From assembly GCF_913773735.1 (NCBI RefSeq), contig NZ_CAJYEB010000004.1, positions 1 to 64,000 of the forward strand: a stretch of 64,000 nucleotides of DNA, in the 5' to 3' direction. This DNA comes from an uncultured Massilia sp. GTDB taxonomy: Bacteria; Pseudomonadota; Gammaproteobacteria; Burkholderiales; Burkholderiaceae_D. Made by a program: the position numbers and the translations under genes. The notes under the pieces are model-generated. The model did not search any database and had not been told where the DNA came from. It saw only the letters and a program-made list of their open reading frames with translations. The number at the start of each line of letters is the position of its first letter. Within the stretch, counting starts at the first letter, position 1. Positions 1 through 64,000 of the stretch are shown one piece after another.

Positions 1-2
1 GC

Positions 3-218
3 ATCCGCACGCGCGGCGCGATCCACCTGCAGAACGTGAACGGCTGGCACAGCCGTTTCAAGACCTGGCTGCTGCGCTTTCGCGGCGTGGCCAGCCGCTA
101 CCTGATCGACTACTCGGGCTGGCAGCGGATGCTGGACGACAAGCGGTTGACGACGCCGGCGCTGCTCTTGCGGGCAGCGGTCCAGTTCGGCAAGCGGCTG
201 GACAGGAAACGCAATTAA
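3..218 (+). CDS. IS1595-family transposase, C-terminal fragment (cut by window edge)
   Basis: The reading frame is open from the first bases of the window and ends at a TAA at 216-218, so only the last 71 residues are visible. They match the C-terminal end of the DDE domain of IS1595/ISXO2-type transposases: an HLQNVNGWHSRFK stretch, then a basic FRGVASRYLIDY segment and a GWQRMLDD segment. These enzymes cut and paste the insertion sequence through an RNase H-like DDE/N core, most of which lies outside the window. I could not identify the terminal inverted repeat downstream. A run of eight T follows at about 234-241 after only a very short possible stem, so a terminator is not claimed. Family is fairly sure; completeness of the element is unknown. 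Confidence 0.75.
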   Translation: MRTRGAIHLQNVNGWHSRFKTWLLRFRGVASRYLIDYSGWQRMLDDKRLTTPALLLRAAVQFGKRLDRKRN

Positions 219-257
219 CGCGAACAGCGCCTTTTTTTTTGCGCGGACGCCGGAGGT

Positions 258-1280
258 TCAGGCGTCCCCGTGCACGATTGCCAGCTTGCCCATGTGCGTG
301 CGTCCTTCGGCCAGCATCGCATAGGCCGCGGCGGCCTCGTCGATGCCGAAGCGGCGGTCGATCACCGGCACGATGCGGTGCACGGCGACGGCCTGCGCGG
401 CCTCGCGCAGGTCCGCCACCGAACCCGTGTTGTTGCCGATGATGCGCAGCGCCTTGGACATCACCGCCAGCACGTCGACCGTCGCGTGCACCCCGCCGAC
501 GAAGCCGACCGTGAACACGGTGCCGCCCGTCGCCGCGGCGGCGACCGAGCGCGCGAACGTGGAACCGCCGACACTTTCCACGACGAGGTCGGCGCCCCGG
601 CCGCCCGTGATGTCCAGCACGGCCGCATCCCAGTCGGGCCGGGCGACGTAGTCGACCAGGTGGTCGGCGCCGAGGCGGCCGCCGCGTTCGAGCTTTTCCT
701 CCGACGACGACGCCAGGATCACTGTGGCGCCGCTGGCCTTGGCAAATTGCAGCGCGAACAGGCTGACGCCTCCGGTGCCGAGGACGACCACCACTGAACC
801 GGGACGCACCCGGGCCGCACGCACGGCGTTCCAGGCCGTCGTCGCGGCGACCGGCAGGGCGGCGCCCTGGGCGAAGTCGAGGTGGGCGGGCATGGGGACG
901 ACGCTGGCGGCCGGCACCGCGACGTAGTCGGACAGCGAACCCGGCAAGGTGATGCCGCGCATCCTGCGGACGTTGCGCTGCTGCAGCGGCCCGCTGTGCC
1001 AGTCCGGCATGAAGTGGGGAATGACGTGCATGCCGAGGTGGACCTCCTCGACGCCGTCGACGTCCGGACCGAGGGCAACGATCTCGCCGGCGCCGTCGCC
1101 GACGGGAACGATGGGAAATTGCGCACCCGGAAAGCGCTGGGTGGCGACGGCGAGGTCGATGTAGTTCAGCGTCGCGGCGTGCAAGCGCACGAGGACTTCG
1201 CCCGGACCGGGCTGGGGGTCGGGCAGCGTGGTGCTGCGCAGGGAAGAGAGGGAAGGGGCGACGAGTTGGATGGCGTGCAC
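258..1280 (-). CDS. Zinc-type / quinone-type MDR alcohol dehydrogenase-like oxidoreductase
   Basis: This 340-residue protein is a medium-chain dehydrogenase/reductase. An N-terminal GroES-like domain carries the GDGAGEIVALG motif, and the Rossmann domain shows VLGTGGVSLFALQFAKA for NAD(P) binding. The usual structural-zinc cysteine cluster is absent, so it resembles NAD(P)H:quinone reductase-like MDRs more than classical zinc alcohol dehydrogenases. The start chosen is the GTG at 1280-1278, preceded on the minus strand by AGGAG at a normal distance; longer frames run into the divergent regulator. It is transcribed away from the LysR gene at 1375, with a LysR-type box between them, so control by that regulator is likely (inferred). 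The substrate cannot be predicted. Confidence 0.82.
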   Translation of the reverse strand: MHAIQLVAPSLSSLRSTTLPDPQPGPGEVLVRLHAATLNYIDLAVATQRFPGAQFPIVPVGDGAGEIVALGPDVDGVEEVHLGMHVIPHFMPDWHSGPLQQRNVRRMRGITLPGSLSDYVAVPAASVVPMPAHLDFAQGAALPVAATTAWNAVRAARVRPGSVVVVLGTGGVSLFALQFAKASGATVILASSSEEKLERGGRLGADHLVDYVARPDWDAAVLDITGGRGADLVVESVGGSTFARSVAAAATGGTVFTVGFVGGVHATVDVLAVMSKALRIIGNNTGSVADLREAAQAVAVHRIVPVIDRRFGIDEAAAAYAMLAEGRTHMGKLAIVHGDA

Positions 1281-1310
1281 GATGGACTCCTGGAAAAAGA
1301 GCCGCCAGTG

Positions 1311-1323
1311 TGATTGCGAATCA
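1311..1323. promoter_or_regulatory. Candidate LysR-type operator
   Basis: The 13-mer TGATTGCGAATCA is a perfect dyad (TGATT-GCG-AATCA) of the classical T-N11-A form. It lies in the 94-base gap between the divergent oxidoreductase and LysR genes. A looser AATC...GATT dyad follows at about 1341-1356, which would suit a recognition plus activation site arrangement. Binding itself is inferred from position and form. Confidence 0.55.
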
Positions 1324-1374
1324 GAAAGAGATAAACTGCCAATCGCTTGAATGATTTCAAACCGGAGCTTGCGA

Positions 1375-2268
1375 ATGGACTTGCTGGACAGTATGCGGAT
1401 GTATGTGCTGACGGTCGACAAGGGCAGCCTGAGCGCGGCGGCCGCGCAGGCGGGTATCTCGGCGACGATGGCCGGCAACCACCTGCGTGCGCTGGAGGAG
1501 CGGCTGGGCATGCAGCTGATGCGCCGCACCACCCGGCGCCAGTCGCTGACGGCGTTCGGCGAGGACTACTACCTGCGTTGCAAGGAGATCCTCCGGCTCG
1601 TGAGCGAGACCGACGTGCAGGCGCAGGCGATGCGGCTGGCGCCGGCCGGCAGGCTGCGCGTCAGCGCGCCGGTGACGTTCGGCACGCAGGCGCTGGTGCC
1701 GGCGTTGCCCGACTATCTGCAGCGTCATCCGCACGTCGACATCGACCTGGACCTGTCCGACCACGTGGTGGACTTGATGGAGGGCGGCTTCGAGGCCGCC
1801 ATTCGCATCGGCCAGCTGCCGGCCGACGCCGGCCTGGTCGCCCGGCCGCTGGCGCCGTACCGCCTGATGATCTGCGCTTCGCCCGACTACCTGGCGCGGC
1901 GCGGCGTGCCGGTCCTGCCGTCGGACCTGCGTGGGCACGACTGCCTGGCGTTCAGCGCCGCCAACGTCACGCAGTGGCGCCTGCAACGCGACCTGGACGT
2001 GTGCAGGGTGCCCGTCGAGGGCCGCGTCAGCATCAACAACGGCCAGGCGCTGCGCGAGGCGGCCCTGCACGGCCTGGGTGTCGTGCTGCAGCCGGCGCTG
2101 CTGCTGGAGGCCGACGTGCGGGCGGGGCGGCTGGTCCGCCTGTTGCCGGACTATGCGTTGCCGAGCCGGCCGATGCACGTCGTCTACCTGCCCGACCGCT
2201 ACCGCTCGCCCAAGCTGCGCAGCTTCATCGACCACGTGGCGCAGCGTTTCGCGCCGGAGGAGGCATGA
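1375..2268 (+). CDS. LysR-family transcriptional regulator
   Basis: This 297-residue protein has the LysR plan: a winged helix-turn-helix at about residues 1-60 (DKGSLSAAAAQAGISATMAGNHLRALE) and a periplasmic-binding-protein-like effector domain from about residue 90. The region RRTTRRQSLTAFGEDYY is typical of the CrgA/AaeR-like subgroup. The ATG at 1375 is preferred over an in-frame ATG at 1351 because GGAG sits seven bases before it and the helix-turn-helix then begins at the normal place. It is divergent from the oxidoreductase at 258-1280, which is its most probable target along with itself. The effector is unknown. Confidence 0.9.
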   Translation: MDLLDSMRMYVLTVDKGSLSAAAAQAGISATMAGNHLRALEERLGMQLMRRTTRRQSLTAFGEDYYLRCKEILRLVSETDVQAQAMRLAPAGRLRVSAPVTFGTQALVPALPDYLQRHPHVDIDLDLSDHVVDLMEGGFEAAIRIGQLPADAGLVARPLAPYRLMICASPDYLARRGVPVLPSDLRGHDCLAFSAANVTQWRLQRDLDVCRVPVEGRVSINNGQALREAALHGLGVVLQPALLLEADVRAGRLVRLLPDYALPSRPMHVVYLPDRYRSPKLRSFIDHVAQRFAPEEA

Positions 2269-2374
2269 CGGCCGATGCGGCGTGCGCGGCAACCGTCCTC
2301 CCTCATCGATTATTATCGAATACACTGTTTCCGCCCCTGCATCCTCAACCTGAACGATCCCGAAAGGAGACGGT

Positions 2375-2917
2375 ATGAACATTCGATCCCTCGCCACCCT
2401 GCTGGCCTGCACCTGCGCCACGGTCGCCGGCGGCGCCATGGCCCAGTCCACCGACAAGCTGGACGTGCCGATGACCCTGGTGACGCCGGACGGCACCGGC
2501 AAGATGATCGGCTCGGTGACGATCGCCGAATCGAAGGCGGGCCTGGTGTTCACGCCCAAGCTGACCGACCTGCCGCCGGGCCAGCGCGGCTTCCACGTGC
2601 ACGAGACCGGCAGCTGCGGCGCCAACGAAAAGGATGGCAAGAAGGTCGCGGCCGGCGCCGCCGGCGGCCACCTGGATCCGCACGGCACCAAGCACCACGA
2701 AGGCCCGACCGGCAACGGCCACATGGGCGACCTGCCGCCGCTGGTGGTGGCGGCCAACGGCAGCGCCGGCACCGCGGTCACGGCGCCGCGCCTGACCAAG
2801 CTGTCGGAAGTGAAGGGCAAGGCCCTGATGATCCACGCCGGCGGCGACAACTTCTCCGACCAGCCGAAACCCCTGGGCGGCGGGGGCGATCGCATCGCCT
2901 GCGGCGTCATCCAGTAA
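2375..2917 (+). CDS. sodC: Periplasmic Cu,Zn superoxide dismutase
   Basis: SodC converts superoxide to peroxide and oxygen in the periplasm. The 180-residue product starts with a Sec signal peptide (residues 1-23, ending GGAMAQ). It contains the metal-site motifs GFHVHETGSC (first copper histidines and the disulfide cysteine), HLDPHGTKHHEGPTGNGHMGDLP (zinc and copper histidines plus the zinc aspartate) and a final GGGGDRIACGVI block with the second cysteine. All expected ligands appear to be present and the length is normal. AAAGGAG lies just before the ATG. It stands alone, with an AT-rich stretch near 2305-2325 as a probable promoter area. It may protect against host- or self-generated superoxide. 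Confidence 0.95.
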   Translation: MNIRSLATLLACTCATVAGGAMAQSTDKLDVPMTLVTPDGTGKMIGSVTIAESKAGLVFTPKLTDLPPGQRGFHVHETGSCGANEKDGKKVAAGAAGGHLDPHGTKHHEGPTGNGHMGDLPPLVVAANGSAGTAVTAPRLTKLSEVKGKALMIHAGGDNFSDQPKPLGGGGDRIACGVIQ

Positions 2918-2959
2918 CGCCATCGGCACGGCGTCCGCGCGAACGGACGTCCGCCATGA

Positions 2960-3436
2960 TCACAATCCCAGGTCGGACAGGCCGGGATGATCGTCCGGCC
3001 GCCGTCCCAGCGGCCAGTGGAACTTGCGGTCCGATTCCTTGATCGGCATGTCGTTCAGGCAGGCGAAGCGGCGCTGCATCAGGCCGTGCTCGTCGAACTC
3101 CCAGTTCTCGTTGCCGAAGGTGCGGAACCAGTTGCCCGAATCGTCGTGCCACTCGTAGGCATAGCGCACGGCGATGCGGTCGCCCTCGACCGCCCACAAT
3201 TCCTTGATCAGGCGGTAGTCCAGCTCCTTCTTCCACTTGCGGTCCAGGAACTGCACGATCTGTTCGCGCCCGGTCACGAACTCGGCGCGGTTGCGCCAGC
3301 GGCTGTCCGGCGTGTAGGCCAGTGCGACTTTTTCGGGATCGCGGCTGTTCCAGCCGTCTTCGGCCAGGCGGACCTTCTGGAGGGCGCTCTCGCGGGTGAA
3401 CGGGGGCAGCGGCGGGCGGGATGCGATGTCGGACAT
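2960..3436 (-). CDS. NTF2-like DUF1348 family protein
   Basis: This 158-residue protein belongs to the SnoaL/NTF2-like DUF1348 family. Visible landmarks are [19 protein letters not shown] near the start, [11 protein letters not shown], the [29 protein letters not shown] core and the family's conserved [13 protein letters not shown]. Members are small cone-shaped folds of about 150 residues with no assigned reaction. The gene is divergent from a TetR regulator whose repeated operator-like sites lie directly in front of both genes, so it is probably the regulated target. A detoxification or stress role would fit but is only a guess. Confidence 0.85.
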
Positions 3437-3463
3437 GGTGATTTCCTTTCTGTTGTGATGTAG

Positions 3464-3538
3464 ACAGGTCTGTATCGTAATCGTGCCGACGCGCCTCCAG
3501 ACCTGTCAGTGGTGATAGGTTGAGGTAGACAGGTCTGT
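3464..3538. promoter_or_regulatory. Three TetR operator-like palindromes
   Basis: The 16-mer GTAGACAGGTCTGTAT occurs twice, at 3460-3475 and 3525-3540. Each contains the dyad ACAG-GT-CTGT. A third, slightly imperfect copy (CCAGACCTGT) sits between them at 3497-3506. Dyad centres are about 33 and 32 bases apart, close to three helical turns, so proteins bound there would lie on one face of the DNA. The sites occupy the divergent promoter region of the DUF1348 and TetR genes, as expected for autorepression. Confidence 0.7.
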
Positions 3539-3581
3539 ATGCCATACTGGAGTCCCATCGTTCATCCGCGAGCTTTCCAGC

Positions 3582-4181
3582 ATGACCCAGCCTTCCGCGC
3601 GCGAGCGCATCCTCGACGTCGCCCGGCGCCTGTTCTACCGCGACGGCTTGCGTGCCACCGGCATCGACCGGATCGTCGCCGAGTCGGGCGTGGCCAAGAT
3701 GTCGCTGTACCGCCATTTCCCGTCGAAGAACGACCTGATCGGCGCCTTCCTCGACTGGCGCCACGAACACTGGATGACCTGGTTCACCGGCGCGGTCGAG
3801 GCGCGCCTGGCGCACACGCCGGAACTGGCCGTGCTGGCCGACGCGCTGGGGGAGTGGTTCGCGCAGGACGACTTCCGCGGCTGCGCCTTCATCAACGCGG
3901 TGGCCGAAACCGGCGCCGGCGACGAGCCGCGCCACTTGGCGCAGGCCTTCGCCCACAAGCAGGCCCTGGAAGCGTATATCGCCGACGTGGCTGCGCGCCT
4001 CGGCCTGGCCGGGCGCGAGGCGGTGGCGCAGGAAGCGATGCTGTGCGTGGAAGGGATGATCGTGCGCGCCCAGTTCCGGCCCGATCCGGCGATCGTGCAG
4101 GCCGGCCGCAGGCTGCTGGCGCGCATCGAGCACGACGCCAGGCCGGCCCGGCGCCGCAGGGAAACGACGCACGCGGCCTGA
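3582..4181 (+). CDS. TetR-family transcriptional repressor
   Basis: This 199-residue protein has a TetR N-terminal DNA-binding domain (residues about 6-52: RERILDVARRLFYRDG then GIDRIVAESGVAKMSLYRHF) and a C-terminal ligand domain of unassigned specificity with DFRGCAFINAVAE, a motif of the subgroup that guards small-molecule or redox genes. No strong ribosome site is seen before the ATG, but the N-terminus aligns normally. It is divergent from the DUF1348 gene and faces three repeated palindromes, so it probably represses both genes until a ligand binds. The ligand is unknown. Confidence 0.9.
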   Translation: MTQPSARERILDVARRLFYRDGLRATGIDRIVAESGVAKMSLYRHFPSKNDLIGAFLDWRHEHWMTWFTGAVEARLAHTPELAVLADALGEWFAQDDFRGCAFINAVAETGAGDEPRHLAQAFAHKQALEAYIADVAARLGLAGREAVAQEAMLCVEGMIVRAQFRPDPAIVQAGRRLLARIEHDARPARRRRETTHAA

Positions 4182-4278
4182 GCGGAGGGCGTGCGGTTCC
4201 CAGGCGTGCATACGCAAATTTAACATTGCTGTATCATGGGAAACTCAGCATCACGGTTTTCCACTCCGCCCACCACCT

Positions 4279-6972
4279 ATGCCCTGGCCCTTCGACCTCG
4301 ACGCCGCCGACGATCCGCACCGGACGATGAGCGACATGGAACGGCAGATGCACCGCTTCCCGTGGGAGACGACCAGCGTCGGACCGGTGCCGTCCTGGCC
4401 GGCCGGACTGAAGTTCGCCGTGCGCACGCTGCTCGACTGCCAGTTGCCGGCGCACCTGTCCTGGGGCGACGACTGCATCCAGTTCTTCAACGACGCCTAC
4501 ACGCCGCTGCTGGTCAACAAGACCCGCGCACTCGGTTGCGACCTGCGCGAGACCTGGCCCGAAATCTGGCCCGACGTCGCGCCCCTGTTCGACCGCGTGC
4601 GCCGCGGCGAGACGCTGGGCGGCAGCGGACAGCGCCTGCGGATGAACCTGCACGGCTATCTCGAAGACCGCTATTTCACCTATTCGTACAGCCCGGTCTA
4701 CCGCGATGACGGCCGGCCCGGCGGCGTGCTGGCCACCTTCCTCGACACGACCGCGAGCACGCGCGCCGAGCGCCGCCAGGCGCTGCAGGTGGCGCTGGCC
4801 GACGTGCTGCGCCGCGAGGCCGCGCCGCTGGCGCTGGAAACGGCGGCGGTGCGCCGCATCGCCGAGTATTTCGACGGCGCCCGCGTCGGCTATGCCGTCA
4901 TCGACCAGGCCAGCGGCGCGGCCGTCGTGCAGGTCGACGTCGAACGCGGCGACGATGCCGGCCGCCTGGACGCCGCCGTGCCGCTCGGGATGCTGTGTTT
5001 CGGCCTGGAAGACAGCTTGCGCGCCGGCGCGACGGTGTGCTCGGCCGACGTCGGCGCCGACGCCCGCATCGCCGATCCGCTGTGCTGGCGCACCCTCGGC
5101 ATCGGGGCCGGCATCGTGGTGCCGCTGATGGAGGACGGCCGCCTGGAGGCGCTGGTGTTCGTGCACGAAGCGGCGCCGCAGCGCTGGATCCCGGACGAAG
5201 CCGGCATGCTGGAAGACCTGGCGCAGCGCATCTGGGAAGCCGTGCGCCGCGTGCGCGCCGAGCACCTGCTGCGCGAGGAGACGCGCGTGCTGGAGCTGAT
5301 GAAGAGCGCCAGCGAGACGCTGGCCTCGACCATCGACTTCGGGCCGCTGATGCAGGCGATCACCGACGCCGCCACGCAGCTCACCGGCGCGGAAGCGGGC
5401 GCCTTCTTCTACGACGGCGCCGACGACAACGGCGACGCCTGCCTGCTGCACACGTCGTCCGGCCCGCGCGGCGCCGCCTTCGCGGGGCTCGACGCCGTGC
5501 TGGCCGGCCAGCCGCGCAACGCCGCCGCCGCGGTGCGCAGCGACGACATCCAGGCCGATCCGCGCTACGGCGCGATGGCGGCGCACCTGGACGGCGGCCC
5601 CGGCCAGGCGCCGCTGCGCAGCTGGCTGGCGGCGCCGGTGGTGTCGCGCGCGGGCGAGCCGATCGGCTGGCTGGTGTTCGGCCATGCGAAAGCGGCCATG
5701 TTCGGCGCCCGCATCGAGGAACTGGTCGGCGCTTTCGCCGTGCAGGCCGCGATCGCGATCGACAACGCGCGCCTGTACGGCATGGCGCAGCGCTCGGCGC
5801 AGGAACGCGACCAGCTGCTGGCGTCCGAGCGCGCGGCGCGTTCCGAGGCCGAGCGCCACAACAAGATGAAGGACGAATTCCTGGCGATGCTGGCGCACGA
5901 GCTGCGGAACCCGCTGGCGCCGATCACCAGCGCCGCCCAGCTGCTGCGCCTGCCCGAGGTGAACGAGGGCCTGCGCCTGAAGGCCAGCAACATCATCTCG
6001 CGCCAGGTGCGCCACATGACGGAACTGGTCGACGACCTGCTGGACGTGTCGCGCGTCACGCGCGGCCTGGTGAAGCTGGAAAACGAGATCCTCGACCTGA
6101 ACAAGGTCGCGATGGCCGCGGTGGAGCAGGCGCGCCCGCACATCGAGGAACGCCTGCACGCGCTCAGCGTCGAGCTGCCGCCCGATCCGGTGCCGGTCGA
6201 AGGCGACCGCACGCGCCTGATCCAGGTGCTGGTCAACCTGCTCAACAACTCGGCCAAGTACACGCCGCAGGGCGGCAGGATCACCATCGCCGTGGTCGAC
6301 GACGGGAGCGCGGCCGAGGTCTGCGTGCGCGACAACGGCAGCGGCATCGACGCCCAGCTGCTGCCGCACGTGTTCGACCTGTTCACCCAGGCCGACCGCG
6401 CGCCGGACCGTTCGCAGGGCGGGCTGGGCATCGGCCTGGCGCTGGTGAAAAGCATCGTGCGCATGCACAACGGCCGCGTCGCCGCGCACAGCGCCGGCGC
6501 CCAGCAGGGCACGACGATGACGGTGACGCTGCCGCTGGCGGACGCCGAGGTCGGCCAGGCGGTGCGCACCGGCGAGGGCGCCGGCGAGGCGCGGCCGCTG
6601 GCCGTGACCATCGTCGACGACAACGGCGACGCCGGCCATTCGCTGGCGGTGCTGCTGCGCGCCCACGGCCACGCGGTGCACGTGTACGAGGACGCGTCCA
6701 GCACCCTGAAGGCGGCGCAGGGCGCCGATGCCGACGTGTTCATCCTCGACATCGGCCTGCCGGACATGACGGGCTACGAGCTGGTGCGGCGCCTGCGCCG
6801 CGACCCGCGCCACGCGGGCGCCGTCTACGTGGCGCTGACCGGCTACGGCCAGCAGCGCGACCGCGAACTGTCGCGCCAGGCCGGCTTCGACCACCACCTG
6901 GTCAAGCCGGTGGAGATCGGCAAGCTGGCGCAGATCCTGGCGGCCGCGGGGGAGCGCAAGGCGGCGGGATAA
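4279..6972 (+). CDS. Hybrid sensor histidine kinase with GAF domains and receiver
   Basis: This 897-residue protein has no membrane segment and so is cytoplasmic. In order: a PAS-like N-terminal domain (about 1-165), two GAF-type regions (about 170-330 and 345-505), a HisKA domain with the phospho-accepting His540 in LAHELRNPLAP, an HATPase domain with DNGSGID and GGLGIGLALVKS, and a C-terminal receiver from about 773. The receiver has VDDN, the phospho-acceptor Asp824 in ILDIGLPDM, ALTGYG and VKPVE. It lacks an output domain, so phosphate must pass to another protein. A separate response regulator is not adjacent; the TetR gene upstream is 97 bases away. The signal is not predictable. The start ATG is not preceded by a clear ribosome site. 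Confidence 0.9.
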   Translation: MPWPFDLDAADDPHRTMSDMERQMHRFPWETTSVGPVPSWPAGLKFAVRTLLDCQLPAHLSWGDDCIQFFNDAYTPLLVNKTRALGCDLRETWPEIWPDVAPLFDRVRRGETLGGSGQRLRMNLHGYLEDRYFTYSYSPVYRDDGRPGGVLATFLDTTASTRAERRQALQVALADVLRREAAPLALETAAVRRIAEYFDGARVGYAVIDQASGAAVVQVDVERGDDAGRLDAAVPLGMLCFGLEDSLRAGATVCSADVGADARIADPLCWRTLGIGAGIVVPLMEDGRLEALVFVHEAAPQRWIPDEAGMLEDLAQRIWEAVRRVRAEHLLREETRVLELMKSASETLASTIDFGPLMQAITDAATQLTGAEAGAFFYDGADDNGDACLLHTSSGPRGAAFAGLDAVLAGQPRNAAAAVRSDDIQADPRYGAMAAHLDGGPGQAPLRSWLAAPVVSRAGEPIGWLVFGHAKAAMFGARIEELVGAFAVQAAIAIDNARLYGMAQRSAQERDQLLASERAARSEAERHNKMKDEFLAMLAHELRNPLAPITSAAQLLRLPEVNEGLRLKASNIISRQVRHMTELVDDLLDVSRVTRGLVKLENEILDLNKVAMAAVEQARPHIEERLHALSVELPPDPVPVEGDRTRLIQVLVNLLNNSAKYTPQGGRITIAVVDDGSAAEVCVRDNGSGIDAQLLPHVFDLFTQADRAPDRSQGGLGIGLALVKSIVRMHNGRVAAHSAGAQQGTTMTVTLPLADAEVGQAVRTGEGAGEARPLAVTIVDDNGDAGHSLAVLLRAHGHAVHVYEDASSTLKAAQGADADVFILDIGLPDMTGYELVRRLRRDPRHAGAVYVALTGYGQQRDRELSRQAGFDHHLVKPVEIGKLAQILAAAGERKAAG

Positions 6973-6980
6973 GGACGGCC

Positions 6981-7092
6981 GTCGCACCGGCGCAGGCCGG
7001 TGCCCAATATCTCGTCCGGAACCGTATCCCACGCCCGGCCACGCGGCTCGACGACTTCGAAGAAATTGGGCCCCGGCCTGCGCCGGGGCGAC
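6981..7092. repeat. Paired inverted REP-like element (copy A)
   Basis: Two about 27-base units face each other. The left one, 6981-7007, begins GTCGCACCGGCGCAGGCC and ends CCCAA. The right one, 7066-7092, begins TTGGGCCCCGGCCTGCGCC and ends GGGGCGAC. Each unit is itself a hairpin around a GCGCAGGC core. The pair lies between two convergent genes. Three related pairs occur at 12870, 36875 and 40479. Confidence 0.8.
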
Positions 7093-7100
7093 GGTGGCGC

Positions 7101-8729
7101 TTACTGCTTCCCTTCCCGCACCTTCCCGAACTGGTCGCCCGCTTTCCACGCCGGCATCTGCGGCGCATCCGCCACCGCGCGACCCAGGTTCAGCGTGAAC
7201 TGCGCCTGCTGCACCATGCCCGACAGGTCCCAGTTCGGATCATATTCGTCGCTCACCTGGTGGTAGCGCGCGCCATATGCCTTCTGCTTCGCGTCGCTGG
7301 CCTCCTTGTCCTTCACCCAGTCGCGCCCGCCCGAGATCGAGAATGCCGGCACGCCGGCCTTGGCGAAGCTGAAGTGGTCGCTGCGGAAATAGCCGCCGCC
7401 CAGGTCGGGGCGCGCCGCCGCCACGTTCAGGTGCATCGACTTCGCGACCGCCGCCGCCGTCGCGCCCAGGCTGCTGCGTTCGCTGCCCTGCACGCCGATG
7501 TCCTTCGCCGCGCCGACGAAGTTCAGGCTGTCCAGGTTGAGCGCCGCCGCGGTCTTGTCCAATGGCCAGAGCGGCTTGGCGGCGTAGGCCGCGCTGCCCA
7601 GCAGGCCCTGTTCCTCGGCCGCGACCCACAGGAACATCTGGCTGCGCTTCGCAGGATGGCGCGCCGCTTCCTGCGCCATGGCCAGCAGGCCCGCGCTGCC
7701 GGAGGCGTTGTCGACGGCGCCGTTGAAGATCGTGTCGCCGCTGTCACCTTGCTTGCCCAGGTGGTCCCAGTGCGCGCTGTAGATCACCACTTCGCTCTTG
7801 AGCTTCGGGTCGGTGCCCGGCACCACGCCGGCGACGTTGAACTGCTCCAGCGTGCGCACCGCGGCCTGTTCCCGGCCCTGGGCGCGGGCGTTCAGGACCA
7901 CCGGCTTGAACGCCTTGTCCTCGGCGGCGGCACGCAGCTTGTCCAGGTCCTGGCCGCCGGCCGCGAACAGGGCGCGCGCGCTGGCGTCGGTCAGCCAGCC
8001 CTGCAGGCCGGAGCCCAGGTCGGCGTCGGCCAGCTGGAAGCGCTCGGCCATCCAGCTGTTCTGCACCACGCCCCAGCCATAGGAGGCCGACGCGTCGGTG
8101 TGGATCAGCAGCACGCCGGCGGCGCCGCGGCGGGCGGCCTCCTCGAATTTATAGGTCCAGCGGCCGTAGTAGGTCAGGCCCTTGCCGGCGAAGCGGTTCG
8201 GTTCCGCGGCCGTGGGGGCGGGGTCGTTGACCATCATGACCAGCACCTTGCCCTTGACGTCCAGGCCCTTGTAGTCGTCCCAGCCGCCTTCTTCCGGCGC
8301 CGCGATGCCGTAGCCGACGAACACCAGTTCCGCATCGACGTCGTGCACCGCCTGCGCATCGCCCGGGGCCCACACCCAGTCCTTGCCGAAGGCGAGGGCC
8401 AGCGGCTTGCCGCCCGCGACCAGCGCGATCGAGCTGTCCTGCGGCAGCGCCTTCACGCCGGCGATCCTGACGCTCTGGCGGTAGCTGTTGCCGTTGGCCG
8501 GCTGCAGGCCGGCCGCCATCACCTGGTTTTCCAGGTAGCTGACGGTGAGGTCGCCGCCGCGCTGGCCGGTGCCGCGGCCTTCGAGCAGGTCGGACGACAG
8601 GAAGGCCAGGTGGGCGCGCAGCGGCGCTTCCAGGACGGTGGCCGGCCGGGCCGGCGCGGCTGCGCCGGCAGGGGCGGAAAAGGCCAGCGCCAGGCTGGCG
8701 GCGATGGCGGAGGATACGATCTTGTGCAT
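7101..8729 (-). CDS. Secreted M28-family zinc aminopeptidase
   Basis: This 542-residue protein begins with a Sec signal peptide (about 1-22, ending SAPAGAA). A protease-associated (PA) insert lies near residues 130-250. The M28 catalytic domain is intact: SAHWDHLG, the bridging Asp in GAVDNASG, EEQGLLGS with the catalytic Glu, DSLNF, and RSDHFSFAKAG leading to a late YHQVSDEYD histidine. It should cleave N-terminal residues from peptides outside the cytoplasm using two zinc ions. The ATG at 8729 is chosen because AGGA lies about six bases upstream and the signal peptide then starts properly. It ends convergently with the sensor kinase, separated by a REP-like pair. Confidence 0.9.
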   Translation of the reverse strand: MHKIVSSAIAASLALAFSAPAGAAAPARPATVLEAPLRAHLAFLSSDLLEGRGTGQRGGDLTVSYLENQVMAAGLQPANGNSYRQSVRIAGVKALPQDSSIALVAGGKPLALAFGKDWVWAPGDAQAVHDVDAELVFVGYGIAAPEEGGWDDYKGLDVKGKVLVMMVNDPAPTAAEPNRFAGKGLTYYGRWTYKFEEAARRGAAGVLLIHTDASASYGWGVVQNSWMAERFQLADADLGSGLQGWLTDASARALFAAGGQDLDKLRAAAEDKAFKPVVLNARAQGREQAAVRTLEQFNVAGVVPGTDPKLKSEVVIYSAHWDHLGKQGDSGDTIFNGAVDNASGSAGLLAMAQEAARHPAKRSQMFLWVAAEEQGLLGSAAYAAKPLWPLDKTAAALNLDSLNFVGAAKDIGVQGSERSSLGATAAAVAKSMHLNVAAARPDLGGGYFRSDHFSFAKAGVPAFSISGGRDWVKDKEASDAKQKAYGARYHQVSDEYDPNWDLSGMVQQAQFTLNLGRAVADAPQMPAWKAGDQFGKVREGKQ

Positions 8730-8826
8730 GGAATCCTGCTGCGAGAATGGTTGGACGGACGCGCCGGCCCGGCTCGTGGCCTGGCACATGACTCGGCGGC
8801 GCGCCTGCATTGTATTGCATGTCCGC

Positions 8827-11154
8827 TCAGGGAAAGCGCAGGACCGCGGCCACCACCGTGGCCTCGGTCAGCGGCAGCAGGGTGGGACGCAGGCCGGGGG
8901 GGCGCGGCGGCAGCGCGTCCGGCAGGCCGGGGATGCGCTCCTGGATGAAGATGGTGAACGACGGATCGCCGACCAGGTCGAAGGCGAAGCGCAGCTCCCG
9001 GTCGCCCATGCCATGCAGCGTCATCCGCCAGCCGCGGTAGCGGCGGTCGGTCAGCACGCGGCCGTTGACGCTGGTGCGCAGCGACTGGGCGCCGACCATG
9101 CGCAGCGTGAGCTCGGGCGCGGCATTGTTCGAGCGCAGCACGAATGCCACGTGGCGCACGTCGCCGCGCCGGTCGTCCTTCTCGATGAGCAGGTACGGAT
9201 GGGCGACCGTCTCGACGGGCGGCGCCGCCGCATACCACACCGGCTCGCTGTCGGCGCCGAAGGTGTAGGGCATCACGTAGGGGCGCAGCGCGTTCGGGAA
9301 CACCTGCCGGGTCCAGGCGTCGACCGGTCCCGCCGGGTGCACCCAGTAGGCCTGCCAGCTCGGCGTGTCCTTCAGGTAGACCAGGCGGTTCGGCGCCGGC
9401 AGTGCCGGCACGGCGGGAGGGGCACCGTGGGCCACGGCGGCGCAGGCGGCGCCGGCCAGCAGCAACGGCGCGGCGGTCCAGCGCAGGCGCAGCTGCGCCA
9501 GCAGCGGCGCGCACAGCGCCACCAGCAGGCATGCCAGCAGCGCCGGCAGCAACAGCCAGCGCGGCGACAGCCAGGCGGCGCCGTCCCAGGCGGCCGGCAC
9601 GACGAGCAGCAGGGCCGGCACGGCCGCCGCGGCGCGCAGCGCCTGGCGCCGGGCGCGCGGCCAGGACCGGGCAGCGGGCGAGGCCAGCACCAGCCACGCC
9701 GCCTGCGCCGCCAGCAGCGGCCACGCCAGCACGTAGCTGGCGCCCGGCGCGACGGCATTCGTGGCGCACAGCGCGACGGTCGCCGCCAGCAGCACGCCGA
9801 GCGCCGCGCACGCGCCGCCCAGGCGCGCCTGGAGCTGGCGCTGCAGCACGGCGAACAGGCCGGCCGGCAGCAAGAGGAAGGCCGCGACCGTCCAGCGCGT
9901 GCGCGCGTCGCCGGCCAGCACCCCGGCGTCGTAGCGCGGCTGCAGGTCCGCCAGCAGTTCGCGGCACAGCCAGGTGGCGAACACCGCCGCGGCGGCCATG
10001 AACAGGAAGCCGAAGGCGCCGTGCACGATGTCGCTCCCGGCGATGCCCAGGCGCCGCACGGCCGCGCGGCAGGCCAGCGCGTCCAGCACGCAGGCCAGCA
10101 GCGCCAGCGGCCAGGCCAGCGCCAGGCCGTAGTGCACGTGGCCGATGCCGGGCAGGGCGAAGAATATCTGCCCGCGCCCGCCCGCGTGCGCGCCGGGTTC
10201 CGGCAGGGCGGCGTCGCCGAAGTGGCGCAGCAGCGCCAGCATCGTGTCGCCCTCGTGCTGCAGGCTGGCGCCGGACAGGCGCGCGGGAATGTCGGCGGCG
10301 CCGGCGCCGCCCAGCGTGCCATCGAGCGTGGCGAAGTGCAGCACCGACGCGCCGTGCATGGCCAGCGGCGCCGCCGCGGCGCGCTGCGGCAGGCCCCGCG
10401 TCAGCTCGGCCATGAACGAGGAACCGTGCGTGCCGTGGACGCCGGACGCCAGGCGGGTCCAGGCGGCGAGCGCGAAGCCGTCGGCATGGGTGGCGTCGAC
10501 CAGCGCCAGCGGACCGCGGTTGCCGGCATGGTCGAAGCGCAGCGCCACGCGCACCCGCCGCGCCCACGGATGCGCTTCGGCGAAGCCGCGCGCGCCCAGC
10601 GCCTGCACGTCGGCGTCGGTGAACACGACCAGCAGGTCGTTGTGCAGCGGCGCGCCGGCCTGCAGCACGCGCAGCGCCTCCAGCAGCGCGGCGGCGTCGG
10701 CGGCGCCGTCGGCCGCGCCCGGCGTCGCATTGCCGGAATCGTAGCGGGCGCTGGCCAGCACCGCCTGGCGCGTGCCGCCGCTGCCGCGCTTGCGCACGAC
10801 GACGTTGCGCACCTCGGCCAGCACGACGCTGGCATTGGCCACGTGGTCGGCGCTCGCCTGCTGCACGGTGGCCACCTGGATTTCCGGCTCCAGGCCGAGC
10901 GCGCGGACCTGCGCCACCAGGTAGTCGCGCGCGCGCGCATTCGCCGCGCTGCCGGCGGGGCGGGGCGCCGCCGCCAGCATGTGCACGTGCTGCAGCGCGC
11001 GCGCCGTCGAAAAATCGGTGGCCGGCGCGGCCGGCGGCGTGGGCAGGGGACGCCACGCCAGCCAGGCCAGCGCCGCCGCCAGCAGCAGGAGGGCGCCGCA
11101 GGCGGCGAACAGCAGGGGGCCGGCGCTGCCGGGCAAGGCGGGGTCCTGGCGCAT
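8827..11154 (-). CDS. Membrane M28-like protein with degenerate metal site
   Basis: This 775-residue protein has one N-terminal membrane segment (about 13-35), an M28-like extracytoplasmic domain (about 45-350), a bank of about eight hydrophobic helices (about 380-600) and a C-terminal soluble domain. This is the plan of membrane M28 peptidases. The key motifs are altered: the usual H-x-D reads ARYD at 136-139 (Arg in place of His), and the usual D-G-E-E reads DADV at 180-183, removing the catalytic Glu. The late tyrosine-histidine motif is not found. It is probably a non-catalytic relative. AAAGGAGG precedes the ATG at 11154. A terminator ends the upstream TonB-like gene, so it may have its own promoter. 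The peptidase just downstream is intact. Confidence 0.75.
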   Translation of the reverse strand: MRQDPALPGSAGPLLFAACGALLLLAAALAWLAWRPLPTPPAAPATDFSTARALQHVHMLAAAPRPAGSAANARARDYLVAQVRALGLEPEIQVATVQQASADHVANASVVLAEVRNVVVRKRGSGGTRQAVLASARYDSGNATPGAADGAADAAALLEALRVLQAGAPLHNDLLVVFTDADVQALGARGFAEAHPWARRVRVALRFDHAGNRGPLALVDATHADGFALAAWTRLASGVHGTHGSSFMAELTRGLPQRAAAAPLAMHGASVLHFATLDGTLGGAGAADIPARLSGASLQHEGDTMLALLRHFGDAALPEPGAHAGGRGQIFFALPGIGHVHYGLALAWPLALLACVLDALACRAAVRRLGIAGSDIVHGAFGFLFMAAAAVFATWLCRELLADLQPRYDAGVLAGDARTRWTVAAFLLLPAGLFAVLQRQLQARLGGACAALGVLLAATVALCATNAVAPGASYVLAWPLLAAQAAWLVLASPAARSWPRARRQALRAAAAVPALLLVVPAAWDGAAWLSPRWLLLPALLACLLVALCAPLLAQLRLRWTAAPLLLAGAACAAVAHGAPPAVPALPAPNRLVYLKDTPSWQAYWVHPAGPVDAWTRQVFPNALRPYVMPYTFGADSEPVWYAAAPPVETVAHPYLLIEKDDRRGDVRHVAFVLRSNNAAPELTLRMVGAQSLRTSVNGRVLTDRRYRGWRMTLHGMGDRELRFAFDLVGDPSFTIFIQERIPGLPDALPPRPPGLRPTLLPLTEATVVAAVLRFP

Positions 11155-11181
11155 CGCGCGCCTCCTTTGCGTGAACAGGTG

Positions 11182-11209
11182 AAAAAAAACCCGCCGAGGG
11201 GGGGCGGGC
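11182..11209 (-). terminator. Rho-independent terminator after the TonB-like gene
   Basis: Read on the minus strand, GCCCGCC pairs with GGCGGG around a C-rich loop and is followed at once by eight T. It lies 35 bases beyond the stop of the TonB-like gene and just before the ribosome site of the M28-like gene, so it separates the two transcripts. Confidence 0.85.
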
Positions 11210-11243
11210 GAAACGGGTCCGGCGCCTCAGTGCATGCGTGTGC

Positions 11244-11909
11244 TCATTCGAGCGTCCAGACATAGGCCAGCCTGGCCCATCCTGCCTCCGCCACGCCGTT
11301 GTTCATGGCCGGCTTGAACGTGCACAGGCTGAGCGCGTGCAGGGCCGCCTGGTCCAGTTCGCGCGAGCCGGACGAGCGCTCGACGCGCGCCGACGTCACG
11401 CGGCCGTCCACGCCTACCAGCAGCGCCAGCGTCGTCGTACCGCTTTCCTCGTTGCGCAGGGCGCGCGTCGGATAGGCGGGCAGGGCGCAACCGTTGGCGT
11501 CGGCGAACACGGCGCTGCGGATGCCGCCAGTGGCCGCCGGCTTCGTGGCCGGCGGCGCGTCGGGCACGGGATGCGCCGCCGGCGCCGGCGCGGGATCGGG
11601 GACGGCTGTCGTGGCCTGCAGCGGTGCCGGGTCCGGCGGCGGCGCCACGTCGACGTCGATCTTCGGCACGAACAGCTTGGGCGGGGCGACTTGCGGCAGG
11701 GCCTGCGGCGGATTGGGCGGCGGCGGGGCCGGCGGCACCGGTTCCGGGTGCAGCAGGACCGTGAGGTCGTCGGGCAGGCCGGGCAGGGAAATCCGTTGCG
11801 TGTCCAGGCCGTGGATGAAGAGCGCGGCGAGCAGCGCGTGCAGGCCGGCGACGAGGGCGAACTTGCCGAACCTGCCGCCGCCTGCCCGATTCGTATGCGA
11901 AAACTGCAT
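11244..11909 (-). CDS. Energy transducer TonB-like protein
   Basis: This protein of about 221 residues has a short cytoplasmic N-terminus, one membrane anchor (FGKFALVAGLHALLAALFI), a long proline-rich spacer (about 50-130) able to span the periplasm, and a C-terminal TonB domain (about 140-221) with LPAYPTRALRNEESGTTTLALLV and the GRVTSARVERSSGSRELDQAAL segment. Such proteins couple the inner-membrane ExbBD motor to outer-membrane receptors. No exbB or exbD genes are nearby. Two ATGs compete: 11915 overlaps its own ribosome site, whereas 11909 lies six bases after AAGGAGG, so 11909 is chosen. A terminator follows. It is divergent from the response regulator at 12175. Confidence 0.88.
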   Translation of the reverse strand: MQFSHTNRAGGGRFGKFALVAGLHALLAALFIHGLDTQRISLPGLPDDLTVLLHPEPVPPAPPPPNPPQALPQVAPPKLFVPKIDVDVAPPPDPAPLQATTAVPDPAPAPAAHPVPDAPPATKPAATGGIRSAVFADANGCALPAYPTRALRNEESGTTTLALLVGVDGRVTSARVERSSGSRELDQAALHALSLCTFKPAMNNGVAEAGWARLAYVWTLE

Positions 11910-12174
11910 GGTCATCCTCCTTGTCGTTGCCGTTCGGGAATTCGTGGAAGTCTTTATTTCTAACTGTTGGAATCAATATATTCCATGAGATAGCAATGCG
12001 TAAAGCGTTTTCTTGGTGATTTTTAATGCGACCTCCGTTCTCGGTCGCCACCAGGCACCGGAATCTCCTCGCGCCCCGGGCGCTTGTATGAAATAATCGC
12101 AAGGTGCGCCTGTCGACGAGGTGGCACGCTTCGCTGCCAGTGTCTGGCAAGCGACACCAGCCAGGAGAAAGCAA

Positions 12175-12825
12175 GTGCAGAAAGACCAACAGCCGATCCG
12201 CGTCATGCTGGCGGACGACCACCCGATCGTGATGACGGGCTTCGCCATGTCGCTCGGCGCGCAGGGCATGGACGTGGTCGGCCAGGCCAAGAGCCCGAGC
12301 GAGGCGGTGGCCATGCATGCCGAGCAGAAGCCCGACGTCGCCGTGCTCGACATCCGCTTCGGCACCGAGCTGACGGGCCTGGACGCCGCCCAGAACATCC
12401 TGAAGGCCGACCCGAAGGCGAAGATCGTGTTCCTCAGCCAGTTCGACCAGGACAGCCTGATCAAGGAAACCTACCGCCTCGGCGCGCACGCCTTCGTGAC
12501 CAAGGATTGCGATCCGGCCGACCTGGCCGACGCGGTGCGCCACGCGCACGAGGGCCGGCTGTACTTCCCGCCGCAGATCGCGGAACGCCTGGCCAGCCTG
12601 GCCGTGCGCGGCGACGTCTCGCCGCAGTCGCAGCTGGACGAGCGCAGCCTGGAAATCTTCAAGCTGATGGCCGAGGGCCTGACCAACGCGGAGATCGCGG
12701 AACGCCTGGACCTGTCGACCAAGACCATCAGCAACATCAGCCAGGCGGTGAAGGAAAAGCTGGGCGTGCACCGGCAGGCCTACATCACCAAGCTGGCGGT
12801 CAAGCATGGGTTGATCGAACCCTGA
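12175..12825 (+). CDS. NarL/FixJ-family response regulator
   Basis: This 216-residue regulator has an N-terminal receiver (LADDHPIVMTGF, phospho-acceptor Asp in VAVLDIRFG, the switch Ser in FLSQFD and Lys in VTKDCD) and a C-terminal LuxR-type helix-turn-helix (LTNAEIAERLDLSTKTISNISQAVKEKLGV). The GTG at 12175 is taken as the start because AGGAG lies eight bases before it and the receiver begins at once; an ATG at 12121 would add an unrelated leader. It heads an apparent operon with a binding-protein gene and an NarX-like kinase. A REP-like pair has entered the gap after it. The 265-base gap to the TonB gene is AT-rich and contains a TGGAAT/ATTCCA dyad at 11968-11985 that could be an operator. 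Confidence 0.9.
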   Translation: MQKDQQPIRVMLADDHPIVMTGFAMSLGAQGMDVVGQAKSPSEAVAMHAEQKPDVAVLDIRFGTELTGLDAAQNILKADPKAKIVFLSQFDQDSLIKETYRLGAHAFVTKDCDPADLADAVRHAHEGRLYFPPQIAERLASLAVRGDVSPQSQLDERSLEIFKLMAEGLTNAEIAERLDLSTKTISNISQAVKEKLGVHRQAYITKLAVKHGLIEP

Positions 12826-12860
12826 TCGGCTGACCCGACGTGCCGCGTCGCTTGCTTCGG

Positions 12861-13892
12861 ATGCTGAAATTGGGTCCCCGCCTGCGCGGGGACGACGTGT
12901 CGAAGGCGCAGGCCGACGTCGCTGCCTCAGCGCCGCCGCGCCCTGTAACAACGTCATCCCCGCGCAGGCGGGGATCCAATCTCCCGCGCGCCGCCGCCAT
13001 CGCCATCCTGGCCGCCATCGTCCCGGTCCACGCCGCCAGGTACGACCCCGCCCAGGGCTTCCGCTTCCAGATCGTCGCCACCGACGACAGCGCCGTCACC
13101 CGGCGCATCGTCGACGACCTGTCGCGCCGCCTGGTCCCGCTGTTCGCGGCCTTCCGCACCGAGCTGGCCCAGCGCCGCCGCCTGGTCTACGTGGCCGTGG
13201 GCCCGGACGCGCTGCGCGACGTGGCCGCGCGCCGCTGCGATTGCGTGGTGGTCTCGGCCTTCACCGCGAGCCAGGTGGTGCGCGCGATCCAGGCCGCGCT
13301 GCCGGCGCAGCAGGCCGCCGCCATCACCGCCGTGTACGCGGAACCGGCGCCGGCCGACCAGCTGCGCCTGGCCGCGCTGCTGTACCGGCGCCCGGTGCGC
13401 CTGGCCGCGATCCTCAGCCCCGACGCCGCCTTCCTCAAGCCGGCGCTGGAGGCGGCCGGCGCCGGGGCCGAGGAGCGCGGCAGCCGCGTCACCGTGCTGG
13501 ACGCGGCGGCCGGCGAGGACATCAACCGCCTGCTCAACCAGATCGCCCAGACCGACGCGCTGCTGGCCCTGCCCGACAGCGCGGTCTACAACGCCGAGAA
13601 CTTCCGCAACATCCTGCTGTCGACCTACCGCCACAAGCAGGGCGTGATCGGCTTCTCCAGCGACATGGTCAAGGCCGGCGCGCTGGCGACCACGTATTCC
13701 GAGATCGAGGACATCAATGCCCAGGTCCAGGAACTGGTGGCCGGCTACGTCGCCAGCGGCGAGCTGCCGGCGCCGCAGTTCCCGCACTACTTCCGCACCG
13801 TCGTCAACGAGGGCGTGGCGCGCTCGCTCGACCTGGACGTGAGCGACGCCGTGCGCGGTTTCGCGCGCCCGGCGCCGGCGCGCAAGCCATGA
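12861..13892 (+). CDS. ABC-type substrate-binding protein, probably a sensor partner; start uncertain
   Basis: The core from about 12981 onward is a periplasmic binding protein of the family found beside histidine kinases. It has a hydrophobic segment (AAAIAILAAIVPVHA) that looks like the middle of a signal peptide, then FRFQIVATDDSAVTRRIVDDL and LLALPDSAVYNAENFRNILLSTYRHKQGVIGFS. No permease or ATPase gene is present. The end overlaps the kinase start by four bases (ATGA), so the two are translationally coupled. The start is doubtful: a REP-like pair covers 12870-12979, and the only frame-compatible starts are the ATG at 12861, a GTG at 12840 and a GTG at 12897, none with a good ribosome site. 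The first 40 or so residues would be repeat-encoded. Confidence 0.7.
   Translation: MLKLGPRLRGDDVSKAQADVAASAPPRPVTTSSPRRRGSNLPRAAAIAILAAIVPVHAARYDPAQGFRFQIVATDDSAVTRRIVDDLSRRLVPLFAAFRTELAQRRRLVYVAVGPDALRDVAARRCDCVVVSAFTASQVVRAIQAALPAQQAAAITAVYAEPAPADQLRLAALLYRRPVRLAAILSPDAAFLKPALEAAGAGAEERGSRVTVLDAAAGEDINRLLNQIAQTDALLALPDSAVYNAENFRNILLSTYRHKQGVIGFSSDMVKAGALATTYSEIEDINAQVQELVAGYVASGELPAPQFPHYFRTVVNEGVARSLDLDVSDAVRGFARPAPARKP
12870..12979. repeat. Paired inverted REP-like element (copy B) inside a gene start
   Basis: The left unit, 12870-12896, begins TTGGGTCCCCGCCTGCGC; the right unit, 12953-12979, begins GTCATCCCCGCGCAGGCGGG and ends ATCCAA. Unit order is the reverse of that in the copies at 6981, 36875 and 40479. 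The element lies where the binding-protein gene should start and is read through in that frame without a stop. Confidence 0.8.
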
Positions 13893-15403
13893 ACCCGCGC
13901 TGGCAGTTCTGGCGCGGCTGGAGCATCGGCCTGCGCATGGCCTTCATCACCATGCTGCCGGTGGCGCTGCTGTTCACGTCCTTCATCTGGTATTCCTGGT
14001 ATGCGCACCGCGCCCAGGTGGACGAGGAACTGGCCGAGCGCGGCCGCATCCTGGCGCGCGCGCTGGCCGAGACCAGCGAGTACAACGTCATCTCCGGCAA
14101 CCTGGCCGACCTGCGCCTGACGATCAACGGCCTGGTGCAGTCGGACAGCAGCGTCTACCGCATCGACGTCGTGGAGGCCAGCGGCCGCAATGCCGTGTCG
14201 GTGATCTCCGAGCACCCGATCGAGGCCGAGGAGCGCGCCTTCGAGGCGCAGATCCGCAAGCAGGTCCTGTGGATCAACCTGTTCTCCGACAACGGCACGC
14301 CGCACGTCTCGGCCTCCAGCGACACCCGGCCGCCGACGCTGACCACGCAGGTCGTCGGCCACGTCCGGGTGACGATGTCGCCGACGAACATGCTGGCGCG
14401 CCAGCTGCGGCGCTTCCGCATCGAACTGGCGATGGCGGCGCTGGCGCTGCTGGCCAGCGGCGCGCTGGCCTGGGTGCTGGCGCGCAGCCTGATCGTGCCG
14501 CTGCGCGAGGCGATCGCCCGCCTGCGCCAGATCCGCGGCGGCGACTACCGCGTCGAGCTGCCGGTGACCACCGGCGGCGAGGTGGGCGAGCTGCAGGGAT
14601 CGATCGGCGAGATGTCGGTGGCGCTGGACGAGTCCAAGAAGGACCTGGAAAACAAGGTGGCCGAGCGCACGCGCGACCTGCTGGCCTCGCGCAACGAGGC
14701 GCTGCGCGCCGACGCCGACAAGCGGAAGCTGATCCAGAAGGTCAACAGCATCATCGAGGACGAGCGCAAGACCATCGCCATCGAGATCCACGACGAACTG
14801 AACGCCTCGCTGATCGCCGTGCGCCTGGAATCGCAGACGATCCAGCAGCTGGCCGCGCGCGCCGCGGCCGCGGCGGGACCGGACCCGGCGCCGGAACTCG
14901 CGCAGATCGGCGCCAAGGCCCAGGCCATCACCCGGCTGGCGCTCGACCTGTACGCCAACGGCCGCCGCCTGGTGCGCCGCCTGCGTCCGGAAGTGCTGGA
15001 CATGCTGGGCCTGCACGGCGCCGTCGAGGAGATGGTGAACCACTACCGCAGCGCCGGCGTGCACTTCGAGTTCGACACCCGCGGCGACTTCTCCAGGCTC
15101 GGCAACGAGCTGGCGATTTCCGCCTACCGCATCGTGCAGGAAGCGCTGTCCAACGTGATGAAGCATTCGCATGCGGGCTTCGCGCACGTCAGCCTGGCGC
15201 TGTCGGAAGAGGACGGCGCGCTGCACATCGCGGTGCGCGACGACGGCGACGGGTTCGACCCGGCCGTGGCGTCCGAGGGCATCGGCATCATCGGCATGCG
15301 CGAGCGCGCCTACGCCGCCGGCGGCAGCGTGCGCGTGCAATCCAGCCCGGGCGAGGGCACGCTGGTGACGATCACGCTGCCGCTCGACCCGCAACTGGGT
15401 TAA
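13889..15403 (+). CDS. NarX/UhpB-type sensor histidine kinase
   Basis: This 504-residue inner-membrane kinase has two transmembrane segments (about 18-38 and 175-197) flanking a periplasmic sensor region, a HAMP domain, a coiled-coil linker and a HisKA_3 dimerisation domain with ERKTIAIEIHDELNASLIAVRLE carrying the phospho-accepting His. Its HATPase domain has RIVQEALSNVMKHS, DDGDGFD and GIGIIGMRERA. The family partners with NarL-type regulators, matching the gene at 12175. Its ATG overlaps the stop of the binding-protein gene, so the periplasmic binding protein probably feeds ligand information to this sensor. Confidence 0.92.
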   Translation: MNPRWQFWRGWSIGLRMAFITMLPVALLFTSFIWYSWYAHRAQVDEELAERGRILARALAETSEYNVISGNLADLRLTINGLVQSDSSVYRIDVVEASGRNAVSVISEHPIEAEERAFEAQIRKQVLWINLFSDNGTPHVSASSDTRPPTLTTQVVGHVRVTMSPTNMLARQLRRFRIELAMAALALLASGALAWVLARSLIVPLREAIARLRQIRGGDYRVELPVTTGGEVGELQGSIGEMSVALDESKKDLENKVAERTRDLLASRNEALRADADKRKLIQKVNSIIEDERKTIAIEIHDELNASLIAVRLESQTIQQLAARAAAAAGPDPAPELAQIGAKAQAITRLALDLYANGRRLVRRLRPEVLDMLGLHGAVEEMVNHYRSAGVHFEFDTRGDFSRLGNELAISAYRIVQEALSNVMKHSHAGFAHVSLALSEEDGALHIAVRDDGDGFDPAVASEGIGIIGMRERAYAAGGSVRVQSSPGEGTLVTITLPLDPQLG

Positions 15404-15431
15404 CATCCCCGGCAGATTCCACTCCACCATC

Positions 15432-17129
15432 GTGAACGACATGCTCAACGCCATGACCACGCCTTTCGAGAAGGGCAACCAGAACCAGACCACCACCTGG
15501 GCCGAATGCATCGCCTGGTACGAAGACCTCGCGCGCCAGTACCCGAACGTGCTGCGCTTCGGCGTCGTCGGCACCTCCGATGCCGGCGTGCCGATCCACG
15601 CCGGCGTGGTCTGCGCGGACGGCGTGTTCGAGCGCGAGCAGGTCAAGCGCGAAGGCCGCCCGGTCTTCTTCAACAACAACGGCATCCATCCGGGCGAGCC
15701 GGAAGGCGTGGACGCCTGCATGGCGCTGGTGCGCGACTTCTGCCAGCAGCCGCAGCGCCTGGCGGCGCTGGGCCGCACCGTGTTCCTGTTCGTCCCGCTG
15801 TACAACGTCGACGGCGCCTTCAACCGCGCGAACACGTCGCGCGTGAACCAGGACGGCCCCGAAGCGTTCGGCTTTCGCGGCAACAGCCGCCACCTCGACC
15901 TGAACCGCGACTTCGTCAAGTGCGACACGCTGGCGGCGCAGACCTTCAACAAGCTGTTCGCGTCCTGGGATCCGGACGTGATGGTCGACACCCACACCTC
16001 GAACGGCGCCGACTACAGCTACACGATGACGCTGATCCACACCCAGGCCGACAAGCTGGGCGGCGACCTGGGCGGGTTCCTGCGCGAGACCATGCTGCCG
16101 CACATGTACGCCGAGATGGCGCGGCGCGGCTGGCCGACCTGCCCCTACGTCAACCCGGTCAAGGACAGCCCGGACGACGGCATCGCCGAGTTCCTGGAAA
16201 CGGCGCGCTTCTCGACCGGCTACGCGGCCCTGCACCACACGATCGGCTTCATGCCCGAGACGCACATGCTCAAACCCTTCGCGGACCGCTATCATTCGAT
16301 GCGCGCGCTGGTCGAGACGGCGCTCGACTTCACCGTCGCCCACGGCGAGAAGATCGTCGCGCTGCGCCGCGCCGCCAAGGCGGACGGCCGCACCCGCGGC
16401 ACCTGGCCGATCCACTGGGCGCTGGACGAGGCGAATCCGTCCAGCTTCCGCTTCAAGGGCTATGCCGCGAAGTACAAGGCAAGCGTGCTGGGCGACTACC
16501 AGCGCCTGTGGTACGACCGCAGCGCGCCGTTCGAGCGCGACATCCCCTACTACAACAGCTTCCCGGCCGACATCACGGTGCCGGCGCCGCTCGCCTACGT
16601 CGTGCCGCAGCAGTGGCGCGAGGCGATCGAGCGCCTGCAGTGGAACGGCGTGAAACTGGAGCGCGTGGACAGCGCGCGCGAGCAGGAAGTCACGACCTAC
16701 CATATCGTGTCCGTGTCCTCGCGCCCGCACGCCTACGAGGGCCACATGTTCCACGACGACGTGCGGCTGGAGCGCCGCCGCGAGACGGTGACGATCCGCC
16801 CCGGCGACTACATCGTGACGCTGGACCAGGACAACGCGCGCTACGCCGTCGAGACGCTGGAGCCGCAGGGCCACGACAGCTTCTTCCGCTGGGGCTTCTT
16901 CAACAGCGTGCTGGAAAAGAAGGAAGCGTATTCGGACTACGTGTTCGAGGACGAGGCCGAGCGCCTGCTGGGCGCCGAGCCGGAACTGGCCGCGAAGTTC
17001 GCGGCCTGGAAGGCGGCCAACCCGGACCTGCTGACGGACCAGGGCGCCGTGCTCGACTTCATCTTCGCCAACTGCGCGCGCTGGCGCGAGCCGGAATGGC
17101 GCCGCTATCCGGTCTTCATGATCGACTGA
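15432..17129 (+). CDS. M14-family zinc carboxypeptidase-like protein
   Basis: This 565-residue protein has the M14 zinc-binding motif GIHPGEPEG (His86, Glu89) and the third ligand in VDTHTSNG (His188), with NRDF in place of the usual substrate-binding Asn-Arg. It therefore looks catalytically competent. The long C-terminal half has no clear assignment. No signal peptide is visible, so it probably acts in the cytoplasm on peptides or amidated compounds. The start is a GTG at 15432; an ATG at 15441 is equally possible and neither has a good ribosome site. It follows the kinase by 28 bases but is probably functionally separate. Confidence 0.85.
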   Translation: MNDMLNAMTTPFEKGNQNQTTTWAECIAWYEDLARQYPNVLRFGVVGTSDAGVPIHAGVVCADGVFEREQVKREGRPVFFNNNGIHPGEPEGVDACMALVRDFCQQPQRLAALGRTVFLFVPLYNVDGAFNRANTSRVNQDGPEAFGFRGNSRHLDLNRDFVKCDTLAAQTFNKLFASWDPDVMVDTHTSNGADYSYTMTLIHTQADKLGGDLGGFLRETMLPHMYAEMARRGWPTCPYVNPVKDSPDDGIAEFLETARFSTGYAALHHTIGFMPETHMLKPFADRYHSMRALVETALDFTVAHGEKIVALRRAAKADGRTRGTWPIHWALDEANPSSFRFKGYAAKYKASVLGDYQRLWYDRSAPFERDIPYYNSFPADITVPAPLAYVVPQQWREAIERLQWNGVKLERVDSAREQEVTTYHIVSVSSRPHAYEGHMFHDDVRLERRRETVTIRPGDYIVTLDQDNARYAVETLEPQGHDSFFRWGFFNSVLEKKEAYSDYVFEDEAERLLGAEPELAAKFAAWKAANPDLLTDQGAVLDFIFANCARWREPEWRRYPVFMID

Positions 17130-17146
17130 ACATCAGAGGGGGAGAC

Positions 17147-18835
17147 ATGCACGGGAAGAACACCATCGCGGCGGCCTGGCTGGCGCTGGCTTGCGCGCCG
17201 GCAGCCTGGGGCGCGCCGCCGGCGGGCCAGGCCTATTTCGAGCGCAACTGCGCCAGTTGCCACACGGTCGACAGCAAGCTGTCCGCGCGCGCCGGCCCGG
17301 GCCTGTACAACGTGGTCGGCCGCAAGGCCGGGGCGGTGGCCGGCTACAACTACACGGACGCGCTGGCCAGGGCCGGCGCCGCCGGCAAGACCTGGACCAG
17401 GGAGGAACTCGACGTCTTCCTCGCCGATCCGACCAGGGACGTGCCGGGCACCGCGATGCCGATGGGGATCGCGGATGCGAAGCAGCGCGCCGCCGTCGTC
17501 GACTGGCTGGCCACGCAGGGCGGCAAGCCGGCGGCCGCCGCCGCGCCCGCGCCGGTAAAAGCCGCCGCCGGCGCCAAGGCCGGCGCCTGGACCGAGGACA
17601 TGCCGGGCGACCTGCACCACATCACCGCCGACCGGCTCGTGGCACCCTACGCCAGCGAGAGCGCCGGCAACGGCCCGAAGGTGGCGAAGCGCCCGGACGG
17701 CGCGCTGCCGGCCGTGCCGCCGGGCTTCAAGGTATCGGTCTTCGCCGCCGGCACCGGCCGTGCGCGCTACGCGCTGCGCGCGCCGAACGGCGACATCCTG
17801 CTGGCCGACACGGGCCGCGACCGCATCATGGTGCTGCGCCCGGATGGCGACAAGGCGGGCGAGGCGGCGGTGTTCGCGGACGGCCTGGCGCGTCCCTACG
17901 GCATGGCGCTGTGGCCGGCCGGCCCCGATCCGCAATACCTGTACGTCGCCAACGTCAACTCGGTGGTGCGGTTCCCGTTCGCGGCGGGCGACCGGAAGGC
18001 GCGCGGCCCGGCCCAGACCATCGTCAAGGAGATCAGCGACACCAGCGGCGGCCACACCACGCGCACGCTGGCGTTCTCGAAGGATGGCAAGACCCTGCTG
18101 CTGTCGGTCGGCTCGGCAACCAACGTCGCCGAGGGCATCGGCGCCCGGCCGCCGCAGCCGCTGGCGCAGTGGGAAAAGGTCCACGGCCTCGGCGGCGCCT
18201 GGGGCGAGGAGACCGATCGCGCCGCCGTGCTGGCCTTCGACCCGGACGGCGGCAACCGCCGTTCCTACGCCAACGGCCTGCGCAACTGCGTCGGCATGCT
18301 CGTGCACCCGGGCAGCGGCGACCTGTTCTGCAGCGTGAACGAGCGCGACGAACTGGGCGACAACCTGCCGCCGGACTACGTCACGCGCGTGAAGCAGGGC
18401 GGCTTCTACGGCTGGCCGTGGTACTACCTGGGCGCCCACGAGGATCCGCGCCTGAAGGGCATCCGGCCCGACCTGAAGGACAAGGTCATCGTGCCCGACA
18501 CGCTGGTCCAGGCGCACTCGGCGCCGCTGGGCATGGTGGTCTACCACGCACCGGCGGGGGCGAAGCACGCGTTCCCCAGGGAGTACGAGGGCGACATCTT
18601 CCTGGCGCTGCACGGCTCCTGGAACCGCGGCATCCGCACCGGCTACAAGGTGGTGCGCGTGACGATGAAGAACGGCGTGCCGACCGGCCAGTACCAGGAC
18701 TTCATGACCGGCATGGTGCTGTCCGACCGCGACGTCTGGGGCCGGCCGGCGGCGGTGGAGGTGGCGCAGGACGGCGCGCTGCTGGTCGTGGACGACGCCG
18801 GCGGCGTGGTGTGGAGGATCGTGCCGGCCGGTTGA
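17147..18835 (+). CDS. Cytochrome c fused to sorbosone-dehydrogenase-like beta-propeller
   Basis: This 562-residue exported protein has a signal peptide (about 1-22, ending AAWGAP), a cytochrome c domain (about 25-125) with the haem motif CASCH (Cys35, Cys38, His39) and a likely Met ligand in TAMPMGI, then an alanine-rich linker. A sorbosone/glucose dehydrogenase-type propeller follows (about 195-562), with DILLADTGRDRI, LRNCVGM, GGFYGWPWYYLG and FLALHGSWNRGI. Such proteins oxidise sugars or sugar-like alcohols in the periplasm, often with PQQ, and the fused haem can pass electrons onward. AGAGGGGGAGAC precedes the ATG. It lies 17 bases after the M14 gene, so they may be co-transcribed. Confidence 0.9.
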   Translation: MHGKNTIAAAWLALACAPAAWGAPPAGQAYFERNCASCHTVDSKLSARAGPGLYNVVGRKAGAVAGYNYTDALARAGAAGKTWTREELDVFLADPTRDVPGTAMPMGIADAKQRAAVVDWLATQGGKPAAAAAPAPVKAAAGAKAGAWTEDMPGDLHHITADRLVAPYASESAGNGPKVAKRPDGALPAVPPGFKVSVFAAGTGRARYALRAPNGDILLADTGRDRIMVLRPDGDKAGEAAVFADGLARPYGMALWPAGPDPQYLYVANVNSVVRFPFAAGDRKARGPAQTIVKEISDTSGGHTTRTLAFSKDGKTLLLSVGSATNVAEGIGARPPQPLAQWEKVHGLGGAWGEETDRAAVLAFDPDGGNRRSYANGLRNCVGMLVHPGSGDLFCSVNERDELGDNLPPDYVTRVKQGGFYGWPWYYLGAHEDPRLKGIRPDLKDKVIVPDTLVQAHSAPLGMVVYHAPAGAKHAFPREYEGDIFLALHGSWNRGIRTGYKVVRVTMKNGVPTGQYQDFMTGMVLSDRDVWGRPAAVEVAQDGALLVVDDAGGVVWRIVPAG

Positions 18836-18930
18836 GGTATGCATCGGAAAAAGCGTGATTCCCGGCCGGCCGGGCCGTATGATGCGACGACGTCTTGTCG
18901 TGTCCGCATACTGTCTGTCCGGAGGGTACA

Positions 18931-20448
18931 TTGAACCATCACGTTGTTCGCGTATCGAGGGCGGCCCTGGCCGCGCTGGCGGCATGTTCCATCGGCGCTG
19001 CAGCCGCCGAGCCTGCGCTGCCGCAGAGCGCCGTCCAGTGGCGCCAGGCCGCGGTCGACGACATCGAGGAGGCGGTCAGGCTCACGCGCGACAACCACCC
19101 GGGCACCCATGACCGCGCCAATCCCGCCTTTCCGGCGCGGCTCGACGCCGCGCGCCGCGACGCCCTGGCCCTGGCCGCCAGGGTGGACGGCCCGGCGGCC
19201 TACACCGCCGCGCTGATGCGCTTCAACGCGACGCTCGGCGACGGTCATGCCGGCATCGTTCCCCAACTCGGCCCCGCGGCGCAGCCATCCGCGCGCTGGC
19301 CCGGTTTCGTCACGGCCTGGCGCCAGGGTGGCCTGTTCGTCCAGGCGTCCGGCGGCGACGCGCCGCCGGTGGGCGCGCAGGTGCTCGATTGCGACGGCAA
19401 GCCCGTCGCGCAGCTCATCGAGCGCAATGTATTTGCCTTCGACGGACGCAGTGACGAACCGGGGCGCTGGTGGAGCCGGGCCAGGACGCTGTTCCTCGAT
19501 ACCGGTAACCCGTTCATCGCGTTGCCGGGGCGCTGCCGGTTTGCCGTGGACGGCAAGACCGTCGAGCGCGACCTGGCGTGGCGGGCCGTGGACGCGCAGG
19601 CCACGGGCTGGCTCAAGGATGGCTACAACGGCCCCGTACTGGAGGTGGGCCTGAGCGAGCCGCGCAAGGGCCTGTTCTGGGCTGCGATGCCGACCTTCGA
19701 CCCCGACCCCGCGCAGCGCGAGGCCTACCGCGCCATGACGGCGCAGGTGGCCGGCCAGCGCCAGCGCTTCCTGGATGCCGATGCGGTTGTCATCGACCTG
19801 CGCCGCAACCAGGGCGGTTCCTCGGCCTGGAGCCGCATGTTCGCCGCGGCGCTGTGGGGCGAGGGCAGGGTCGAACGCCGCCTGAACGCCAGGTCGGCGA
19901 AGACCGAGACCTGGTGGCGCGCCTCGCAGGGCAATGCCGACTACATGGCCGAGGTGCTGGACGAATTCACGCGGGAGAACCGGGTCGAGAGCCTGGCATG
20001 GGCGAAGCGCAACAGCGCCGGCCTGCAAGCCGCGCTGGCGCGCGGCGACACCTATTACGTCGAGAAGGACGATGCGCCCGCCGGCGCGGTTGGCGCCGCC
20101 GCCGACGACCTGCCGGACGATCCGCCGCCGTTCACCCGGCCCGTGTACGTCATCGTGCCGGGGCAGTGCGCCAGCGCCTGCCTCGATGCGCTCGATGCGT
20201 TCACGCAGTTCCCGAACACGATCCTCATCGGCGCGCCCAGCTCGGCCGACTCGACCTACATGGAGGTGCGGCTCCAGAAACTGCGCTCGGGACTGGCCTC
20301 GGTGGTCATCCCGAACAAGGTCTACGTGAACCGCGCCCGCGCCAACGGGCAGGTGTACCTGCCGGCCATCTACGTCAACGATGTCGACTGGTCGTTCGAT
20401 ACGTTTCGGCAGGTGGTCGAAAAGGACCTGGCGCGCCGCCGGCGTTGA
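18931..20448 (+). CDS. Secreted S41-like serine peptidase family protein
   Basis: This 505-residue protein has an N-terminal hydrophobic signal (RAALAALAACSIGAAAAEP). A C-terminal S41-type domain shows VIDLRRNQGGSSAWS and PGQCASACLDALDAF, where the Ser in CASAC occupies the nucleophile position of C-terminal-processing peptidases. No PDZ domain is obvious. The start is taken as the TTG at 18931 because GGAGG lies five bases before it and no ATG or GTG gives a sensible signal peptide; an upstream frame from 18895 has no ribosome site. It is 95 bases after the dehydrogenase gene. The substrate is unknown. Confidence 0.8.
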   Translation: MNHHVVRVSRAALAALAACSIGAAAAEPALPQSAVQWRQAAVDDIEEAVRLTRDNHPGTHDRANPAFPARLDAARRDALALAARVDGPAAYTAALMRFNATLGDGHAGIVPQLGPAAQPSARWPGFVTAWRQGGLFVQASGGDAPPVGAQVLDCDGKPVAQLIERNVFAFDGRSDEPGRWWSRARTLFLDTGNPFIALPGRCRFAVDGKTVERDLAWRAVDAQATGWLKDGYNGPVLEVGLSEPRKGLFWAAMPTFDPDPAQREAYRAMTAQVAGQRQRFLDADAVVIDLRRNQGGSSAWSRMFAAALWGEGRVERRLNARSAKTETWWRASQGNADYMAEVLDEFTRENRVESLAWAKRNSAGLQAALARGDTYYVEKDDAPAGAVGAAADDLPDDPPPFTRPVYVIVPGQCASACLDALDAFTQFPNTILIGAPSSADSTYMEVRLQKLRSGLASVVIPNKVYVNRARANGQVYLPAIYVNDVDWSFDTFRQVVEKDLARRRR

Positions 20449-20525
20449 ACGAGGTATCGTGGTTCGGAGTGGTTCAAAGTGACGGAAATTATTGACATTT
20501 ACCGACACTATGGAACAATCGATGC

Positions 20526-21125
20526 ATGAAGAAAAATCCATCTCCCGTCATGGCGCTGGCGCACTCGCGTGCGACCTTCAGCGCATCGGACGCCGTCGCC
20601 CTCGGTATTTCGCGCGTCACGCTGTCACGCCTTGTCGAACGGGGCGAACTGTCGCGCGTTGCTCGAGGCATATACACGAGCACGAAGCGGCAACCGACGG
20701 AATTCGACGGGATGCTCGAAGTCGCGGCGCAAGTTCCATCGGGTGTGTTCTGCCTCCTGACGGCGTTGCGCTTCCACCGGTTGACAACCCAATCTCCGTT
20801 CGAAATCTGGATGGCGATTCCCGGCAAGGCGCGCGTACCGAACATCGATTATCCGCCGGTACGTGTGGTCTGGTATTCCGGTGATGTCTTGAGTGAAGGT
20901 ATCGAAAGCCATCTGATCGAAGGGCAGTCGATTCGTGTTTACAGCGTGGCCAAGACGGTCGCCGACTGCTTCAAATACCGGAACAAGATCGGTATCGACG
21001 TCGCCATCGAAGCGCTCCAGGATGCGTGGAAAAAGCAGGCCGTGACCATGAGCGAACTGCACCGCTTCGCAAAAATCTGTCGCGTGGAGAAGATCATCCG
21101 CCCATATCTGGAGTTCCTTGTATGA
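20526..21125 (+). CDS. abiEi: Type IV antitoxin AbiEi-like
   Basis: This 199-residue protein has the AbiEi plan: an N-terminal winged helix (SASDAVALGISRVTLSRLV, then ARGIYTS) and the family core with IRVYSVAKTVADCFKYRNKIG. In AbiE systems this protein represses its own promoter and neutralises the AbiEii nucleotidyltransferase. The stop overlaps the toxin start by four bases (ATGA). A TTGACA at 20492-20497 is a possible -35 box, but no convincing -10 is at the right distance. Both genes are visibly more AT-rich than their flanks, which suggests acquisition by transfer. Confidence 0.9.
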   Translation: MKKNPSPVMALAHSRATFSASDAVALGISRVTLSRLVERGELSRVARGIYTSTKRQPTEFDGMLEVAAQVPSGVFCLLTALRFHRLTTQSPFEIWMAIPGKARVPNIDYPPVRVVWYSGDVLSEGIESHLIEGQSIRVYSVAKTVADCFKYRNKIGIDVAIEALQDAWKKQAVTMSELHRFAKICRVEKIIRPYLEFLV

Positions 21126-22051
21126 GCGTGGTGAAGAACGTTTCCGCTTCGGTCCTGGCAAAGCTGAAGAGCAAGGCCAGGGAAGATGGCGTGGAATTTC
21201 AGCAGATGCTGACACGATACGGCCTGGAGCGCATGCTTTACCGGCTTTCCCGGTCGGCACATGCAAGGTCGTTCCTCTTGAAAGGAGCGATGCTCTTCAA
21301 TTTGTGGTTCGACATGCCGCACCGGCCGACGACGGACGTCGACATGCTGGGCTATGGCGATTCCGGATTGGACACGTTGGCCAGTATCTTTCGCGATGTG
21401 TGCGAGATCGCCTGCGAGGATGGAATCGCATTCGATCCCGGAACGGTGAAGGCGGAAGAGATTCGCAAGGACGCGAATGACGAGGGTGTGCGCGTGACTT
21501 TTCTCGGGTTCATCGACAAGGTGCGTTGCCCCATCCAGGTAGACATCGGGTACGGCGATGCGGTAACGCCGGAGGCGCTCGATGTCGAATATCCTGTCCT
21601 TTTATCCGATCTCCCACGCCCCAGCTTGCGCGCCTATCCGAAAGATACGGTCGTAGCCGAAAAGACCGAAGCGCTCGTCAAGCTTGCCATGGCAAATACC
21701 CGGTTGAAGGATTATTTCGACCTGTGGATATTGAGTCAATATACGAGCTTCGATGGCCGCATATTGGCGAGCGCCTTGGCTGAAACATTTGGAAGGCGCA
21801 AGACCACCGTCGAGGCAAGTCCGATCGGCCTGTCGGATGAGTTTGCCAGTGACGCGATGAAGGTCCGGCAATGGGATGCGTTCATCAAGAAAAACCGCTT
21901 GCAAGCCCCGATGTTGCCGGAAGTCGTGCAAGGACTTCGGCAATTCCTGCAGCCCATGCTTGCCAGTATCGATCATGCCGACGTCTTTTCCGGACATTGG
22001 CCCGGCGGCGGCCCCTGGCAAAGCACAGCCTTGGGTATTTGCCAGGATTGA
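21122..22051 (+). CDS. abiEii: Type IV toxin AbiEii/AbiGii-like nucleotidyltransferase
   Basis: This 309-residue protein has the DNA-polymerase-beta-like nucleotidyltransferase motifs of AbiEii: FLLKGAMLF near residue 53 and RPTTDVDML near residue 67 (catalytic acidic pair), plus a conserved lysine-rich KTEALVKLAMANTRLKDYFDLW. Toxins of this family transfer nucleotides, with tRNA shown as a target for some members, and give phage abortive infection or plasmid stability. The ATG at 21122 is chosen for its overlap with the antitoxin stop and because the longer frame from 21026 lies inside abiEi. The gene keeps all expected motifs and looks intact. Confidence 0.9.
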   Translation: MSVVKNVSASVLAKLKSKAREDGVEFQQMLTRYGLERMLYRLSRSAHARSFLLKGAMLFNLWFDMPHRPTTDVDMLGYGDSGLDTLASIFRDVCEIACEDGIAFDPGTVKAEEIRKDANDEGVRVTFLGFIDKVRCPIQVDIGYGDAVTPEALDVEYPVLLSDLPRPSLRAYPKDTVVAEKTEALVKLAMANTRLKDYFDLWILSQYTSFDGRILASALAETFGRRKTTVEASPIGLSDEFASDAMKVRQWDAFIKKNRLQAPMLPEVVQGLRQFLQPMLASIDHADVFSGHWPGGGPWQSTALGICQD

Positions 22052-22056
22052 GCCAA

Positions 22057-22075
22057 GCGGGCATGGCATGCCCGC
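22057..22075. repeat. Palindromic repeat, GGGCA family
   Basis: A perfect dyad of nine bases per arm, GCGGGCATG-G-CATGCCCGC, followed by CCTAC. It lies between the convergent AbiE toxin and DUF885 genes and may serve as a bidirectional hairpin. Related GTAGGGTGGGCA palindromes occur near 27858, 27914 and 44936. Confidence 0.65.
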
Positions 22076-22081
22076 CCTACC

Positions 22082-23890
22082 TCATTTCGATTCGGCGATC
22101 CAGCGATCCACCTTCTTCTCCAGCAGCTCGAGCGGCAAGGTGCCTTCGCCCAGCACGATCTCGTGGAACCTGGGCAGGCTGAACTTGTCGCCGAGGGCAT
22201 CCTGGGCGCGGCGGCGCAGTTCCTGGATCTTCAGCGCGCCGATCTTGTAGCCCAGCGCCTGGCCCGGCCAGGCCATGTAGCGTTCGGTCTCGCTGCGCGC
22301 GATCGATTCCGGATAGCCCAGCGTCTCGCGCATGTAGCGGATCGACTGCTCGCGCGTCCAGCCCTTGGCGTGCATGCCGGTGTCGACGACCAGGCGCACG
22401 GCGCGCAGCATCTCGTCGTTCAGGTGGCCGAAATAGTCTTCCGGCTTGTCGAACAGGCCCATCTCCTTGCCGAGCGTCTCGGCATACAGCGCCCAGCCCT
22501 CGGTGAAGGCATTGTTGCCGCCGAACTGGCGGAAGTTCGGCAGGCCGAGTTCCTGCATCAGCGCGATGTGGAAGTGGTGCCCCGGCTTGCCCTCGTGCAG
22601 GAACAGCGTGACCATGCCGGTGCTGCCGTACTGGGTCGGGTCGTTCACCACAGACCAGAACACGCCCGGACGCGAGCCGTCGGCGGCCGGCGGGGTGTAG
22701 TGGTCGGACGCCGTCGCGCGCGACAGTTCCGGTTCCAGGCGCAGGTCGAGCGGGATCTTCGGGCGCAGCGTGAACAGCGCCGGCAGCTTGGTGTCCAGTA
22801 CGCCGTCGAGCTTGCGGTAGACGTCGATGACTTCGCGGTCGGTCTTGAACGGCTTGTATTTCGCCTGTTCCGAGACCCAGGTCGGCAGGCCGGCGGCCGG
22901 GCCGTCGTAACCCATCTGCGGGCCGATGCGCGCGTACTCGCCCTGGATGCGCGCCACTTCCTTCAGGCCGGTCTGGTGGATCTGTTCCGGCTGCAGCGCG
23001 GTCGTGGTCTGGCTGGCCACGCGCACGAGGTACCAGTCCATCCCCTGCGGCAGCGCGCTCCAGCCGGTGCTGGCGCGGCAGGCCGGGAGGTAGTCGCGTT
23101 CCAGGAAATCGGCCAGGCGCTTCAGGGCCGGGTTCAGCTTGCCGTCGATGGTGGCGCGGTAGGCGCCCGCCAGGGCCTTCCTGTCCGCATCCGCGAACGC
23201 GTCCGGGAAGGATTTTACCGGCGTGTAGTAGATGCTGTCCTCGGCGCGCGCCGCCACCAGCTGCTTGAACTGCGGCAGCGCCGACACCATGATCGCCTTC
23301 GGCTGCACCACGCCGCGCCGCATCCCTTCGCGCATGTTGGCGATGGCCTGGTCGATCCACGGGCCGAGCTGGTCCAGGCGGCTCAGGTAGGCGCGGTAGT
23401 CCTTGACGCTGGACAGCGGCTGGGCGCCCTGGCCGCTGGCGTAGTTCGCCAGCGTCACCGGCAGGCTGTCCATCTGGTTGATCGGCAGCAGGTGCTCGGG
23501 GAAGGGCTCGAAGCGCAGGGCGGTCTTGAGCTCGTAGTCGAGGATGTCCCAGCTGGTCTGCTCGCGCTGCGCCAGGCCGGCGCGCGGGATCGCGTGCAGG
23601 CGCTTGAGGAAGCCCTTGTACAGCGCGAACTGCGCGGCGCGTTGCTTCGGCGCGATCGACATGCCGAGCTGGTCGGCGAAGCGGTTGTCGCCGCTTTCGC
23701 CGGCCGACACGGGGTCGAAGCGGGCCAGCGCGTCCCAGTAGTCGTCGGCCAGCTTGTTCAGCTGCCTGGACGCGGCGGCGGCGGCCGGCTTCGCGGTCGC
23801 GGCAGGGTCGGCAGCGGTGGCGGCGCCGGCCGGGGCGCAGGCGATCATGGCGGCGCAGGCGAGCGCGCCCAGTTTCAGGAGGTGGTTCAT
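22082..23890 (-). CDS. Secreted DUF885 metallohydrolase
   Basis: This 602-residue protein has a signal peptide (about 1-24) and the DUF885 core. The probable zinc site is HEGKPGHHFH (His432 to His441), with FTEGWALYAE further on supplying the catalytic or third-ligand Glu, a pattern like that of gluzincin peptidases. DUF885 proteins are about 580-620 residues long and are treated as putative carboxypeptidases or esterases. AGGAGGTGGTTC-type purine-rich sequence near the start of the gene overlaps codons, so ribosome-site support is modest. The flanking gene on the same strand is 84 bases upstream. Substrate unknown. Confidence 0.85.
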   Translation of the reverse strand: MNHLLKLGALACAAMIACAPAGAATAADPAATAKPAAAAASRQLNKLADDYWDALARFDPVSAGESGDNRFADQLGMSIAPKQRAAQFALYKGFLKRLHAIPRAGLAQREQTSWDILDYELKTALRFEPFPEHLLPINQMDSLPVTLANYASGQGAQPLSSVKDYRAYLSRLDQLGPWIDQAIANMREGMRRGVVQPKAIMVSALPQFKQLVAARAEDSIYYTPVKSFPDAFADADRKALAGAYRATIDGKLNPALKRLADFLERDYLPACRASTGWSALPQGMDWYLVRVASQTTTALQPEQIHQTGLKEVARIQGEYARIGPQMGYDGPAAGLPTWVSEQAKYKPFKTDREVIDVYRKLDGVLDTKLPALFTLRPKIPLDLRLEPELSRATASDHYTPPAADGSRPGVFWSVVNDPTQYGSTGMVTLFLHEGKPGHHFHIALMQELGLPNFRQFGGNNAFTEGWALYAETLGKEMGLFDKPEDYFGHLNDEMLRAVRLVVDTGMHAKGWTREQSIRYMRETLGYPESIARSETERYMAWPGQALGYKIGALKIQELRRRAQDALGDKFSLPRFHEIVLGEGTLPLELLEKKVDRWIAESK

Positions 23891-23974
23891 GGGTCGGTGG
23901 TCTCGTCGGGGAAAAGAGAAGGGGGCGCCAGCGATGCCCGCGCCGCCCCGGGCCCGGTCTTTACCGGGCGGTGT

Positions 23975-25105
23975 TCAATAGCTCGCCAGCGGCGCCAGCT
24001 GGCCGCCCTTGAAGGTGTAGACCGTGACGGCCGTCTTCTTCAGGTTGCCGCCCGCATCGTAGCCGTAGGTGCCGGCCACGCCCTGGTAGCTGGTCGTGTG
24101 CAGCGCCTTGCCGACGGCGGCCGCGTCCACCGCGCCCGCGCCCTTGATGGCCTGGGCGATGAACATGGTCTGGTCGTAGAAGGCCGGGGCGTAGACGTCC
24201 GGGTCGCGCTGGAAGCGCTGCTTGTAGCGCGCCTTGAAGGCGGGGCCGCCGGCCTGCTTGTCGAGCATGGCGCCGGCCTGGGCGCACATGACGTTCTCGC
24301 CGACGGCGTCGCCGCCCAGCTTGGCCATCTCCGGGCTGCACAGCGTGTCGCCGCCGAGCAGGCGCACGTTCGCCATGCCGAGCTGCTTCATCTGGCGCGC
24401 CATCGGGGCGCCCTGCGGCGCGTAGCCGCCGTAGAAGATGGCGTCGACCTTCTGGGCGCGGAACGCGGTCAGGATCGCCGCGAAGTCGCTGGCCTTGTCG
24501 GTGGTGAACTGGCGGCCGGCCACGGTCAGGCCCGAGGCGCGCGCCTGGCGCGCGAATTCGTCGGCGATGCCCTGGCCGAAGGCGGTGCGGTCGTCGATCA
24601 CGCCGACCGTGCGGATCTTGAGTTCTTTTGCGGCGTAGGACGCCATCGAGGCGCCGACCTGCGTGTCGCTGGCGACGATGCGAAACACGTTGGGGTAGCG
24701 CGCCTGGGTGATCTTGGGGCTGGTGCCGACGGTCGACATCAGGATGCCGGCGTCGTTGTAGACGCGCGAGGCGGGAATCGCCACGCCCGAGTTGTACGGG
24801 CCGAGCACGAACCGGACGCCGGCATCGGCGAATTTCTGGGCGACGTTCACGCCGGCCTTCGGGTCGCCCTGGTCGTCCTCGGACAGCAGTTCGAAGCGCA
24901 GCACCTTGCCGCCGGCCTTGATCTTCTGCGCGTTGAGTTCCTCGACGGCCAGGCGCACGCCGTTCTCGTTGTCCTTGCCGGCAAAGGCGTTGGCGCCCGA
25001 CAGGGGGCCACTCACGCCGATGCGCACCACCTGTTCCTGGGCCTGCGCGCCGGCGGCCAGGGCCAGCAGGCCGGCGGCCAGCGCGATGTTGAATGTCGAT
25101 GGCAT
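23975..25105 (-). CDS. Branched-chain amino acid-type ABC substrate-binding protein
   Basis: This 376-residue periplasmic protein has a signal peptide (about 1-22, ending AGAQAQ) and the LivJ/LivK-type fold: VVRIGVSGPLSGANAFAGKDNENG at the mature start, VRFVLGPYNSGVAIPASRVY and FYGGYAPQGAPMARQMKQLG. It should bind branched-chain or related amino acids. No permease or ATPase genes lie nearby, so it must use a transporter encoded elsewhere. The ATG at 25105 is chosen because GGAG lies about nine bases before it; the frame extends to 25144 without signal-peptide character. The Lrp-type gene lies 66 bases upstream on the same strand, so amino-acid-responsive control is plausible. Confidence 0.9.
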   Translation of the reverse strand: MPSTFNIALAAGLLALAAGAQAQEQVVRIGVSGPLSGANAFAGKDNENGVRLAVEELNAQKIKAGGKVLRFELLSEDDQGDPKAGVNVAQKFADAGVRFVLGPYNSGVAIPASRVYNDAGILMSTVGTSPKITQARYPNVFRIVASDTQVGASMASYAAKELKIRTVGVIDDRTAFGQGIADEFARQARASGLTVAGRQFTTDKASDFAAILTAFRAQKVDAIFYGGYAPQGAPMARQMKQLGMANVRLLGGDTLCSPEMAKLGGDAVGENVMCAQAGAMLDKQAGGPAFKARYKQRFQRDPDVYAPAFYDQTMFIAQAIKGAGAVDAAAVGKALHTTSYQGVAGTYGYDAGGNLKKTAVTVYTFKGGQLAPLASY

Positions 25106-25171
25106 TGCTCGTGTCTCCGTTGTGTTCCGAACGGCCGCCATCATCGCACGATCAGGCCACGCAACGGAAGG

Positions 25172-25657
25172 TCAGGCCGCCAGGCCGTGCGAGATCAGTT
25201 CCAGCGGCAGCGCGGTCGTGCTCTTGATCTGCTCCATCGAGAACGCCGACGACACGCCGGACAGCTGCGCGGTCTTGATGAGCTTCTTGTAGAAGCGGTC
25301 GTAGCCGTCGATGTCGGTGGTGACGACCTTCAGCAGGTAGTCGACGTCGCCGCTCATGCGGTGGAACTCCAGCACTTCCGGCAGCGCGACCACGGCGGCG
25401 GCGAAGCGCTCCAGCCACTTTTCGTCGTGCTCGTTGGTGCGCACGCTGACGAACACCGTGACCGGCAGGCCGACCTTGTGGCGGTTGACGATACTGACCC
25501 GGCTTTCGATATACCCCTCTTCTTCCAGGCGCTTGACGCGCTTCCAGCAGGGGGTGCTGGACAGGCCCACTTTTTCGCTCAATCCGGAAATCGACAGGGT
25601 CGCGTCCGCTTGCAGGGCGGCAAGAATCGCACAATCGTATTTGTCGAGTGAGTTCAT
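25172..25657 (-). CDS. Lrp/AsnC regulator of the DecR (cysteine-responsive) type
   Basis: This 161-residue protein has an N-terminal helix-turn-helix (LSISGLSEKVGLSSTPCWKRVKRLEEEGYI) and a C-terminal RAM ligand domain (LPEVLEFHRMSGDVDYLLKVVTTDIDGYDRFY). The SSTPCWKRVKRLE and FSMEQIKSTTALPL segments are close to those I recall for E. coli DecR (YbaO), which activates a cysteine-detoxification operon in response to cysteine. The divergent neighbour is a cysteine desulfurase fusion, which fits the same physiology. An imperfect inverted repeat stands between them. Family is certain; the cysteine response is inferred. Confidence 0.9.
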   Translation of the reverse strand: MNSLDKYDCAILAALQADATLSISGLSEKVGLSSTPCWKRVKRLEEEGYIESRVSIVNRHKVGLPVTVFVSVRTNEHDEKWLERFAAAVVALPEVLEFHRMSGDVDYLLKVVTTDIDGYDRFYKKLIKTAQLSGVSSAFSMEQIKSTTALPLELISHGLAA

Positions 25658-25679
25658 TATTTCCGTCCTGATGTTTGGA

Positions 25680-25716
25680 GAATATTTATTCTTCTGCCGA
25701 AGAAGAATTAGTATTC
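25680..25716. promoter_or_regulatory. Candidate Lrp-type operator
   Basis: An AT-rich inverted repeat: GAATATTTATTCTTC (25680-25694) and GAAGAATTAGTATTC (25702-25716), matching at 13 of 15 positions around a 7-base centre. It lies just upstream of the Lrp-type gene, in the divergent region shared with the cysteine desulfurase fusion. Two AGTACGT direct repeats follow at 25720 and 25740, 20 bases apart. Confidence 0.6.
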
Positions 25717-25808
25717 TTTAGTACGTCCAATTCGGCATGAGTACGTAACATATTACTCAACAATGAAGCGCATGGCGCAATTTTTTTGGACTTTTAGCAA
25801 TTATTTTC

Positions 25809-27845
25809 ATGACTCCAGAACTCTACCTCGATGCAAATGCCACTTCTCCCGTGCTGCCCGCCGCGCTCGCCGCCGCGGTGGAGACCATGGAGGCGCGGTT
25901 CGGCAATCCGAGCAGCAGCCACGCGACCGGCCTGCGCGCGAAGCGGATCCTGGACGACACCCGGGCGCTGGCGCGCCGCGTGCTCGGCGCCGGCGCGGGC
26001 CGCGTGCTGTTCACCAGCGGCGCGACCGAAGGCATCCAGACCGCCGTGCTGTCGGCGCTGTGCGCGGTGCGCGCGCGGCGCGCGGCGGGGGAGGCCACCG
26101 GCGACCTGCTGCTGTACGGCGCCACCGAGCACAAGGCCGTGTCGGAAAGCCTGGCGCACTGGAACACCCTGCTCGGCACCGGCCTGGTGCTGCAGGCGCT
26201 GCCGGTCGACGCCGACGGCCGCCACCGCCTGGACGTGCTGCGCGCGCTGGCGCCGCGCGCGGCCATGGTCTGCACTATGGCCGCCAACAACGAGAGCGGC
26301 GCGATCTCCGACCTGGACGGCATCGCCGCCGTGCTGCAAGACGCCGCGCCGCGGGCGTACTGGATGGTCGACTGCGTGCAGGCGCTCGGCAAGCTGGCGC
26401 TCGGCCTGGCCGGCACGCGCATCGACTACGCGCCGTTCTCCGGGCACAAGCTGTATGCGCCGAAGGGCATCGGCATGCTGTACGTCCGCGAGGGCGCGCC
26501 CTACACGCCGCTGATGATCGGCGGCGGCCAGGAAGCCGGCCTGCGCTCCGGCACGGAGAACATGGCCGGCATCGCGGCGCTGGGCGCCGTGCTCGCCGCG
26601 CTGGAGGGCGGGCACACCTTCCGCACCCATGACGAGCTGGCCGCCATGCGCGAGCGCCTGGCCGCCGCCCTGCGCGACGCCTTCCCCGGCATCGTGTTCA
26701 ACGCGCCGTTCGCGCACGCGCTGCCGACCACGCTGAACTTCGCCGTGCCGGACATGGCCAGCAAGGACCTGCTGGACCTGTTCGATGCGGCCGGCATGCG
26801 CGTCAGCGCGGGCTCCGCGTGCTCGGCGGCCAAGGCCGCGCCCAGCTACGTGCTGGCCGCCATGGGCCTGCCGGCATGGCGCAGCAGCGGCGCCGTGCGC
26901 CTGTCGTTCGGGCCGCTGGCCGACGACGCCTTCATCGACGCCGCCTGCGCGCGCATCCGCCGCTGCGGCGAGGCGCTGCGCGCGACCGCGCTGGAGGCGC
27001 CGGGTCCCGCCGCCGGCGTGCTGCAGCTCAGCCACGAGGGACGCCACGGCTGGATCGTGTTCGACGGCGCGGCGCGCCAGGCCGTCGTGATCGACCCGCC
27101 GGCGGCGCTGGCGACGCGCACGGCCGCGCTGCTGCGCGCGCGCGCGCTGGACGTCGTCGCCGTGCTGGGCACGGACGACGGCGCCGACGGCGCGCGGGCG
27201 CGCGGCCTGTTGCGCGCGGCGCTGGGACTGGAAGCGAGGGAGCCCGGCGTTTTCGGCTGGCCGCAGGGCGGGGCCGAGGTCGTACTGGAAGACGGCAGCC
27301 GCGTGCCGGCGCTGGCCATCGGCGCCGACGTGCTGGCGCGCGCCGGCACGGCCTGCCTGCTGGGCAGCGCGGCCGGCGGCGTGCTGCGCGCCGCCGCGGT
27401 GCGCCTGGCCTTCGTCGGCGTGGACGGCGCGGCGGGAGACAATGTCCATCCCGGCACGCTGCTGTGCCGCGCCCAGGACGCCGGCGGCGTGCCGTTCGGC
27501 GCGGCCTCCGGCGCCGTGGCAGGCGCGCCGGGCCAGCTGCGGCCGGAAGCGCTGGCGCCGTTCCTGGATAGCGGCGAGGAGGCCGTGCTGGTCGACGTGC
27601 GCGAGGTGGAGGAAACCGCGGTCTGCACGGCGGCGCTGCCGGGCCGCGCGCCCGGCCTGGTGCGGCGCATCCCGATGTCGCGCCTGGCGGAGCATGCCGC
27701 CGGCCTGCTGGCCGACCCGCGCCCGCTGGTCTTCGTCTGCCGCAGCGGCAACCGCAGCGCGCGGGCGGCGCTGTGCCTGCACCGGATGGGACACCCGCGC
27801 GCGCTGACGGTGGTCGGCGGGCTGGCGCTGGCCGGCGATCGCTGA
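25809..27845 (+). CDS. Cysteine desulfurase / degenerate metallo-beta-lactamase / rhodanese fusion
   Basis: This 678-residue protein is a three-part fusion. Residues about 4-390 are a class V aminotransferase of the cysteine desulfurase type, with DANATSP at the start, PLP Lys214 in FSGHKLYAPKG and the mobile-loop Cys338 in SAGSACSAAK. Residues about 400-560 look like a persulfide-dioxygenase-type metallo-beta-lactamase domain, but the metal motif T-H-x-H-A-D-H reads TDDGADG (455-461), losing all three histidines. Residues about 580-678 are a rhodanese with the active loop CRSGNRS (Cys644). A desulfurase would make a protein persulfide from cysteine and the rhodanese could accept the sulfur. 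It is divergent from a DecR-like regulator. No clear ribosome site precedes the ATG. Confidence 0.85.
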   Translation: MTPELYLDANATSPVLPAALAAAVETMEARFGNPSSSHATGLRAKRILDDTRALARRVLGAGAGRVLFTSGATEGIQTAVLSALCAVRARRAAGEATGDLLLYGATEHKAVSESLAHWNTLLGTGLVLQALPVDADGRHRLDVLRALAPRAAMVCTMAANNESGAISDLDGIAAVLQDAAPRAYWMVDCVQALGKLALGLAGTRIDYAPFSGHKLYAPKGIGMLYVREGAPYTPLMIGGGQEAGLRSGTENMAGIAALGAVLAALEGGHTFRTHDELAAMRERLAAALRDAFPGIVFNAPFAHALPTTLNFAVPDMASKDLLDLFDAAGMRVSAGSACSAAKAAPSYVLAAMGLPAWRSSGAVRLSFGPLADDAFIDAACARIRRCGEALRATALEAPGPAAGVLQLSHEGRHGWIVFDGAARQAVVIDPPAALATRTAALLRARALDVVAVLGTDDGADGARARGLLRAALGLEAREPGVFGWPQGGAEVVLEDGSRVPALAIGADVLARAGTACLLGSAAGGVLRAAAVRLAFVGVDGAAGDNVHPGTLLCRAQDAGGVPFGAASGAVAGAPGQLRPEALAPFLDSGEEAVLVDVREVEETAVCTAALPGRAPGLVRRIPMSRLAEHAAGLLADPRPLVFVCRSGNRSARAALCLHRMGHPRALTVVGGLALAGDR

Positions 27846-27857
27846 GCCGCCGGTCCT

Positions 27858-27960
27858 GGTGGGCACGGGGCGCCCATCCTGCGGCATCGATACACGTATT
27901 GGCCAGCACACGTCGGGTGGGCATGTGAGGCTGGGGCCGCAAATGAAACGTGCCCACCCG
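27858..27960. repeat. Two GGGTGGGCA-family palindromes upstream of the glucan synthase
   Basis: An imperfect copy at 27858-27879 (GGTGGGCA...CGCCCATCC) is followed by a longer hairpin with perfect 10-base arms, CGGGTGGGCA at 27914-27923 and TGCCCACCCG at 27951-27960, separated by 27 bases. They fill much of the 254-base gap between the desulfurase fusion and the glucan synthase. No promoter could be read with confidence in the rest of the gap. Confidence 0.6.
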
Positions 27961-28099
27961 GTATGACGAACCCCTACGTTCGCTAGCGCACAGTCATCCC
28001 ATCCGCAATCTTCTAGCATGGCAATTGCCGTGCGCCCCTGCCTCGTTCCCTTCCCGCCGACTGGCTGCATCCGCGCGCACGCCATCACCGAGGTTCCTG

Positions 28100-31000
28100 T
28101 TGAAACAAGAAAAAGATCTCCAGCCCGCCGCGCCAGGCGCGGGGCAGCCTGCCATGTCCGCGCCGACGCTCGCCAACGACGATGCGCCGCTGCGCGCGGA
28201 AGTGTTTTCCGCCGCCCAGATGGCGGTGCACGGACGCCGCCTCGCGGCGCGCCACCAGATCGCCGCCTCGCCGGGCAGCGCCGGCCTGCTCGACCGCCTG
28301 GCCGACAACGCCGCCGTCATCGCCGCCGCCTGCACCGGCCTGACCCGCGCGGCGAATGCCGGCGTGCGCCTGGCGCCGGCCGCCGAATGGCTGCTCGATA
28401 ACTACTACCTGGTCGAGGAGCAGGTGCGCATCGCGCAGCATCACCTGCCCAAGGACTACAGCCGCGAGTTGCCGCGCCTGGCCGATCCCGATGCCGGCGG
28501 CGTCCCGCGCGTCTACCAGCTCGCGCTGGAGGTGATCGCCCACGGCGACGGCCACCTGGAGCCGGAAAGCCTGGCGCGCTTCGTCGCCGCCTACCAGGAA
28601 GGCGCCCCGCTGGCGCTGGGCGAACTGTGGGCGATCCCGATCATGCTGCGCCTGGCGCTGATCGAGAACCTGCGCCGCATCGCCGCGCGCCAGAGCGACA
28701 ACCGCGCCCAGCGCGAACAGGCCAACCGCTGGGCCGACCGCATGGCGGAAAAGGCCGACGAGCGTCCCGGCGACCTGATCCTGCTGGTGGCCGACATGGC
28801 GCGCGAGGTCGAACCGATGGGCTCCGGCTTCGTCGCCGAGCTGACCCGGCGCCTGCAGGGCCGCAACGGGCCGCTGACCCAGGCGCTGCAATGGATCGCC
28901 ACGCGCCTGGCCGACGAGGGCCGCACGATCGAGCAGGCGGTGCAGGCCGACATCGGCCAGCAGGCCGCCGACCAGGTCTCGGTCGCCAACAGCATCGGCA
29001 GCCTGCGCCTGCTGGACGTCACCGACTGGCGCGAATTCGTCGAGACGATGAGCACCGTCGAGCACGCGCTGCGCGGCGATCCGGCCGGCGTCTACGGCAG
29101 GATGGATTTCACCACGCGCGACCATTACCGCCACGTCGTCGAGCGCCTGGCGCGCGCCAGCGGCCGCGCCGAGATCGAGGTCGCGGCCGAAGCCGTGGCG
29201 CTGGCCGCCGACGGCCTCGCCGCGGCGGAGCAGGGCGGCAAGGCCGACCCGCGCCTGCGCCACGTCGGCTACTGGCTGACCGGCAAGGGCCTGCCGCAGC
29301 TGGAGCAGCGCCTGAACATGCGGCCGGGCTTCGGCGCCGCGCTGCGCCGCACGGGCCGCGCGCGCCCGCTGCTGTCCTACCTGGGCGCGATCGGCGCCTT
29401 CACCGCGCTGTTCACCGGCGCCATCGTCGTGCATGCGGCGCAGGCCGGGGGCGCGCACTGGCTGCTGGTCGTCATCGCCGTGCTGGGCGCGGTCGGCGCG
29501 AGCCAGCTGGCGCTGGCCCTGGTCAACCTGCTGGCCACGCGCCTGGTGCTGCCGGCGCCGCTGCCGCGCATGGATTTCAGCGCGGGCATCCCGGGCGACG
29601 CGCGCACGGTCGTCGTCGTGCCGTCGCTGCTGTACAGCCGCGCCAACGTGGCGGCGCTGTGCGAGGCGCTGGAAGTGCGCTACCTGGCCAACCGCGACCC
29701 GAACCTGCGTTTCTGCCTGCTGACCGACCTGGCCGACGCGCCGCAGCAGGAGATGTACGGCGATGCCGAGCTGGTCGAGCAGGCGCGCGCCGCCATTGCC
29801 GCCCTCAACGAGAAGTACGGCAGCGCCGCCGGCATGCCGTTCCTGCTGCTGCACCGTCCGCGCACCTGGAACGAGAGCGAGCAGGCCTGGATCGGCCGCG
29901 AACGCAAGCGCGGCAAGCTGGAAGACCTGAATGCCTTCCTGCGCGGCGGCGCGCGCGAGCGCTTCGCCGTCGTCGAGGGCGACACCGACGCGCTGGTGGA
30001 AACCCGCTACGTGATCACGCTGGACGCCGACACCCAGCTGCCGCGCGACGCCGCGCGCCAGTTCGTGGCGACGATGGCGCATCCGCTCAACCACCCGGTG
30101 CTCAGCGCCGACGGCAGCCACGTCGTCGACGGCTACGGCCTGCTGCAGCCGCGCGTGACGACCTCGCTGCCGCTGGAAAACGCCTCGCGCTACGAGCGCC
30201 TGTGCAGCGGCGAGCCGGGCATCGACCCGTACACGCGCACCGTGTCCGACGTCTACCAGGACCTGTTCGGCGAAGGCTCGTTCACCGGCAAGGGCATCTA
30301 CGACCTCGACGCCTTCGAGCGCGTGCTCGGCGACCGCCTGCCGGACAACCGCGTGCTGTCGCACGACCTGCTGGAAGGCTGCTACATCCGTTCCGGCCTG
30401 CTCAGCGACGCCCAGGTGGTGGAAGCCTATCCGCCGCGCTACAGCGACGACGTCAGCCGGCGCCACCGCTGGATCCGCGGCGACTGGCAGCTGGCCGGCT
30501 GGCTGCGCAACAAGGTGCCGCTCCCGGGCGGCAAGCGCGGCCCCAATCCGCTGGCGCCGCTGGCGCGCTGGAAGCTGTTCGACAACCTGCGCCGCAGCCT
30601 GGTGGCGCCGGCCCTGACCGTGCTGCTGCTGGCCTGCTGGGCGCTGCTGCCGGCGCCGGCGTTCTGGAGCGCGGCGATCCTGTCGGTGTTCTTCCTGCCG
30701 TTCTTCCTGGGCGCGCTGATCGGCCTGGCCGACAAGGCGCACGACATCCCGCTGCGCCAGCACCTGCTGAACTGGGCGCAGGGCGCGCGCATCGGGCTGG
30801 GCCACGCCGTGCTGAACATGGCCTTCCTGCCGCACGAGGCCTGGTACACCCTGGACGCCATCGCGCGCACCGCCTGGCGCATGCTGGTGTCGCGCCGGCG
30901 CCTGCTGGAGTGGCGCGCCTCGAGCCTGTCGCGTTCGAGCACCGACATGGAGAGCAACTGGCGCAACATGTGGTTCGCCCCGGCCTTCGCCGTCGGCAGC

Positions 31001-34000
31001 GCCATGCTGCTGACCTTCGTGAACCCGCCCGCGCTGTTCGCCGCCGCGCCGCTGCTGCTGCTGTGGTTCCTGTCGCCCGTGCTGGCCTGGTGGGTCAGCC
31101 TGCCGCTCGAGCGCCCCGCGCACCAGCTGCGCGACGAGCAGCGCACGTTCCTGCACACGGTGGCGCGCCGCACCTGGGCCTTCTTCGAGGACCACGTGGT
31201 CGCCGAAGAGAACTGGCTCCCGCCCGACAACATGCAGGAGCATCCGTCGCCGGTGATCGCGCACCGCACCTCGCCGACGAACATCGGCCTGGCGCTGCTG
31301 GCCAACTTCACGGCCTGGGACTTCGGCTACGTGGCCGGCGGCGAACTGCTGCAGCGCACCCGCGCCACGCTCGGCACGATGGGGCGCATGGAGCGCCACC
31401 GCGGCCACTTCTACAACTGGTACGACACCCAGACGCTGGCGCCGCTGCTGCCCATGTACGTGTCGGCCGTCGACAGCGGCAACCTGGCTGGCCACCTGCT
31501 GACCCTGGCCGCCGGCCTCGAGCAACTGGCCGACCGGCCGGTCGCGTCGCGGCGCGTGCTGGACGGCATCCGCGATGCGCTGCGCGTCGCCGAGGAGCAC
31601 GCCGCCGGCATGGCCGACGCGCCGGGCGTGCCGGACGTGCGCGCGGCCCTGGCGGCGCTGTGGGACCGCCTGACGCCGGAGCAGTGCCGCAATGCCGACA
31701 CCCTGCCGGGCCTGGCCGAGTGCCTGGGCGGCCTGGCGCGCGCCACGGCCGAGCTGCACGCCGCGCTGGCGCCCGAGATCGATCCGGTGCTGCGCGCCTG
31801 GACCGGCAAGCTGGCCGCGCAGGCCGCGGCGGCCCATGCGGACCTGCTGGCGATGGCGCCGTGGATGCGCGCGGTGCACCAGTTCGTCATCGATTCGACG
31901 CTGACGCGGATCCCGACGCTGCGCGAGCTGGCCGCGTTCGACATGCGCGCGCCGGGCGAGGACCTGGACGACGACGAGCGCGCGCGCCAGCAGCAGCTGG
32001 CGCGGCTGGTGGCGGAAGGCCGCGCCAACGCGCGTGCGCGGCTGGACGAGATCGCGCTGCTGGCGCGCCAGGCGCGCGAGTTCGGCGTGATGGACTTCGG
32101 CTTCCTGTACAACGCCGACATCGACCTGATGGCGATCGGCTACAACGTCAGCGAGCGCCGCCTGGACGGCAACAGCTACGACCTGCTGGCCTCGGAAGCG
32201 CGCCTGGGTTCCTTCGTCGCCATCGCCCAGGGCCAGTTCCCGCAGGAGCACTGGTTCGCGCTGGGGCGCCAGCTGTGCCTCGTCGGCGGCCAGCAACTGC
32301 TGCTGTCGTGGAGCGGCTCGATGTTCGAGTACCTGATGCCGCTGCTGGTGATGCCGACCTACCGCGACACGCTGCTCGACCAGACCTACCACGGCATCAT
32401 CCATGCCCAGATCGACTACGCGCGCCGCCGCAATATCCCGTGGGGCATCTCGGAGTCCGGCTACAACACCGTCGACGCGGCCATGAACTACCAGTACCGC
32501 GCCTTCGGCGTGCCGGGCACGGGCCTGAAGCGCGGCCTGGGCGGGGACCTGGTGATCGCGCCCTATGCGTCGATGATGGGCCTGATGGTCGAGCCGGAAC
32601 TGGCCTGCGAGAACCTGGAACGCATGGCAAAGCTCGGCTTCACGGGCAACTACGGCTTCTACGAGGCGGTCGACTACACCGCGTCGCGCCTGCCGCGCGG
32701 CCAGGACCATGCGATCGTGCGCTCGTTCATGGTGCACCACCAGGGCATGGGCTTCCTGGCCCTGTCCTACCTGTTGCACGACCGCCCGATGCAGCGTCGC
32801 TTCGAGGGCGACCCGCAATTCCAGGCCACGCTGCTGCTGCTGCAGGAGCGCGTGCCCAAGTCGGGCGCCTTCGAGTCGGCCAGCGCCGAGGCCGAGGCCA
32901 TGCGCACGCCGGCGCCGGAAGCGACCATGCCGACGCGCATCGTCGTGCAGCCGGATGGCGCCCCGCCCGAAGTCCAGCTGCTGTCCAACGGCCGCTACCA
33001 CGTGATGGTGACCGGCAGCGGTTCCGGCTACAGCCGCTGGAAGGACCTGTCCGTCACGCGCTGGCGCGAGGACGCGACCGTCGACGACTGGGGCCAGTTC
33101 TGCTACGTGCGCGACCTGGACGACGGCCGCCTGTGGTCGACCGCCTGGCAGCCCACGCTGGACCGCCCGGAACACTACGAGGTCAGCTTCTCCGAGGGGC
33201 GCGCCGAATTCCGCCGGCGCGACCACGGCATCGAGCTGCATACCGAGATCGTGGTGTCGCCCGAGGACGACATCGAGCTGCGCCGCACGCGCATCGCCAA
33301 CAAGTCGCCGGTGCGCCGCACGATCGAGGTGACCAGCTATACCGAAGTGGTGATGGCGGCGGCGGCCGCCGACGCGTCGCATCCGGCGTTCTCGAAACTG
33401 TTCGTGCAGACCGAGATCCTGCAGGACCGCGGCGCGATCCTGGCCACGCGCCGCCCGCGTACCAAGGACGAGCAGTCGCCCTACCTGCTGAACCTGATGA
33501 CGGCTTACCGCGCGAATGGAGACAGCCCCCTGGCGGCGCCGGAATTCGAGACCAGCCGTTCCCAGTTTCTCGGCCGCGGCGGTCGCATCGCGCTGCCGCA
33601 GGTGCTGGCGCCGGACAACCGCGCGCCGCTGGAAGGCCAGCACGGTTCGGTGCTCGACCCGGTGGCGGCGATCCGCCGCACCTTCGTGCTCGAGCCGGAC
33701 GAGGAGGTCGTGTTCGACGTCGTGCTGGGCGCGGCCGAGACCCGCGAGCAGGCGCTGCACCTGGTCGACAAGTACCAGGACCGCCACCTGGCCGACCGCG
33801 TGTTCGAACTGGCCTGGACCCACAGCCAGGTGGTGCTGCGCCAGCTCAACGCCAGCGAGACCGATGCCCAGCTGTACGGCCGCCTGGCCGGCAGCGTGAT
33901 CTACCCGCACGCCGGCCTGCGCGCCGATCCGGCCGTCATCGCGCGCAACGGGCGCGGCCAGTCCGGCCTGTGGGCGTACGCGATCTCGGGCGACTTCCCG

Positions 34001-36868
34001 ATCGTGCTGCTGCAGGTGCGCGACTCGTCCAACGTCGACCTGGCGCGCCAGCTGGTGCAGGCGCACGCCTACTGGCGCCTGAAGGGGCTGGTGGTCGACC
34101 TGGTGATCTGGTGCGAGGACGCCAGCGGCTACCGCCAGGCGCTGCACGACCAGATCATGAGCCTGATCGCTTCCGGCAGCGATGCCCAGTCGATCGACCG
34201 TCCGGGCGGCGTGTTCGTGCGCCTGCTCGACCAGATCTCGAACGAGGACCGGGTGCTGATGCAGTCGGTCGCGCGCGTGGTGCTGTCCGACGAGCGCGGC
34301 AGCCTGGCCGACCAGCTGCGCCGCGCCGGCCTGCCGCGGCCCGGCCTGCCGGCCCTGCCGCCGGTGCTGGCGGCGCCCGTCCCGGCGGCGGCGGCGCCGC
34401 TGCCGGCCGCGCTGGCGCTGCCCGAACTGGTGCTGGACAACGGCATCGGCGGCTTCAGCCGCGACGGCCGCGAATACCTGGTGCGCACCGGTCCGGGCCT
34501 GCACACGCCGGCGCCGTGGGTCAACGTGCTGGCCAGCCCGATGTTCGGCAGCGTGGTCTCGGAAAGCGGCCAGGCCTACAGCTGGAACCAGAACGCCCAT
34601 GAATTCCGCCTGACGCCGTGGGAAAACGATCCCGTGCTGGACCGCGGCGGCGAAGCCTTCTACCTGCGCGACGAGCACACCGGCGTGTTCTGGTCGCCCA
34701 CGGCGTTGCCGGCGCCGTCCGGCGCCCACTACCTGGCGCGCCACGGCTTCGGCTACAGCGCCTTCGAGCACAGCGCGCACGGCATCCGCAGCGAGCTGCT
34801 GACCTACGTGGCGCTGGATGCGCCGCTGAAGTACGTGGTCATCAAGCTGCGCAACGAGGGACCGGTCGCGCGCCGCCTGTCCGTCACCGGCTACGTCGAG
34901 TGGGTGCTGGGCGACCTGCGCGGCAAGTCGGCGATGCACGTGGTGACCGAGCAGGATCCGGTCAGCGGCGCGCTGTTCGCGCGCAATGCCTACAACACTG
35001 ACTTCTCGGGCCGCGTGGCGTTCTTCCACCTGGACGCCGAGCACGTGTCGTACACCTGCGACCGCGCCGAATTCATCGGCCGCAACCGCAGCCTGGCCAA
35101 TCCGGCGGCGCTCGAGCGCGCCGGCCTGTCGGGCCGCACCGGCGCGGCGCTCGACCCGTGCGCCGCGCTGCAGGCCATCGTCGACCTGCAGCCGGGCGAG
35201 GAACACGAACTGGTGTTCATGCTGGGCGTGGGCGGCCGGCGCAACCTGGACGCTTCCGGCATGGTCCAGCGCCACAGCGGCGGCGCCGTCGCCGCGGCCG
35301 ACCTGGCCAAGGTGCGCGAGTACTGGGAAGAGACGCTCGGCGCGGTGCGCATCGAGACGCCGGAACCGTCGCTCGACGCACTGGCCAACGGCTGGCTGAT
35401 GTACCAGACCATCGCCTGCCGCATGTGGGCGCGCAGCGGCTTCTACCAGTCGGGCGGCGCCTACGGCTTCCGCGACCAGCTGCAGGACGCGATGGCGACC
35501 GTGCACGCGCGGCCGGAACTGCTGCGCGACCACATCCTGCTGTTCGCCGGCCACCAGTTCGTCGAGGGCGACGTCCAGCACTGGTGGCATCCGCCCACCG
35601 GGCGCGGCGTGCGCACGCATTGCTCGGACGACTACCTGTGGCTGCCGCTGGCCGTGCACCGCTACGTCACCGTGACCGGCGACGCGACGCTGCTGGACGA
35701 GGTCGCGCCCTTCATCGAGGGCCGTCCGCTCAAGCAGGAAGAGGAGTCCTGGTACGACCTGCCGGCCCAGTCGCGCGAGCAGGCCAGCATCTACGAGCAC
35801 TGCGTGCGCGCGATCCGGCGCGCGCTGGCGTTCGGCCAGCACGGCCTGCCGCTGATCGGCACCTGCGACTGGAACGACGGCATGGACCGGGTCGGCAACG
35901 AGGGCCGCGGCGAGAGCGTCTGGCTGGGCTTCTTCCTGGTCGAGGTATTGCAGCGCTTCGCCGAACTGGCCGAGCGCCGCGCCGACTACGGCTTCGCCAC
36001 CACCTGCCGCAGCGCGGCCCAGGTGCTGTCGCACAACATCGAGGAGAACGCCTGGGACGGCAAGTGGTATCGCCGCGCCTACTTCGACGACGGCACGCCG
36101 CTCGGCTCGCAGCAGAACGACGAGTGCCGCATCGACTCGATCTCGCAGAGCTGGAGCGTGCTGTCCGGCGCGGCCGACCCGCAGCGCGCGCACGCCGCGA
36201 TGCTCGAAGTCGACGCCCACCTGGTGCGGCGCGACGCGGGCCTGATCCAGCTGCTCGATCCGCCGTTCGACAAGGGCAAGCTCAATCCCGGCTACATCCG
36301 CGGCTATGCGCCGGGCGTGCGCGAGAACGGCGGCCAGTACACGCATGCGGCGATCTGGACCGCGATGGCCTTCGCGCGCCTGGGCGACACCGCGCGCGCC
36401 TGGGAGCTGGCGCGGATGATCAATCCGGCCAACCATTCCGCCAGCGCGCAGGCCTGCGCCGTGTACAAGGCCGAGCCCTACGTGATGACCGCCGACGTGT
36501 ACGCGGTGGCGCCGCATGTGGGCCGCGGCGGCTGGAGCTGGTACACCGGTTCGGCGGGCTGGATGTACCGCCTGATCCTCGAATCGCTGCTGGGCGTCGA
36601 GCGCAGCGCCGACCGCCTGGCGCTGGCGCCGCAGCTGCCGCCGGAGTGGGACGGTTTCCGCCTGCACTACCGCTTCGGCGCGACGCCCTACACCATCGAC
36701 GTGCGGCGCGGCGACGCGACCGTGCTGACGGTGGACGGCGTCGTGCAGGAAGAGGGCGCGATCGCGCTGGTCGACGACGGCCTGCCGCATGCGGTGACGC
36801 TGAGCGTGGGGCCGGCCGGCGCCGCGAACGCGCGGCGGGTCGGGGACGGCGAACTGGGAGATGGATAG
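28100..36868 (+). CDS. ndvB: Cyclic beta-1,2-glucan synthase
   Basis: This very large inner-membrane enzyme makes cyclic beta-1,2-glucans from UDP-glucose, used for osmotic adaptation and surface biology. The product is about 2,922 residues, normal for NdvB/ChvB. An N-terminal region is followed by membrane segments (about 423-487). A family-84 glycosyltransferase core has DAD in ITLDADTQLP (near 641) and the RRHRWIRGDWQ motif (near 787), then more membrane helices (about 834-890 and 967-1003). The C-terminal half holds two beta-sandwich repeats and a GH94 phosphorylase-like domain with CDWNDGMDRVG (near 2589) and GRGGWSWYTGSAGW, thought to control ring size. The TTG at 28100 is chosen because GAGG lies six bases before it; an ATG at 28154 is the alternative. 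Confidence 0.93.
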   Translation: MKQEKDLQPAAPGAGQPAMSAPTLANDDAPLRAEVFSAAQMAVHGRRLAARHQIAASPGSAGLLDRLADNAAVIAAACTGLTRAANAGVRLAPAAEWLLDNYYLVEEQVRIAQHHLPKDYSRELPRLADPDAGGVPRVYQLALEVIAHGDGHLEPESLARFVAAYQEGAPLALGELWAIPIMLRLALIENLRRIAARQSDNRAQREQANRWADRMAEKADERPGDLILLVADMAREVEPMGSGFVAELTRRLQGRNGPLTQALQWIATRLADEGRTIEQAVQADIGQQAADQVSVANSIGSLRLLDVTDWREFVETMSTVEHALRGDPAGVYGRMDFTTRDHYRHVVERLARASGRAEIEVAAEAVALAADGLAAAEQGGKADPRLRHVGYWLTGKGLPQLEQRLNMRPGFGAALRRTGRARPLLSYLGAIGAFTALFTGAIVVHAAQAGGAHWLLVVIAVLGAVGASQLALALVNLLATRLVLPAPLPRMDFSAGIPGDARTVVVVPSLLYSRANVAALCEALEVRYLANRDPNLRFCLLTDLADAPQQEMYGDAELVEQARAAIAALNEKYGSAAGMPFLLLHRPRTWNESEQAWIGRERKRGKLEDLNAFLRGGARERFAVVEGDTDALVETRYVITLDADTQLPRDAARQFVATMAHPLNHPVLSADGSHVVDGYGLLQPRVTTSLPLENASRYERLCSGEPGIDPYTRTVSDVYQDLFGEGSFTGKGIYDLDAFERVLGDRLPDNRVLSHDLLEGCYIRSGLLSDAQVVEAYPPRYSDDVSRRHRWIRGDWQLAGWLRNKVPLPGGKRGPNPLAPLARWKLFDNLRRSLVAPALTVLLLACWALLPAPAFWSAAILSVFFLPFFLGALIGLADKAHDIPLRQHLLNWAQGARIGLGHAVLNMAFLPHEAWYTLDAIARTAWRMLVSRRRLLEWRASSLSRSSTDMESNWRNMWFAPAFAVGSAMLLTFVNPPALFAAAPLLLLWFLSPVLAWWVSLPLERPAHQLRDEQRTFLHTVARRTWAFFEDHVVAEENWLPPDNMQEHPSPVIAHRTSPTNIGLALLANFTAWDFGYVAGGELLQRTRATLGTMGRMERHRGHFYNWYDTQTLAPLLPMYVSAVDSGNLAGHLLTLAAGLEQLADRPVASRRVLDGIRDALRVAEEHAAGMADAPGVPDVRAALAALWDRLTPEQCRNADTLPGLAECLGGLARATAELHAALAPEIDPVLRAWTGKLAAQAAAAHADLLAMAPWMRAVHQFVIDSTLTRIPTLRELAAFDMRAPGEDLDDDERARQQQLARLVAEGRANARARLDEIALLARQAREFGVMDFGFLYNADIDLMAIGYNVSERRLDGNSYDLLASEARLGSFVAIAQGQFPQEHWFALGRQLCLVGGQQLLLSWSGSMFEYLMPLLVMPTYRDTLLDQTYHGIIHAQIDYARRRNIPWGISESGYNTVDAAMNYQYRAFGVPGTGLKRGLGGDLVIAPYASMMGLMVEPELACENLERMAKLGFTGNYGFYEAVDYTASRLPRGQDHAIVRSFMVHHQGMGFLALSYLLHDRPMQRRFEGDPQFQATLLLLQERVPKSGAFESASAEAEAMRTPAPEATMPTRIVVQPDGAPPEVQLLSNGRYHVMVTGSGSGYSRWKDLSVTRWREDATVDDWGQFCYVRDLDDGRLWSTAWQPTLDRPEHYEVSFSEGRAEFRRRDHGIELHTEIVVSPEDDIELRRTRIANKSPVRRTIEVTSYTEVVMAAAAADASHPAFSKLFVQTEILQDRGAILATRRPRTKDEQSPYLLNLMTAYRANGDSPLAAPEFETSRSQFLGRGGRIALPQVLAPDNRAPLEGQHGSVLDPVAAIRRTFVLEPDEEVVFDVVLGAAETREQALHLVDKYQDRHLADRVFELAWTHSQVVLRQLNASETDAQLYGRLAGSVIYPHAGLRADPAVIARNGRGQSGLWAYAISGDFPIVLLQVRDSSNVDLARQLVQAHAYWRLKGLVVDLVIWCEDASGYRQALHDQIMSLIASGSDAQSIDRPGGVFVRLLDQISNEDRVLMQSVARVVLSDERGSLADQLRRAGLPRPGLPALPPVLAAPVPAAAAPLPAALALPELVLDNGIGGFSRDGREYLVRTGPGLHTPAPWVNVLASPMFGSVVSESGQAYSWNQNAHEFRLTPWENDPVLDRGGEAFYLRDEHTGVFWSPTALPAPSGAHYLARHGFGYSAFEHSAHGIRSELLTYVALDAPLKYVVIKLRNEGPVARRLSVTGYVEWVLGDLRGKSAMHVVTEQDPVSGALFARNAYNTDFSGRVAFFHLDAEHVSYTCDRAEFIGRNRSLANPAALERAGLSGRTGAALDPCAALQAIVDLQPGEEHELVFMLGVGGRRNLDASGMVQRHSGGAVAAADLAKVREYWEETLGAVRIETPEPSLDALANGWLMYQTIACRMWARSGFYQSGGAYGFRDQLQDAMATVHARPELLRDHILLFAGHQFVEGDVQHWWHPPTGRGVRTHCSDDYLWLPLAVHRYVTVTGDATLLDEVAPFIEGRPLKQEEESWYDLPAQSREQASIYEHCVRAIRRALAFGQHGLPLIGTCDWNDGMDRVGNEGRGESVWLGFFLVEVLQRFAELAERRADYGFATTCRSAAQVLSHNIEENAWDGKWYRRAYFDDGTPLGSQQNDECRIDSISQSWSVLSGAADPQRAHAAMLEVDAHLVRRDAGLIQLLDPPFDKGKLNPGYIRGYAPGVRENGGQYTHAAIWTAMAFARLGDTARAWELARMINPANHSASAQACAVYKAEPYVMTADVYAVAPHVGRGGWSWYTGSAGWMYRLILESLLGVERSADRLALAPQLPPEWDGFRLHYRFGATPYTIDVRRGDATVLTVDGVVQEEGAIALVDDGLPHAVTLSVGPAGAANARRVGDGELGDG

Positions 36869-36874
36869 CGCCGC

Positions 36875-36957
36875 GTCGTCCCGGCGCAGGCCGGGACCCG
36901 ATGTGCTGGCAGCCGACGCGCCTGCACGATCGGAACCCCGGCCTGCGCCGGGGTAGC
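36875..36957. repeat. Paired inverted REP-like element (copy C)
   Basis: The left unit begins GTCGTCCCGGCGCAGGCC at 36875 and ends ACCCGA at 36901; the right unit, 36932-36957, contains ACCCCGGCCTGCGCCGGGG. The pair starts seven bases after the glucan synthase stop codon and could stabilise or end that transcript. The remaining 100 bases before the next gene are strongly AT-rich and probably hold its promoter. Confidence 0.75.
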
Positions 36958-37036
36958 GTTCGATACTATTTTTATATTTATCAATCGAATAACAATTAGT
37001 TAATCGGGGTATGAGCCACGAATCAATGTGGCAATC

Positions 37037-37059
37037 GATGCAATTGCAAAAATTGCATC
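37037..37059 (+). promoter_or_regulatory. Hairpin abutting a start codon
   Basis: A perfect inverted repeat, GATGCAATT (37037-37045) and AATTGCATC (37051-37059) around GCAAA, ends at the base before the ATG at 37060. No Shine-Dalgarno sequence lies in the preceding bases, and a stop codon at 37012 excludes a longer frame. In mRNA the stem would occupy the ribosome-loading region. Confidence 0.6.
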
Positions 37060-38715
37060 ATGAAAACCCTGCACATTCCCCCCTTCCTGGTGCTGGCCGC
37101 GGCCGGCTTGTTCCACCCTGGCGTGGCGATTGCCGCGCAATCGGCATCCGCCCCGCTGGCGGCGGTCCGGCACGAACACCGCGAGTTCGATGCCACGCTG
37201 GCTGCCCCGTACCGCGGCGACGGCCGCGGCCAGCCGGAGGCGCGCACGTTCACCCTGTCCTTCGACTACCCCGGCCTGGAACGGCCGGCCGCCGTCGCCT
37301 GGCGCCTCGAGCTGCTGGCGCCGTCCGGGCGCCGCGTCCTGCAGTGGCGGGGCAGCGCGGCGCTCGCGGGCGAGCCGGTCGAGGTGGCGGTGCGCTGGCG
37401 GGGCCTGCTGGGTGGCGCCCGGCCGGCGCCCGGCATCTACCGCGTGCGCCTGCGCGCGCAGGTCGGCGGCGAGGCGCTCGCGCAGTCCTGGGACATCGCC
37501 GTCGGGCGCCTCGCCGCGCCGCGCATGCCGGCATTCGCCCCGCTGCCGACGCGCCGCGCGCCGCTGGCGGCCGCGCCGGCGCCGGACGGCCTGCCGTACA
37601 CGGTCTACTACGGCAACCTGCACAGCCAGACCAGCCACAGCGACGGCGGCGCGCCGGTCGACGATTGCAAGGGCGCCCAGGCGCCGCAGAGCGCCCCGTA
37701 CGGCCCCGACGCCGCCTGGCCGTACGCGCGCGGGCACGGGCTGGACATGCTGATGGTCTCGGAACACAACCACATGTACGACGGCTCGGAAGGCACGAAC
37801 CCGGATGCCGACCCGGCCGCCGCCAGGTCGCTGTACCGCACGGGCCTGGACAGCGCGCGCGTCTTCAGCGCCACCCATCCGGACTTCCTGGCGCTGTACG
37901 GCCTCGAATGGGGCGTGATCAACAACGGCGGCCACCTGAACATCTTCAACGCCGACGAGCTGCTGGGCTGGGAAAGGACGGCGCACGGCGCGCTGCTGGC
38001 CGACACCGAGACCGCGCGCGGCGACTACCGCGCGCTGTACGCGCTGATGCGGGCGCGCGGCTGGATCGGCCAGTTCAACCATCCGGCCGTGGCCGGCCAG
38101 TTCGCGGTGGACGGCAGGCCGCTGGCCTACACGGCGGACGGCGACGCGGCGATGGTCCTGTGCGAGGTGCTCAACAGCTCGGCCTTCTCGACCCGCGAGG
38201 ACGAAGGCGAGACGCGCCGCAGCAGCTTCGAGGCGGCCTGCAACACGCTGCTGGAAGCGGGCTACCACGTGGCGTTCAGCAGCAACCAGGACAACCACTG
38301 CGCCAACTGGGGCGCGTCCGCGGCCAACCGCACGGCGGTGCTGGTGCCGAACGGCGTGCCGCTCACGCGCGCCAGCTTCGTCGAGGCGCTGCGCGCGCGC
38401 CGGGTGTTCGCCACGATGGACAAGGACGCGCAACTGGTGCTGCGCGCCAACGACCGCCTGATGGGCGAGCGCTTCGAGAACAGCGGCCCCTTGCGCCTGC
38501 GCGTGCATTTCGCCGGCGGCGCCGGACGGCAGGCGGCGTCGGTGGCACTCATGGAGGGCGTCCCGGGCCGCAACGGCGCAGTGGGGCGCCTGTCCGACCG
38601 CGCCGACGTCGAGGTCGTGCCGGCGCCCGGCCCGCATTTCTATTATGCGAAGGTGACCCAGGACGACGGCCGCATCCTGTGGTCGGCGCCGGTGTGGGTC
38701 GACCAGCTGCCGTAG
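37060..38715 (+). CDS. Secreted PHP-domain (DUF3604-like) metal-dependent hydrolase
   Basis: This 551-residue protein has a signal peptide (about 1-26, ending AIAAQ), an N-terminal beta-rich region (about 40-150) and a PHP-type metal domain. The metal motifs are NLHSQTSHSDG (near 187-197) and SEHNHMYDG (near 234-242), followed by LEWGVINNGGHLNIF, FNHPAV and SSNQDNHCANW, which supply further His and Asp ligands. PHP domains hydrolyse phosphoesters using two or three metal ions. Secreted members have no known substrate. No ribosome site is visible; a perfect hairpin lies directly before the ATG. Confidence 0.8.
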   Translation: MKTLHIPPFLVLAAAGLFHPGVAIAAQSASAPLAAVRHEHREFDATLAAPYRGDGRGQPEARTFTLSFDYPGLERPAAVAWRLELLAPSGRRVLQWRGSAALAGEPVEVAVRWRGLLGGARPAPGIYRVRLRAQVGGEALAQSWDIAVGRLAAPRMPAFAPLPTRRAPLAAAPAPDGLPYTVYYGNLHSQTSHSDGGAPVDDCKGAQAPQSAPYGPDAAWPYARGHGLDMLMVSEHNHMYDGSEGTNPDADPAAARSLYRTGLDSARVFSATHPDFLALYGLEWGVINNGGHLNIFNADELLGWERTAHGALLADTETARGDYRALYALMRARGWIGQFNHPAVAGQFAVDGRPLAYTADGDAAMVLCEVLNSSAFSTREDEGETRRSSFEAACNTLLEAGYHVAFSSNQDNHCANWGASAANRTAVLVPNGVPLTRASFVEALRARRVFATMDKDAQLVLRANDRLMGERFENSGPLRLRVHFAGGAGRQAASVALMEGVPGRNGAVGRLSDRADVEVVPAPGPHFYYAKVTQDDGRILWSAPVWVDQLP

Positions 38716-38806
38716 GCCGCTTAGACCGGGGAGGACGAAAATGCTATCCTGCTCGCGCCCACGGCCCGCCGTGCCGCCCTGACGACCCATACCGAGGAAA
38801 CCGAGA

Positions 38807-40456
38807 GTGCAATCCCTGAACCGTATCGCCGCAGCCCTGCTGCTCGCCTTTTCCGGCGCCGCCCTGGCGCAGACCGCCCCCGCGCCGGCGGCGCCGCTTG
38901 CGCCATCCGCCACCGCGCCCGCCTTGCCCGCCGCCGACACCGCCGCCATCGGCGCCTGGCTCGACCAGGACGTCGAACGGACCATGAAGCTGTTCGACGT
39001 GCCCGGCATCGCGATCGCCATCGTCAAGGACGGCAAGGTGCTGGCGACGCGCGGCTACGGCGTGCGCAAGCTGGGCGCGCCGGACAAGGTCGACGCCAGG
39101 ACGCTGTTCGAGGTGGCGTCGAACTCCAAGGCCTTCACCGCCGCCGCGCTGGCGATGCTGGTCGACGAGGGCAAGCTGGCCTGGGACGACCCGGTCACCA
39201 AGCACCTGCCGGACTTCCAGATGTACGACGCCTACGTCACCCACGAGATGACGGTGCGCGACCTGCTGGTCCACCGCAGCGGCCTGGGCCTGGGCGCCGG
39301 CGACCTGCTGTGGTGGCCGACCACGAATTTCTCGACCGACGAGATCATCCACAAGCTGCGCTTCATCGCGCCGAGCACGAGCTTTCGCAGCAGCTATGCC
39401 TACGACAACCTGTTGTACATCGTGGCCGGCAAGATCATCGCGGCGAAGTCCGGCAAGACCTGGGGCGAGACGATCCGCGAGCGCATCCTGGTCCCGGCCG
39501 GCATGACGACCACGACCACCAGCCTGGCGGACAATGCCGGCAACCCGGACGTCGCCAATGCCCACAGCAAGATCGACGGCAGGATCGCGGCGGTGAAGGC
39601 GATGCCGGTGCCGAACGCGGTGGGCGCGGTCGGCATCAACACGAACGCCGAGGACATCGCGCGCTGGATGAACGTGCTGCTGGCGCAGGGCAGCCTGGGC
39701 AAGGGCGCGGACGGCAAGGAGCGGCGCCTGTACAGCGCGAAGCAGGCGCGCGAGATGTGGACGGCGCAGACGCCGATGCGCATCTCGGAGCCGAACCCGA
39801 AGCTGGCCGGCACGCGCGCGAACTTCGCGGCCTACGGCCTCGGCTTCCAGCTGCGCGACTGGCAGGGCAAGCTGCTGGCCCTGCACAGCGGCGCGCTGCA
39901 GGGCTTCTATTCGAAGGTGGTGCTGGTGCCGGAAGCGAAGCTGGGCGTCGCCATCCTGACCAACGCCGAAAGCGGCGGCTCGCTCAACGCCCTGCAGTAC
40001 CAGCTGGTCGACCGGCTGCTCAACCCGGGCGCGCAGCCCGACTGGATCGGCGCCGTCAAGGCTGTCGACGACGAGATGCATGCGAAGGAGCAGGCGCGCC
40101 TGGCCAAGGCCGACGGCGCCAAGGCGGCGGCATCGCAGCCCTCGCTGGCGCGCAGCGCCTACGACGGCGACTACCAGGATCCGTGGTACGGCATCGCGAC
40201 GATCCGGCACGTGGGGGGCAAGCAGGTGTTCAGCTTCTCGCGCACGCCCGACCTGACCGGGGAGATGGTGCACTTCCAGCACGACACCTTCATCGTGCGC
40301 TGGAAGGAGCGCAACTTCAACGCCGACGCCTACGTGACCTTCGCGCTGAATCCGGACGGCAGCATCGAGCGCATGAAGATGCAGCCGATCTCCACCGAGA
40401 CCGACTTCAGCTACGACTTCCAGGACCTGAACTTCACGCCGGTGAAGAAGAAGTAA
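38807..40456 (+). CDS. Beta-lactamase-family serine hydrolase with C-terminal DUF3471-like domain
   Basis: This 549-residue exported protein has a signal peptide (about 1-21, ending GAALAQ) and a class C beta-lactamase-like fold. The nucleophile motif is SNSK (Ser105, Lys108), the second motif is Tyr199-Asp200-Asn201, and LHSGALQG replaces the KTG box. The C-terminal 130 residues resemble the DUF3471 beta-barrel found in D-aminopeptidase and esterase members. These enzymes usually act on D-amino-acid peptides or esters, and antibiotic hydrolysis should not be assumed. It starts with a GTG preceded by GAGG. A REP-like pair follows the stop codon. Confidence 0.88.
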   Translation: MQSLNRIAAALLLAFSGAALAQTAPAPAAPLAPSATAPALPAADTAAIGAWLDQDVERTMKLFDVPGIAIAIVKDGKVLATRGYGVRKLGAPDKVDARTLFEVASNSKAFTAAALAMLVDEGKLAWDDPVTKHLPDFQMYDAYVTHEMTVRDLLVHRSGLGLGAGDLLWWPTTNFSTDEIIHKLRFIAPSTSFRSSYAYDNLLYIVAGKIIAAKSGKTWGETIRERILVPAGMTTTTTSLADNAGNPDVANAHSKIDGRIAAVKAMPVPNAVGAVGINTNAEDIARWMNVLLAQGSLGKGADGKERRLYSAKQAREMWTAQTPMRISEPNPKLAGTRANFAAYGLGFQLRDWQGKLLALHSGALQGFYSKVVLVPEAKLGVAILTNAESGGSLNALQYQLVDRLLNPGAQPDWIGAVKAVDDEMHAKEQARLAKADGAKAAASQPSLARSAYDGDYQDPWYGIATIRHVGGKQVFSFSRTPDLTGEMVHFQHDTFIVRWKERNFNADAYVTFALNPDGSIERMKMQPISTETDFSYDFQDLNFTPVKKK

Positions 40457-40478
40457 AACGTCCGGCACGTCGCAGGCC

Positions 40479-40562
40479 GTCGTCCCGGCGCAGGCCGGGA
40501 CCCAATTTCGTGGCGCAACCGCAGCGCATGCAAGATTGGACCCCGGCCTGCGCCGGGGCGAC
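40479..40562. repeat. Paired inverted REP-like element (copy D)
   Basis: The left unit, 40479-40505, is GTCGTCCCGGCGCAGGCC running to GGGACCCAA; the right unit, 40536-40562, is TTGGACCCCGGCCTGCGCC running to GGGGCGAC. It lies between two convergent genes. Its left unit shares a 25-base identical stretch with the left unit of copy C. Confidence 0.8.
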
Positions 40563-40578
40563 GTGCCGGCGCCGGCGC

Positions 40579-41490
40579 TCAGATCGGCGGCACCGGGTTG
40601 AAGCCGGAAATGGCCCGGTACTTGCCGCTGCCGTAGCGCAGCACCTGGCGCTGGTCGATCGCGACCGGCGGCGACAGCCGCGTTTCCGAGCGGCTGATCG
40701 CGCCCTGGTAGTGGATGCTCAGGTCGCCCGGGTGCGCGCCGCCCGGCTCGATCGTCCAGGTGCTGTCGATCGCGTAGCAATCGTGTTCGGCGCCGCCCAC
40801 CGCCTCGGCGCGCGCGCCCGGTTCCGCGTCGCGCGACCGCACCAGCGGCTGCAGGCGATGCGCGCAATCGCCGGCGCCCGCCATGTTGGTGCCGGACAGC
40901 GCCAGTTCCACCGCCGGCTCGCGCCGGATGCCGCCCTTGTCCACTTCGTACAGCGCCAGCCAGGTGCCGCAATAGCCCTGCCAGCAACCGCCGTATTCCA
41001 CGCCCAGGCCCTGGCGCCGTTCCGACAGCGCGACCGCGTGCAGCGTCGCCGTGCCGGCGAAGCCGCGCCAGGCGAAGATGCCCTGGCGGCTGCTGACGCG
41101 CCAGCCGCCCCTGGCGCGCTCGAACTGGTAGGCCGCCAGCGCCATCGGCGTCTGGGGCGTAGCGGCGGGACGGCCGTCGTCGGCCGCCGGCACCAGGCCG
41201 GCGATCAGGGTCAGGCGCTCGCCGTCGCCGCGCAGCACCAGCTTCGGCGCGACCACGACGCGCGCCGCGCCGCTGGCCCAGCCGCCCGCGCCGTTGGCGC
41301 CACCGCCGCCGGGCGGCACCTGCACGGTGTGCACGCGGCCGCCGGCGCTATCGCTCCAGCCGGGGAAGACCAGCGCCGCCAGCTGGCCCGGTGCCGGCAG
41401 GGCGGGTTCGGTGGCGGCGCCGGCGGCGCCCGTGCCGGTGCCGAGGAAACAGGCCAGCGCCACGGCAGCGGCGGTGCGAACGGTCTTCAT
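40579..41490 (-). CDS. Unrecognised secreted protein
   Basis: I do not recognise this 303-residue protein. It has a clear signal peptide (about 1-26), then a soluble region with a glycine-rich loop (VPPGGGGANGAGG), several Trp-Gly strand-like segments (GGWRVSSRQGIFAWRGFAG, YGGCWQGYCGTW) and four cysteines that could form disulfides. The C-terminal part, ending SGKYRAISGFNPVPP, is beta-rich. The ATG at 41490 is chosen because AAGGG lies five bases before it and the frame upstream lacks coding character. It is divergent from the sigma-54-controlled tldD operon but has no visible sigma-54 element of its own, so a functional link is uncertain. Confidence 0.75.
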   Translation of the reverse strand: MKTVRTAAAVALACFLGTGTGAAGAATEPALPAPGQLAALVFPGWSDSAGGRVHTVQVPPGGGGANGAGGWASGAARVVVAPKLVLRGDGERLTLIAGLVPAADDGRPAATPQTPMALAAYQFERARGGWRVSSRQGIFAWRGFAGTATLHAVALSERRQGLGVEYGGCWQGYCGTWLALYEVDKGGIRREPAVELALSGTNMAGAGDCAHRLQPLVRSRDAEPGARAEAVGGAEHDCYAIDSTWTIEPGGAHPGDLSIHYQGAISRSETRLSPPVAIDQRQVLRYGSGKYRAISGFNPVPPI

Positions 41491-41642
41491 GACAACCCTT
41501 GAACGTGAAATGTTAATTTTTGTGTTCCGAAATATACACGTTGCCCTCCCCGAAAAAATGCACGAATTGTCACCGTGGTGCATGGCGCGGTCGTGACGCA
41601 CCGGGGCGGACGGTGGCGCGCGCGGGACATGCATACGCGATG

Positions 41643-41706
41643 TGTCCGCGAAAACGCGCGCGGACACAGGCCGGACGCCTGGCGGACACGCTTGCGGACA
41701 GTCCGG
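41643..41706. promoter_or_regulatory. Enhancer-like cluster of TGTCCG/CGGACA sites upstream of tldD operon
   Basis: TGTCCG at 41643-41648 and CGGACA at 41661-41666 form a dyad; CGGACA recurs at 41683 and 41695. The last lies in GCGGACAGTCCGG (41694-41706), a 13-mer found unchanged upstream of the exporter operon at 61958-61970. The cluster ends 38 bases before the sigma-54 -24 box, a normal place for activator binding. The 414-base gap between the divergent genes also holds a second palindrome, the promoter and a structured leader. Confidence 0.65.
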
Positions 41707-41710
41707 CGCC

Positions 41711-41730
41711 CGAAGCATGTCCATGCTTCG
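41711..41730. promoter_or_regulatory. Perfect 20-bp palindrome between enhancer and promoter
   Basis: CGAAGCATGTCCATGCTTCG has perfect nine-base arms around TC. It lies 4 bases after the enhancer-like cluster and 14 bases before the -24 box. It could bind a second regulator or shape the loop between activator and polymerase. Confidence 0.5.
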
Positions 41731-41744
41731 CACGCCTACGTCGG

Positions 41745-41760
41745 TGGCATAAAGATTGCC
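41745..41760 (+). promoter_or_regulatory. Sigma-54 promoter of the tldD/moxR operon
   Basis: TGGCAT-AAAGA-TTGCC matches the -24/-12 consensus TGGCAC-N5-TTGC at all but one position, with the invariant GG and GC correctly spaced. Transcription would start near 41771, giving a leader of about 134 bases before the first tldD-like gene. Confidence 0.75.
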
Positions 41761-41803
41761 TATTCAAAACGTCAACTTGCTGCTATGGTTTAACAGTTTT
41801 CCC

Positions 41804-41905
41804 ATGCGATTCCGTCGCATGTTCATGACGCACCGCAGTAAAACAAGAACGAGCGGCCGTCTTCCCGGCCGTTGTCCGAGATGTAGCGTGATTCAGGAGA
41901 CTTAA
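41804..41905 (+). other. Structured leader with possible 33-codon ORF
   Basis: The leader holds two hairpins: CATGCGA/TCGCATG (41803-41821) and CGGCCG/CGGCCG (41854-41871). An ORF of 33 codons runs from the ATG at 41804 to a TAA at 41903-41905 that overlaps the tldD ATG in TAATG. Its product would be basic, with two cysteines (RCPRCS). It has no Shine-Dalgarno sequence, so it may be translated weakly, act as a coupling leader, or be chance. Confidence 0.3.
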
Positions 41906-43542
41906 TGGAACGCCGTACCTTCCTCAACATCAGCGGCCTGGCTTTCGGGTCGATGCTGGTCCCCGTGTTCGGCCGCGCGATCGCCGCCGAAGAACTGCTC
42001 AACCCGATGGCGGTCGCCGCCAAGAAGGCCCTGGCCGACACGGCGATGAACGCCGCCACCCAGGCCGGCGCGTCGTACTGCGACGTGCGGATCGGGCGCT
42101 ATCTGAACCAGTACATCGTCACGCGCGACCTGAACGTCGAGAACGTGACGAATACCGAATCGGCCGGCGTGGGCGTGCGCGTGATCGCTTCCGGCGCCTA
42201 CGGCTTCGCCGCCACCAACGACATGAGCAGCGACGGCGTGGCCAACGCCGCGCGCCAGGCGGTGGCGATCGCCAAGGCCAATGCCCGGCTGCAGGGCGAG
42301 CCGGTGCAGCTGGCGCCGGTGAAGGGCGTGGGCGAAGTCTCGTGGGCGACGCCGGTCAAGAAGGACTGGCGCACGGTGCCCATCAAGGAAAAGGCCGAGC
42401 TGCTGATCGCCGCCAACAAGGCCGGCATGGACGGCGGCGCCAACTTCATGCAGTCGATGCTGTTCCAGGTGAACCAGCAGAAGTATTTCGCGTCCACCGA
42501 CGGCTCCTACATCGACCAGGACGTCCAGCGCCTGTGGGCGCCGGTCTCGGCCACCGCCGTCGACAAGGCGAGCGGCAAGTTCCGCTCGCGCAGCGGCCTG
42601 TCGACCCCGGTCGGCATGGGCTACGAATACCTGGACGGCCGTCCCGCGGACAAGATCAAGGCCGCGGGCGGCGTCGCCACGCTGTACACGAACTCCTACG
42701 ACATCGTCGAGGACGCGCGCGCGGCCGGCCGCGACGCCAAGCGCAAGCTGACCGCCAAGTCGGTCGTGCCGGGCAAGTACGACCTGGTGCTCTCGCCCGA
42801 GCACCTGTGGCTGACCATCCACGAGTCGGTCGGCCACCCGACCGAGCTCGATCGCGTGCTGGGCTACGAGGCCAACTACGCCGGCACCAGCTTCGCCACG
42901 CTGGACAAGTGGGAATCGAAGAACTTCAAGTACGGTTCGCCGCTGGTGAACATCGTGGCCGACAAGACCACCCCGGGTTCGCTGGGCGCGGTGGGCTACG
43001 ACGACGAAGGCGTCAAGTGCAAGCGCTGGGACATCATCAAGGACGGCGTGCTGGTGAGCTACCAGGCCACGCGCGACCAGGCCCACATCATCGGCGAGAA
43101 GGAATCGCAGGGCTGCTCGTACGCGGACAGCTGGAGCAACGTGCAGTTCCAGCGCATGCCCAACGTCTCGCTGCAGGCGGGCACCAGGAAGATGACGCCG
43201 GACGAGATGGTCAAGGGCGTCAAGAAGGGCATCTACATCGTCGGCGACGGCTCGTTCTCGATCGACCAGCAGCGCTACAACTTCCAGTTCGGCGGCCAGC
43301 TGTTCTACGAGATCAAGGACGGCAAGATCGGCGAGATGCTGGAAGACGTGGCCTACCAGTCGAACACCCAGGACTTCTGGAACGCCTGCACGGCGCTGTG
43401 CGACGAGCGCGACTGGCGCATGGGCGGGTCCTTCTTCGACGGCAAGGGCCAGCCGCCGCAGATCAGCATCGTCTCGCACGGTTCCCCGACCGCGCGCTTC
43501 AACGGCATCAACGTCATCAACACCGCCCGCAAGATCGGCTAA
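41905..43542 (+). CDS. TldD-like metallopeptidase with Tat signal (first copy)
   Basis: This 545-residue protein belongs to the TldD/PmbA peptidase family and keeps the zinc motif HESVGH (His306, Glu307, His311). Unlike the cytoplasmic TldD of enteric bacteria, it starts with a twin-arginine signal, MERRTFLNISG, then a weakly hydrophobic stretch ending RAIAAEE. It should therefore cross the membrane folded. The usual C-terminal Cys-Gly-Lys zinc ligand region reads FDGKGQ, so the third ligand may differ. AGGAG precedes the ATG. It is the first gene of a nine-gene operon behind a sigma-54 promoter. A copy about 80 percent identical by eye lies two genes on. TldD/TldE pairs cleave unfolded or peptide substrates, including microcin B17 precursors. 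Confidence 0.9.
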   Translation: MERRTFLNISGLAFGSMLVPVFGRAIAAEELLNPMAVAAKKALADTAMNAATQAGASYCDVRIGRYLNQYIVTRDLNVENVTNTESAGVGVRVIASGAYGFAATNDMSSDGVANAARQAVAIAKANARLQGEPVQLAPVKGVGEVSWATPVKKDWRTVPIKEKAELLIAANKAGMDGGANFMQSMLFQVNQQKYFASTDGSYIDQDVQRLWAPVSATAVDKASGKFRSRSGLSTPVGMGYEYLDGRPADKIKAAGGVATLYTNSYDIVEDARAAGRDAKRKLTAKSVVPGKYDLVLSPEHLWLTIHESVGHPTELDRVLGYEANYAGTSFATLDKWESKNFKYGSPLVNIVADKTTPGSLGAVGYDDEGVKCKRWDIIKDGVLVSYQATRDQAHIIGEKESQGCSYADSWSNVQFQRMPNVSLQAGTRKMTPDEMVKGVKKGIYIVGDGSFSIDQQRYNFQFGGQLFYEIKDGKIGEMLEDVAYQSNTQDFWNACTALCDERDWRMGGSFFDGKGQPPQISIVSHGSPTARFNGINVINTARKIG

Positions 43543-43560
43543 GGCAGGAGCACACACACC

Positions 43561-44898
43561 ATGACCATCCTGAACCAGGAACAAACCAAGCGCATCTGCG
43601 ACCGCGTGCTGTCCTACTCCAAGGCCGACGAGTGCGTCGTCACCGTCGGCGGCAGCCGCGAGGGCAATATCCGCTTCGCCCGCAACGCCGTGTCGACCGC
43701 CGGCCTGGCCGACGACACCAACGTGACCGTGCAGGTCGCCTTCGGCAAGCGCCAGGGCACCGCCAGCATCAACGAATTCGACGACAAGTCGCTGGAAAAG
43801 GTCGTGCGCCGCGCCGAGGACCTGGCGCGCCTGGCGCCGGAAAACCCGGAGTTCATGCCGACCGTCGACAAGCAGGCCTACAAGGCCTCGAAGACCTTCG
43901 ATGCGAAGACCGCCGCCATCGATCCGGAATTCCGCGCCCAGGCCGCCGCCTATGCGATCGAGGCCTGCCGCAAGAACAAGCTGGTCGCGGCCGGCTTCTT
44001 CAACGACAGCACCGCCTTTTCCGCCGTCGCCAACTCGAAAGGCGTGTGGGGCCACCAGGACGCCACCGGCCTGGACTTCACCTGCACCGTGCGCACCGAG
44101 GACGGCCGCGGTTCCGGCTGGGTCAAGCGCTCGGCCACCGAGGCCGCCCGCTTCGACCCGCGCGAGGCCGCCGACGTGGCGATCGAAAAGGCGCTGCGCT
44201 CGGTCGATGCGAAAGCGCTGGAGCCGGGCCGCTACACCGTGATCCTGGAGCCGGCCGCCACCTCCGAGCTGCTGGGCGCCATGCTGTCCGGCTTCGACGC
44301 GCGCCGCACCGACGAGGGCCGCAGCTTCTTGTCGAAGAAGGGCGGCGCCTCGCGCCTGGGCGACAAGCTGTTCGACGAGAAGGTCAACATCTGGGCCGAC
44401 CCGTGGAACCCGGACGTGCCGGTGCTGCCCTGGGACGGCGGCAGCCTGGTCGCGCGCCAGCGCATGGAGCTGATCAAGGACGGCAAGGTCAATGCGCTGC
44501 AGTACTCGCGCTACTGGGCCCAGAAGAAGGGCGTGGCGCCGACGGCGCGGCCGGGCAACATCATCATGGCCGGCACCGACAAGTCGACGCTCGACCTGAT
44601 CGCCAGCACCAAGAAGGGCATCCTGGTCACGCGCACCTGGTACATCCGCATGGTCGATCCGCAATCGGTGCTGCTGACGGGCCTGACGCGCGACGGCACC
44701 TTCTACATCGAGAACGGCAAGATCAAGTACCCGATCAAGAACTTCCGCTTCAACGAGAGCCCGGTGACCATGCTGAACAACATCGAGGAGATCGGCAAGC
44801 CGGTGATCATCGGCGGCGACGAGGTGCCGTACCAGATGTCGATCCCGCCGATGAAGGTACGCGACTTCAACTTCACGTCGCTGTCCGACGCGGTCTGA
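43561..44898 (+). CDS. TldE/PmbA-like partner protein
   Basis: This 445-residue protein has the PmbA/TldE fold (VTVGGSREGNIRFARNAVST near the N-terminus, then TVILEPAATSELLGAMLSGF and FLSKKGGASRLGDKLF). It lacks the HExxxH zinc motif, as usual for TldE, which supports the TldD subunit. It has no signal peptide or Tat motif even though both neighbouring TldD copies have one. In known complexes TldD and TldE assemble, so it may be carried out with a Tat-tagged partner or stay inside; this is inference. It lies 18 bases after the first tldD-like gene, with AGGAG upstream of its ATG. Confidence 0.88.
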   Translation: MTILNQEQTKRICDRVLSYSKADECVVTVGGSREGNIRFARNAVSTAGLADDTNVTVQVAFGKRQGTASINEFDDKSLEKVVRRAEDLARLAPENPEFMPTVDKQAYKASKTFDAKTAAIDPEFRAQAAAYAIEACRKNKLVAAGFFNDSTAFSAVANSKGVWGHQDATGLDFTCTVRTEDGRGSGWVKRSATEAARFDPREAADVAIEKALRSVDAKALEPGRYTVILEPAATSELLGAMLSGFDARRTDEGRSFLSKKGGASRLGDKLFDEKVNIWADPWNPDVPVLPWDGGSLVARQRMELIKDGKVNALQYSRYWAQKKGVAPTARPGNIIMAGTDKSTLDLIASTKKGILVTRTWYIRMVDPQSVLLTGLTRDGTFYIENGKIKYPIKNFRFNESPVTMLNNIEEIGKPVIIGGDEVPYQMSIPPMKVRDFNFTSLSDAV

Positions 44899-44935
44899 TA
44901 CGCATGCGGGCGGTGCGCACGTACACCGCGACGCC

Positions 44936-44960
44936 GTAGGGTGGGCACCCTGTGCCCACC
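44936..44960. repeat. GTAGGGTGGGCA palindrome inside the operon
   Basis: GTAGGGTGGGCA is followed after CCCTG by TGCCCACC, giving a strong eight-base hairpin in the 84-base gap between the TldE-like gene and the second tldD-like gene. It could act as an mRNA processing or stabilising hairpin that changes the ratio of upstream to downstream products. Confidence 0.65.
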
Positions 44961-44982
44961 ATCGCATCCCAACGGAGCATCC

Positions 44983-46620
44983 ATGGAACGCCGTACCTTC
45001 CTCAAGATCGGCGCCGGCACCGCCGGCGCCATGCTGGTCCCCATCCACGGCAGCGTCATCGCCGCCGAACAGCTGCTCGATCCGCTCGCCGCGAGCGTCA
45101 AGAAGGCGCTGGCCGACGCCGCCATGGACGCCGCGAAAAAGGCCGGCGCCTCGTACTGCGACGTGCGCATCGGCCGCTACCTGAACCAGTACGTCACCAC
45201 GCGCGACCTGAACGTCGAGAGCGTGACCAATACCGAATCGACCGGCGTCGGCGTGCGCGTGATCGCATCCGGCGCCTACGGCTTCGCCGCCACCAATTCG
45301 CTGCACCCGGACGCCGTCGCCAGCGCGGCGCGCCAGGCCGTGGCCATCGCCAGGGCCAATGCGAAGCTGCAGGCCGAGCCGGTGCAGCTGGCGCCCGTGC
45401 AGGGCGTGGGCGAAGTCGCGTGGGCCACGCCGTTCAAGCGCGACTGGCGCACGGTGCCCATCAAGGACAAGGCCGAGATGCTGATCGCCGCCAACAAGGC
45501 GGGCCTGGATGCCGGCGCCAGTTTCATGACGGCGAACCTGTTCCAGGTGAACCAGCAGAAGTACTTCGCGTCCACCGACGGCTCCTACATCGACCAGGAC
45601 ATCCATCGCCTGTGGGCGCCCCTGACCGCCACCGCCGTCGACAAGGCGACCGGCAAGTTCCGCTCGCGCGCCGGCCTGGCGCCGCCGGTGGGCATGGGCT
45701 ACGAGTACTTCGACGCCAGGCCCGAGCACAGGATCCGCGCCGCCGGCGGCGTCGCCACGCTGTACGACGGCGGCTACGACATCGTCGAGGAAGCCAGGAG
45801 CGCCGGCCGCCAGGCGCGCGAGAAGCTGACCGCGAAGAGCGTCGATCCGGGCAAGTACGACCTCGTGATCGCGCCGGAAAACCTGTTCCTCACCATCCAC
45901 GAGTCGGTCGGCCACCCGACCGAGCTGGATCGCGTGCTGGGCTACGAGGCCAACTACGCCGGCACCAGCTTCTGCACGCTGGACAAGTGGGAGTCGAAGC
46001 GCTTCAACTTCGGTTCGAAGATCGTCAACTTCGTCGGCGAGAAGACCACCCCCGGCTCGCTGGGCGCCGTCGGGTACGACGACGAGGGCGTGCCGGCCAG
46101 GCGCTGGGACATCGTCCGCGACGGCATCCTGGTCAACTACCAGGCCACGCGCGACCAGGCCCACATCATCGGCGAGAAGGCGTCGCACGGCTGCTCGTAC
46201 GCGGACAGCTGGAGCAACGTGCAGTTCCAGCGCATGCCCAACGTCTCGCTGGTCGCCGGCAGCAAGAAGCTCACGCCCGACGAGATGGTCAAGGACGTCA
46301 AGCGCGGCATCTACGTGCTGGGGCGCGGATCGTATTCGATCGACCAGCAGCGCTACAACTTCCAGTTCGGCGGCCAGCTGTACTACGAGATCAAGGACGG
46401 CAGGATCGGCCAGATGCTGGAAGACGTGGCCTACCAGTCGAACACGCAGGACTTCTGGAACGCCTGCACCGCGATCTGCGACGAGCGCGACTGGCGCATG
46501 AGCGGCTCCTTCTTCGACGGCAAGGGCCAGCCGAGCCAGGTCAGCGCCGTCTCGCACGGGTCGGCGACCACGCGCTTTGACGGCATCAACGTGATCAATA
46601 CCGGACGCAAGATCGGGTGA
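44983..46620 (+). CDS. TldD-like metallopeptidase with Tat signal (second copy)
   Basis: This 545-residue paralogue of the protein at 41905 aligns without visible gaps over its whole length. It carries a textbook twin-arginine signal (MERRTFLKIGAG) and the zinc motif HESVGH at the same positions (306-311). Differences cluster in the signal peptide, around residues 105-110 and 195-205, and near 245-260, which suggests different partners or substrates. CGGAG lies before the ATG at 44983; the frame starting at 44941 is within the upstream repeat. The D-E-D order could allow two different TldD-TldE complexes sharing one TldE subunit. Confidence 0.9.
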   Translation: MERRTFLKIGAGTAGAMLVPIHGSVIAAEQLLDPLAASVKKALADAAMDAAKKAGASYCDVRIGRYLNQYVTTRDLNVESVTNTESTGVGVRVIASGAYGFAATNSLHPDAVASAARQAVAIARANAKLQAEPVQLAPVQGVGEVAWATPFKRDWRTVPIKDKAEMLIAANKAGLDAGASFMTANLFQVNQQKYFASTDGSYIDQDIHRLWAPLTATAVDKATGKFRSRAGLAPPVGMGYEYFDARPEHRIRAAGGVATLYDGGYDIVEEARSAGRQAREKLTAKSVDPGKYDLVIAPENLFLTIHESVGHPTELDRVLGYEANYAGTSFCTLDKWESKRFNFGSKIVNFVGEKTTPGSLGAVGYDDEGVPARRWDIVRDGILVNYQATRDQAHIIGEKASHGCSYADSWSNVQFQRMPNVSLVAGSKKLTPDEMVKDVKRGIYVLGRGSYSIDQQRYNFQFGGQLYYEIKDGRIGQMLEDVAYQSNTQDFWNACTAICDERDWRMSGSFFDGKGQPSQVSAVSHGSATTRFDGINVINTGRKIG

Positions 46621-46630
46621 GGGGCAGGGC

Positions 46631-47251
46631 ATGGCCGTCTACGATTTCTATTTCACGCGCCTGACCTACGAGTCGGGCGACTGGGACGTGGACCAGCGCA
46701 TGCCCAGCAACGTGCTCAATTCCCTGGTCGAGTACACCACGCTGCGCGTGGACCCGGCCGAGCGCGTGATCGCCCTGTCCGACCCGAAGATGCTGGAAGC
46801 GCCGTTCTGCTACCTGGCCGGGCACAAGCTGGTGCAGTTCACGCCGGCCGAGCGCAGGAACTTCGAGCGCTACGTGAAGGGCGGCGGCTTCGTCTTCGTG
46901 GACGACTGCAACCACGACATCGACGGCCTGTTCGCCAAGTCCTTCGAGGCCGAGATGGCGCGCATCTTCGGCGCGCGTGCATTGAAGAAGATCCCCAACG
47001 ACCACCGCCTGTATTCGAGCTTCTTCCATTTCGACGGGCCGCCCAACACGGCGGTGGAGCTGAACGGCTGGGGCGACGACCTGGTGCACGAGTACCTGCG
47101 CGCCATCGAGGTGAACGGCCGCATCGGCGTGCTGTACTCGAACAAGGACTACGGCTGCGAGTGGGACTACGACTTCCGCAACAAGCGCTGGCTGGCGGTC
47201 GACAACACCCGCTTCGCGGTCAACATCATTCAATACGCATTGGGAGCATAG
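46631..47251 (+). CDS. DUF4159 protein (GATase-like fold)
   Basis: This 206-residue protein belongs to DUF4159, a family with a class I glutamine-amidotransferase-like fold usually found beside MoxR/BatA genes. Landmarks are YDFYFTRLTYESGDWDVDQRMP at the start, FTPAERRNFERYVKGGGFVFVDDCNHDI and GWGDDLVHEYL. The usual DUF4159 N-terminal signal peptide is absent, so this version should stay in the cytoplasm unless exported with others. It starts 10 bases after tldD2 and ends 3 bases before moxR, so operon membership is firm. No enzymatic activity is known for the family. Confidence 0.88.
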   Translation: MAVYDFYFTRLTYESGDWDVDQRMPSNVLNSLVEYTTLRVDPAERVIALSDPKMLEAPFCYLAGHKLVQFTPAERRNFERYVKGGGFVFVDDCNHDIDGLFAKSFEAEMARIFGARALKKIPNDHRLYSSFFHFDGPPNTAVELNGWGDDLVHEYLRAIEVNGRIGVLYSNKDYGCEWDYDFRNKRWLAVDNTRFAVNIIQYALGA

Positions 47252-47254
47252 GCA

Positions 47255-48253
<999 letters not shown>

Positions 48254-48259
48254 GGCGCC

Positions 48260-49144
48260 GTGCCGGCCACTGCGGCGCTGGCCGCGCACACGGGCAAGCT
48301 CGCGCTGGCCATCCGCCACGTGCTGGCGGGACTCGGCCATGGCATCCACGTCGGGCGCGAGCGCGGCGCCGGCGTCGAGTTCTCGGAATACCGCGCCTAC
48401 GTGCCGGGCGACGAGTGGCGCCGCGTCGACTGGAAGCTGATGGCGCGCGCCGACCGCTACTTCGTGCGCGAGGCCGAGCGCGACAGCCACGTGGCCGTGT
48501 GGCTGGTGCTGGACGCCAGCGCGTCGATGCGCGAGCCGAGCCGCGCGGTCGAGGGTTTGAGCAAGCTGGGCTACGCCAGGCTGCTGCTGGGCTGCGTCGC
48601 GGCGATCGCCCAGCGCCAGGGCGACGCCTTCGGCCTGGTCGTGTGCGGCGGAGAACGCGCGCACTTGATCCCGGCCCTGCGCGGACCGCGCCAGCTGCAG
48701 CGCGTGCTGGCGCGGCTGGAGGCCGCCGACGCCGGCGGCGGCCTGCCCGACGGCGAGACGCTGCGCGCCAGCCTGCACTTCGCGCGCGCGCCGGCCGTCG
48801 TGTGCGCCGCCGGCGACTTCCTCGACTGGCCGTCGCCGCTGTCGGCGGCGCTGCTGCGCCTGCGCGGCATGCGCCACGACGTGCGCGTCCTGTGCCTGCA
48901 CACGCAGGCCGAGGCGGACGGCGGCTTCGATCCGCAACTGGCCTACCGCGATCCGGAAGGCGCCGAGGGGACGATGCGCTTCGGGCGCGACCTGCGCGCC
49001 GGCTACCTGCATCACCGCGCCGCGCATTTCGACGAGGTGGCCCGGCAATGCCGCCGCCACGACCTGCCGCTGGTGCAGGCCTGCATCGAGCAGGCGCCGG
49101 CCGAGGTCTTGCGCAGCCTGCTGCGCCGCGGAGGCGGGCGATGA
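48260..49144 (+). CDS. DUF58 / VWA-like MoxR partner
   Basis: This 294-residue protein shows the DUF58 signature GAGVEFSEYRAYVPGDEWRRVDW and a VWA-like domain with a metal-site start at LVLDASASM. DUF58 proteins are the standard partners of MoxR ATPases. The MIDAS motif Asp-x-Ser-x-Ser reads DASAS, so metal binding is plausible. It starts at a GTG six bases after moxR and overlaps the next gene by four bases (ATGA). Confidence 0.9.
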   Translation: MPATAALAAHTGKLALAIRHVLAGLGHGIHVGRERGAGVEFSEYRAYVPGDEWRRVDWKLMARADRYFVREAERDSHVAVWLVLDASASMREPSRAVEGLSKLGYARLLLGCVAAIAQRQGDAFGLVVCGGERAHLIPALRGPRQLQRVLARLEAADAGGGLPDGETLRASLHFARAPAVVCAAGDFLDWPSPLSAALLRLRGMRHDVRVLCLHTQAEADGGFDPQLAYRDPEGAEGTMRFGRDLRAGYLHHRAAHFDEVARQCRRHDLPLVQACIEQAPAEVLRSLLRRGGGR

Positions 49145-50145
49145 ACGCGAGCCTGTGGTGGTGGGCGCTGCCGGTCCTGTTGCTGCCGATCCTGTGGCAC
49201 CGCAGGAAGCGCCAGCAGGCGGACAGCGTGCCGCTGGCGACCGCGCGCTTCCTGCCCCGGGCCGAGCCGCTGCAGCGGCGCACGTGGTCCTGGGACGACC
49301 CGCTGCTCCTGCTGCTGCGCTGCCTGCTGCTGCTGGCGGCGCTCGCCCTGCTGGCCGATCCGGTGTGGCCCTGGCGCGGTTCCGCCGTGCTGGTCGTGCC
49401 GGGCAGCGACCCGGCCCTGGTCGAACGGGAGGCGCGCGCGGCGGGCCTGCAGGAGGCGCCGCGGCTGGCGCTGCCGGATCGCGACGCCGTCCGCTGGATC
49501 CATGCGCACGAGCGCGAATTCGCCCTGGACGCGCGCCTGCTGGCGGTGGGCGACGTGACGATGCCGGCCGGGCTGCCGCGCTTTCGCCATGCCGTGACCC
49601 TGCGTAGTACGCCGGCGCCGGCGCCGGCGCCGCTCGCTGCGGTCGAGCGTCATGTCGCCGTGTTCAGCGCGCGCGCGGACGCGTGGCGGCGCCTGTTCGG
49701 CGCCGTCGACGGGCCGCTGCGCGTGGTCGTCGATGCGCAGGCCGGCGCGGGCACGCACCTGGTCGTCTGGGACCGCGCCGAGGCGCCGCCGGCCGGCCTG
49801 CGCGCGCCGCTGTGGTGGATCGCCGACGCGACCGCCTTCCCCGAACTGGCGCGCGCGCCGCAGGTGCACGGCATGCGCTACCTGGATACGCCGCGCGGCC
49901 GCCTGTGGAGCGCGGACGGCTGGCCGCCCCTGGATGCGCAAGAGGCGCGCGTGCTGCTGTCCGACTGGCAGCGCCTGCACGACGGCCCGCGGCCCTTCAC
50001 CGCGCCCCCTCTCGCGCTGGCGCCGGATGCGGCGGCGCCGGCCTCGGACGACCATGAGGAGAGCGCATTGCGCGAGCGCCTGGCATGGCTGCTGGTGGTC
50101 CTGTTTGCCCTGGAAAGGATGCTGACCCATGTCCGCCGACGCTGA
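49141..50145 (+). CDS. BatA-like membrane protein
   Basis: This 334-residue protein has the BatA N-terminal pattern: a first membrane segment (LWWWALPVLLLPILWH), a loop with LPRAEPLQRRTWSWDDPLLLLLR, then a second membrane segment (LLLLAALALLADPVW). A large extracytoplasmic region follows, with one more hydrophobic helix near the C-terminus (LAWLLVVLFALERML). A full VWA domain is not visible. It overlaps the DUF58 gene upstream by 4 bases and the next gene by 17, so translation is coupled. Confidence 0.8.
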   Translation: MNASLWWWALPVLLLPILWHRRKRQQADSVPLATARFLPRAEPLQRRTWSWDDPLLLLLRCLLLLAALALLADPVWPWRGSAVLVVPGSDPALVEREARAAGLQEAPRLALPDRDAVRWIHAHEREFALDARLLAVGDVTMPAGLPRFRHAVTLRSTPAPAPAPLAAVERHVAVFSARADAWRRLFGAVDGPLRVVVDAQAGAGTHLVVWDRAEAPPAGLRAPLWWIADATAFPELARAPQVHGMRYLDTPRGRLWSADGWPPLDAQEARVLLSDWQRLHDGPRPFTAPPLALAPDAAAPASDDHEESALRERLAWLLVVLFALERMLTHVRRR

Positions 50146-52129
50146 CATCGTCGCACGCGTCGCCGAACGCCTGTGGCGCGCCGCGCTGCTGCGCCGCGCG
50201 GGCATGTGGACGGCCGGCGCGCTGCCCTGGCTGGCGCTGCGCTCCGGTCCCGGCCTGCTGGCCTGGACGGCGTTCTGCGCCTGGGACGGCCTGCGCCTGC
50301 AGCGCCGGGTGGCGCAAGGCTGGACCGGCTGGCTCGACGCCGCCGTGCCCGAGATGGAGGACAGCGCGCCCCTGCTGGTGCAGGCCACGACGCCGCTGGC
50401 GCAACTGCAGCGCCAGCGCCTGCTGGGGCGCGTCGACGCCGTGCTGGAACCGCGCCGCCTGCGCGCCATCGTCGCGGCCCGCGTGCCCTTCGGCCTGCCG
50501 TGGCTGGCCGGCAGCCTGGCGCTGGCGGGCCTGGCCTGGAGCGCGGCGGCCTGGCAGCATCCCGTGGCTGCGCCGGCGACGGCGGCATCCGGCAAGGCGG
50601 GCGCGGCGCCGGTGGCCCCGGCCGGCTTGCGCGTAAGGCTGGCGCCGCCGCGCTATACCGGCATCGCGCCCTCCGTGCAGGCGCCGCGCGACCTGCAGGC
50701 GCCGCAGCAGACCGTGGTCGAGTGGTGCCTGGACGACCCGGCGGCCGCGCCCGAGACGATCGAGCTGAGCGACGGCACGCGCCTGCAGGCCGGCCGCGCC
50801 TGCGCGCGCTGGAGCGCCGTCGAATCGGTGTTCTGGCGCTGGCGCGGCGCGCGCTACACGCTGAAGGTGGTGCCCGACCTGCCGCCGGACATCGTGGTGA
50901 CGCAGCCCAACGAGATGGTCAAGGACCTGGCGCGCGATGCCGGGAGCGCGGCCATCGCCGTGAGCGTGAGCGACGACTACCGCATCGTGCAGGCGACCAT
51001 GCACCTGACGCTGGCGCGCGGCAGCGGCGAGAACATCCGCTTCAGCGACCGCGAGCTGCCGCTGCCGGCCTCGAGCGACCCGCGCCGGCGCGCTTGGCGC
51101 CGCACATGGGCGCTGGCCGATCTCGGCATGGCGCCGGGCGATGAGCTGTATGTCTTTGTCCGCGCCGCCGACAACGCGACGCCGCCGCACACGGTGCAGT
51201 CGCCGACCTACACGCTGCGCCTGCCGGCGCCGCCGTCCGAGCAGGACGAGGACACGGCGGCGCTGCCGGTGCTGGTCAAGCCGGAAAGCCTGCGCAGCCA
51301 GCGCCAGGTGATCATCGATACCGAACAACTGGTGGCTGACATGCGCAACAGGAAGATGGACCAGGCCGCGGTGCGCGAGCGCAGCGAGGCGATCGCCTCC
51401 GACCAGGCCGCGCTGCGGCGCCGCTACGGCCAGTTCCTGGGAGAAGAGTCGACGCTGTTCGGCGCGCAAGACCATGACGACCACGACGACCATGGAAGCG
51501 AGGACGGGCACGGCAAGCAGGACGTGCTGCACGCCTTCGGCCACGCCCACGACCAGGCCGAGAACGCCACGCTGTTCGACGATGCGACCAAGGTCCTGCT
51601 GCGGCGCGCGCTGGCGGCCATGTGGGATGCCGAGAAGTCGCTGCGCGCCATCCAGCCGGGAACGGCGCTGCCGCCCGAGCACAAGGCGCTGGAAGCGATC
51701 AAGCAGTTGCAGCAGTCCGAGCGCATCTACCTGCACAAGACGGCATTTACCCCGCCCGCGATCAAGGAAGACAAGCGCATGAGCGGCGACCTGACGGATG
51801 CGGCCAGCTACCAGCGCAAGCAGGACGATGCTCCGGAGGCGGTGCCGGCGAACCTGCGCGAACTGGTGCGCGCGCTCGGCGGCGACGGTCCGCTGCCCGC
51901 GCTGTGGACGCGCACGGCGCACGACTGGGTGCGCGAGCGCATCGGCGACGACGAGCGCCGCCTGGCCGCCCAGCGCGCGATCCAGGACGTGGCCGACGGC
52001 CGGCTGGCGGCCCGTCCCGTGCTGCGCGCCTGGCTACGCGGCGCCGTGGCCGATGCGCCGGTGCTGCTGCAGGCCCTGCCTGTGGTCGAGACGCCGTTCG
52101 CGAAGGCGCTGCGCGGAGGCGGACGATGA
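50129..52129 (+). CDS. DUF4175-like membrane protein with His/Asp-rich stretch
   Basis: This 666-residue protein has two or three N-terminal membrane segments (about 20-60 and 115-140) followed by an extracytoplasmic beta-rich region with LRVRLAPPRYTGIAP and DLPPDIVVTQPNEMVKDLARDAGS, as in DUF4175-type proteins next to MoxR loci. The C-terminal half is helical. At about 447-475 it contains a dense run of His, Asp and Glu (QDHDDHDDHGSEDGHGK), likely to bind divalent metals. This is interesting next to zinc peptidases. It overlaps the genes on both sides. Confidence 0.75.
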   Translation: MSADADIVARVAERLWRAALLRRAGMWTAGALPWLALRSGPGLLAWTAFCAWDGLRLQRRVAQGWTGWLDAAVPEMEDSAPLLVQATTPLAQLQRQRLLGRVDAVLEPRRLRAIVAARVPFGLPWLAGSLALAGLAWSAAAWQHPVAAPATAASGKAGAAPVAPAGLRVRLAPPRYTGIAPSVQAPRDLQAPQQTVVEWCLDDPAAAPETIELSDGTRLQAGRACARWSAVESVFWRWRGARYTLKVVPDLPPDIVVTQPNEMVKDLARDAGSAAIAVSVSDDYRIVQATMHLTLARGSGENIRFSDRELPLPASSDPRRRAWRRTWALADLGMAPGDELYVFVRAADNATPPHTVQSPTYTLRLPAPPSEQDEDTAALPVLVKPESLRSQRQVIIDTEQLVADMRNRKMDQAAVRERSEAIASDQAALRRRYGQFLGEESTLFGAQDHDDHDDHGSEDGHGKQDVLHAFGHAHDQAENATLFDDATKVLLRRALAAMWDAEKSLRAIQPGTALPPEHKALEAIKQLQQSERIYLHKTAFTPPAIKEDKRMSGDLTDAASYQRKQDDAPEAVPANLRELVRALGGDGPLPALWTRTAHDWVRERIGDDERRLAAQRAIQDVADGRLAARPVLRAWLRGAVADAPVLLQALPVVETPFAKALRGGGR

Positions 52130-53685
52130 ACTGGCTCGCCATCGCCGCCGGCGCCATCGGCATGTCGAGCGCCGCGTTCTACCTGGCGCGCCGCCGCTGG
52201 ACGGATGCCGCGCTGGTGCTGGCGGCGGGCGCCGCGCTGGCCGGCGCCGTCGGCGCCTTCGACGGTGTCGACCTGCCGGGCGCCGCCGGCACGACACTGG
52301 ACGTGTCGACGCAGGCGCCACCGACGGCGCTGGACGGCGTGCGCACGCTGCGCCTGGACGGCGACGGCTTGCGCGGCGCGCAATGGGACGACCTGCCGGC
52401 GCGGCCGCTGGCGTGGACGGCGCCGGCGACGCCGTCCATCCGTCTCGATTTCCCGCGCACGCTGGCGCTGGGCCGCATGTTCGCCTTGAGGCTGGAACGC
52501 TCCTGGCGCGCGCCCGGCCGGCTGCAACTGCTGGCCGAGAACGGCCAGGTGCTGGCCGAGGCGAAAGGCGAGGGCGCGCTCGCCGTGCAGTGGCTGCCGC
52601 CGCTGGCGGAAAGCCTGGTGCTGCGCGCGCGCCTGTTCGACGCGGCCGGCAAGGTCGTCGACGAGGGGCCGGTGCCGTTCGTGGTGGAGGAGCCGCTGCC
52701 GCTGCGGGTGCGTGGCCGCTTCGGCGCGCCCTCGTTCGACCTGCGCGTGCTGGACGACCTGCTGGCCGCCAGCGCTGCCCTGATCGACTGGCAGGTCGCG
52801 CTGGGGCGCCAGCTGCGGCGCGCCGAGACGGCGCGCGAGGAGATCGCGCAGCCGGACCTGGAGATCGTCGACGCGGCCTGGTTCGAGCGCGCCGGCGAGC
52901 CCGCGCGCAAGGCCCTGCTGGAGCGCGTGGCGCAGGGCGCCGCGCTGCTGGTGCTGGGCGCGAACGCGGGCGACGCCGGCCCGTGGTCGCGCAGCCTGGG
53001 CCTGCATCTCGCGCCGCAGCCGGCCGGCAAGACGGTCGGCACGGTGCTGCCGATGAGCTCCGGGGCGCTGGCGCCGAACGACCGGGACGCGGGTGCATGG
53101 CGCGGCGCCGACGGCCTGTGGACGCGCGACTGGCAGCGCGGGCGCATCGGCTGGCTGGGCGTGGGCGACTGGCACCGCCACGCGATCGCCCAGCCGCGCC
53201 AGCTGGCGCTGTGGTGGCAAGGGATGCTCGACCGCCTGCGCGTGCGCCGCGAGCGCGACGTCGCCTGGCTCGACCCGCAGGACATGCCGCTGCCGCGCGA
53301 GCGCCTGGCCGTGTGCGCGCGCGGCGTGCGCCTGCCGGGACAGGTGGCGTTTCCCGGCCTGGCGCAGATGCCGGCGCTGGCCTGGCAGCGCCGGCCCGGC
53401 GACGTGGACGCCGCCTGCGTCGCGGTGTGGCCGGAGACGGCCGGCTGGCTGCGCATGCGCGCCAGCGCCGGTGCGGCGGCCAGGGAGGTCGAGGGCCGCG
53501 TCTACGTGTATGCGCCGGGCGACTGGCCGCTGTGGCAGCGCAGCGGGCGGCGCGACGCCAGCGCGCGCTACGCGGCGCGCACGCCGGCGCCGGCCGCGCC
53601 CCTGCGGCGTGCGCTGCCGGCCTGGCCGTTCGGCCTTGCGTTCGTCCTGGCCATGCTGGCGCTGTGGTGGCGCGAGCGGCGCTGA
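52126..53685 (+). CDS. Last gene of the tldD/moxR operon: membrane-anchored protein
   Basis: This 519-residue protein is anchored by an N-terminal hydrophobic segment (about 3-45) and a C-terminal one (WPFGLAFVLAMLALWW) just before the basic end. Between them is a large extracytoplasmic region with a beta-rich part and a section (GAALLVLGANAGDAGPWSRSLGL, residues near 285) that resembles the GATase-like core found in DUF4159/BatA-cluster proteins. No catalytic residues are apparent. It overlaps the DUF4175-like gene by four bases and ends 27 bases before the convergent exporter operon. Confidence 0.7.
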   Translation: MNWLAIAAGAIGMSSAAFYLARRRWTDAALVLAAGAALAGAVGAFDGVDLPGAAGTTLDVSTQAPPTALDGVRTLRLDGDGLRGAQWDDLPARPLAWTAPATPSIRLDFPRTLALGRMFALRLERSWRAPGRLQLLAENGQVLAEAKGEGALAVQWLPPLAESLVLRARLFDAAGKVVDEGPVPFVVEEPLPLRVRGRFGAPSFDLRVLDDLLAASAALIDWQVALGRQLRRAETAREEIAQPDLEIVDAAWFERAGEPARKALLERVAQGAALLVLGANAGDAGPWSRSLGLHLAPQPAGKTVGTVLPMSSGALAPNDRDAGAWRGADGLWTRDWQRGRIGWLGVGDWHRHAIAQPRQLALWWQGMLDRLRVRRERDVAWLDPQDMPLPRERLAVCARGVRLPGQVAFPGLAQMPALAWQRRPGDVDAACVAVWPETAGWLRMRASAGAAAREVEGRVYVYAPGDWPLWQRSGRRDASARYAARTPAPAAPLRRALPAWPFGLAFVLAMLALWWRERR

Positions 53686-53694
53686 GCGCTTCCT

Positions 53695-53708
53695 GGCCGA
53701 ATTCGGCC
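53695..53708. terminator. Palindrome at the meeting point of two operons
   Basis: GGCCGAATTCGGCC is a perfect 14-base palindrome in the 27-base gap between the ends of the two convergent operons. It could form a five-base stem with an AATT loop on either strand. There is no T run, so classical Rho-independent termination is doubtful. Confidence 0.35.
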
Positions 53709-53712
53709 CGCG

Positions 53713-54483
53713 TCAGCCGGCGTGGTCGCGCATCCACTCCTTCAGGCCGTTGACCCAGTCCTTGGCCGGCAGGTTGTAGCGCCGCTTGATCTCGCCGGCG
53801 CGCTCGTACAGCGCCGAGAAATCGATCCGGGGCGCCTCCTTGAAGGCGATGACGACAATGTTGGCGTCGTGGACCTCGGGCAGCCAGACGACGGCGTCGA
53901 ACGCGCCTTCCATCGCCAGGAAGTTCTTGTCGTAGCTGGAAAAGTCGCCGAACACATTGGCCGTCATGATGCCGTCCGGGCCCAGGCAGTCGGCGCAGGC
54001 CCGGTAGAACTCGGGCGTGTCGAGCACCGGGCCGCGCGCCTCCTCGTCGTACAGGTCGACCTGCAGCACGTCGACGGCGCCGTGGTTGGCCGGGTCCATG
54101 ACGAAGTCCAGCGCATCCATCTCGCGCACGTCCAGCCGCGCGTCGTTGGGCGGCAGGCCGAAGTACGCATGGCAGATCGCGATCACGTTCGGATTCAGCT
54201 CGGCGGCGGCGACGCGCGCCTCGGGAAAGCGCTGGTAGCAGAACTTGGTCAGCGCCGCGCTGCCCAGCCCCAGCTGCACGATGCGGCGCACGTCGCGCCG
54301 GAACAGCAGCCACGCCATCATCATCTGCACGTATTCGAGCTCGATCGCATCCGGCCGCGCCAGGCGCATCGCGCCCTGTTCCCACGAGGTGCCCAGGTGC
54401 AGCGAACGCACGCCCTCGAATTCGGTGATGGTGGCCGGCGGATGGCCGGGGCGGGAAAAGCGGGGATCGTGGCGGGCGGACAT
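53713..54483 (-). CDS. Spermidine-synthase-like (SpeE fold) methyltransferase/aminopropyltransferase
   Basis: This protein of 256 residues has the polyamine-synthase-like Rossmann fold: IVQLGLGSAALTKFCYQRFP (nucleotide loop), AAAELNPNVIAICHAYFGLP and VDVLQVDLYDEEARGP. Such folds transfer aminopropyl groups or bind S-adenosylmethionine-type cofactors. The short form is common in Burkholderiales as a spermidine-synthase-like protein. The start is uncertain between the ATG at 54483 and a GTG at 54504. It lies downstream of the kinase gene on the same strand and seems to be the last gene of the exporter operon. Confidence 0.8.
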   Translation of the reverse strand: MSARHDPRFSRPGHPPATITEFEGVRSLHLGTSWEQGAMRLARPDAIELEYVQMMMAWLLFRRDVRRIVQLGLGSAALTKFCYQRFPEARVAAAELNPNVIAICHAYFGLPPNDARLDVREMDALDFVMDPANHGAVDVLQVDLYDEEARGPVLDTPEFYRACADCLGPDGIMTANVFGDFSSYDKNFLAMEGAFDAVVWLPEVHDANIVVIAFKEAPRIDFSALYERAGEIKRRYNLPAKDWVNGLKEWMRDHAG

Positions 54484-54530
54484 GGCGGAAGGCGAAGGGG
54501 ACACCGCCCCATCTTACCAAACCCGGATCG

Positions 54531-55889
54531 TCAGGCGGGCAGGATCAGCGTCACCGCCAGGCCGCCGCCCTCGCGGTTGGCCAGCGTGATGCGGCCGCCG
54601 TGCGCTTCGGCGATCTCGCGCGCCAGCGCCAGGCCCAGGCCGGTGCCGCTGCGCTTGGTGGAGTAGAAGGGGACCAGGGCGTTGGTGAGCACGGCGTCGT
54701 TCATGCCGCTGCCGCGGTCCAGCACCTCGATGCGCACGGCGTCCTGCACGCGCCGCACCAGCAGCGCGACGTCTTCAGGACGCGAGCCGGATTCGTGGGC
54801 ATTCTTCAGTAGGTTGAGCAGGGCCTGCTCCATCTGGGCGGCGTCGATGCGCGCCGGCTCCTCGGGCAGGCCGTCGGCCAGCGCGAACGGCACCTGCGCG
54901 ACCAGGCGCGCGACGAAGTCCGCCCAGGCCACCGGTTCCAGGCGCGGTGCCGGCAGCTTGGCGAAGCGCGCGTAGCCGAGGATGAAGCTTTCCAGGTGGC
55001 GCGTGCGCTCGCCGATGGTCTGCAGGATCTGCGGCAGGCGCTCGACCTGGCCACGCCGCACCAGCTCCGCGCCCGAATGCGCCAGCGAGGCCAGCGGCGC
55101 CAGCGAGTTGTTCAATTCGTGGCTGATCACGCGGATCACCTTCTTCCAGGTCTGCACTTCCTGGCGCCGCAGCTCGGCGGTGAGCTGGCGCAGCAGCAGC
55201 AGTTCGTGGCGCCGGCCGTTCAGGCTGAAGTGGCGCCGCGCCAGGTGATAGACCTCCTCCTCCTCGCCGGCGCCGGCCGTGAACAGGCCGTCGCCGCCGC
55301 GCTCGAGCGCCTCCACGAGGGCCGGCGTCGCCTGCGCCAGCACCTCGCCCAGCGCATGGCCCTCGAGCTTGCGCCCGCCCGACAGCAGCTGGCGCGCGGC
55401 CAGGTTGGCGTAGACGATGGCGCGGCCGGCCGGCGCATGGGCGCTCGGCGCGTCCGCCACCAGCAGCATGGCCACCGGCGTGTTCTGCACCATGGTGTCG
55501 AGCAGCAGCTCGCGCTGGACCAGGCCCAGGCGCTGTTCGCGCAGCACTTCGCCGAGCGTGTTGTGGGCCCGCACCAGGTCGGCCAGTTCGTCGTTGTGCT
55601 CCCAGTGCAGGCTGAAGGAAAAGTCGCCGTCGCGGTAGCTCGTCACCGTGCCCTCCAGGGCGCGGAACAGCGACAGGATCGGCTGGATCTGGCTGCGGAT
55701 GGTGATGACGGCGATCGGCACCACGCACAGCAGGCAGATCGCCAGCACCGCCAGCGGCCGGCCCGGCATCAGGTGGTCGAGGCCGAGCGCGATCAGGATG
55801 CCGACGGCCAGCAGCGTGCCGACCAGCGCCGACCAGCGCGTGACCAGCGAGAAGCGGCGCCGGCGCGGCGCGGCCCGGACATGGTCCAT
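54531..55889 (-). CDS. NtrY-like membrane sensor histidine kinase
   Basis: This 452-residue inner-membrane kinase has two transmembrane segments (about 19-40 and 46-66) with almost no periplasmic loop, a HAMP-like region, a PAS domain (about 125-215), a HisKA domain with His257 in VISHELNNSLAPL and an HATPase domain with NLLKNAHES, DRGSGMN and GTGLGLALARE. HELNNSLAPL is typical of kinases paired with sigma-54 activators. The short sensor loop suggests it senses something within the membrane or a partner such as the exporter. Its ATG lies five bases after the stop of the activator gene. Confidence 0.9.
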   Translation of the reverse strand: MDHVRAAPRRRRFSLVTRWSALVGTLLAVGILIALGLDHLMPGRPLAVLAICLLCVVPIAVITIRSQIQPILSLFRALEGTVTSYRDGDFSFSLHWEHNDELADLVRAHNTLGEVLREQRLGLVQRELLLDTMVQNTPVAMLLVADAPSAHAPAGRAIVYANLAARQLLSGGRKLEGHALGEVLAQATPALVEALERGGDGLFTAGAGEEEEVYHLARRHFSLNGRRHELLLLRQLTAELRRQEVQTWKKVIRVISHELNNSLAPLASLAHSGAELVRRGQVERLPQILQTIGERTRHLESFILGYARFAKLPAPRLEPVAWADFVARLVAQVPFALADGLPEEPARIDAAQMEQALLNLLKNAHESGSRPEDVALLVRRVQDAVRIEVLDRGSGMNDAVLTNALVPFYSTKRSGTGLGLALAREIAEAHGGRITLANREGGGLAVTLILPA

Positions 55890-55894
55890 GGCGT

Positions 55895-57229
<1,335 letters not shown>

Positions 57230-57260
57230 GGGTGCCAGCATATCACTGTTGCACGGCCGG

Positions 57261-58493
57261 TCATACGCTGCGGGTGGCCGTGGCCGGCGAGATGCTGGCC
57301 GCGCGCCACGCCGGGCCGTAGGCGGCGAGCACGCCCAGCACCCAGAACACCGCCGCCCCGGCCAGCAGGTAGCCGGCCGGCAGGCGCGCCAGCTCCAGCT
57401 GGCTGACCAGCAGGTGGTTCAGCGCCAGCCCGAGCACGACGCCGCCGAACACGCCGGCGCTGGTGATCATGAAGTTCTCGGTGATGAAATGGCGCAGGAT
57501 GTCGACCTTGCGCGCCCCCAGGGCGCGGCGCACGCCGATCTGCTTGCGCCGCTGCGTGACCCACAGGCTGGCCATGCCGACGATGCCGGAGCAGGTGATC
57601 AGGAGGAGCAGGACGCTGACCGTGACCAGCATCCATTGCAGGGCGACGTCGTTGCGGTAGCGGCGCTGGCGGTCTCCATCGACGGTGCTCTGGTTCATGA
57701 TCAGCGGCAGGGCCGAGGACTTGCGCAGCGCGGCTTCCGCTTCCTTCATGACGCGGTCGCGCTGGCCCGCTTCGGCGCGCACCGCGAACAGCGCGCCGCT
57801 GTCCCCGTAGCTGCGATGCGGGACGATGACGGTCTGCAGGCCACGCTCGGACGTTTCGCCATGGGCGCTCATCAGGCGTTCGACGACGCCGACCACGCGC
57901 GATCCGCTCGCGCCCGGCCCATCGCCCATGTACAGGGTCTTGCCAACCGCCGATTCGCCGGGCCACAGCCGTTCGGCCAGCGGCTTGCTGATGATGACGA
58001 CTTGGGCTGGGACGTTCTCGACATTGTCGTTCACGTCGACGAATTCCGATGACAGGAAGTCGCGGCCGTCGACCACGCGCAAGCCGAAGGTCTTGACCAG
58101 CGAATCGCCCGACTGGTAGATCGAGGCCTCGGCGCTCGACTTCTCCTGGCTCGGATTGAGGAACACACTGGAGATCCAGCCACTTTGCGACAGCGGCATC
58201 TGGCTGACCTGGGCGACCGCGGCGACGCCGCCGACGGCGCGCAACAGGTCGGCCTGGCGCTTGATGTCGGCCAGTCGCTTCTCGGGCGTCTCGGCGCCGA
58301 GCGGCCGCACCGTGAAATAGAAGGTCGCGCTCTCGTCCGACAGCCCGGACGGGCGCGACACCACGTCGCGCCGCTCTTCGACGATATGGGCGGTATTGGC
58401 CAGGATGGCCAGGCTGATGGCGACCTGCAGGGCCACCAGGATAGGGCCGGTCTTGTTGCGCAACAGCGCGGACAGGATGGGACGGATTTCCAT
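57261..58493 (-). CDS. MacB-like ABC transporter permease (second)
   Basis: This 410-residue permease has the MacB plan: one N-terminal membrane segment (ILVALQVAISLAILANT), a large periplasmic domain (about 50-275) and three C-terminal segments (about 285-310, 335-360 and 375-400). The family motif is RRKQIGVRRALGARKVDILRHF. MacB-type transporters do not carry substrate through the membrane. They use ATP to drive periplasmic extrusion through a MacA-type adaptor and an outer-membrane channel. It lacks its own ATPase domain, which is encoded separately at 59827. It lies 12 bases after the other permease gene, so the two probably form a heterodimer. Confidence 0.9.
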   Translation of the reverse strand: MEIRPILSALLRNKTGPILVALQVAISLAILANTAHIVEERRDVVSRPSGLSDESATFYFTVRPLGAETPEKRLADIKRQADLLRAVGGVAAVAQVSQMPLSQSGWISSVFLNPSQEKSSAEASIYQSGDSLVKTFGLRVVDGRDFLSSEFVDVNDNVENVPAQVVIISKPLAERLWPGESAVGKTLYMGDGPGASGSRVVGVVERLMSAHGETSERGLQTVIVPHRSYGDSGALFAVRAEAGQRDRVMKEAEAALRKSSALPLIMNQSTVDGDRQRRYRNDVALQWMLVTVSVLLLLITCSGIVGMASLWVTQRRKQIGVRRALGARKVDILRHFITENFMITSAGVFGGVVLGLALNHLLVSQLELARLPAGYLLAGAAVFWVLGVLAAYGPAWRAASISPATATRSV

Positions 58494-58505
58494 GACGGGT
58501 TCTCC

Positions 58506-59816
58506 TTACTGCGATTTGAGCTGGATGGCGGGCGTCACCTGGCAGGCACGCCAGGTCGGCAGCAGACCGGCGAGGATCGAGGCGCCGACCGACAGCACGA
58601 AGGTCAGGGCCAGCATCGGCAGGTCCATGGTGGCGACGGCCGCCATCTGCTTGTTGCTCATGCCGATCAGCGCCAGCGCGCCGAAGGCCAGCAGCAGCCC
58701 GAGGGTGCCGCCGACCAGGCCGACGACGCCGGTCTCGATCAGGAACTGGCGGAAGATTTCCTTGCGCGAGGCGCCGAGCGCGCGGCGCACGCCGATCTCG
58801 GAGGCCCGTGCGGAGAACTTGGCGAGCAGCAGGCCGACCGTATTCACGAGGCACAGCAGCAGGAAGCCGAACGCCAGCCAGGCCTGCAGCTTGCTGTCCT
58901 TGGCGACCACCTTGCCGTACTCCAGCCATTCGCCCACGTTGTACAGCATGTTCGGCGCATGGCGCTTCATGCGCCCCAGCTTGCGCTGCTCGGCCGCATA
59001 GTTGTCCAGCCAGGTTTGCAGGTCGCGCCGCTCGCCACTCGATGCCAGCTCGAACCAGGCGGTGATCCAGGTGCATTCGGAGGCCAGGGTGGCCGCGAAA
59101 CCGGGGCCGACGTTCTCGCTGCAGTTGATGCCTCCGTTCAGCCCGGTTTCATGGCGGATCGCGTTGGACAGCGGAATGAAGAATTCCTCGCTGTTGCCGA
59201 AGCGCGGACCGCCGGCCAGCTGGTAGAAGCGCGGCAGCGGCTGCCACGTGTCGATCACGCCGGCCACCGTATAGGGAAAGCCCTGCATCATGAGGCGCTG
59301 GCCGACGGGATTCGCTTCGCCGAACAGCTTTTCCGCCAGCTTGCGGCCGAGGACGACGACGTCGGCGCCCCGCGCCTCGTCGCCTTCGCTCCAGGCCTGG
59401 CCGCGCAGGAAAGGCACGTCGAACATCGCAAAGAAGTCGCGCGTGGGCGCCAGGCCGGCGGCGGTAAACGGCTGCATGTCGCGGCGCGCCGGCTCGACCG
59501 GCAGGGCGACGCCGTACAGGGCGGTGCGGCGCACGCCCTGGCCGCTCTTGACGAAGTTCATTGCATCCTGGTAGCTGATCTGCTGGTCCTGGTTCGGCTC
59601 GGACGGCGAATAGCCCTCGGCCGGCTTGCCATCGACGATCGGCACGAACAGCCGGTCGCTTTTCTGCGGGATCGGATCGTTCGACATCATGTGCAGGATC
59701 GTCAGCGTGGAGACGCTGGCGGCCACGCCGACCGCCAGCGTCAGCACCATCAGGGTCGTCAGGAACGGGTTGCGCCGCAGGCTGCGCACGCCGAGCTTGA
59801 AGTAGTAGGCGAACAT
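58506..59816 (-). CDS. MacB-like ABC transporter permease (first)
   Basis: This 436-residue permease has an N-terminal membrane segment (FLTTLMVLTLAVGVAASVS), a periplasmic domain of about 260 residues and three C-terminal segments starting near LAFGFLLLCLVNTVGLLLA. The conserved cytoplasmic motif is EIGVRRALGASRKEIFRQFL. It is a distant paralogue of the permease at 57261; their periplasmic domains differ clearly. It starts 10 bases after the ATPase gene. No outer-membrane factor gene is in the operon, so a shared TolC-type channel would be needed if the pathway spans the envelope. Confidence 0.9.
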   Translation of the reverse strand: MFAYYFKLGVRSLRRNPFLTTLMVLTLAVGVAASVSTLTILHMMSNDPIPQKSDRLFVPIVDGKPAEGYSPSEPNQDQQISYQDAMNFVKSGQGVRRTALYGVALPVEPARRDMQPFTAAGLAPTRDFFAMFDVPFLRGQAWSEGDEARGADVVVLGRKLAEKLFGEANPVGQRLMMQGFPYTVAGVIDTWQPLPRFYQLAGGPRFGNSEEFFIPLSNAIRHETGLNGGINCSENVGPGFAATLASECTWITAWFELASSGERRDLQTWLDNYAAEQRKLGRMKRHAPNMLYNVGEWLEYGKVVAKDSKLQAWLAFGFLLLCLVNTVGLLLAKFSARASEIGVRRALGASRKEIFRQFLIETGVVGLVGGTLGLLLAFGALALIGMSNKQMAAVATMDLPMLALTFVLSVGASILAGLLPTWRACQVTPAIQLKSQ

Positions 59817-59826
59817 GGCGCTTCCC

Positions 59827-60534
59827 TCAGGCGGTGGCGTGGGCGTCGACCAGGGTCGGGCCCTTGCGCACCAGGTCCGACACCTGGCCGTCGATGATGT
59901 GCACGTTGCGGTGGGTGCGCACGGCCAGTTCCGGGTCGTGCGTGACCATCAGGATCGTGGTGCCGGCCGCGTTGATCTCTTCCAGCAGCTCCATCACGCC
60001 GCGCGCCATCTGGGTGTCCAGGTTGCCGGTCGGTTCGTCGGCCAGCAGCAGCTTGGGCGAGCCGGCCAGCGCCCGCGCGATCGCCACGCGTTGCTGCTGG
60101 CCGCCGGACAGCTCGGCCGGGTAATGCTTCATGCGCGAGGCGAGGCCGACCTTGGCCAGCGCCTCCTCGATGCGCTTCTTGCGCTCGGCCCCGTTGAAGC
60201 CGCGGTAGCGCAGCGGGACGTCGACGTTGTCGAACAGGTTCAGGTCGGGGATCAGGTTGAAGCCCTGGAAGATGAAGCCGAGCTTCTCGTTGCGCAGGCG
60301 CGAGCGGGCGTTGTCGTCCAGTCCCTTGACGTTGACGCCGTCGAGGACGTATTCGCCCGAGGTGAATTCCTCGAGCAGGCCGGCGATGTTCAGGAAGCTG
60401 GTCTTGCCGGAGCCGGACGGACCGGTGACGGTGACGAATTCGCCTTCGCGGACGTCGATCTCGAAGCCGCGCAGGGCGTGCGTCTCGATCATGTGGGTGC
60501 GGTATACCTTGGAGAGGTTGGTCATGCGCAGCAT
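59827..60534 (-). CDS. ABC exporter ATP-binding protein (LolD/MacB type)
   Basis: This 235-residue ATPase has Walker A GPSGSGKTS, the Q-loop in FIFQGFNLIPDLNLFDNV, the signature LSGGQQQRVAIARAL, Walker B LLLADEPTGNLD and the switch histidine in VTHDPE. The length and the NLIPDLN segment place it with the LolD/MacB ATPases that energise MacB-type permeases. It is encoded 30 bases downstream of the adaptor gene and just before both permeases. Confidence 0.95.
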   Translation of the reverse strand: MLRMTNLSKVYRTHMIETHALRGFEIDVREGEFVTVTGPSGSGKTSFLNIAGLLEEFTSGEYVLDGVNVKGLDDNARSRLRNEKLGFIFQGFNLIPDLNLFDNVDVPLRYRGFNGAERKKRIEEALAKVGLASRMKHYPAELSGGQQQRVAIARALAGSPKLLLADEPTGNLDTQMARGVMELLEEINAAGTTILMVTHDPELAVRTHRNVHIIDGQVSDLVRKGPTLVDAHATA

Positions 60535-60564
60535 GGCAGTGTCCTTTCGGGGTCAGTGTTCGGT

Positions 60565-61833
60565 TTACTGGTTGATCGAGACGCGGCTGGCGCCGTCGAA
60601 GGTATCGGTGCCGGCGACGACGACCTTGTCGCCCTGCTTCAGGCCGGAGACGATTTCGACGGCGGAGATGCTGGTGGCGCCCATCTTGATCGGCGTGCGT
60701 TCGGCGATGCCGTCGCGCACCACGTAGGCGTAGCGCCCGCCCTCGTTCTCGACGAAGGGGCCGCGCGCCACCATCAGCACGTTCGGCTTTTCCTCGATCA
60801 GCAGGCGCGCCGTCACGCGCTGGCTCTGGCGCAGGCCCCTGGGCTGCTCGCCATCGAAGCGCACGCGCGCCAGCACCATGTTCTTGACCACCTCTGGCGA
60901 CAGCGCCGACAGCTTGCCGGTGGCGCTGCCGGAGGGCAGCGTGACTTCGGCGTTCATGCCGATACCCAGGTCGTTGACATAGGTTTCCGGCACCTCGATC
61001 TCGACTTCGAGCTTGGACAGGTCGACCAGCGTCATCAGGGGCGCATTGGCGGCGACCACCATGCGGTCCTGCACGTTCAGCGTGCCGATGAAGCCGTCGA
61101 CCGGGGCGCGCACGGTCAGCTCGTCGACGCGGCGCTGCGCTTCGCCCAGCGCCAGCCTGGCGCGTTCGAGCTCGTTGGTCTTGGTCTTGAGCGCCAGCTG
61201 GACGTCGTCGCCTTCCAGCACGGCCGCCTGGGCCGCGTGCCTGGCGCGGATCTCGGCCGACTGCAGCGCATCCTTGGCCTTCTGGTAGTCGATCTTGGCG
61301 ATCACGCCGACCTGCGCCACGCTCTCGTAGCGCTCCAGCGTGCGCTGGGCCGACAGGCGGTCGATCTCGGCGGTGTCGGCATCCTTCTGCGCCAGCAGCT
61401 TCTGCTTGCGCGCCAGGATCTGCTGGCGCGCCACCTCGGCCTTCAACTGCTCGTAGGTCGACTGTTCGCGCTTGAGGGCATCGGACAGGTCGGGCGATTC
61501 GAGCACGGCCAGCGCCTGGCCCTTCTTGACGGTGTCGCCGGCGGCGACCTTCAGGTTGACGGTGGATGCCGCCTTGGCGTACAGCGTCGGGCTGACGGCG
61601 GCGACCACGCGGCCGTTGACGGACGCGTCGCGCACCAGCGTGCCGCGCGTGACTTCGGCGATGCGCAGGCGCGCCGCGCTCACCGAGGCTTCGCTGCTGC
61701 GCCAGGTGGAGAACAGGCCGACGCAGACGGCGACGACGGCGGCGGCGGCGCCGATCAGGACGGCGCGGCGCTTGAGCGCCTGCCCGGCCGGCGCGGCGAT
61801 GACGGCATCCTGGTGTGAGGTATCGCGGATCAT
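60565..61833 (-). CDS. MacA/HlyD-like periplasmic adaptor
   Basis: This 422-residue adaptor has an N-terminal membrane anchor (VLIGAAAAVVAVCVGLFSTW), a lipoyl-like beta-strand domain, a long helical hairpin (about 110-230: YEQLKAEVARQQILARKQKL and later repeats), a second lipoyl half (LTVRAPVDGFIGTLNV) and a membrane-proximal domain ending EIVSGLKQGDKVVVAG. Such adaptors link ABC exporters to an outer-membrane channel. The ATG at 61833 is preferred because a sigma-54 promoter at 61868-61883 would start RNA near 61858, just 25 bases before it. A longer frame to 62007 would place the promoter inside the gene. Confidence 0.9.
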   Translation of the reverse strand: MIRDTSHQDAVIAAPAGQALKRRAVLIGAAAAVVAVCVGLFSTWRSSEASVSAARLRIAEVTRGTLVRDASVNGRVVAAVSPTLYAKAASTVNLKVAAGDTVKKGQALAVLESPDLSDALKREQSTYEQLKAEVARQQILARKQKLLAQKDADTAEIDRLSAQRTLERYESVAQVGVIAKIDYQKAKDALQSAEIRARHAAQAAVLEGDDVQLALKTKTNELERARLALGEAQRRVDELTVRAPVDGFIGTLNVQDRMVVAANAPLMTLVDLSKLEVEIEVPETYVNDLGIGMNAEVTLPSGSATGKLSALSPEVVKNMVLARVRFDGEQPRGLRQSQRVTARLLIEEKPNVLMVARGPFVENEGGRYAYVVRDGIAERTPIKMGATSISAVEIVSGLKQGDKVVVAGTDTFDGASRVSINQ

Positions 61834-61867
61834 GGAGGACTCTTGCAGTAATGGACAGTCCAGGCTT

Positions 61868-61883
61868 TGCAGGATCCGTGCCA
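61868..61883 (-). promoter_or_regulatory. Sigma-54 promoter of the exporter operon
   Basis: Read on the minus strand, TGGCAC-GGATC-CTGCA has a perfect -24 box and a -12 box with one mismatch (CTGC for TTGC), with GG and GC correctly spaced. The start would lie near 61858. It is the only sigma-54-like element found in this gap. Confidence 0.75.
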
Positions 61884-61939
61884 GGCGCCAAGTCCTTGAT
61901 TCGACAGGGATCGGCGCGGACGGACGAGGCGTCCGCCAG

Positions 61940-61973
61940 TGTCCGGGCGGCGCGCCGGCGGACAGTCCGGACA
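61940..61973. promoter_or_regulatory. Enhancer-like cluster of TGTCCG/CGGACA sites upstream of the exporter operon
   Basis: TGTCCG (61940-61945) and CGGACA (61959-61964) form a 25-base dyad, with a third half-site CGGACA at 61968-61973. The stretch GCGGACAGTCCGG at 61958-61970 is identical to that upstream of the tldD operon. It lies about 57 to 90 bases upstream of the -24 box on the minus strand, a usual position for a sigma-54 activator. Confidence 0.65.
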
Positions 61974-62044
61974 CCGCGGGCATTGATTTTCTGGAAACTG
62001 GCCACATTTCTATCTAACAACAACTTGCCTGCCGAGGTTCCCGC

Positions 62045-63655
62045 ATGACCCTTGCCGCATTGCGCCAGCCCTTCACGTCCATGCCGGGCTGGCTCGCCCG
62101 CCTGGCGCCACCGGGCGAGCCGGAGCCGGTCGACTATCCGTTCGCGCCCGGCGACGTCGCGCGCCTGCATGCGCTGGCGGGCCACGACGGGCACGCGGAC
62201 CTCGACGCGCAGACCTGGCGCGACCTGCTGCTGGAACGCTATGGCGCCGTGCTGGCGCCGCAGGCCAGCATCTTCGGGCGCCAGGTGCTGTACCGGCGCC
62301 TGCGCGCGGGCATGCCGGATGCCGGCGTCGCGACGCAGCGCGAGCGCGTGCGGCGCCTGCTGGACGCCCCGGACCGGCTCGACGCGCTGCGGCGCAGCCT
62401 GCGCGCGCTGCGCAGCGCCGAGGCCGAGGTGGCCGGCGTGCTGTTCGACGACGCGGCGCCGGCGGCGCCGCCGCCGCCGCGCCTGGTCGCGCGGGCGCCG
62501 CTGCTGGCCGTGCTGCTGCTGGCATCGGTCGCGCTGGCCCTGCTGGTGTCGCCGCTGGGGTGGATCGGCGTGGGGGGGGCGCTGTACCTGCTGGTCGCGA
62601 TGCAGATGCGCTGGCGCGAGCGCGCCGTCGAATGGCACAAGTCGACGCATGCGCTGCAGATGCTGCTGCGCACGTGCGTGCTGCTGGACGGCAGCGACCT
62701 GCCGCTGGCGGAGGCATTCTCCGGGCTGCGCCAGCCGGCGGGCCGCCTGGGCCGGGCGCTGGCGCGCTCGCCGCTGGCGACCGCGGTGCCGGGCGCGGGC
62801 GAGTACGGCGACTGGTTCCTGGCCGCGAACATCCGCCATTACTTCGCGACGCTGCGGCTGGTGGACCGGGAAAAACCGTTCCTGCGCCGCTGCTTTTCGC
62901 TGTGCGCCGAACTGGACGCCGACGCCGCCCTGGCGCACCACCTGCGCGGCCGCGCCGACTGGTGCTGGGCTGGCCGCACCGGACCGCGCGCGCTGGCGCT
63001 GGAAGGCGGCGTGCATCCGCTGCTCGACGGTGGCGCCGCGCTGTCGCTGGCGCTGGACGGCGAGGGCGTGTTCCTGTCGGGGCAGAACGGCGTCGGCAAG
63101 AGCACCTTCCTGCGCATGCTGGGCCTGAACCTCGTCGTCGCGCGCGCCTTCGGCTTCTGCTACGCGCGCCGCGCCGAACTGCCGGCGCTGCCGGTGGTGG
63201 CCAGCATGCAGAACGAGGATTCGCTGCTGGACGGGCACAGCCTGTACGTCGCCGAGCTGGCGCGGGCGCGCGACCTGCTGGCGGCAGCGGCGCGCGGGCC
63301 GGTCGTCTGCCTGGTCGACGAAGTCTTCCGCGGCACCAACCACGAGGAATCGGTGTCGGCCGCGGTGGCGGTGCTGGACGGGCTGGCGCGGGATGCGCTG
63401 GTGGTCGTCTCCTCGCACAACCTGGTGCTGGGACCGCTGCTGGCGCACCGGCTGGCGCCGTGGCGCATCGTGCGCGCCGAAGACGGCGCGCTGCGCATGG
63501 AGCCCGGCGTGCTGGGAACGACCAACGGCGTGGCCCTGCTGGCGCAGCGCGGCTTCGATGCGGAGGTCCAGCGCAAGGCGCGGCAGGTGGCGGGGTGGCT
63601 GGCGGGGCAGAGGAAGGGCGAGGCCGGCGCCGACCTGCTGGCGCCGGGGGCTTGA
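62045..63655 (+). CDS. Membrane-anchored MutS-like ATPase
   Basis: This 536-residue protein has two hydrophobic segments near residues 150-195 and a MutS-type ATPase domain in the C-terminal 200 residues: Walker A SGQNGVGKSTFLRMLGLN, SMQNEDSLLDGHSLYVAEL, and Walker B followed by the MutS signature LVDEVFRGTNHEES. DNA-mismatch-binding domains are missing, so it is not a repair MutS. It belongs to the MutS-related membrane ATPases of unknown role. It is divergent from the exporter operon, sharing the gap that holds the sigma-54 element, but the element points the other way. The ATG at 62045 has no strong ribosome site. Confidence 0.8.
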   Translation: MTLAALRQPFTSMPGWLARLAPPGEPEPVDYPFAPGDVARLHALAGHDGHADLDAQTWRDLLLERYGAVLAPQASIFGRQVLYRRLRAGMPDAGVATQRERVRRLLDAPDRLDALRRSLRALRSAEAEVAGVLFDDAAPAAPPPPRLVARAPLLAVLLLASVALALLVSPLGWIGVGGALYLLVAMQMRWRERAVEWHKSTHALQMLLRTCVLLDGSDLPLAEAFSGLRQPAGRLGRALARSPLATAVPGAGEYGDWFLAANIRHYFATLRLVDREKPFLRRCFSLCAELDADAALAHHLRGRADWCWAGRTGPRALALEGGVHPLLDGGAALSLALDGEGVFLSGQNGVGKSTFLRMLGLNLVVARAFGFCYARRAELPALPVVASMQNEDSLLDGHSLYVAELARARDLLAAAARGPVVCLVDEVFRGTNHEESVSAAVAVLDGLARDALVVVSSHNLVLGPLLAHRLAPWRIVRAEDGALRMEPGVLGTTNGVALLAQRGFDAEVQRKARQVAGWLAGQRKGEAGADLLAPGA

Positions 63656-63656
63656 C

Positions 63657-63673
63657 GCCGCCGCGTCGGCGGC
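63657..63673. terminator. Hairpin after the MutS-like gene
   Basis: GCCGCCG-CGT-CGGCGGC is a perfect seven-base stem with a three-base loop, starting two bases after the stop codon. No T run follows, so it may be a weak or Rho-assisted terminator between convergent genes. Confidence 0.45.
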
Positions 63674-63697
63674 GGCTTGCAGGGCTGCTCCTGCGGA

Positions 63698-64000
63698 TTA
63701 TTTCTGCGGCTTCTGCTTCTGCGCGTAGGTCCCGACCAGCTCGCCCTTGGCCAGCACGTGGCCCTGCATCGCCTGCAGCAGCGTATCGCGGTCGGCACCC
63801 CAGGGCACGTCGAGCATGCGGTCCAGCGCATACACCTGGAAGTGGTAGTGGTGCGGCGGATCGCCGACCGGCGGCTGCGGACCGCGCCAGCCGGTCGAGC
63901 CGTGCGTCGTGCGCCCCTGCAGCACGCCGTCCGGCTCGGTCAGGCGCGGCTGCTCCTGCAGTCCTTCGGGCAGGCGCGTGACCGCGGCCGGGATGTTCCA
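63698..64000 (-). CDS. YbhB/YbcL-family Raf kinase inhibitor-like protein, 3' part
   Basis: The frame is open to the window edge, so only the last 100 residues are seen. They match the YbhB/YbcL (PEBP-like) family: GSTGWRGPQPPVGDPPHHYHFQVYALD holds the conserved ligand-pocket Gly-Pro-x-Pro and His-Tyr-His residues, and the C-terminus LLQAMQGHVLAKGELVGTY is typical. The fold binds small anionic ligands; the function in bacteria is mostly unknown. The start and the upstream neighbour lie outside the window. Confidence 0.88.
   Translation of the reverse strand, partial: WNIPAAVTRLPEGLQEQPRLTEPDGVLQGRTTHGSTGWRGPQPPVGDPPHHYHFQVYALDRMLDVPWGADRDTLLQAMQGHVLAKGELVGTYAQKQKPQK

Follow-up and report, generated by a model that had tools for sequence, protein, structure and literature searches.

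Two convergent operons of an uncultured Massilia sp., one encoding TldD/TldE-type peptidases with predicted Tat export and the other a MacAB-like exporter, appear to form one sigma-54 regulon that would be run by the kinase and the NtrC-type activator encoded in the exporter operon, a reading to which we assign a probability of roughly 60%. Both operons carry the same rare promoter signature, and the exporter's sigma-54 regulator is therefore likely to switch both. The shared regulon survives comparative tests, and the predicted regulation is well supported. The original prediction was of one regulon for the export or maturation of a peptide or of a folded peptidase complex. The regulon stands for the family, supported by linkage, convergence and a common promoter signature across genera, while for its function detoxification or turnover fits as well as export or maturation. 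The regulon probably serves the clearing or processing of peptides in the cell envelope, and we infer an inducible envelope peptide-handling response.

Layout of the Locus and the Peptidase Operon

The window is the whole stretch of 64,000 nucleotides that was analyzed. Reading of its open reading frames and domains places nine genes on the + strand (the tld operon, 41905-53685) and seven on the − strand (the mac operon, 61833-53713), which converge on a 27-base gap at 53686-53712 (Table 1). Gene content, coordinates and gap are as originally predicted, and the activator gene does lie inside one of the two operons, the mac operon.

Table 1. Genes and candidate promoter elements of the two convergent operons (window coordinates).
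Feature	Position	Strand	Remarks
tld UAS cluster, candidate activator sites	41642..41701	.	Palindrome GTGTCCG-N12-CGGACAC at 41642-41667, plus CGGACA at 41683 and 41695
tld -24/-12 element TGGCATAAAGATTGC	41745..41759	+	GG-N10-GC, 9/12 consensus positions
tldD1, Tat-signal TldD-type metallopeptidase, 545 aa	41905..43542	+	HExxxH and C-terminal Cys
tldE1, PmbA-like partner	43561..44898	+	By eye no signal peptide and no HExxxH
tldD2, second Tat-signal TldD	44983..46620	+	79% identical to tldD1
DUF4159 protein	46631..47251	+	Preceded in most relatives by a second tldE, missing here
MoxR-family AAA+ ATPase	47255..48253	+	
DUF58 protein, VWA-like	48260..49144	+	
BatA-like membrane protein	49141..50145	+	Pfam BatA N-terminal domain, TIGR02226
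DUF4175-family membrane protein	50129..52129	+	Source names, and PF13779 in some relatives
Membrane protein, family not recognized	52126..53685	+	Last gene of the tld operon
SpeE-like protein	53713..54504	-	Spermidine-synthase fold
Sensor histidine kinase, 452 aa	54531..55889	-	Start inferred
NtrC-type sigma-54 activator	55895..57241	-	Receiver, AAA+, Fis-type HTH; predicted regulator of both promoters
MacB/FtsX-like permease 1	57261..58493	-	410 aa; PF12704 and PF02687
MacB/FtsX-like permease 2, 436 aa	58506..59816	-	PF12704 and PF02687
ABC ATPase, LolD/MacB/DarD type, 235 aa	59827..60534	-	
MacA-like periplasmic adaptor	60565..61833	-	MacA structures matched
mac -24/-12 element TGGCACGGATCCTGC	61869..61883	-	11/12 consensus positions
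IHF-consensus-like element AATCAAGGACTTG	61889..61901	-	Starts 18 bp before the mac -24 element
mac UAS cluster, candidate activator sites	61939..61974	.	GTGTCCG...CGGACAGTCCGGACAC

TldD/E are known from work on an E. coli protease and on peptide maturation. All three PmbA_TldD Pfam domains (1-3) score above cut-off in tldD1, tldE1 and tldD2. In an alignment of 12 TldDs the motifs RRxFL and HExxGH and the C-terminal Cys are invariant, as are residues H306, E307, H311 and C495, and HExxxH is, by eye, absent from TldE. These invariant residues agree in type with the metal ligands described in PMC5810440, and C495, judged by its C-terminal position, would be the counterpart of E. coli Cys454. The E. 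coli TldD/TldE (PmbA) pair (MEROPS M103, PDB 5NJ5) has the same three-domain architecture, HExxxH and C-terminal Cys, with the TldE partner likewise encoded beside TldD; the proteins described here differ in their predicted Tat export, in the duplicated D/E pairs of most relatives and in the DUF4159, MoxR, DUF58, BatA and DUF4175 genes added to the operon. The second tldE that lies directly upstream of the DUF4159 gene in most relatives is missing in this window. Two further TldD/TldE family members occur elsewhere in the host genome and, because of their length, are taken as the usual TldD and PmbA.

MoxR, DUF58 and a BatA N-terminal domain share one operon here as they do in Bat/MoxR-VWA operons, to which the present one adds TldD/TldE, DUF4159 and DUF4175 genes. 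The VWA domain expected of a BatA protein was not found in the BatA-like protein, in which the N-terminal BatA domain alone was recognized. The DUF4175-family protein of the window has no Pfam match of its own; its AF2 model (pLDDT 75, pTM 0.42) consists of an N-terminal helical hairpin followed by beta-rich domains, and that of the last tld-operon protein (pLDDT 77.5, pTM 0.65) of an N-terminal helix pair, a beta-rich domain, an alpha/beta domain and C-terminal helices. Structure searches with the two models gave generic beta-sandwich matches only, functionally uninformative, with TM-scores by query length of 0.11-0.17 among the matches listed.

The Exporter Operon and Its Relation to Known Pumps

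With MacAB-TolC and DarBCD the exporter has in common a periplasmic adaptor, an ATPase and FtsX-type permeases, and it is of MacAB type in that the adaptor is MacA-like and both permeases contain MacB periplasmic core domains. It differs from both in that the ATPase is a separate chain of 235 aa, apart from two unequal permeases (410 and 436 aa), and in having its own sigma-54 kinase/activator pair in the operon. Identity with MacB was rejected, since ATPase and permease are not one chain and the equivalog score is far below the 966-bit cut-off; the adaptor misses the curated cut-off of the MacA equivalog. Identity with the darobactin exporter was likewise rejected, its NCBIfam cut-offs being missed for DarD (254/375 bits), DarC (47/450) and DarB (26/700). 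The activator has its sigma-54 interaction, receiver and HTH domains (PF00158, PF00072, PF02954), and its best NCBIfam match is to the PrsK/PrsR sigma-54 system (PEP-CTERM). Membership in that system was rejected, as the activator reaches 336.4 of 502.6 bits for TIGR02915 and the kinase 66.3 of 300 bits for TIGR02916.

DarD is the best NCBIfam match of the ATPase, and TldD/E takes leaders off several RiPPs (PMC10885120), so the locus might instead be a biosynthetic regulon for a self-made peptide, with TldD/E trimming the leader, as for microcin B17, and a MacAB/Dar-like pump secreting the product. We consider this unlikely: the DarD score lies below its cut-off, no precursor or modifying enzyme was recognized among the sixteen annotated genes (on which ground a RiPP cluster was rejected), and the near-constant tld operon suits a housekeeping or stress role more than a variable biosynthetic cluster. 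The TldDs, moreover, carry Tat signals, and trimming would therefore come after export.

Promoter Elements in the Window

Each operon begins, as originally described, with a -24/-12 element and an upstream TGTCCG/CGGACA cluster, and the two elements are near-consensus GG-N10-GC matches; TGGCACGGATCCTGC is the top-scoring such match on both strands of the window. The tld promoter of this window has no IHF-like element. Half-sites (CGGACA/TGTCCG) lie at 41643, 41661, 41683 and 41695 on the tld side and at 61940, 61959 and 61968 on the mac side, and although the window holds 56 of them, clusters of at least three within 130 bp occur only at the tld and mac promoters. A three-site cluster is unremarkable by composition (30/200 first-order Markov sequences) and a four-site cluster is rare (1/200). 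The main evidence for the clusters is conservation in relatives, not window composition.

Co-occurrence and Linkage in the Host Family

Co-occurrence of the two operons in relatives had been set beforehand as a test of the prediction, and it was found. Among 392 family genomes both markers are present in 125, tldE only in 3, the permease only in 76 and neither in 188 (Fisher p 4.5e-44, uncorrected for kinship). In a set of 145 family genomes, 26 have tldD1, and the exporter permease accompanies it in 24. In 85 of the 95 genomes with both operons placed they share a contig; they are convergent in every one of these 85 and lie within 35 kb of each other in 84. The locus has inserts of up to ~10 kb that differ between relatives. 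In many relatives a TonB receptor lies between the two operons.

The claim that the locus is one 16-gene system did not hold up, as both halves also occur alone, the exporter in 76 and the peptidase operon in 3 of the 392 genomes (by the permease and tldE markers) and each of them in other families, and the tld sites are gone from some loci in which the operons are linked. In ten permease-only loci inspected, the activator gene is present in all ten; of the nine that extend as far as macA, six have a -24/-12 element before it.

Conservation of the Promoter Signature

A -24/-12 match and a cluster occur together in 15/25 upstream regions of tld operons (window included) and in 25/33 of mac operons, against 0.83% of 20,000 random 400-bp segments of the loci drawn with promoters left in. 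In 21 joined loci, 677,820 bp in total, clusters of at least three sites fall at 14 tld promoters, at 18 mac promoters and at one place elsewhere. A TGG-type element, read by eye, lies upstream of tldD1 in 18/23 exporter-bearing loci (window included), and an element with at least 9/12 consensus positions lies ~50 bp before macA in 30/33 upstream regions. Among 40 named family loci, 35 have both cluster and -24/-12 before the tld operon and 39 have the permease. An IHF-like element, for which the background is 0.02 per 400 bp, is found in 23/33 mac and 8/25 tld upstream regions, and its start lies 17-19 bp ahead of the -24 element at 21/33 mac promoters and, at 8/25 tld promoters, 18 bp ahead.

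The signature is eroded in some loci. Among the 23 tld loci with the exporter and enough upstream sequence, those of G018, G113, G003, G040 and G132 lack a cluster as well as a convincing -24/-12 (the 9/12 match in G018 was judged unconvincing), G120 and G126 have the -24/-12 only, and G056 has a -24/-12 and a single site. The named loci L242, L244 and L245 are without cluster or -24/-12 and L246 is without a cluster, the permease being present in all. Such exporter-bearing loci with eroded tld sites show the coupling to be dispensable. Two genomes, G079 and G027, have kept the tld operon while permease, exporter activator and cluster are absent. The best activator matches there reach at most 47% over part of the length and 38-41% at full length; the orthologues of G126 and G056 reach 84-86%. 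The tld -24/-12 of G079 is AGGCGCAACAATTGGC, where G056, G098 and G126 of the same genus have TGGCACAACAATTGCC; in G027 an 11/12 match lies 358 bp upstream, by eye inside the neighboring coding sequence.

It could be argued from the lost sites, and from the occurrence of each operon alone, that these are two independent operons that are neighbors by descent, with tld sites that are an inherited by-product and expression that is uncoupled in practice. Convergent linkage has nevertheless lasted across genera despite the differing inserts, the clusters upstream of tldD1 are kept in most named loci (35/40, as above), and they were lost in the two genomes that lack the activator; we therefore regard independence as improbable.

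Other Sites and a Paralogous Activator in the Host Genome

The host genome contains the palindrome GTGTCCG-N0-25-CGGACAC at three places, two of which are the tld and mac promoters. The third (contig C23, 284365) is just before a small secreted-protein ORF, and no -24/-12 was seen near it in the stretch inspected. Of 27 genomes, 11 have the palindrome at one of the two promoters, 7 have it elsewhere only and 9 lack it; it occupies 42 places altogether, compared with 17 for the reversed control (places read by eye). The exact palindrome is not a general marker of the two promoters.

A pattern joining a half-site to a -24/-12 element matches three places in the host, compared with one for the reversed control: the tld promoter, the promoter of a paralogous cluster on contig C42, and a place on contig C15. 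The C15 string, found again in many relatives, resembles coding sequence, presumably rplM. This pattern missed the host mac promoter, where the sites are spaced or oriented otherwise.

The C42 cluster of the host genome (G000) encodes a paralogous adaptor and sigma-54 activator and has very similar sites, and a second activator might therefore act on the tld and mac promoters; ten further activator-like matches occur in the host genome. Taken further, the CGGACA sites of the tld promoter would serve the C42 activator and not that of the exporter operon. A 12/12 -24/-12 element stands with the very similar sites upstream of the C42 adaptor gene, and promoters at corresponding places in G045, G070, G139 and G056 likewise carry a -24/-12 and sites. 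In other families, however, the exporter promoter itself has such sites, tld and exporter promoters have the IHF-like element and its spacing in common, and G079 and G027, which are without the exporter activator, have lost the tld sites (matches there do not tell the C42 paralogue apart). Control by C42 is thus the least probable of the alternatives considered, and the exporter-operon activator is preferred.

Distribution outside the Family and Probable History of the Regulon

Among genomes of the class outside the family, host left out, all three that bear tldD have a permease match, compared with 6 of 365 others. The exporter operon is also present in other families. In all five distant exporter operons inspected that encode an activator and a kinase (three families), a -24/-12 directly precedes macA and GTGTCCG/CGGACA-type sites lie upstream, and the exporter operons of G283 and G311, with no activator or kinase match, have no -24/-12 just before macA. 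The tld operon recurs with little change in Gammaproteobacteria and Bacteroidota, and in Lysobacteraceae, Microbulbifer, Nevskia and Bacteroidota it is without CGGACA clusters: none precedes it in 38 named loci outside the family, and the upstream regions of G309, G418 and G511 have no cluster and no convincing -24/-12. Because the tld operons inspected outside the family are without the sites and the distant exporter operons inspected have them, the peptidase operon is probably the younger member, having joined an older regulon of the exporter. The regulon thus looks to have gained a whole operon, and relatives show the states before and after.

Proposed Mechanism

In the mechanism proposed here, the kinase would respond to a peptide or to some other insult to the envelope, the activator, once phosphorylated, would bind the GTGTCCG/CGGACAC sites at both promoters, and sigma-54 polymerase would then fire the two operons. 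Adaptor, ATPase and the permease pair would pump the compound out of the periplasm or inner membrane, and TldD, Tat-exported with TldE as a hitchhiking partner, would cut periplasmic peptides. Assembly or activation of the peptidase at the membrane would fall to the MoxR, DUF58, BatA-like, DUF4175 and DUF4159 proteins. More speculatively, Tat-exported TldD/TldE and MoxR/DUF58/BatA/DUF4175 may constitute an unnamed, widespread envelope machine that one family wired into the regulon of an ancient sigma-54-controlled peptide exporter, as an export-and-destroy defence of the periplasm against peptides. The shared promoter code ties the tld operon to the exporter, and one activator with two promoters offers a direct handle on inducing signal and substrate. 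Close relatives of TldD/E with predicted Tat export are placed in a conserved operon of Gammaproteobacteria and Bacteroidota.

Comparison with Defence Systems and Published Operons

An anti-phage defence system was rejected: in a PADLOC scan of nine proteins, taken from the tld operon together with the SpeE-like protein, the only matches were MoxR to REase_II (E 5.9e-4) and the SpeE-like protein to mads_2 (E 1.1e-10, 39 bits). In the literature searched, DUF4159 is absent, the sole match for DUF4175 is an Acinetobacter cell-division protein and the palindrome appears in an unrelated human-gene context only; among the matches listed, sigma-54 with MacB/FtsX/HlyD, TldD with twin-arginine and Massilia with rpoN gave nothing on this system. 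From its content, an uncharacterized Stenotrophomonas maltophilia operon (NIPOLPBK_01784-01792) that comprises two TldD, a putative protease, a MoxR-like ATPase, a membrane protein and three hypotheticals would be a tld operon (PMC7688217). It differs in that its description mentions no exporter or sigma-54 link, the terms 'maca' and 'sigma-54' being absent from the main text of that paper, and some of its genes are downregulated in biofilms of all isolates (PMC7688217).

The paired operons and their promoters

Both operons of the original prediction were confirmed in the window: a nine-gene operon on the forward strand encoding predicted Tat-TldD/TldE peptidases (the tld operon) and a facing seven-gene MacAB-like exporter (mac) operon on the reverse strand. 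The 27 bases claimed to separate them were likewise recovered, as was the proposed CGGACA/TGTCCG cluster at each promoter; these two are the only clusters of at least three half-sites in the window. The closest proteins among named relatives are those of Massilia and Telluria. The -24/-12 elements, and the IHF-like element discussed below, were called against the respective consensuses. A three-site cluster is unremarkable within a single sequence, being seen in 30 of 200 Markov-1 sequences, and weight was therefore placed on comparison with relatives. A gene for a MutS domain V protein (62045-63655) is divergent from the mac operon and shares its upstream region, a position kept in a number of relatives.

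Genes and promoter elements of the two operons in the window
Feature	Position	Strand	Place
tldD1	41905-43542	+	tld operon gene 1
tldE1	43561-44898	+	tld operon gene 2
tldD2	44983-46620	+	tld operon gene 3
DUF4159 gene	46631-47251	+	tld operon gene 4
MoxR gene	47255-48253	+	tld operon gene 5
DUF58 gene	48260-49144	+	tld operon gene 6
BatA-like gene	49141-50145	+	tld operon gene 7
DUF4175-family gene	50129-52129	+	tld operon gene 8
Membrane protein gene	52126-53685	+	tld operon gene 9
MacA-like adaptor gene	61833-60565	-	mac operon gene 1
ABC ATPase gene	60534-59827	-	mac operon gene 2
Two permease genes	59816-58506 and 58493-57261	-	mac operon genes 3, 4
NtrC-type activator gene	57241-55895	-	mac operon gene 5
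Kinase gene	55889-54531	-	mac operon gene 6
SpeE-like gene	54504-53713	-	mac operon gene 7
-24/-12 element TGGCATAAAGATTGC	41745	+	tld promoter
-24/-12 element TGGCACGGATCCTGC	61883	-	mac promoter

Co-occurrence and convergence in relatives

Among 145 family genomes, tldD1 was found in 26 and the larger exporter permease in 40 (E 1e-60), and 24 of the 26 tldD1 genomes also have the permease. A draw of 392 family genomes (E 1e-100) yielded 128 with tldE and 201 with the permease; 125 have both, 3 have tldE only (G027, G079 and the 48%-complete G646), 76 have the permease only and 188 have neither (Fisher p = 4.5e-44, a value that ignores kinship). In a class-level draw of 369 genomes, tldD1 relatives were present in three besides the host, all of them belonging to the nine with permease relatives. 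Search counts vary with the E-value cut-offs chosen. Adjacency of the two operons, for which a scan of relatives had been proposed, was borne out in a sample drawn from among the matches listed (118 places for tld, 112 for the permease): both were present in 95 genomes, on the same contig in 85, convergent in all 85 and within 35 kb in 84, and the remaining 10 have them on separate assembly contigs.

A shared promoter signature

Across 21 joined loci with both operons (677,820 bp, the window among them), half-sites group in threes or more inside 130 bp at 14 tld and 18 mac promoters and at a single place elsewhere. Of the upstream regions, 25 of 33 for mac and 15 of 25 for tld combine a cluster with a -24/-12 match of 9/12 or better, compared with 0.83% of 20,000 random 400-bp windows from the same loci, promoters not excluded. 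The distance from the start of the IHF-consensus-like WATCAANNNNTTR to the -24 element downstream is 17-19 bp in 21 of 33 mac promoters, 29-30 bp in another two and 18 bp in 8 of 25 tld promoters, on a background of 0.02 per 400 bp. The palindrome GTGTCCG-N0-25-CGGACAC occurs at three places in the host genome, two of which are the tld and mac promoters. In the other 26 genomes searched, the exact palindrome marks these promoters less consistently: of all 27, host counted, 11 have it at the tld or mac promoter, 7 have it exclusively at other places and 9 lack it, and it totals 42 places versus 17 for a reversed control. Among loci with organism names, the tld promoter has a cluster and a -24/-12 element in 35 of 40 from the family, and a cluster in 0 of 38 from other families and phyla (assigned by titles). 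These 78 are the best-scoring of at least 580 and overlap the G-numbered genomes (L228, for example, is apparently G027); the two sets are therefore not independent.

Probable origin of the proposed shared regulon

Exporter operons of other families (G511, G309, G418, G156, G325) have an identical gene order, activator and kinase included, with a -24/-12 element directly before macA and GTGTCCG/CGGACA-type sites upstream. In two further exporter operons (G283, G311), activator and kinase matches were not found, nor was a -24/-12 element just before macA. G309, G418 and G511 also have a tld operon, with the exporter on a different contig, and no clusters were found at these tld operons. Since these five exporter operons carry the sites and the distant tld operons inspected are without clusters, the CGGACA-type sites are most likely those of the exporter's activator, the predicted switch for both promoters, and the tld operon would have joined its regulon within a single family.

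G079 and G027 retain the tld operon, and neither the permease nor an activator orthologue was found in either. The tld -24/-12 element of G079 is decayed, the sole strong match in G027 lies 358 bp upstream, by eye within the neighbouring gene, and no cluster was found upstream of tld in either genome. These cases (n = 2) are no more than suggestive of tld site loss accompanying activator loss. Five exporter-keeping loci are also without a tld cluster or a convincing -24/-12 element; coupling is thus often but not always kept.

The G309 exporter operon (contig C1, 835674-845468) contains four tandem MacB-like permease pairs, with one -24/-12 element found, before macA. A paralogous cluster on host contig C42 (about 139700-143700, L169) comprises an HlyD-type adaptor gene and an ABC ATPase gene with a 12/12 -24/-12 element and CGGACA sites. 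A gene for another sigma-54 activator runs divergently from it, and promoters like this one are seen again in G045, G070, G139 and G056. That this paralogous activator has similar sites is a caveat on the predicted activator assignment.

Operon anatomy

The tld operon of fetched loci reads tldD1-tldE1-tldD2-tldE2-DUF4159-MoxR-DUF58-BatA-DUF4175-last gene; tldE1 is only partial on the broken contig of G108. The window is without tldE2, as are L218, L232 (Telluria antibiotica) and L234 (Massilia rhizosphaerae), and a single tldE match was found in 10 of 128 genomes (host included) versus two in 118. The gene is missing at 46620-46631, and tldD2 is thus without its own partner gene. A domain search found five TldD/PmbA-family genes in the host, three in the window operon and two elsewhere. 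Relatives have inserts, the largest about 10 kb, between the two operons. A TonB-dependent receptor gene (PF00593, PF07715) was detected in 18 of 39 sequences searched. Of the 21 joined loci, 16 have it on the exporter strand beyond speE (e.g. L069:606-3038), and it was not found in the window, G139, G018, G070 or G094.

Predicted function

The RRxFL start, HExxGH and C-terminal Cys are invariant in 12 of 12 aligned TldDs, and the alignment of tldD1 with E. coli TldD extends through the metal motif. In PMC5810440, the reported metal ligands are both His residues of HExxxH together with a remote Cys, and activity was reported only with TldE. The TldE of the window has no visible signal peptide and is presumably carried out together with TldD. 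The mac pump resembles the MacAB, Lol and Dar exporters but misses their curated cut-offs. With these TldD motifs and this exporter likeness, the favoured reading, drawn from sequence, is an inducible envelope response in which the exporter would expel peptides and the TldD/TldE arm would cut them in the periplasm; its main rival is the maturation of a self-made peptide.

No account of a combined tld/exporter regulon was found in the portions of the literature searched. A Stenotrophomonas study mentions an operon, apparently this tld operon, as not yet characterised, with some of its genes downregulated in biofilms of all isolates (PMC7688217). Tat-type TldDs of Bacteroidota, Verrucomicrobia-like MAGs and Gammaproteobacteria (L253-L288) have 66-70% identity to the query TldD, which is high for such distances, and horizontal transfer and strong constraint are candidate explanations.
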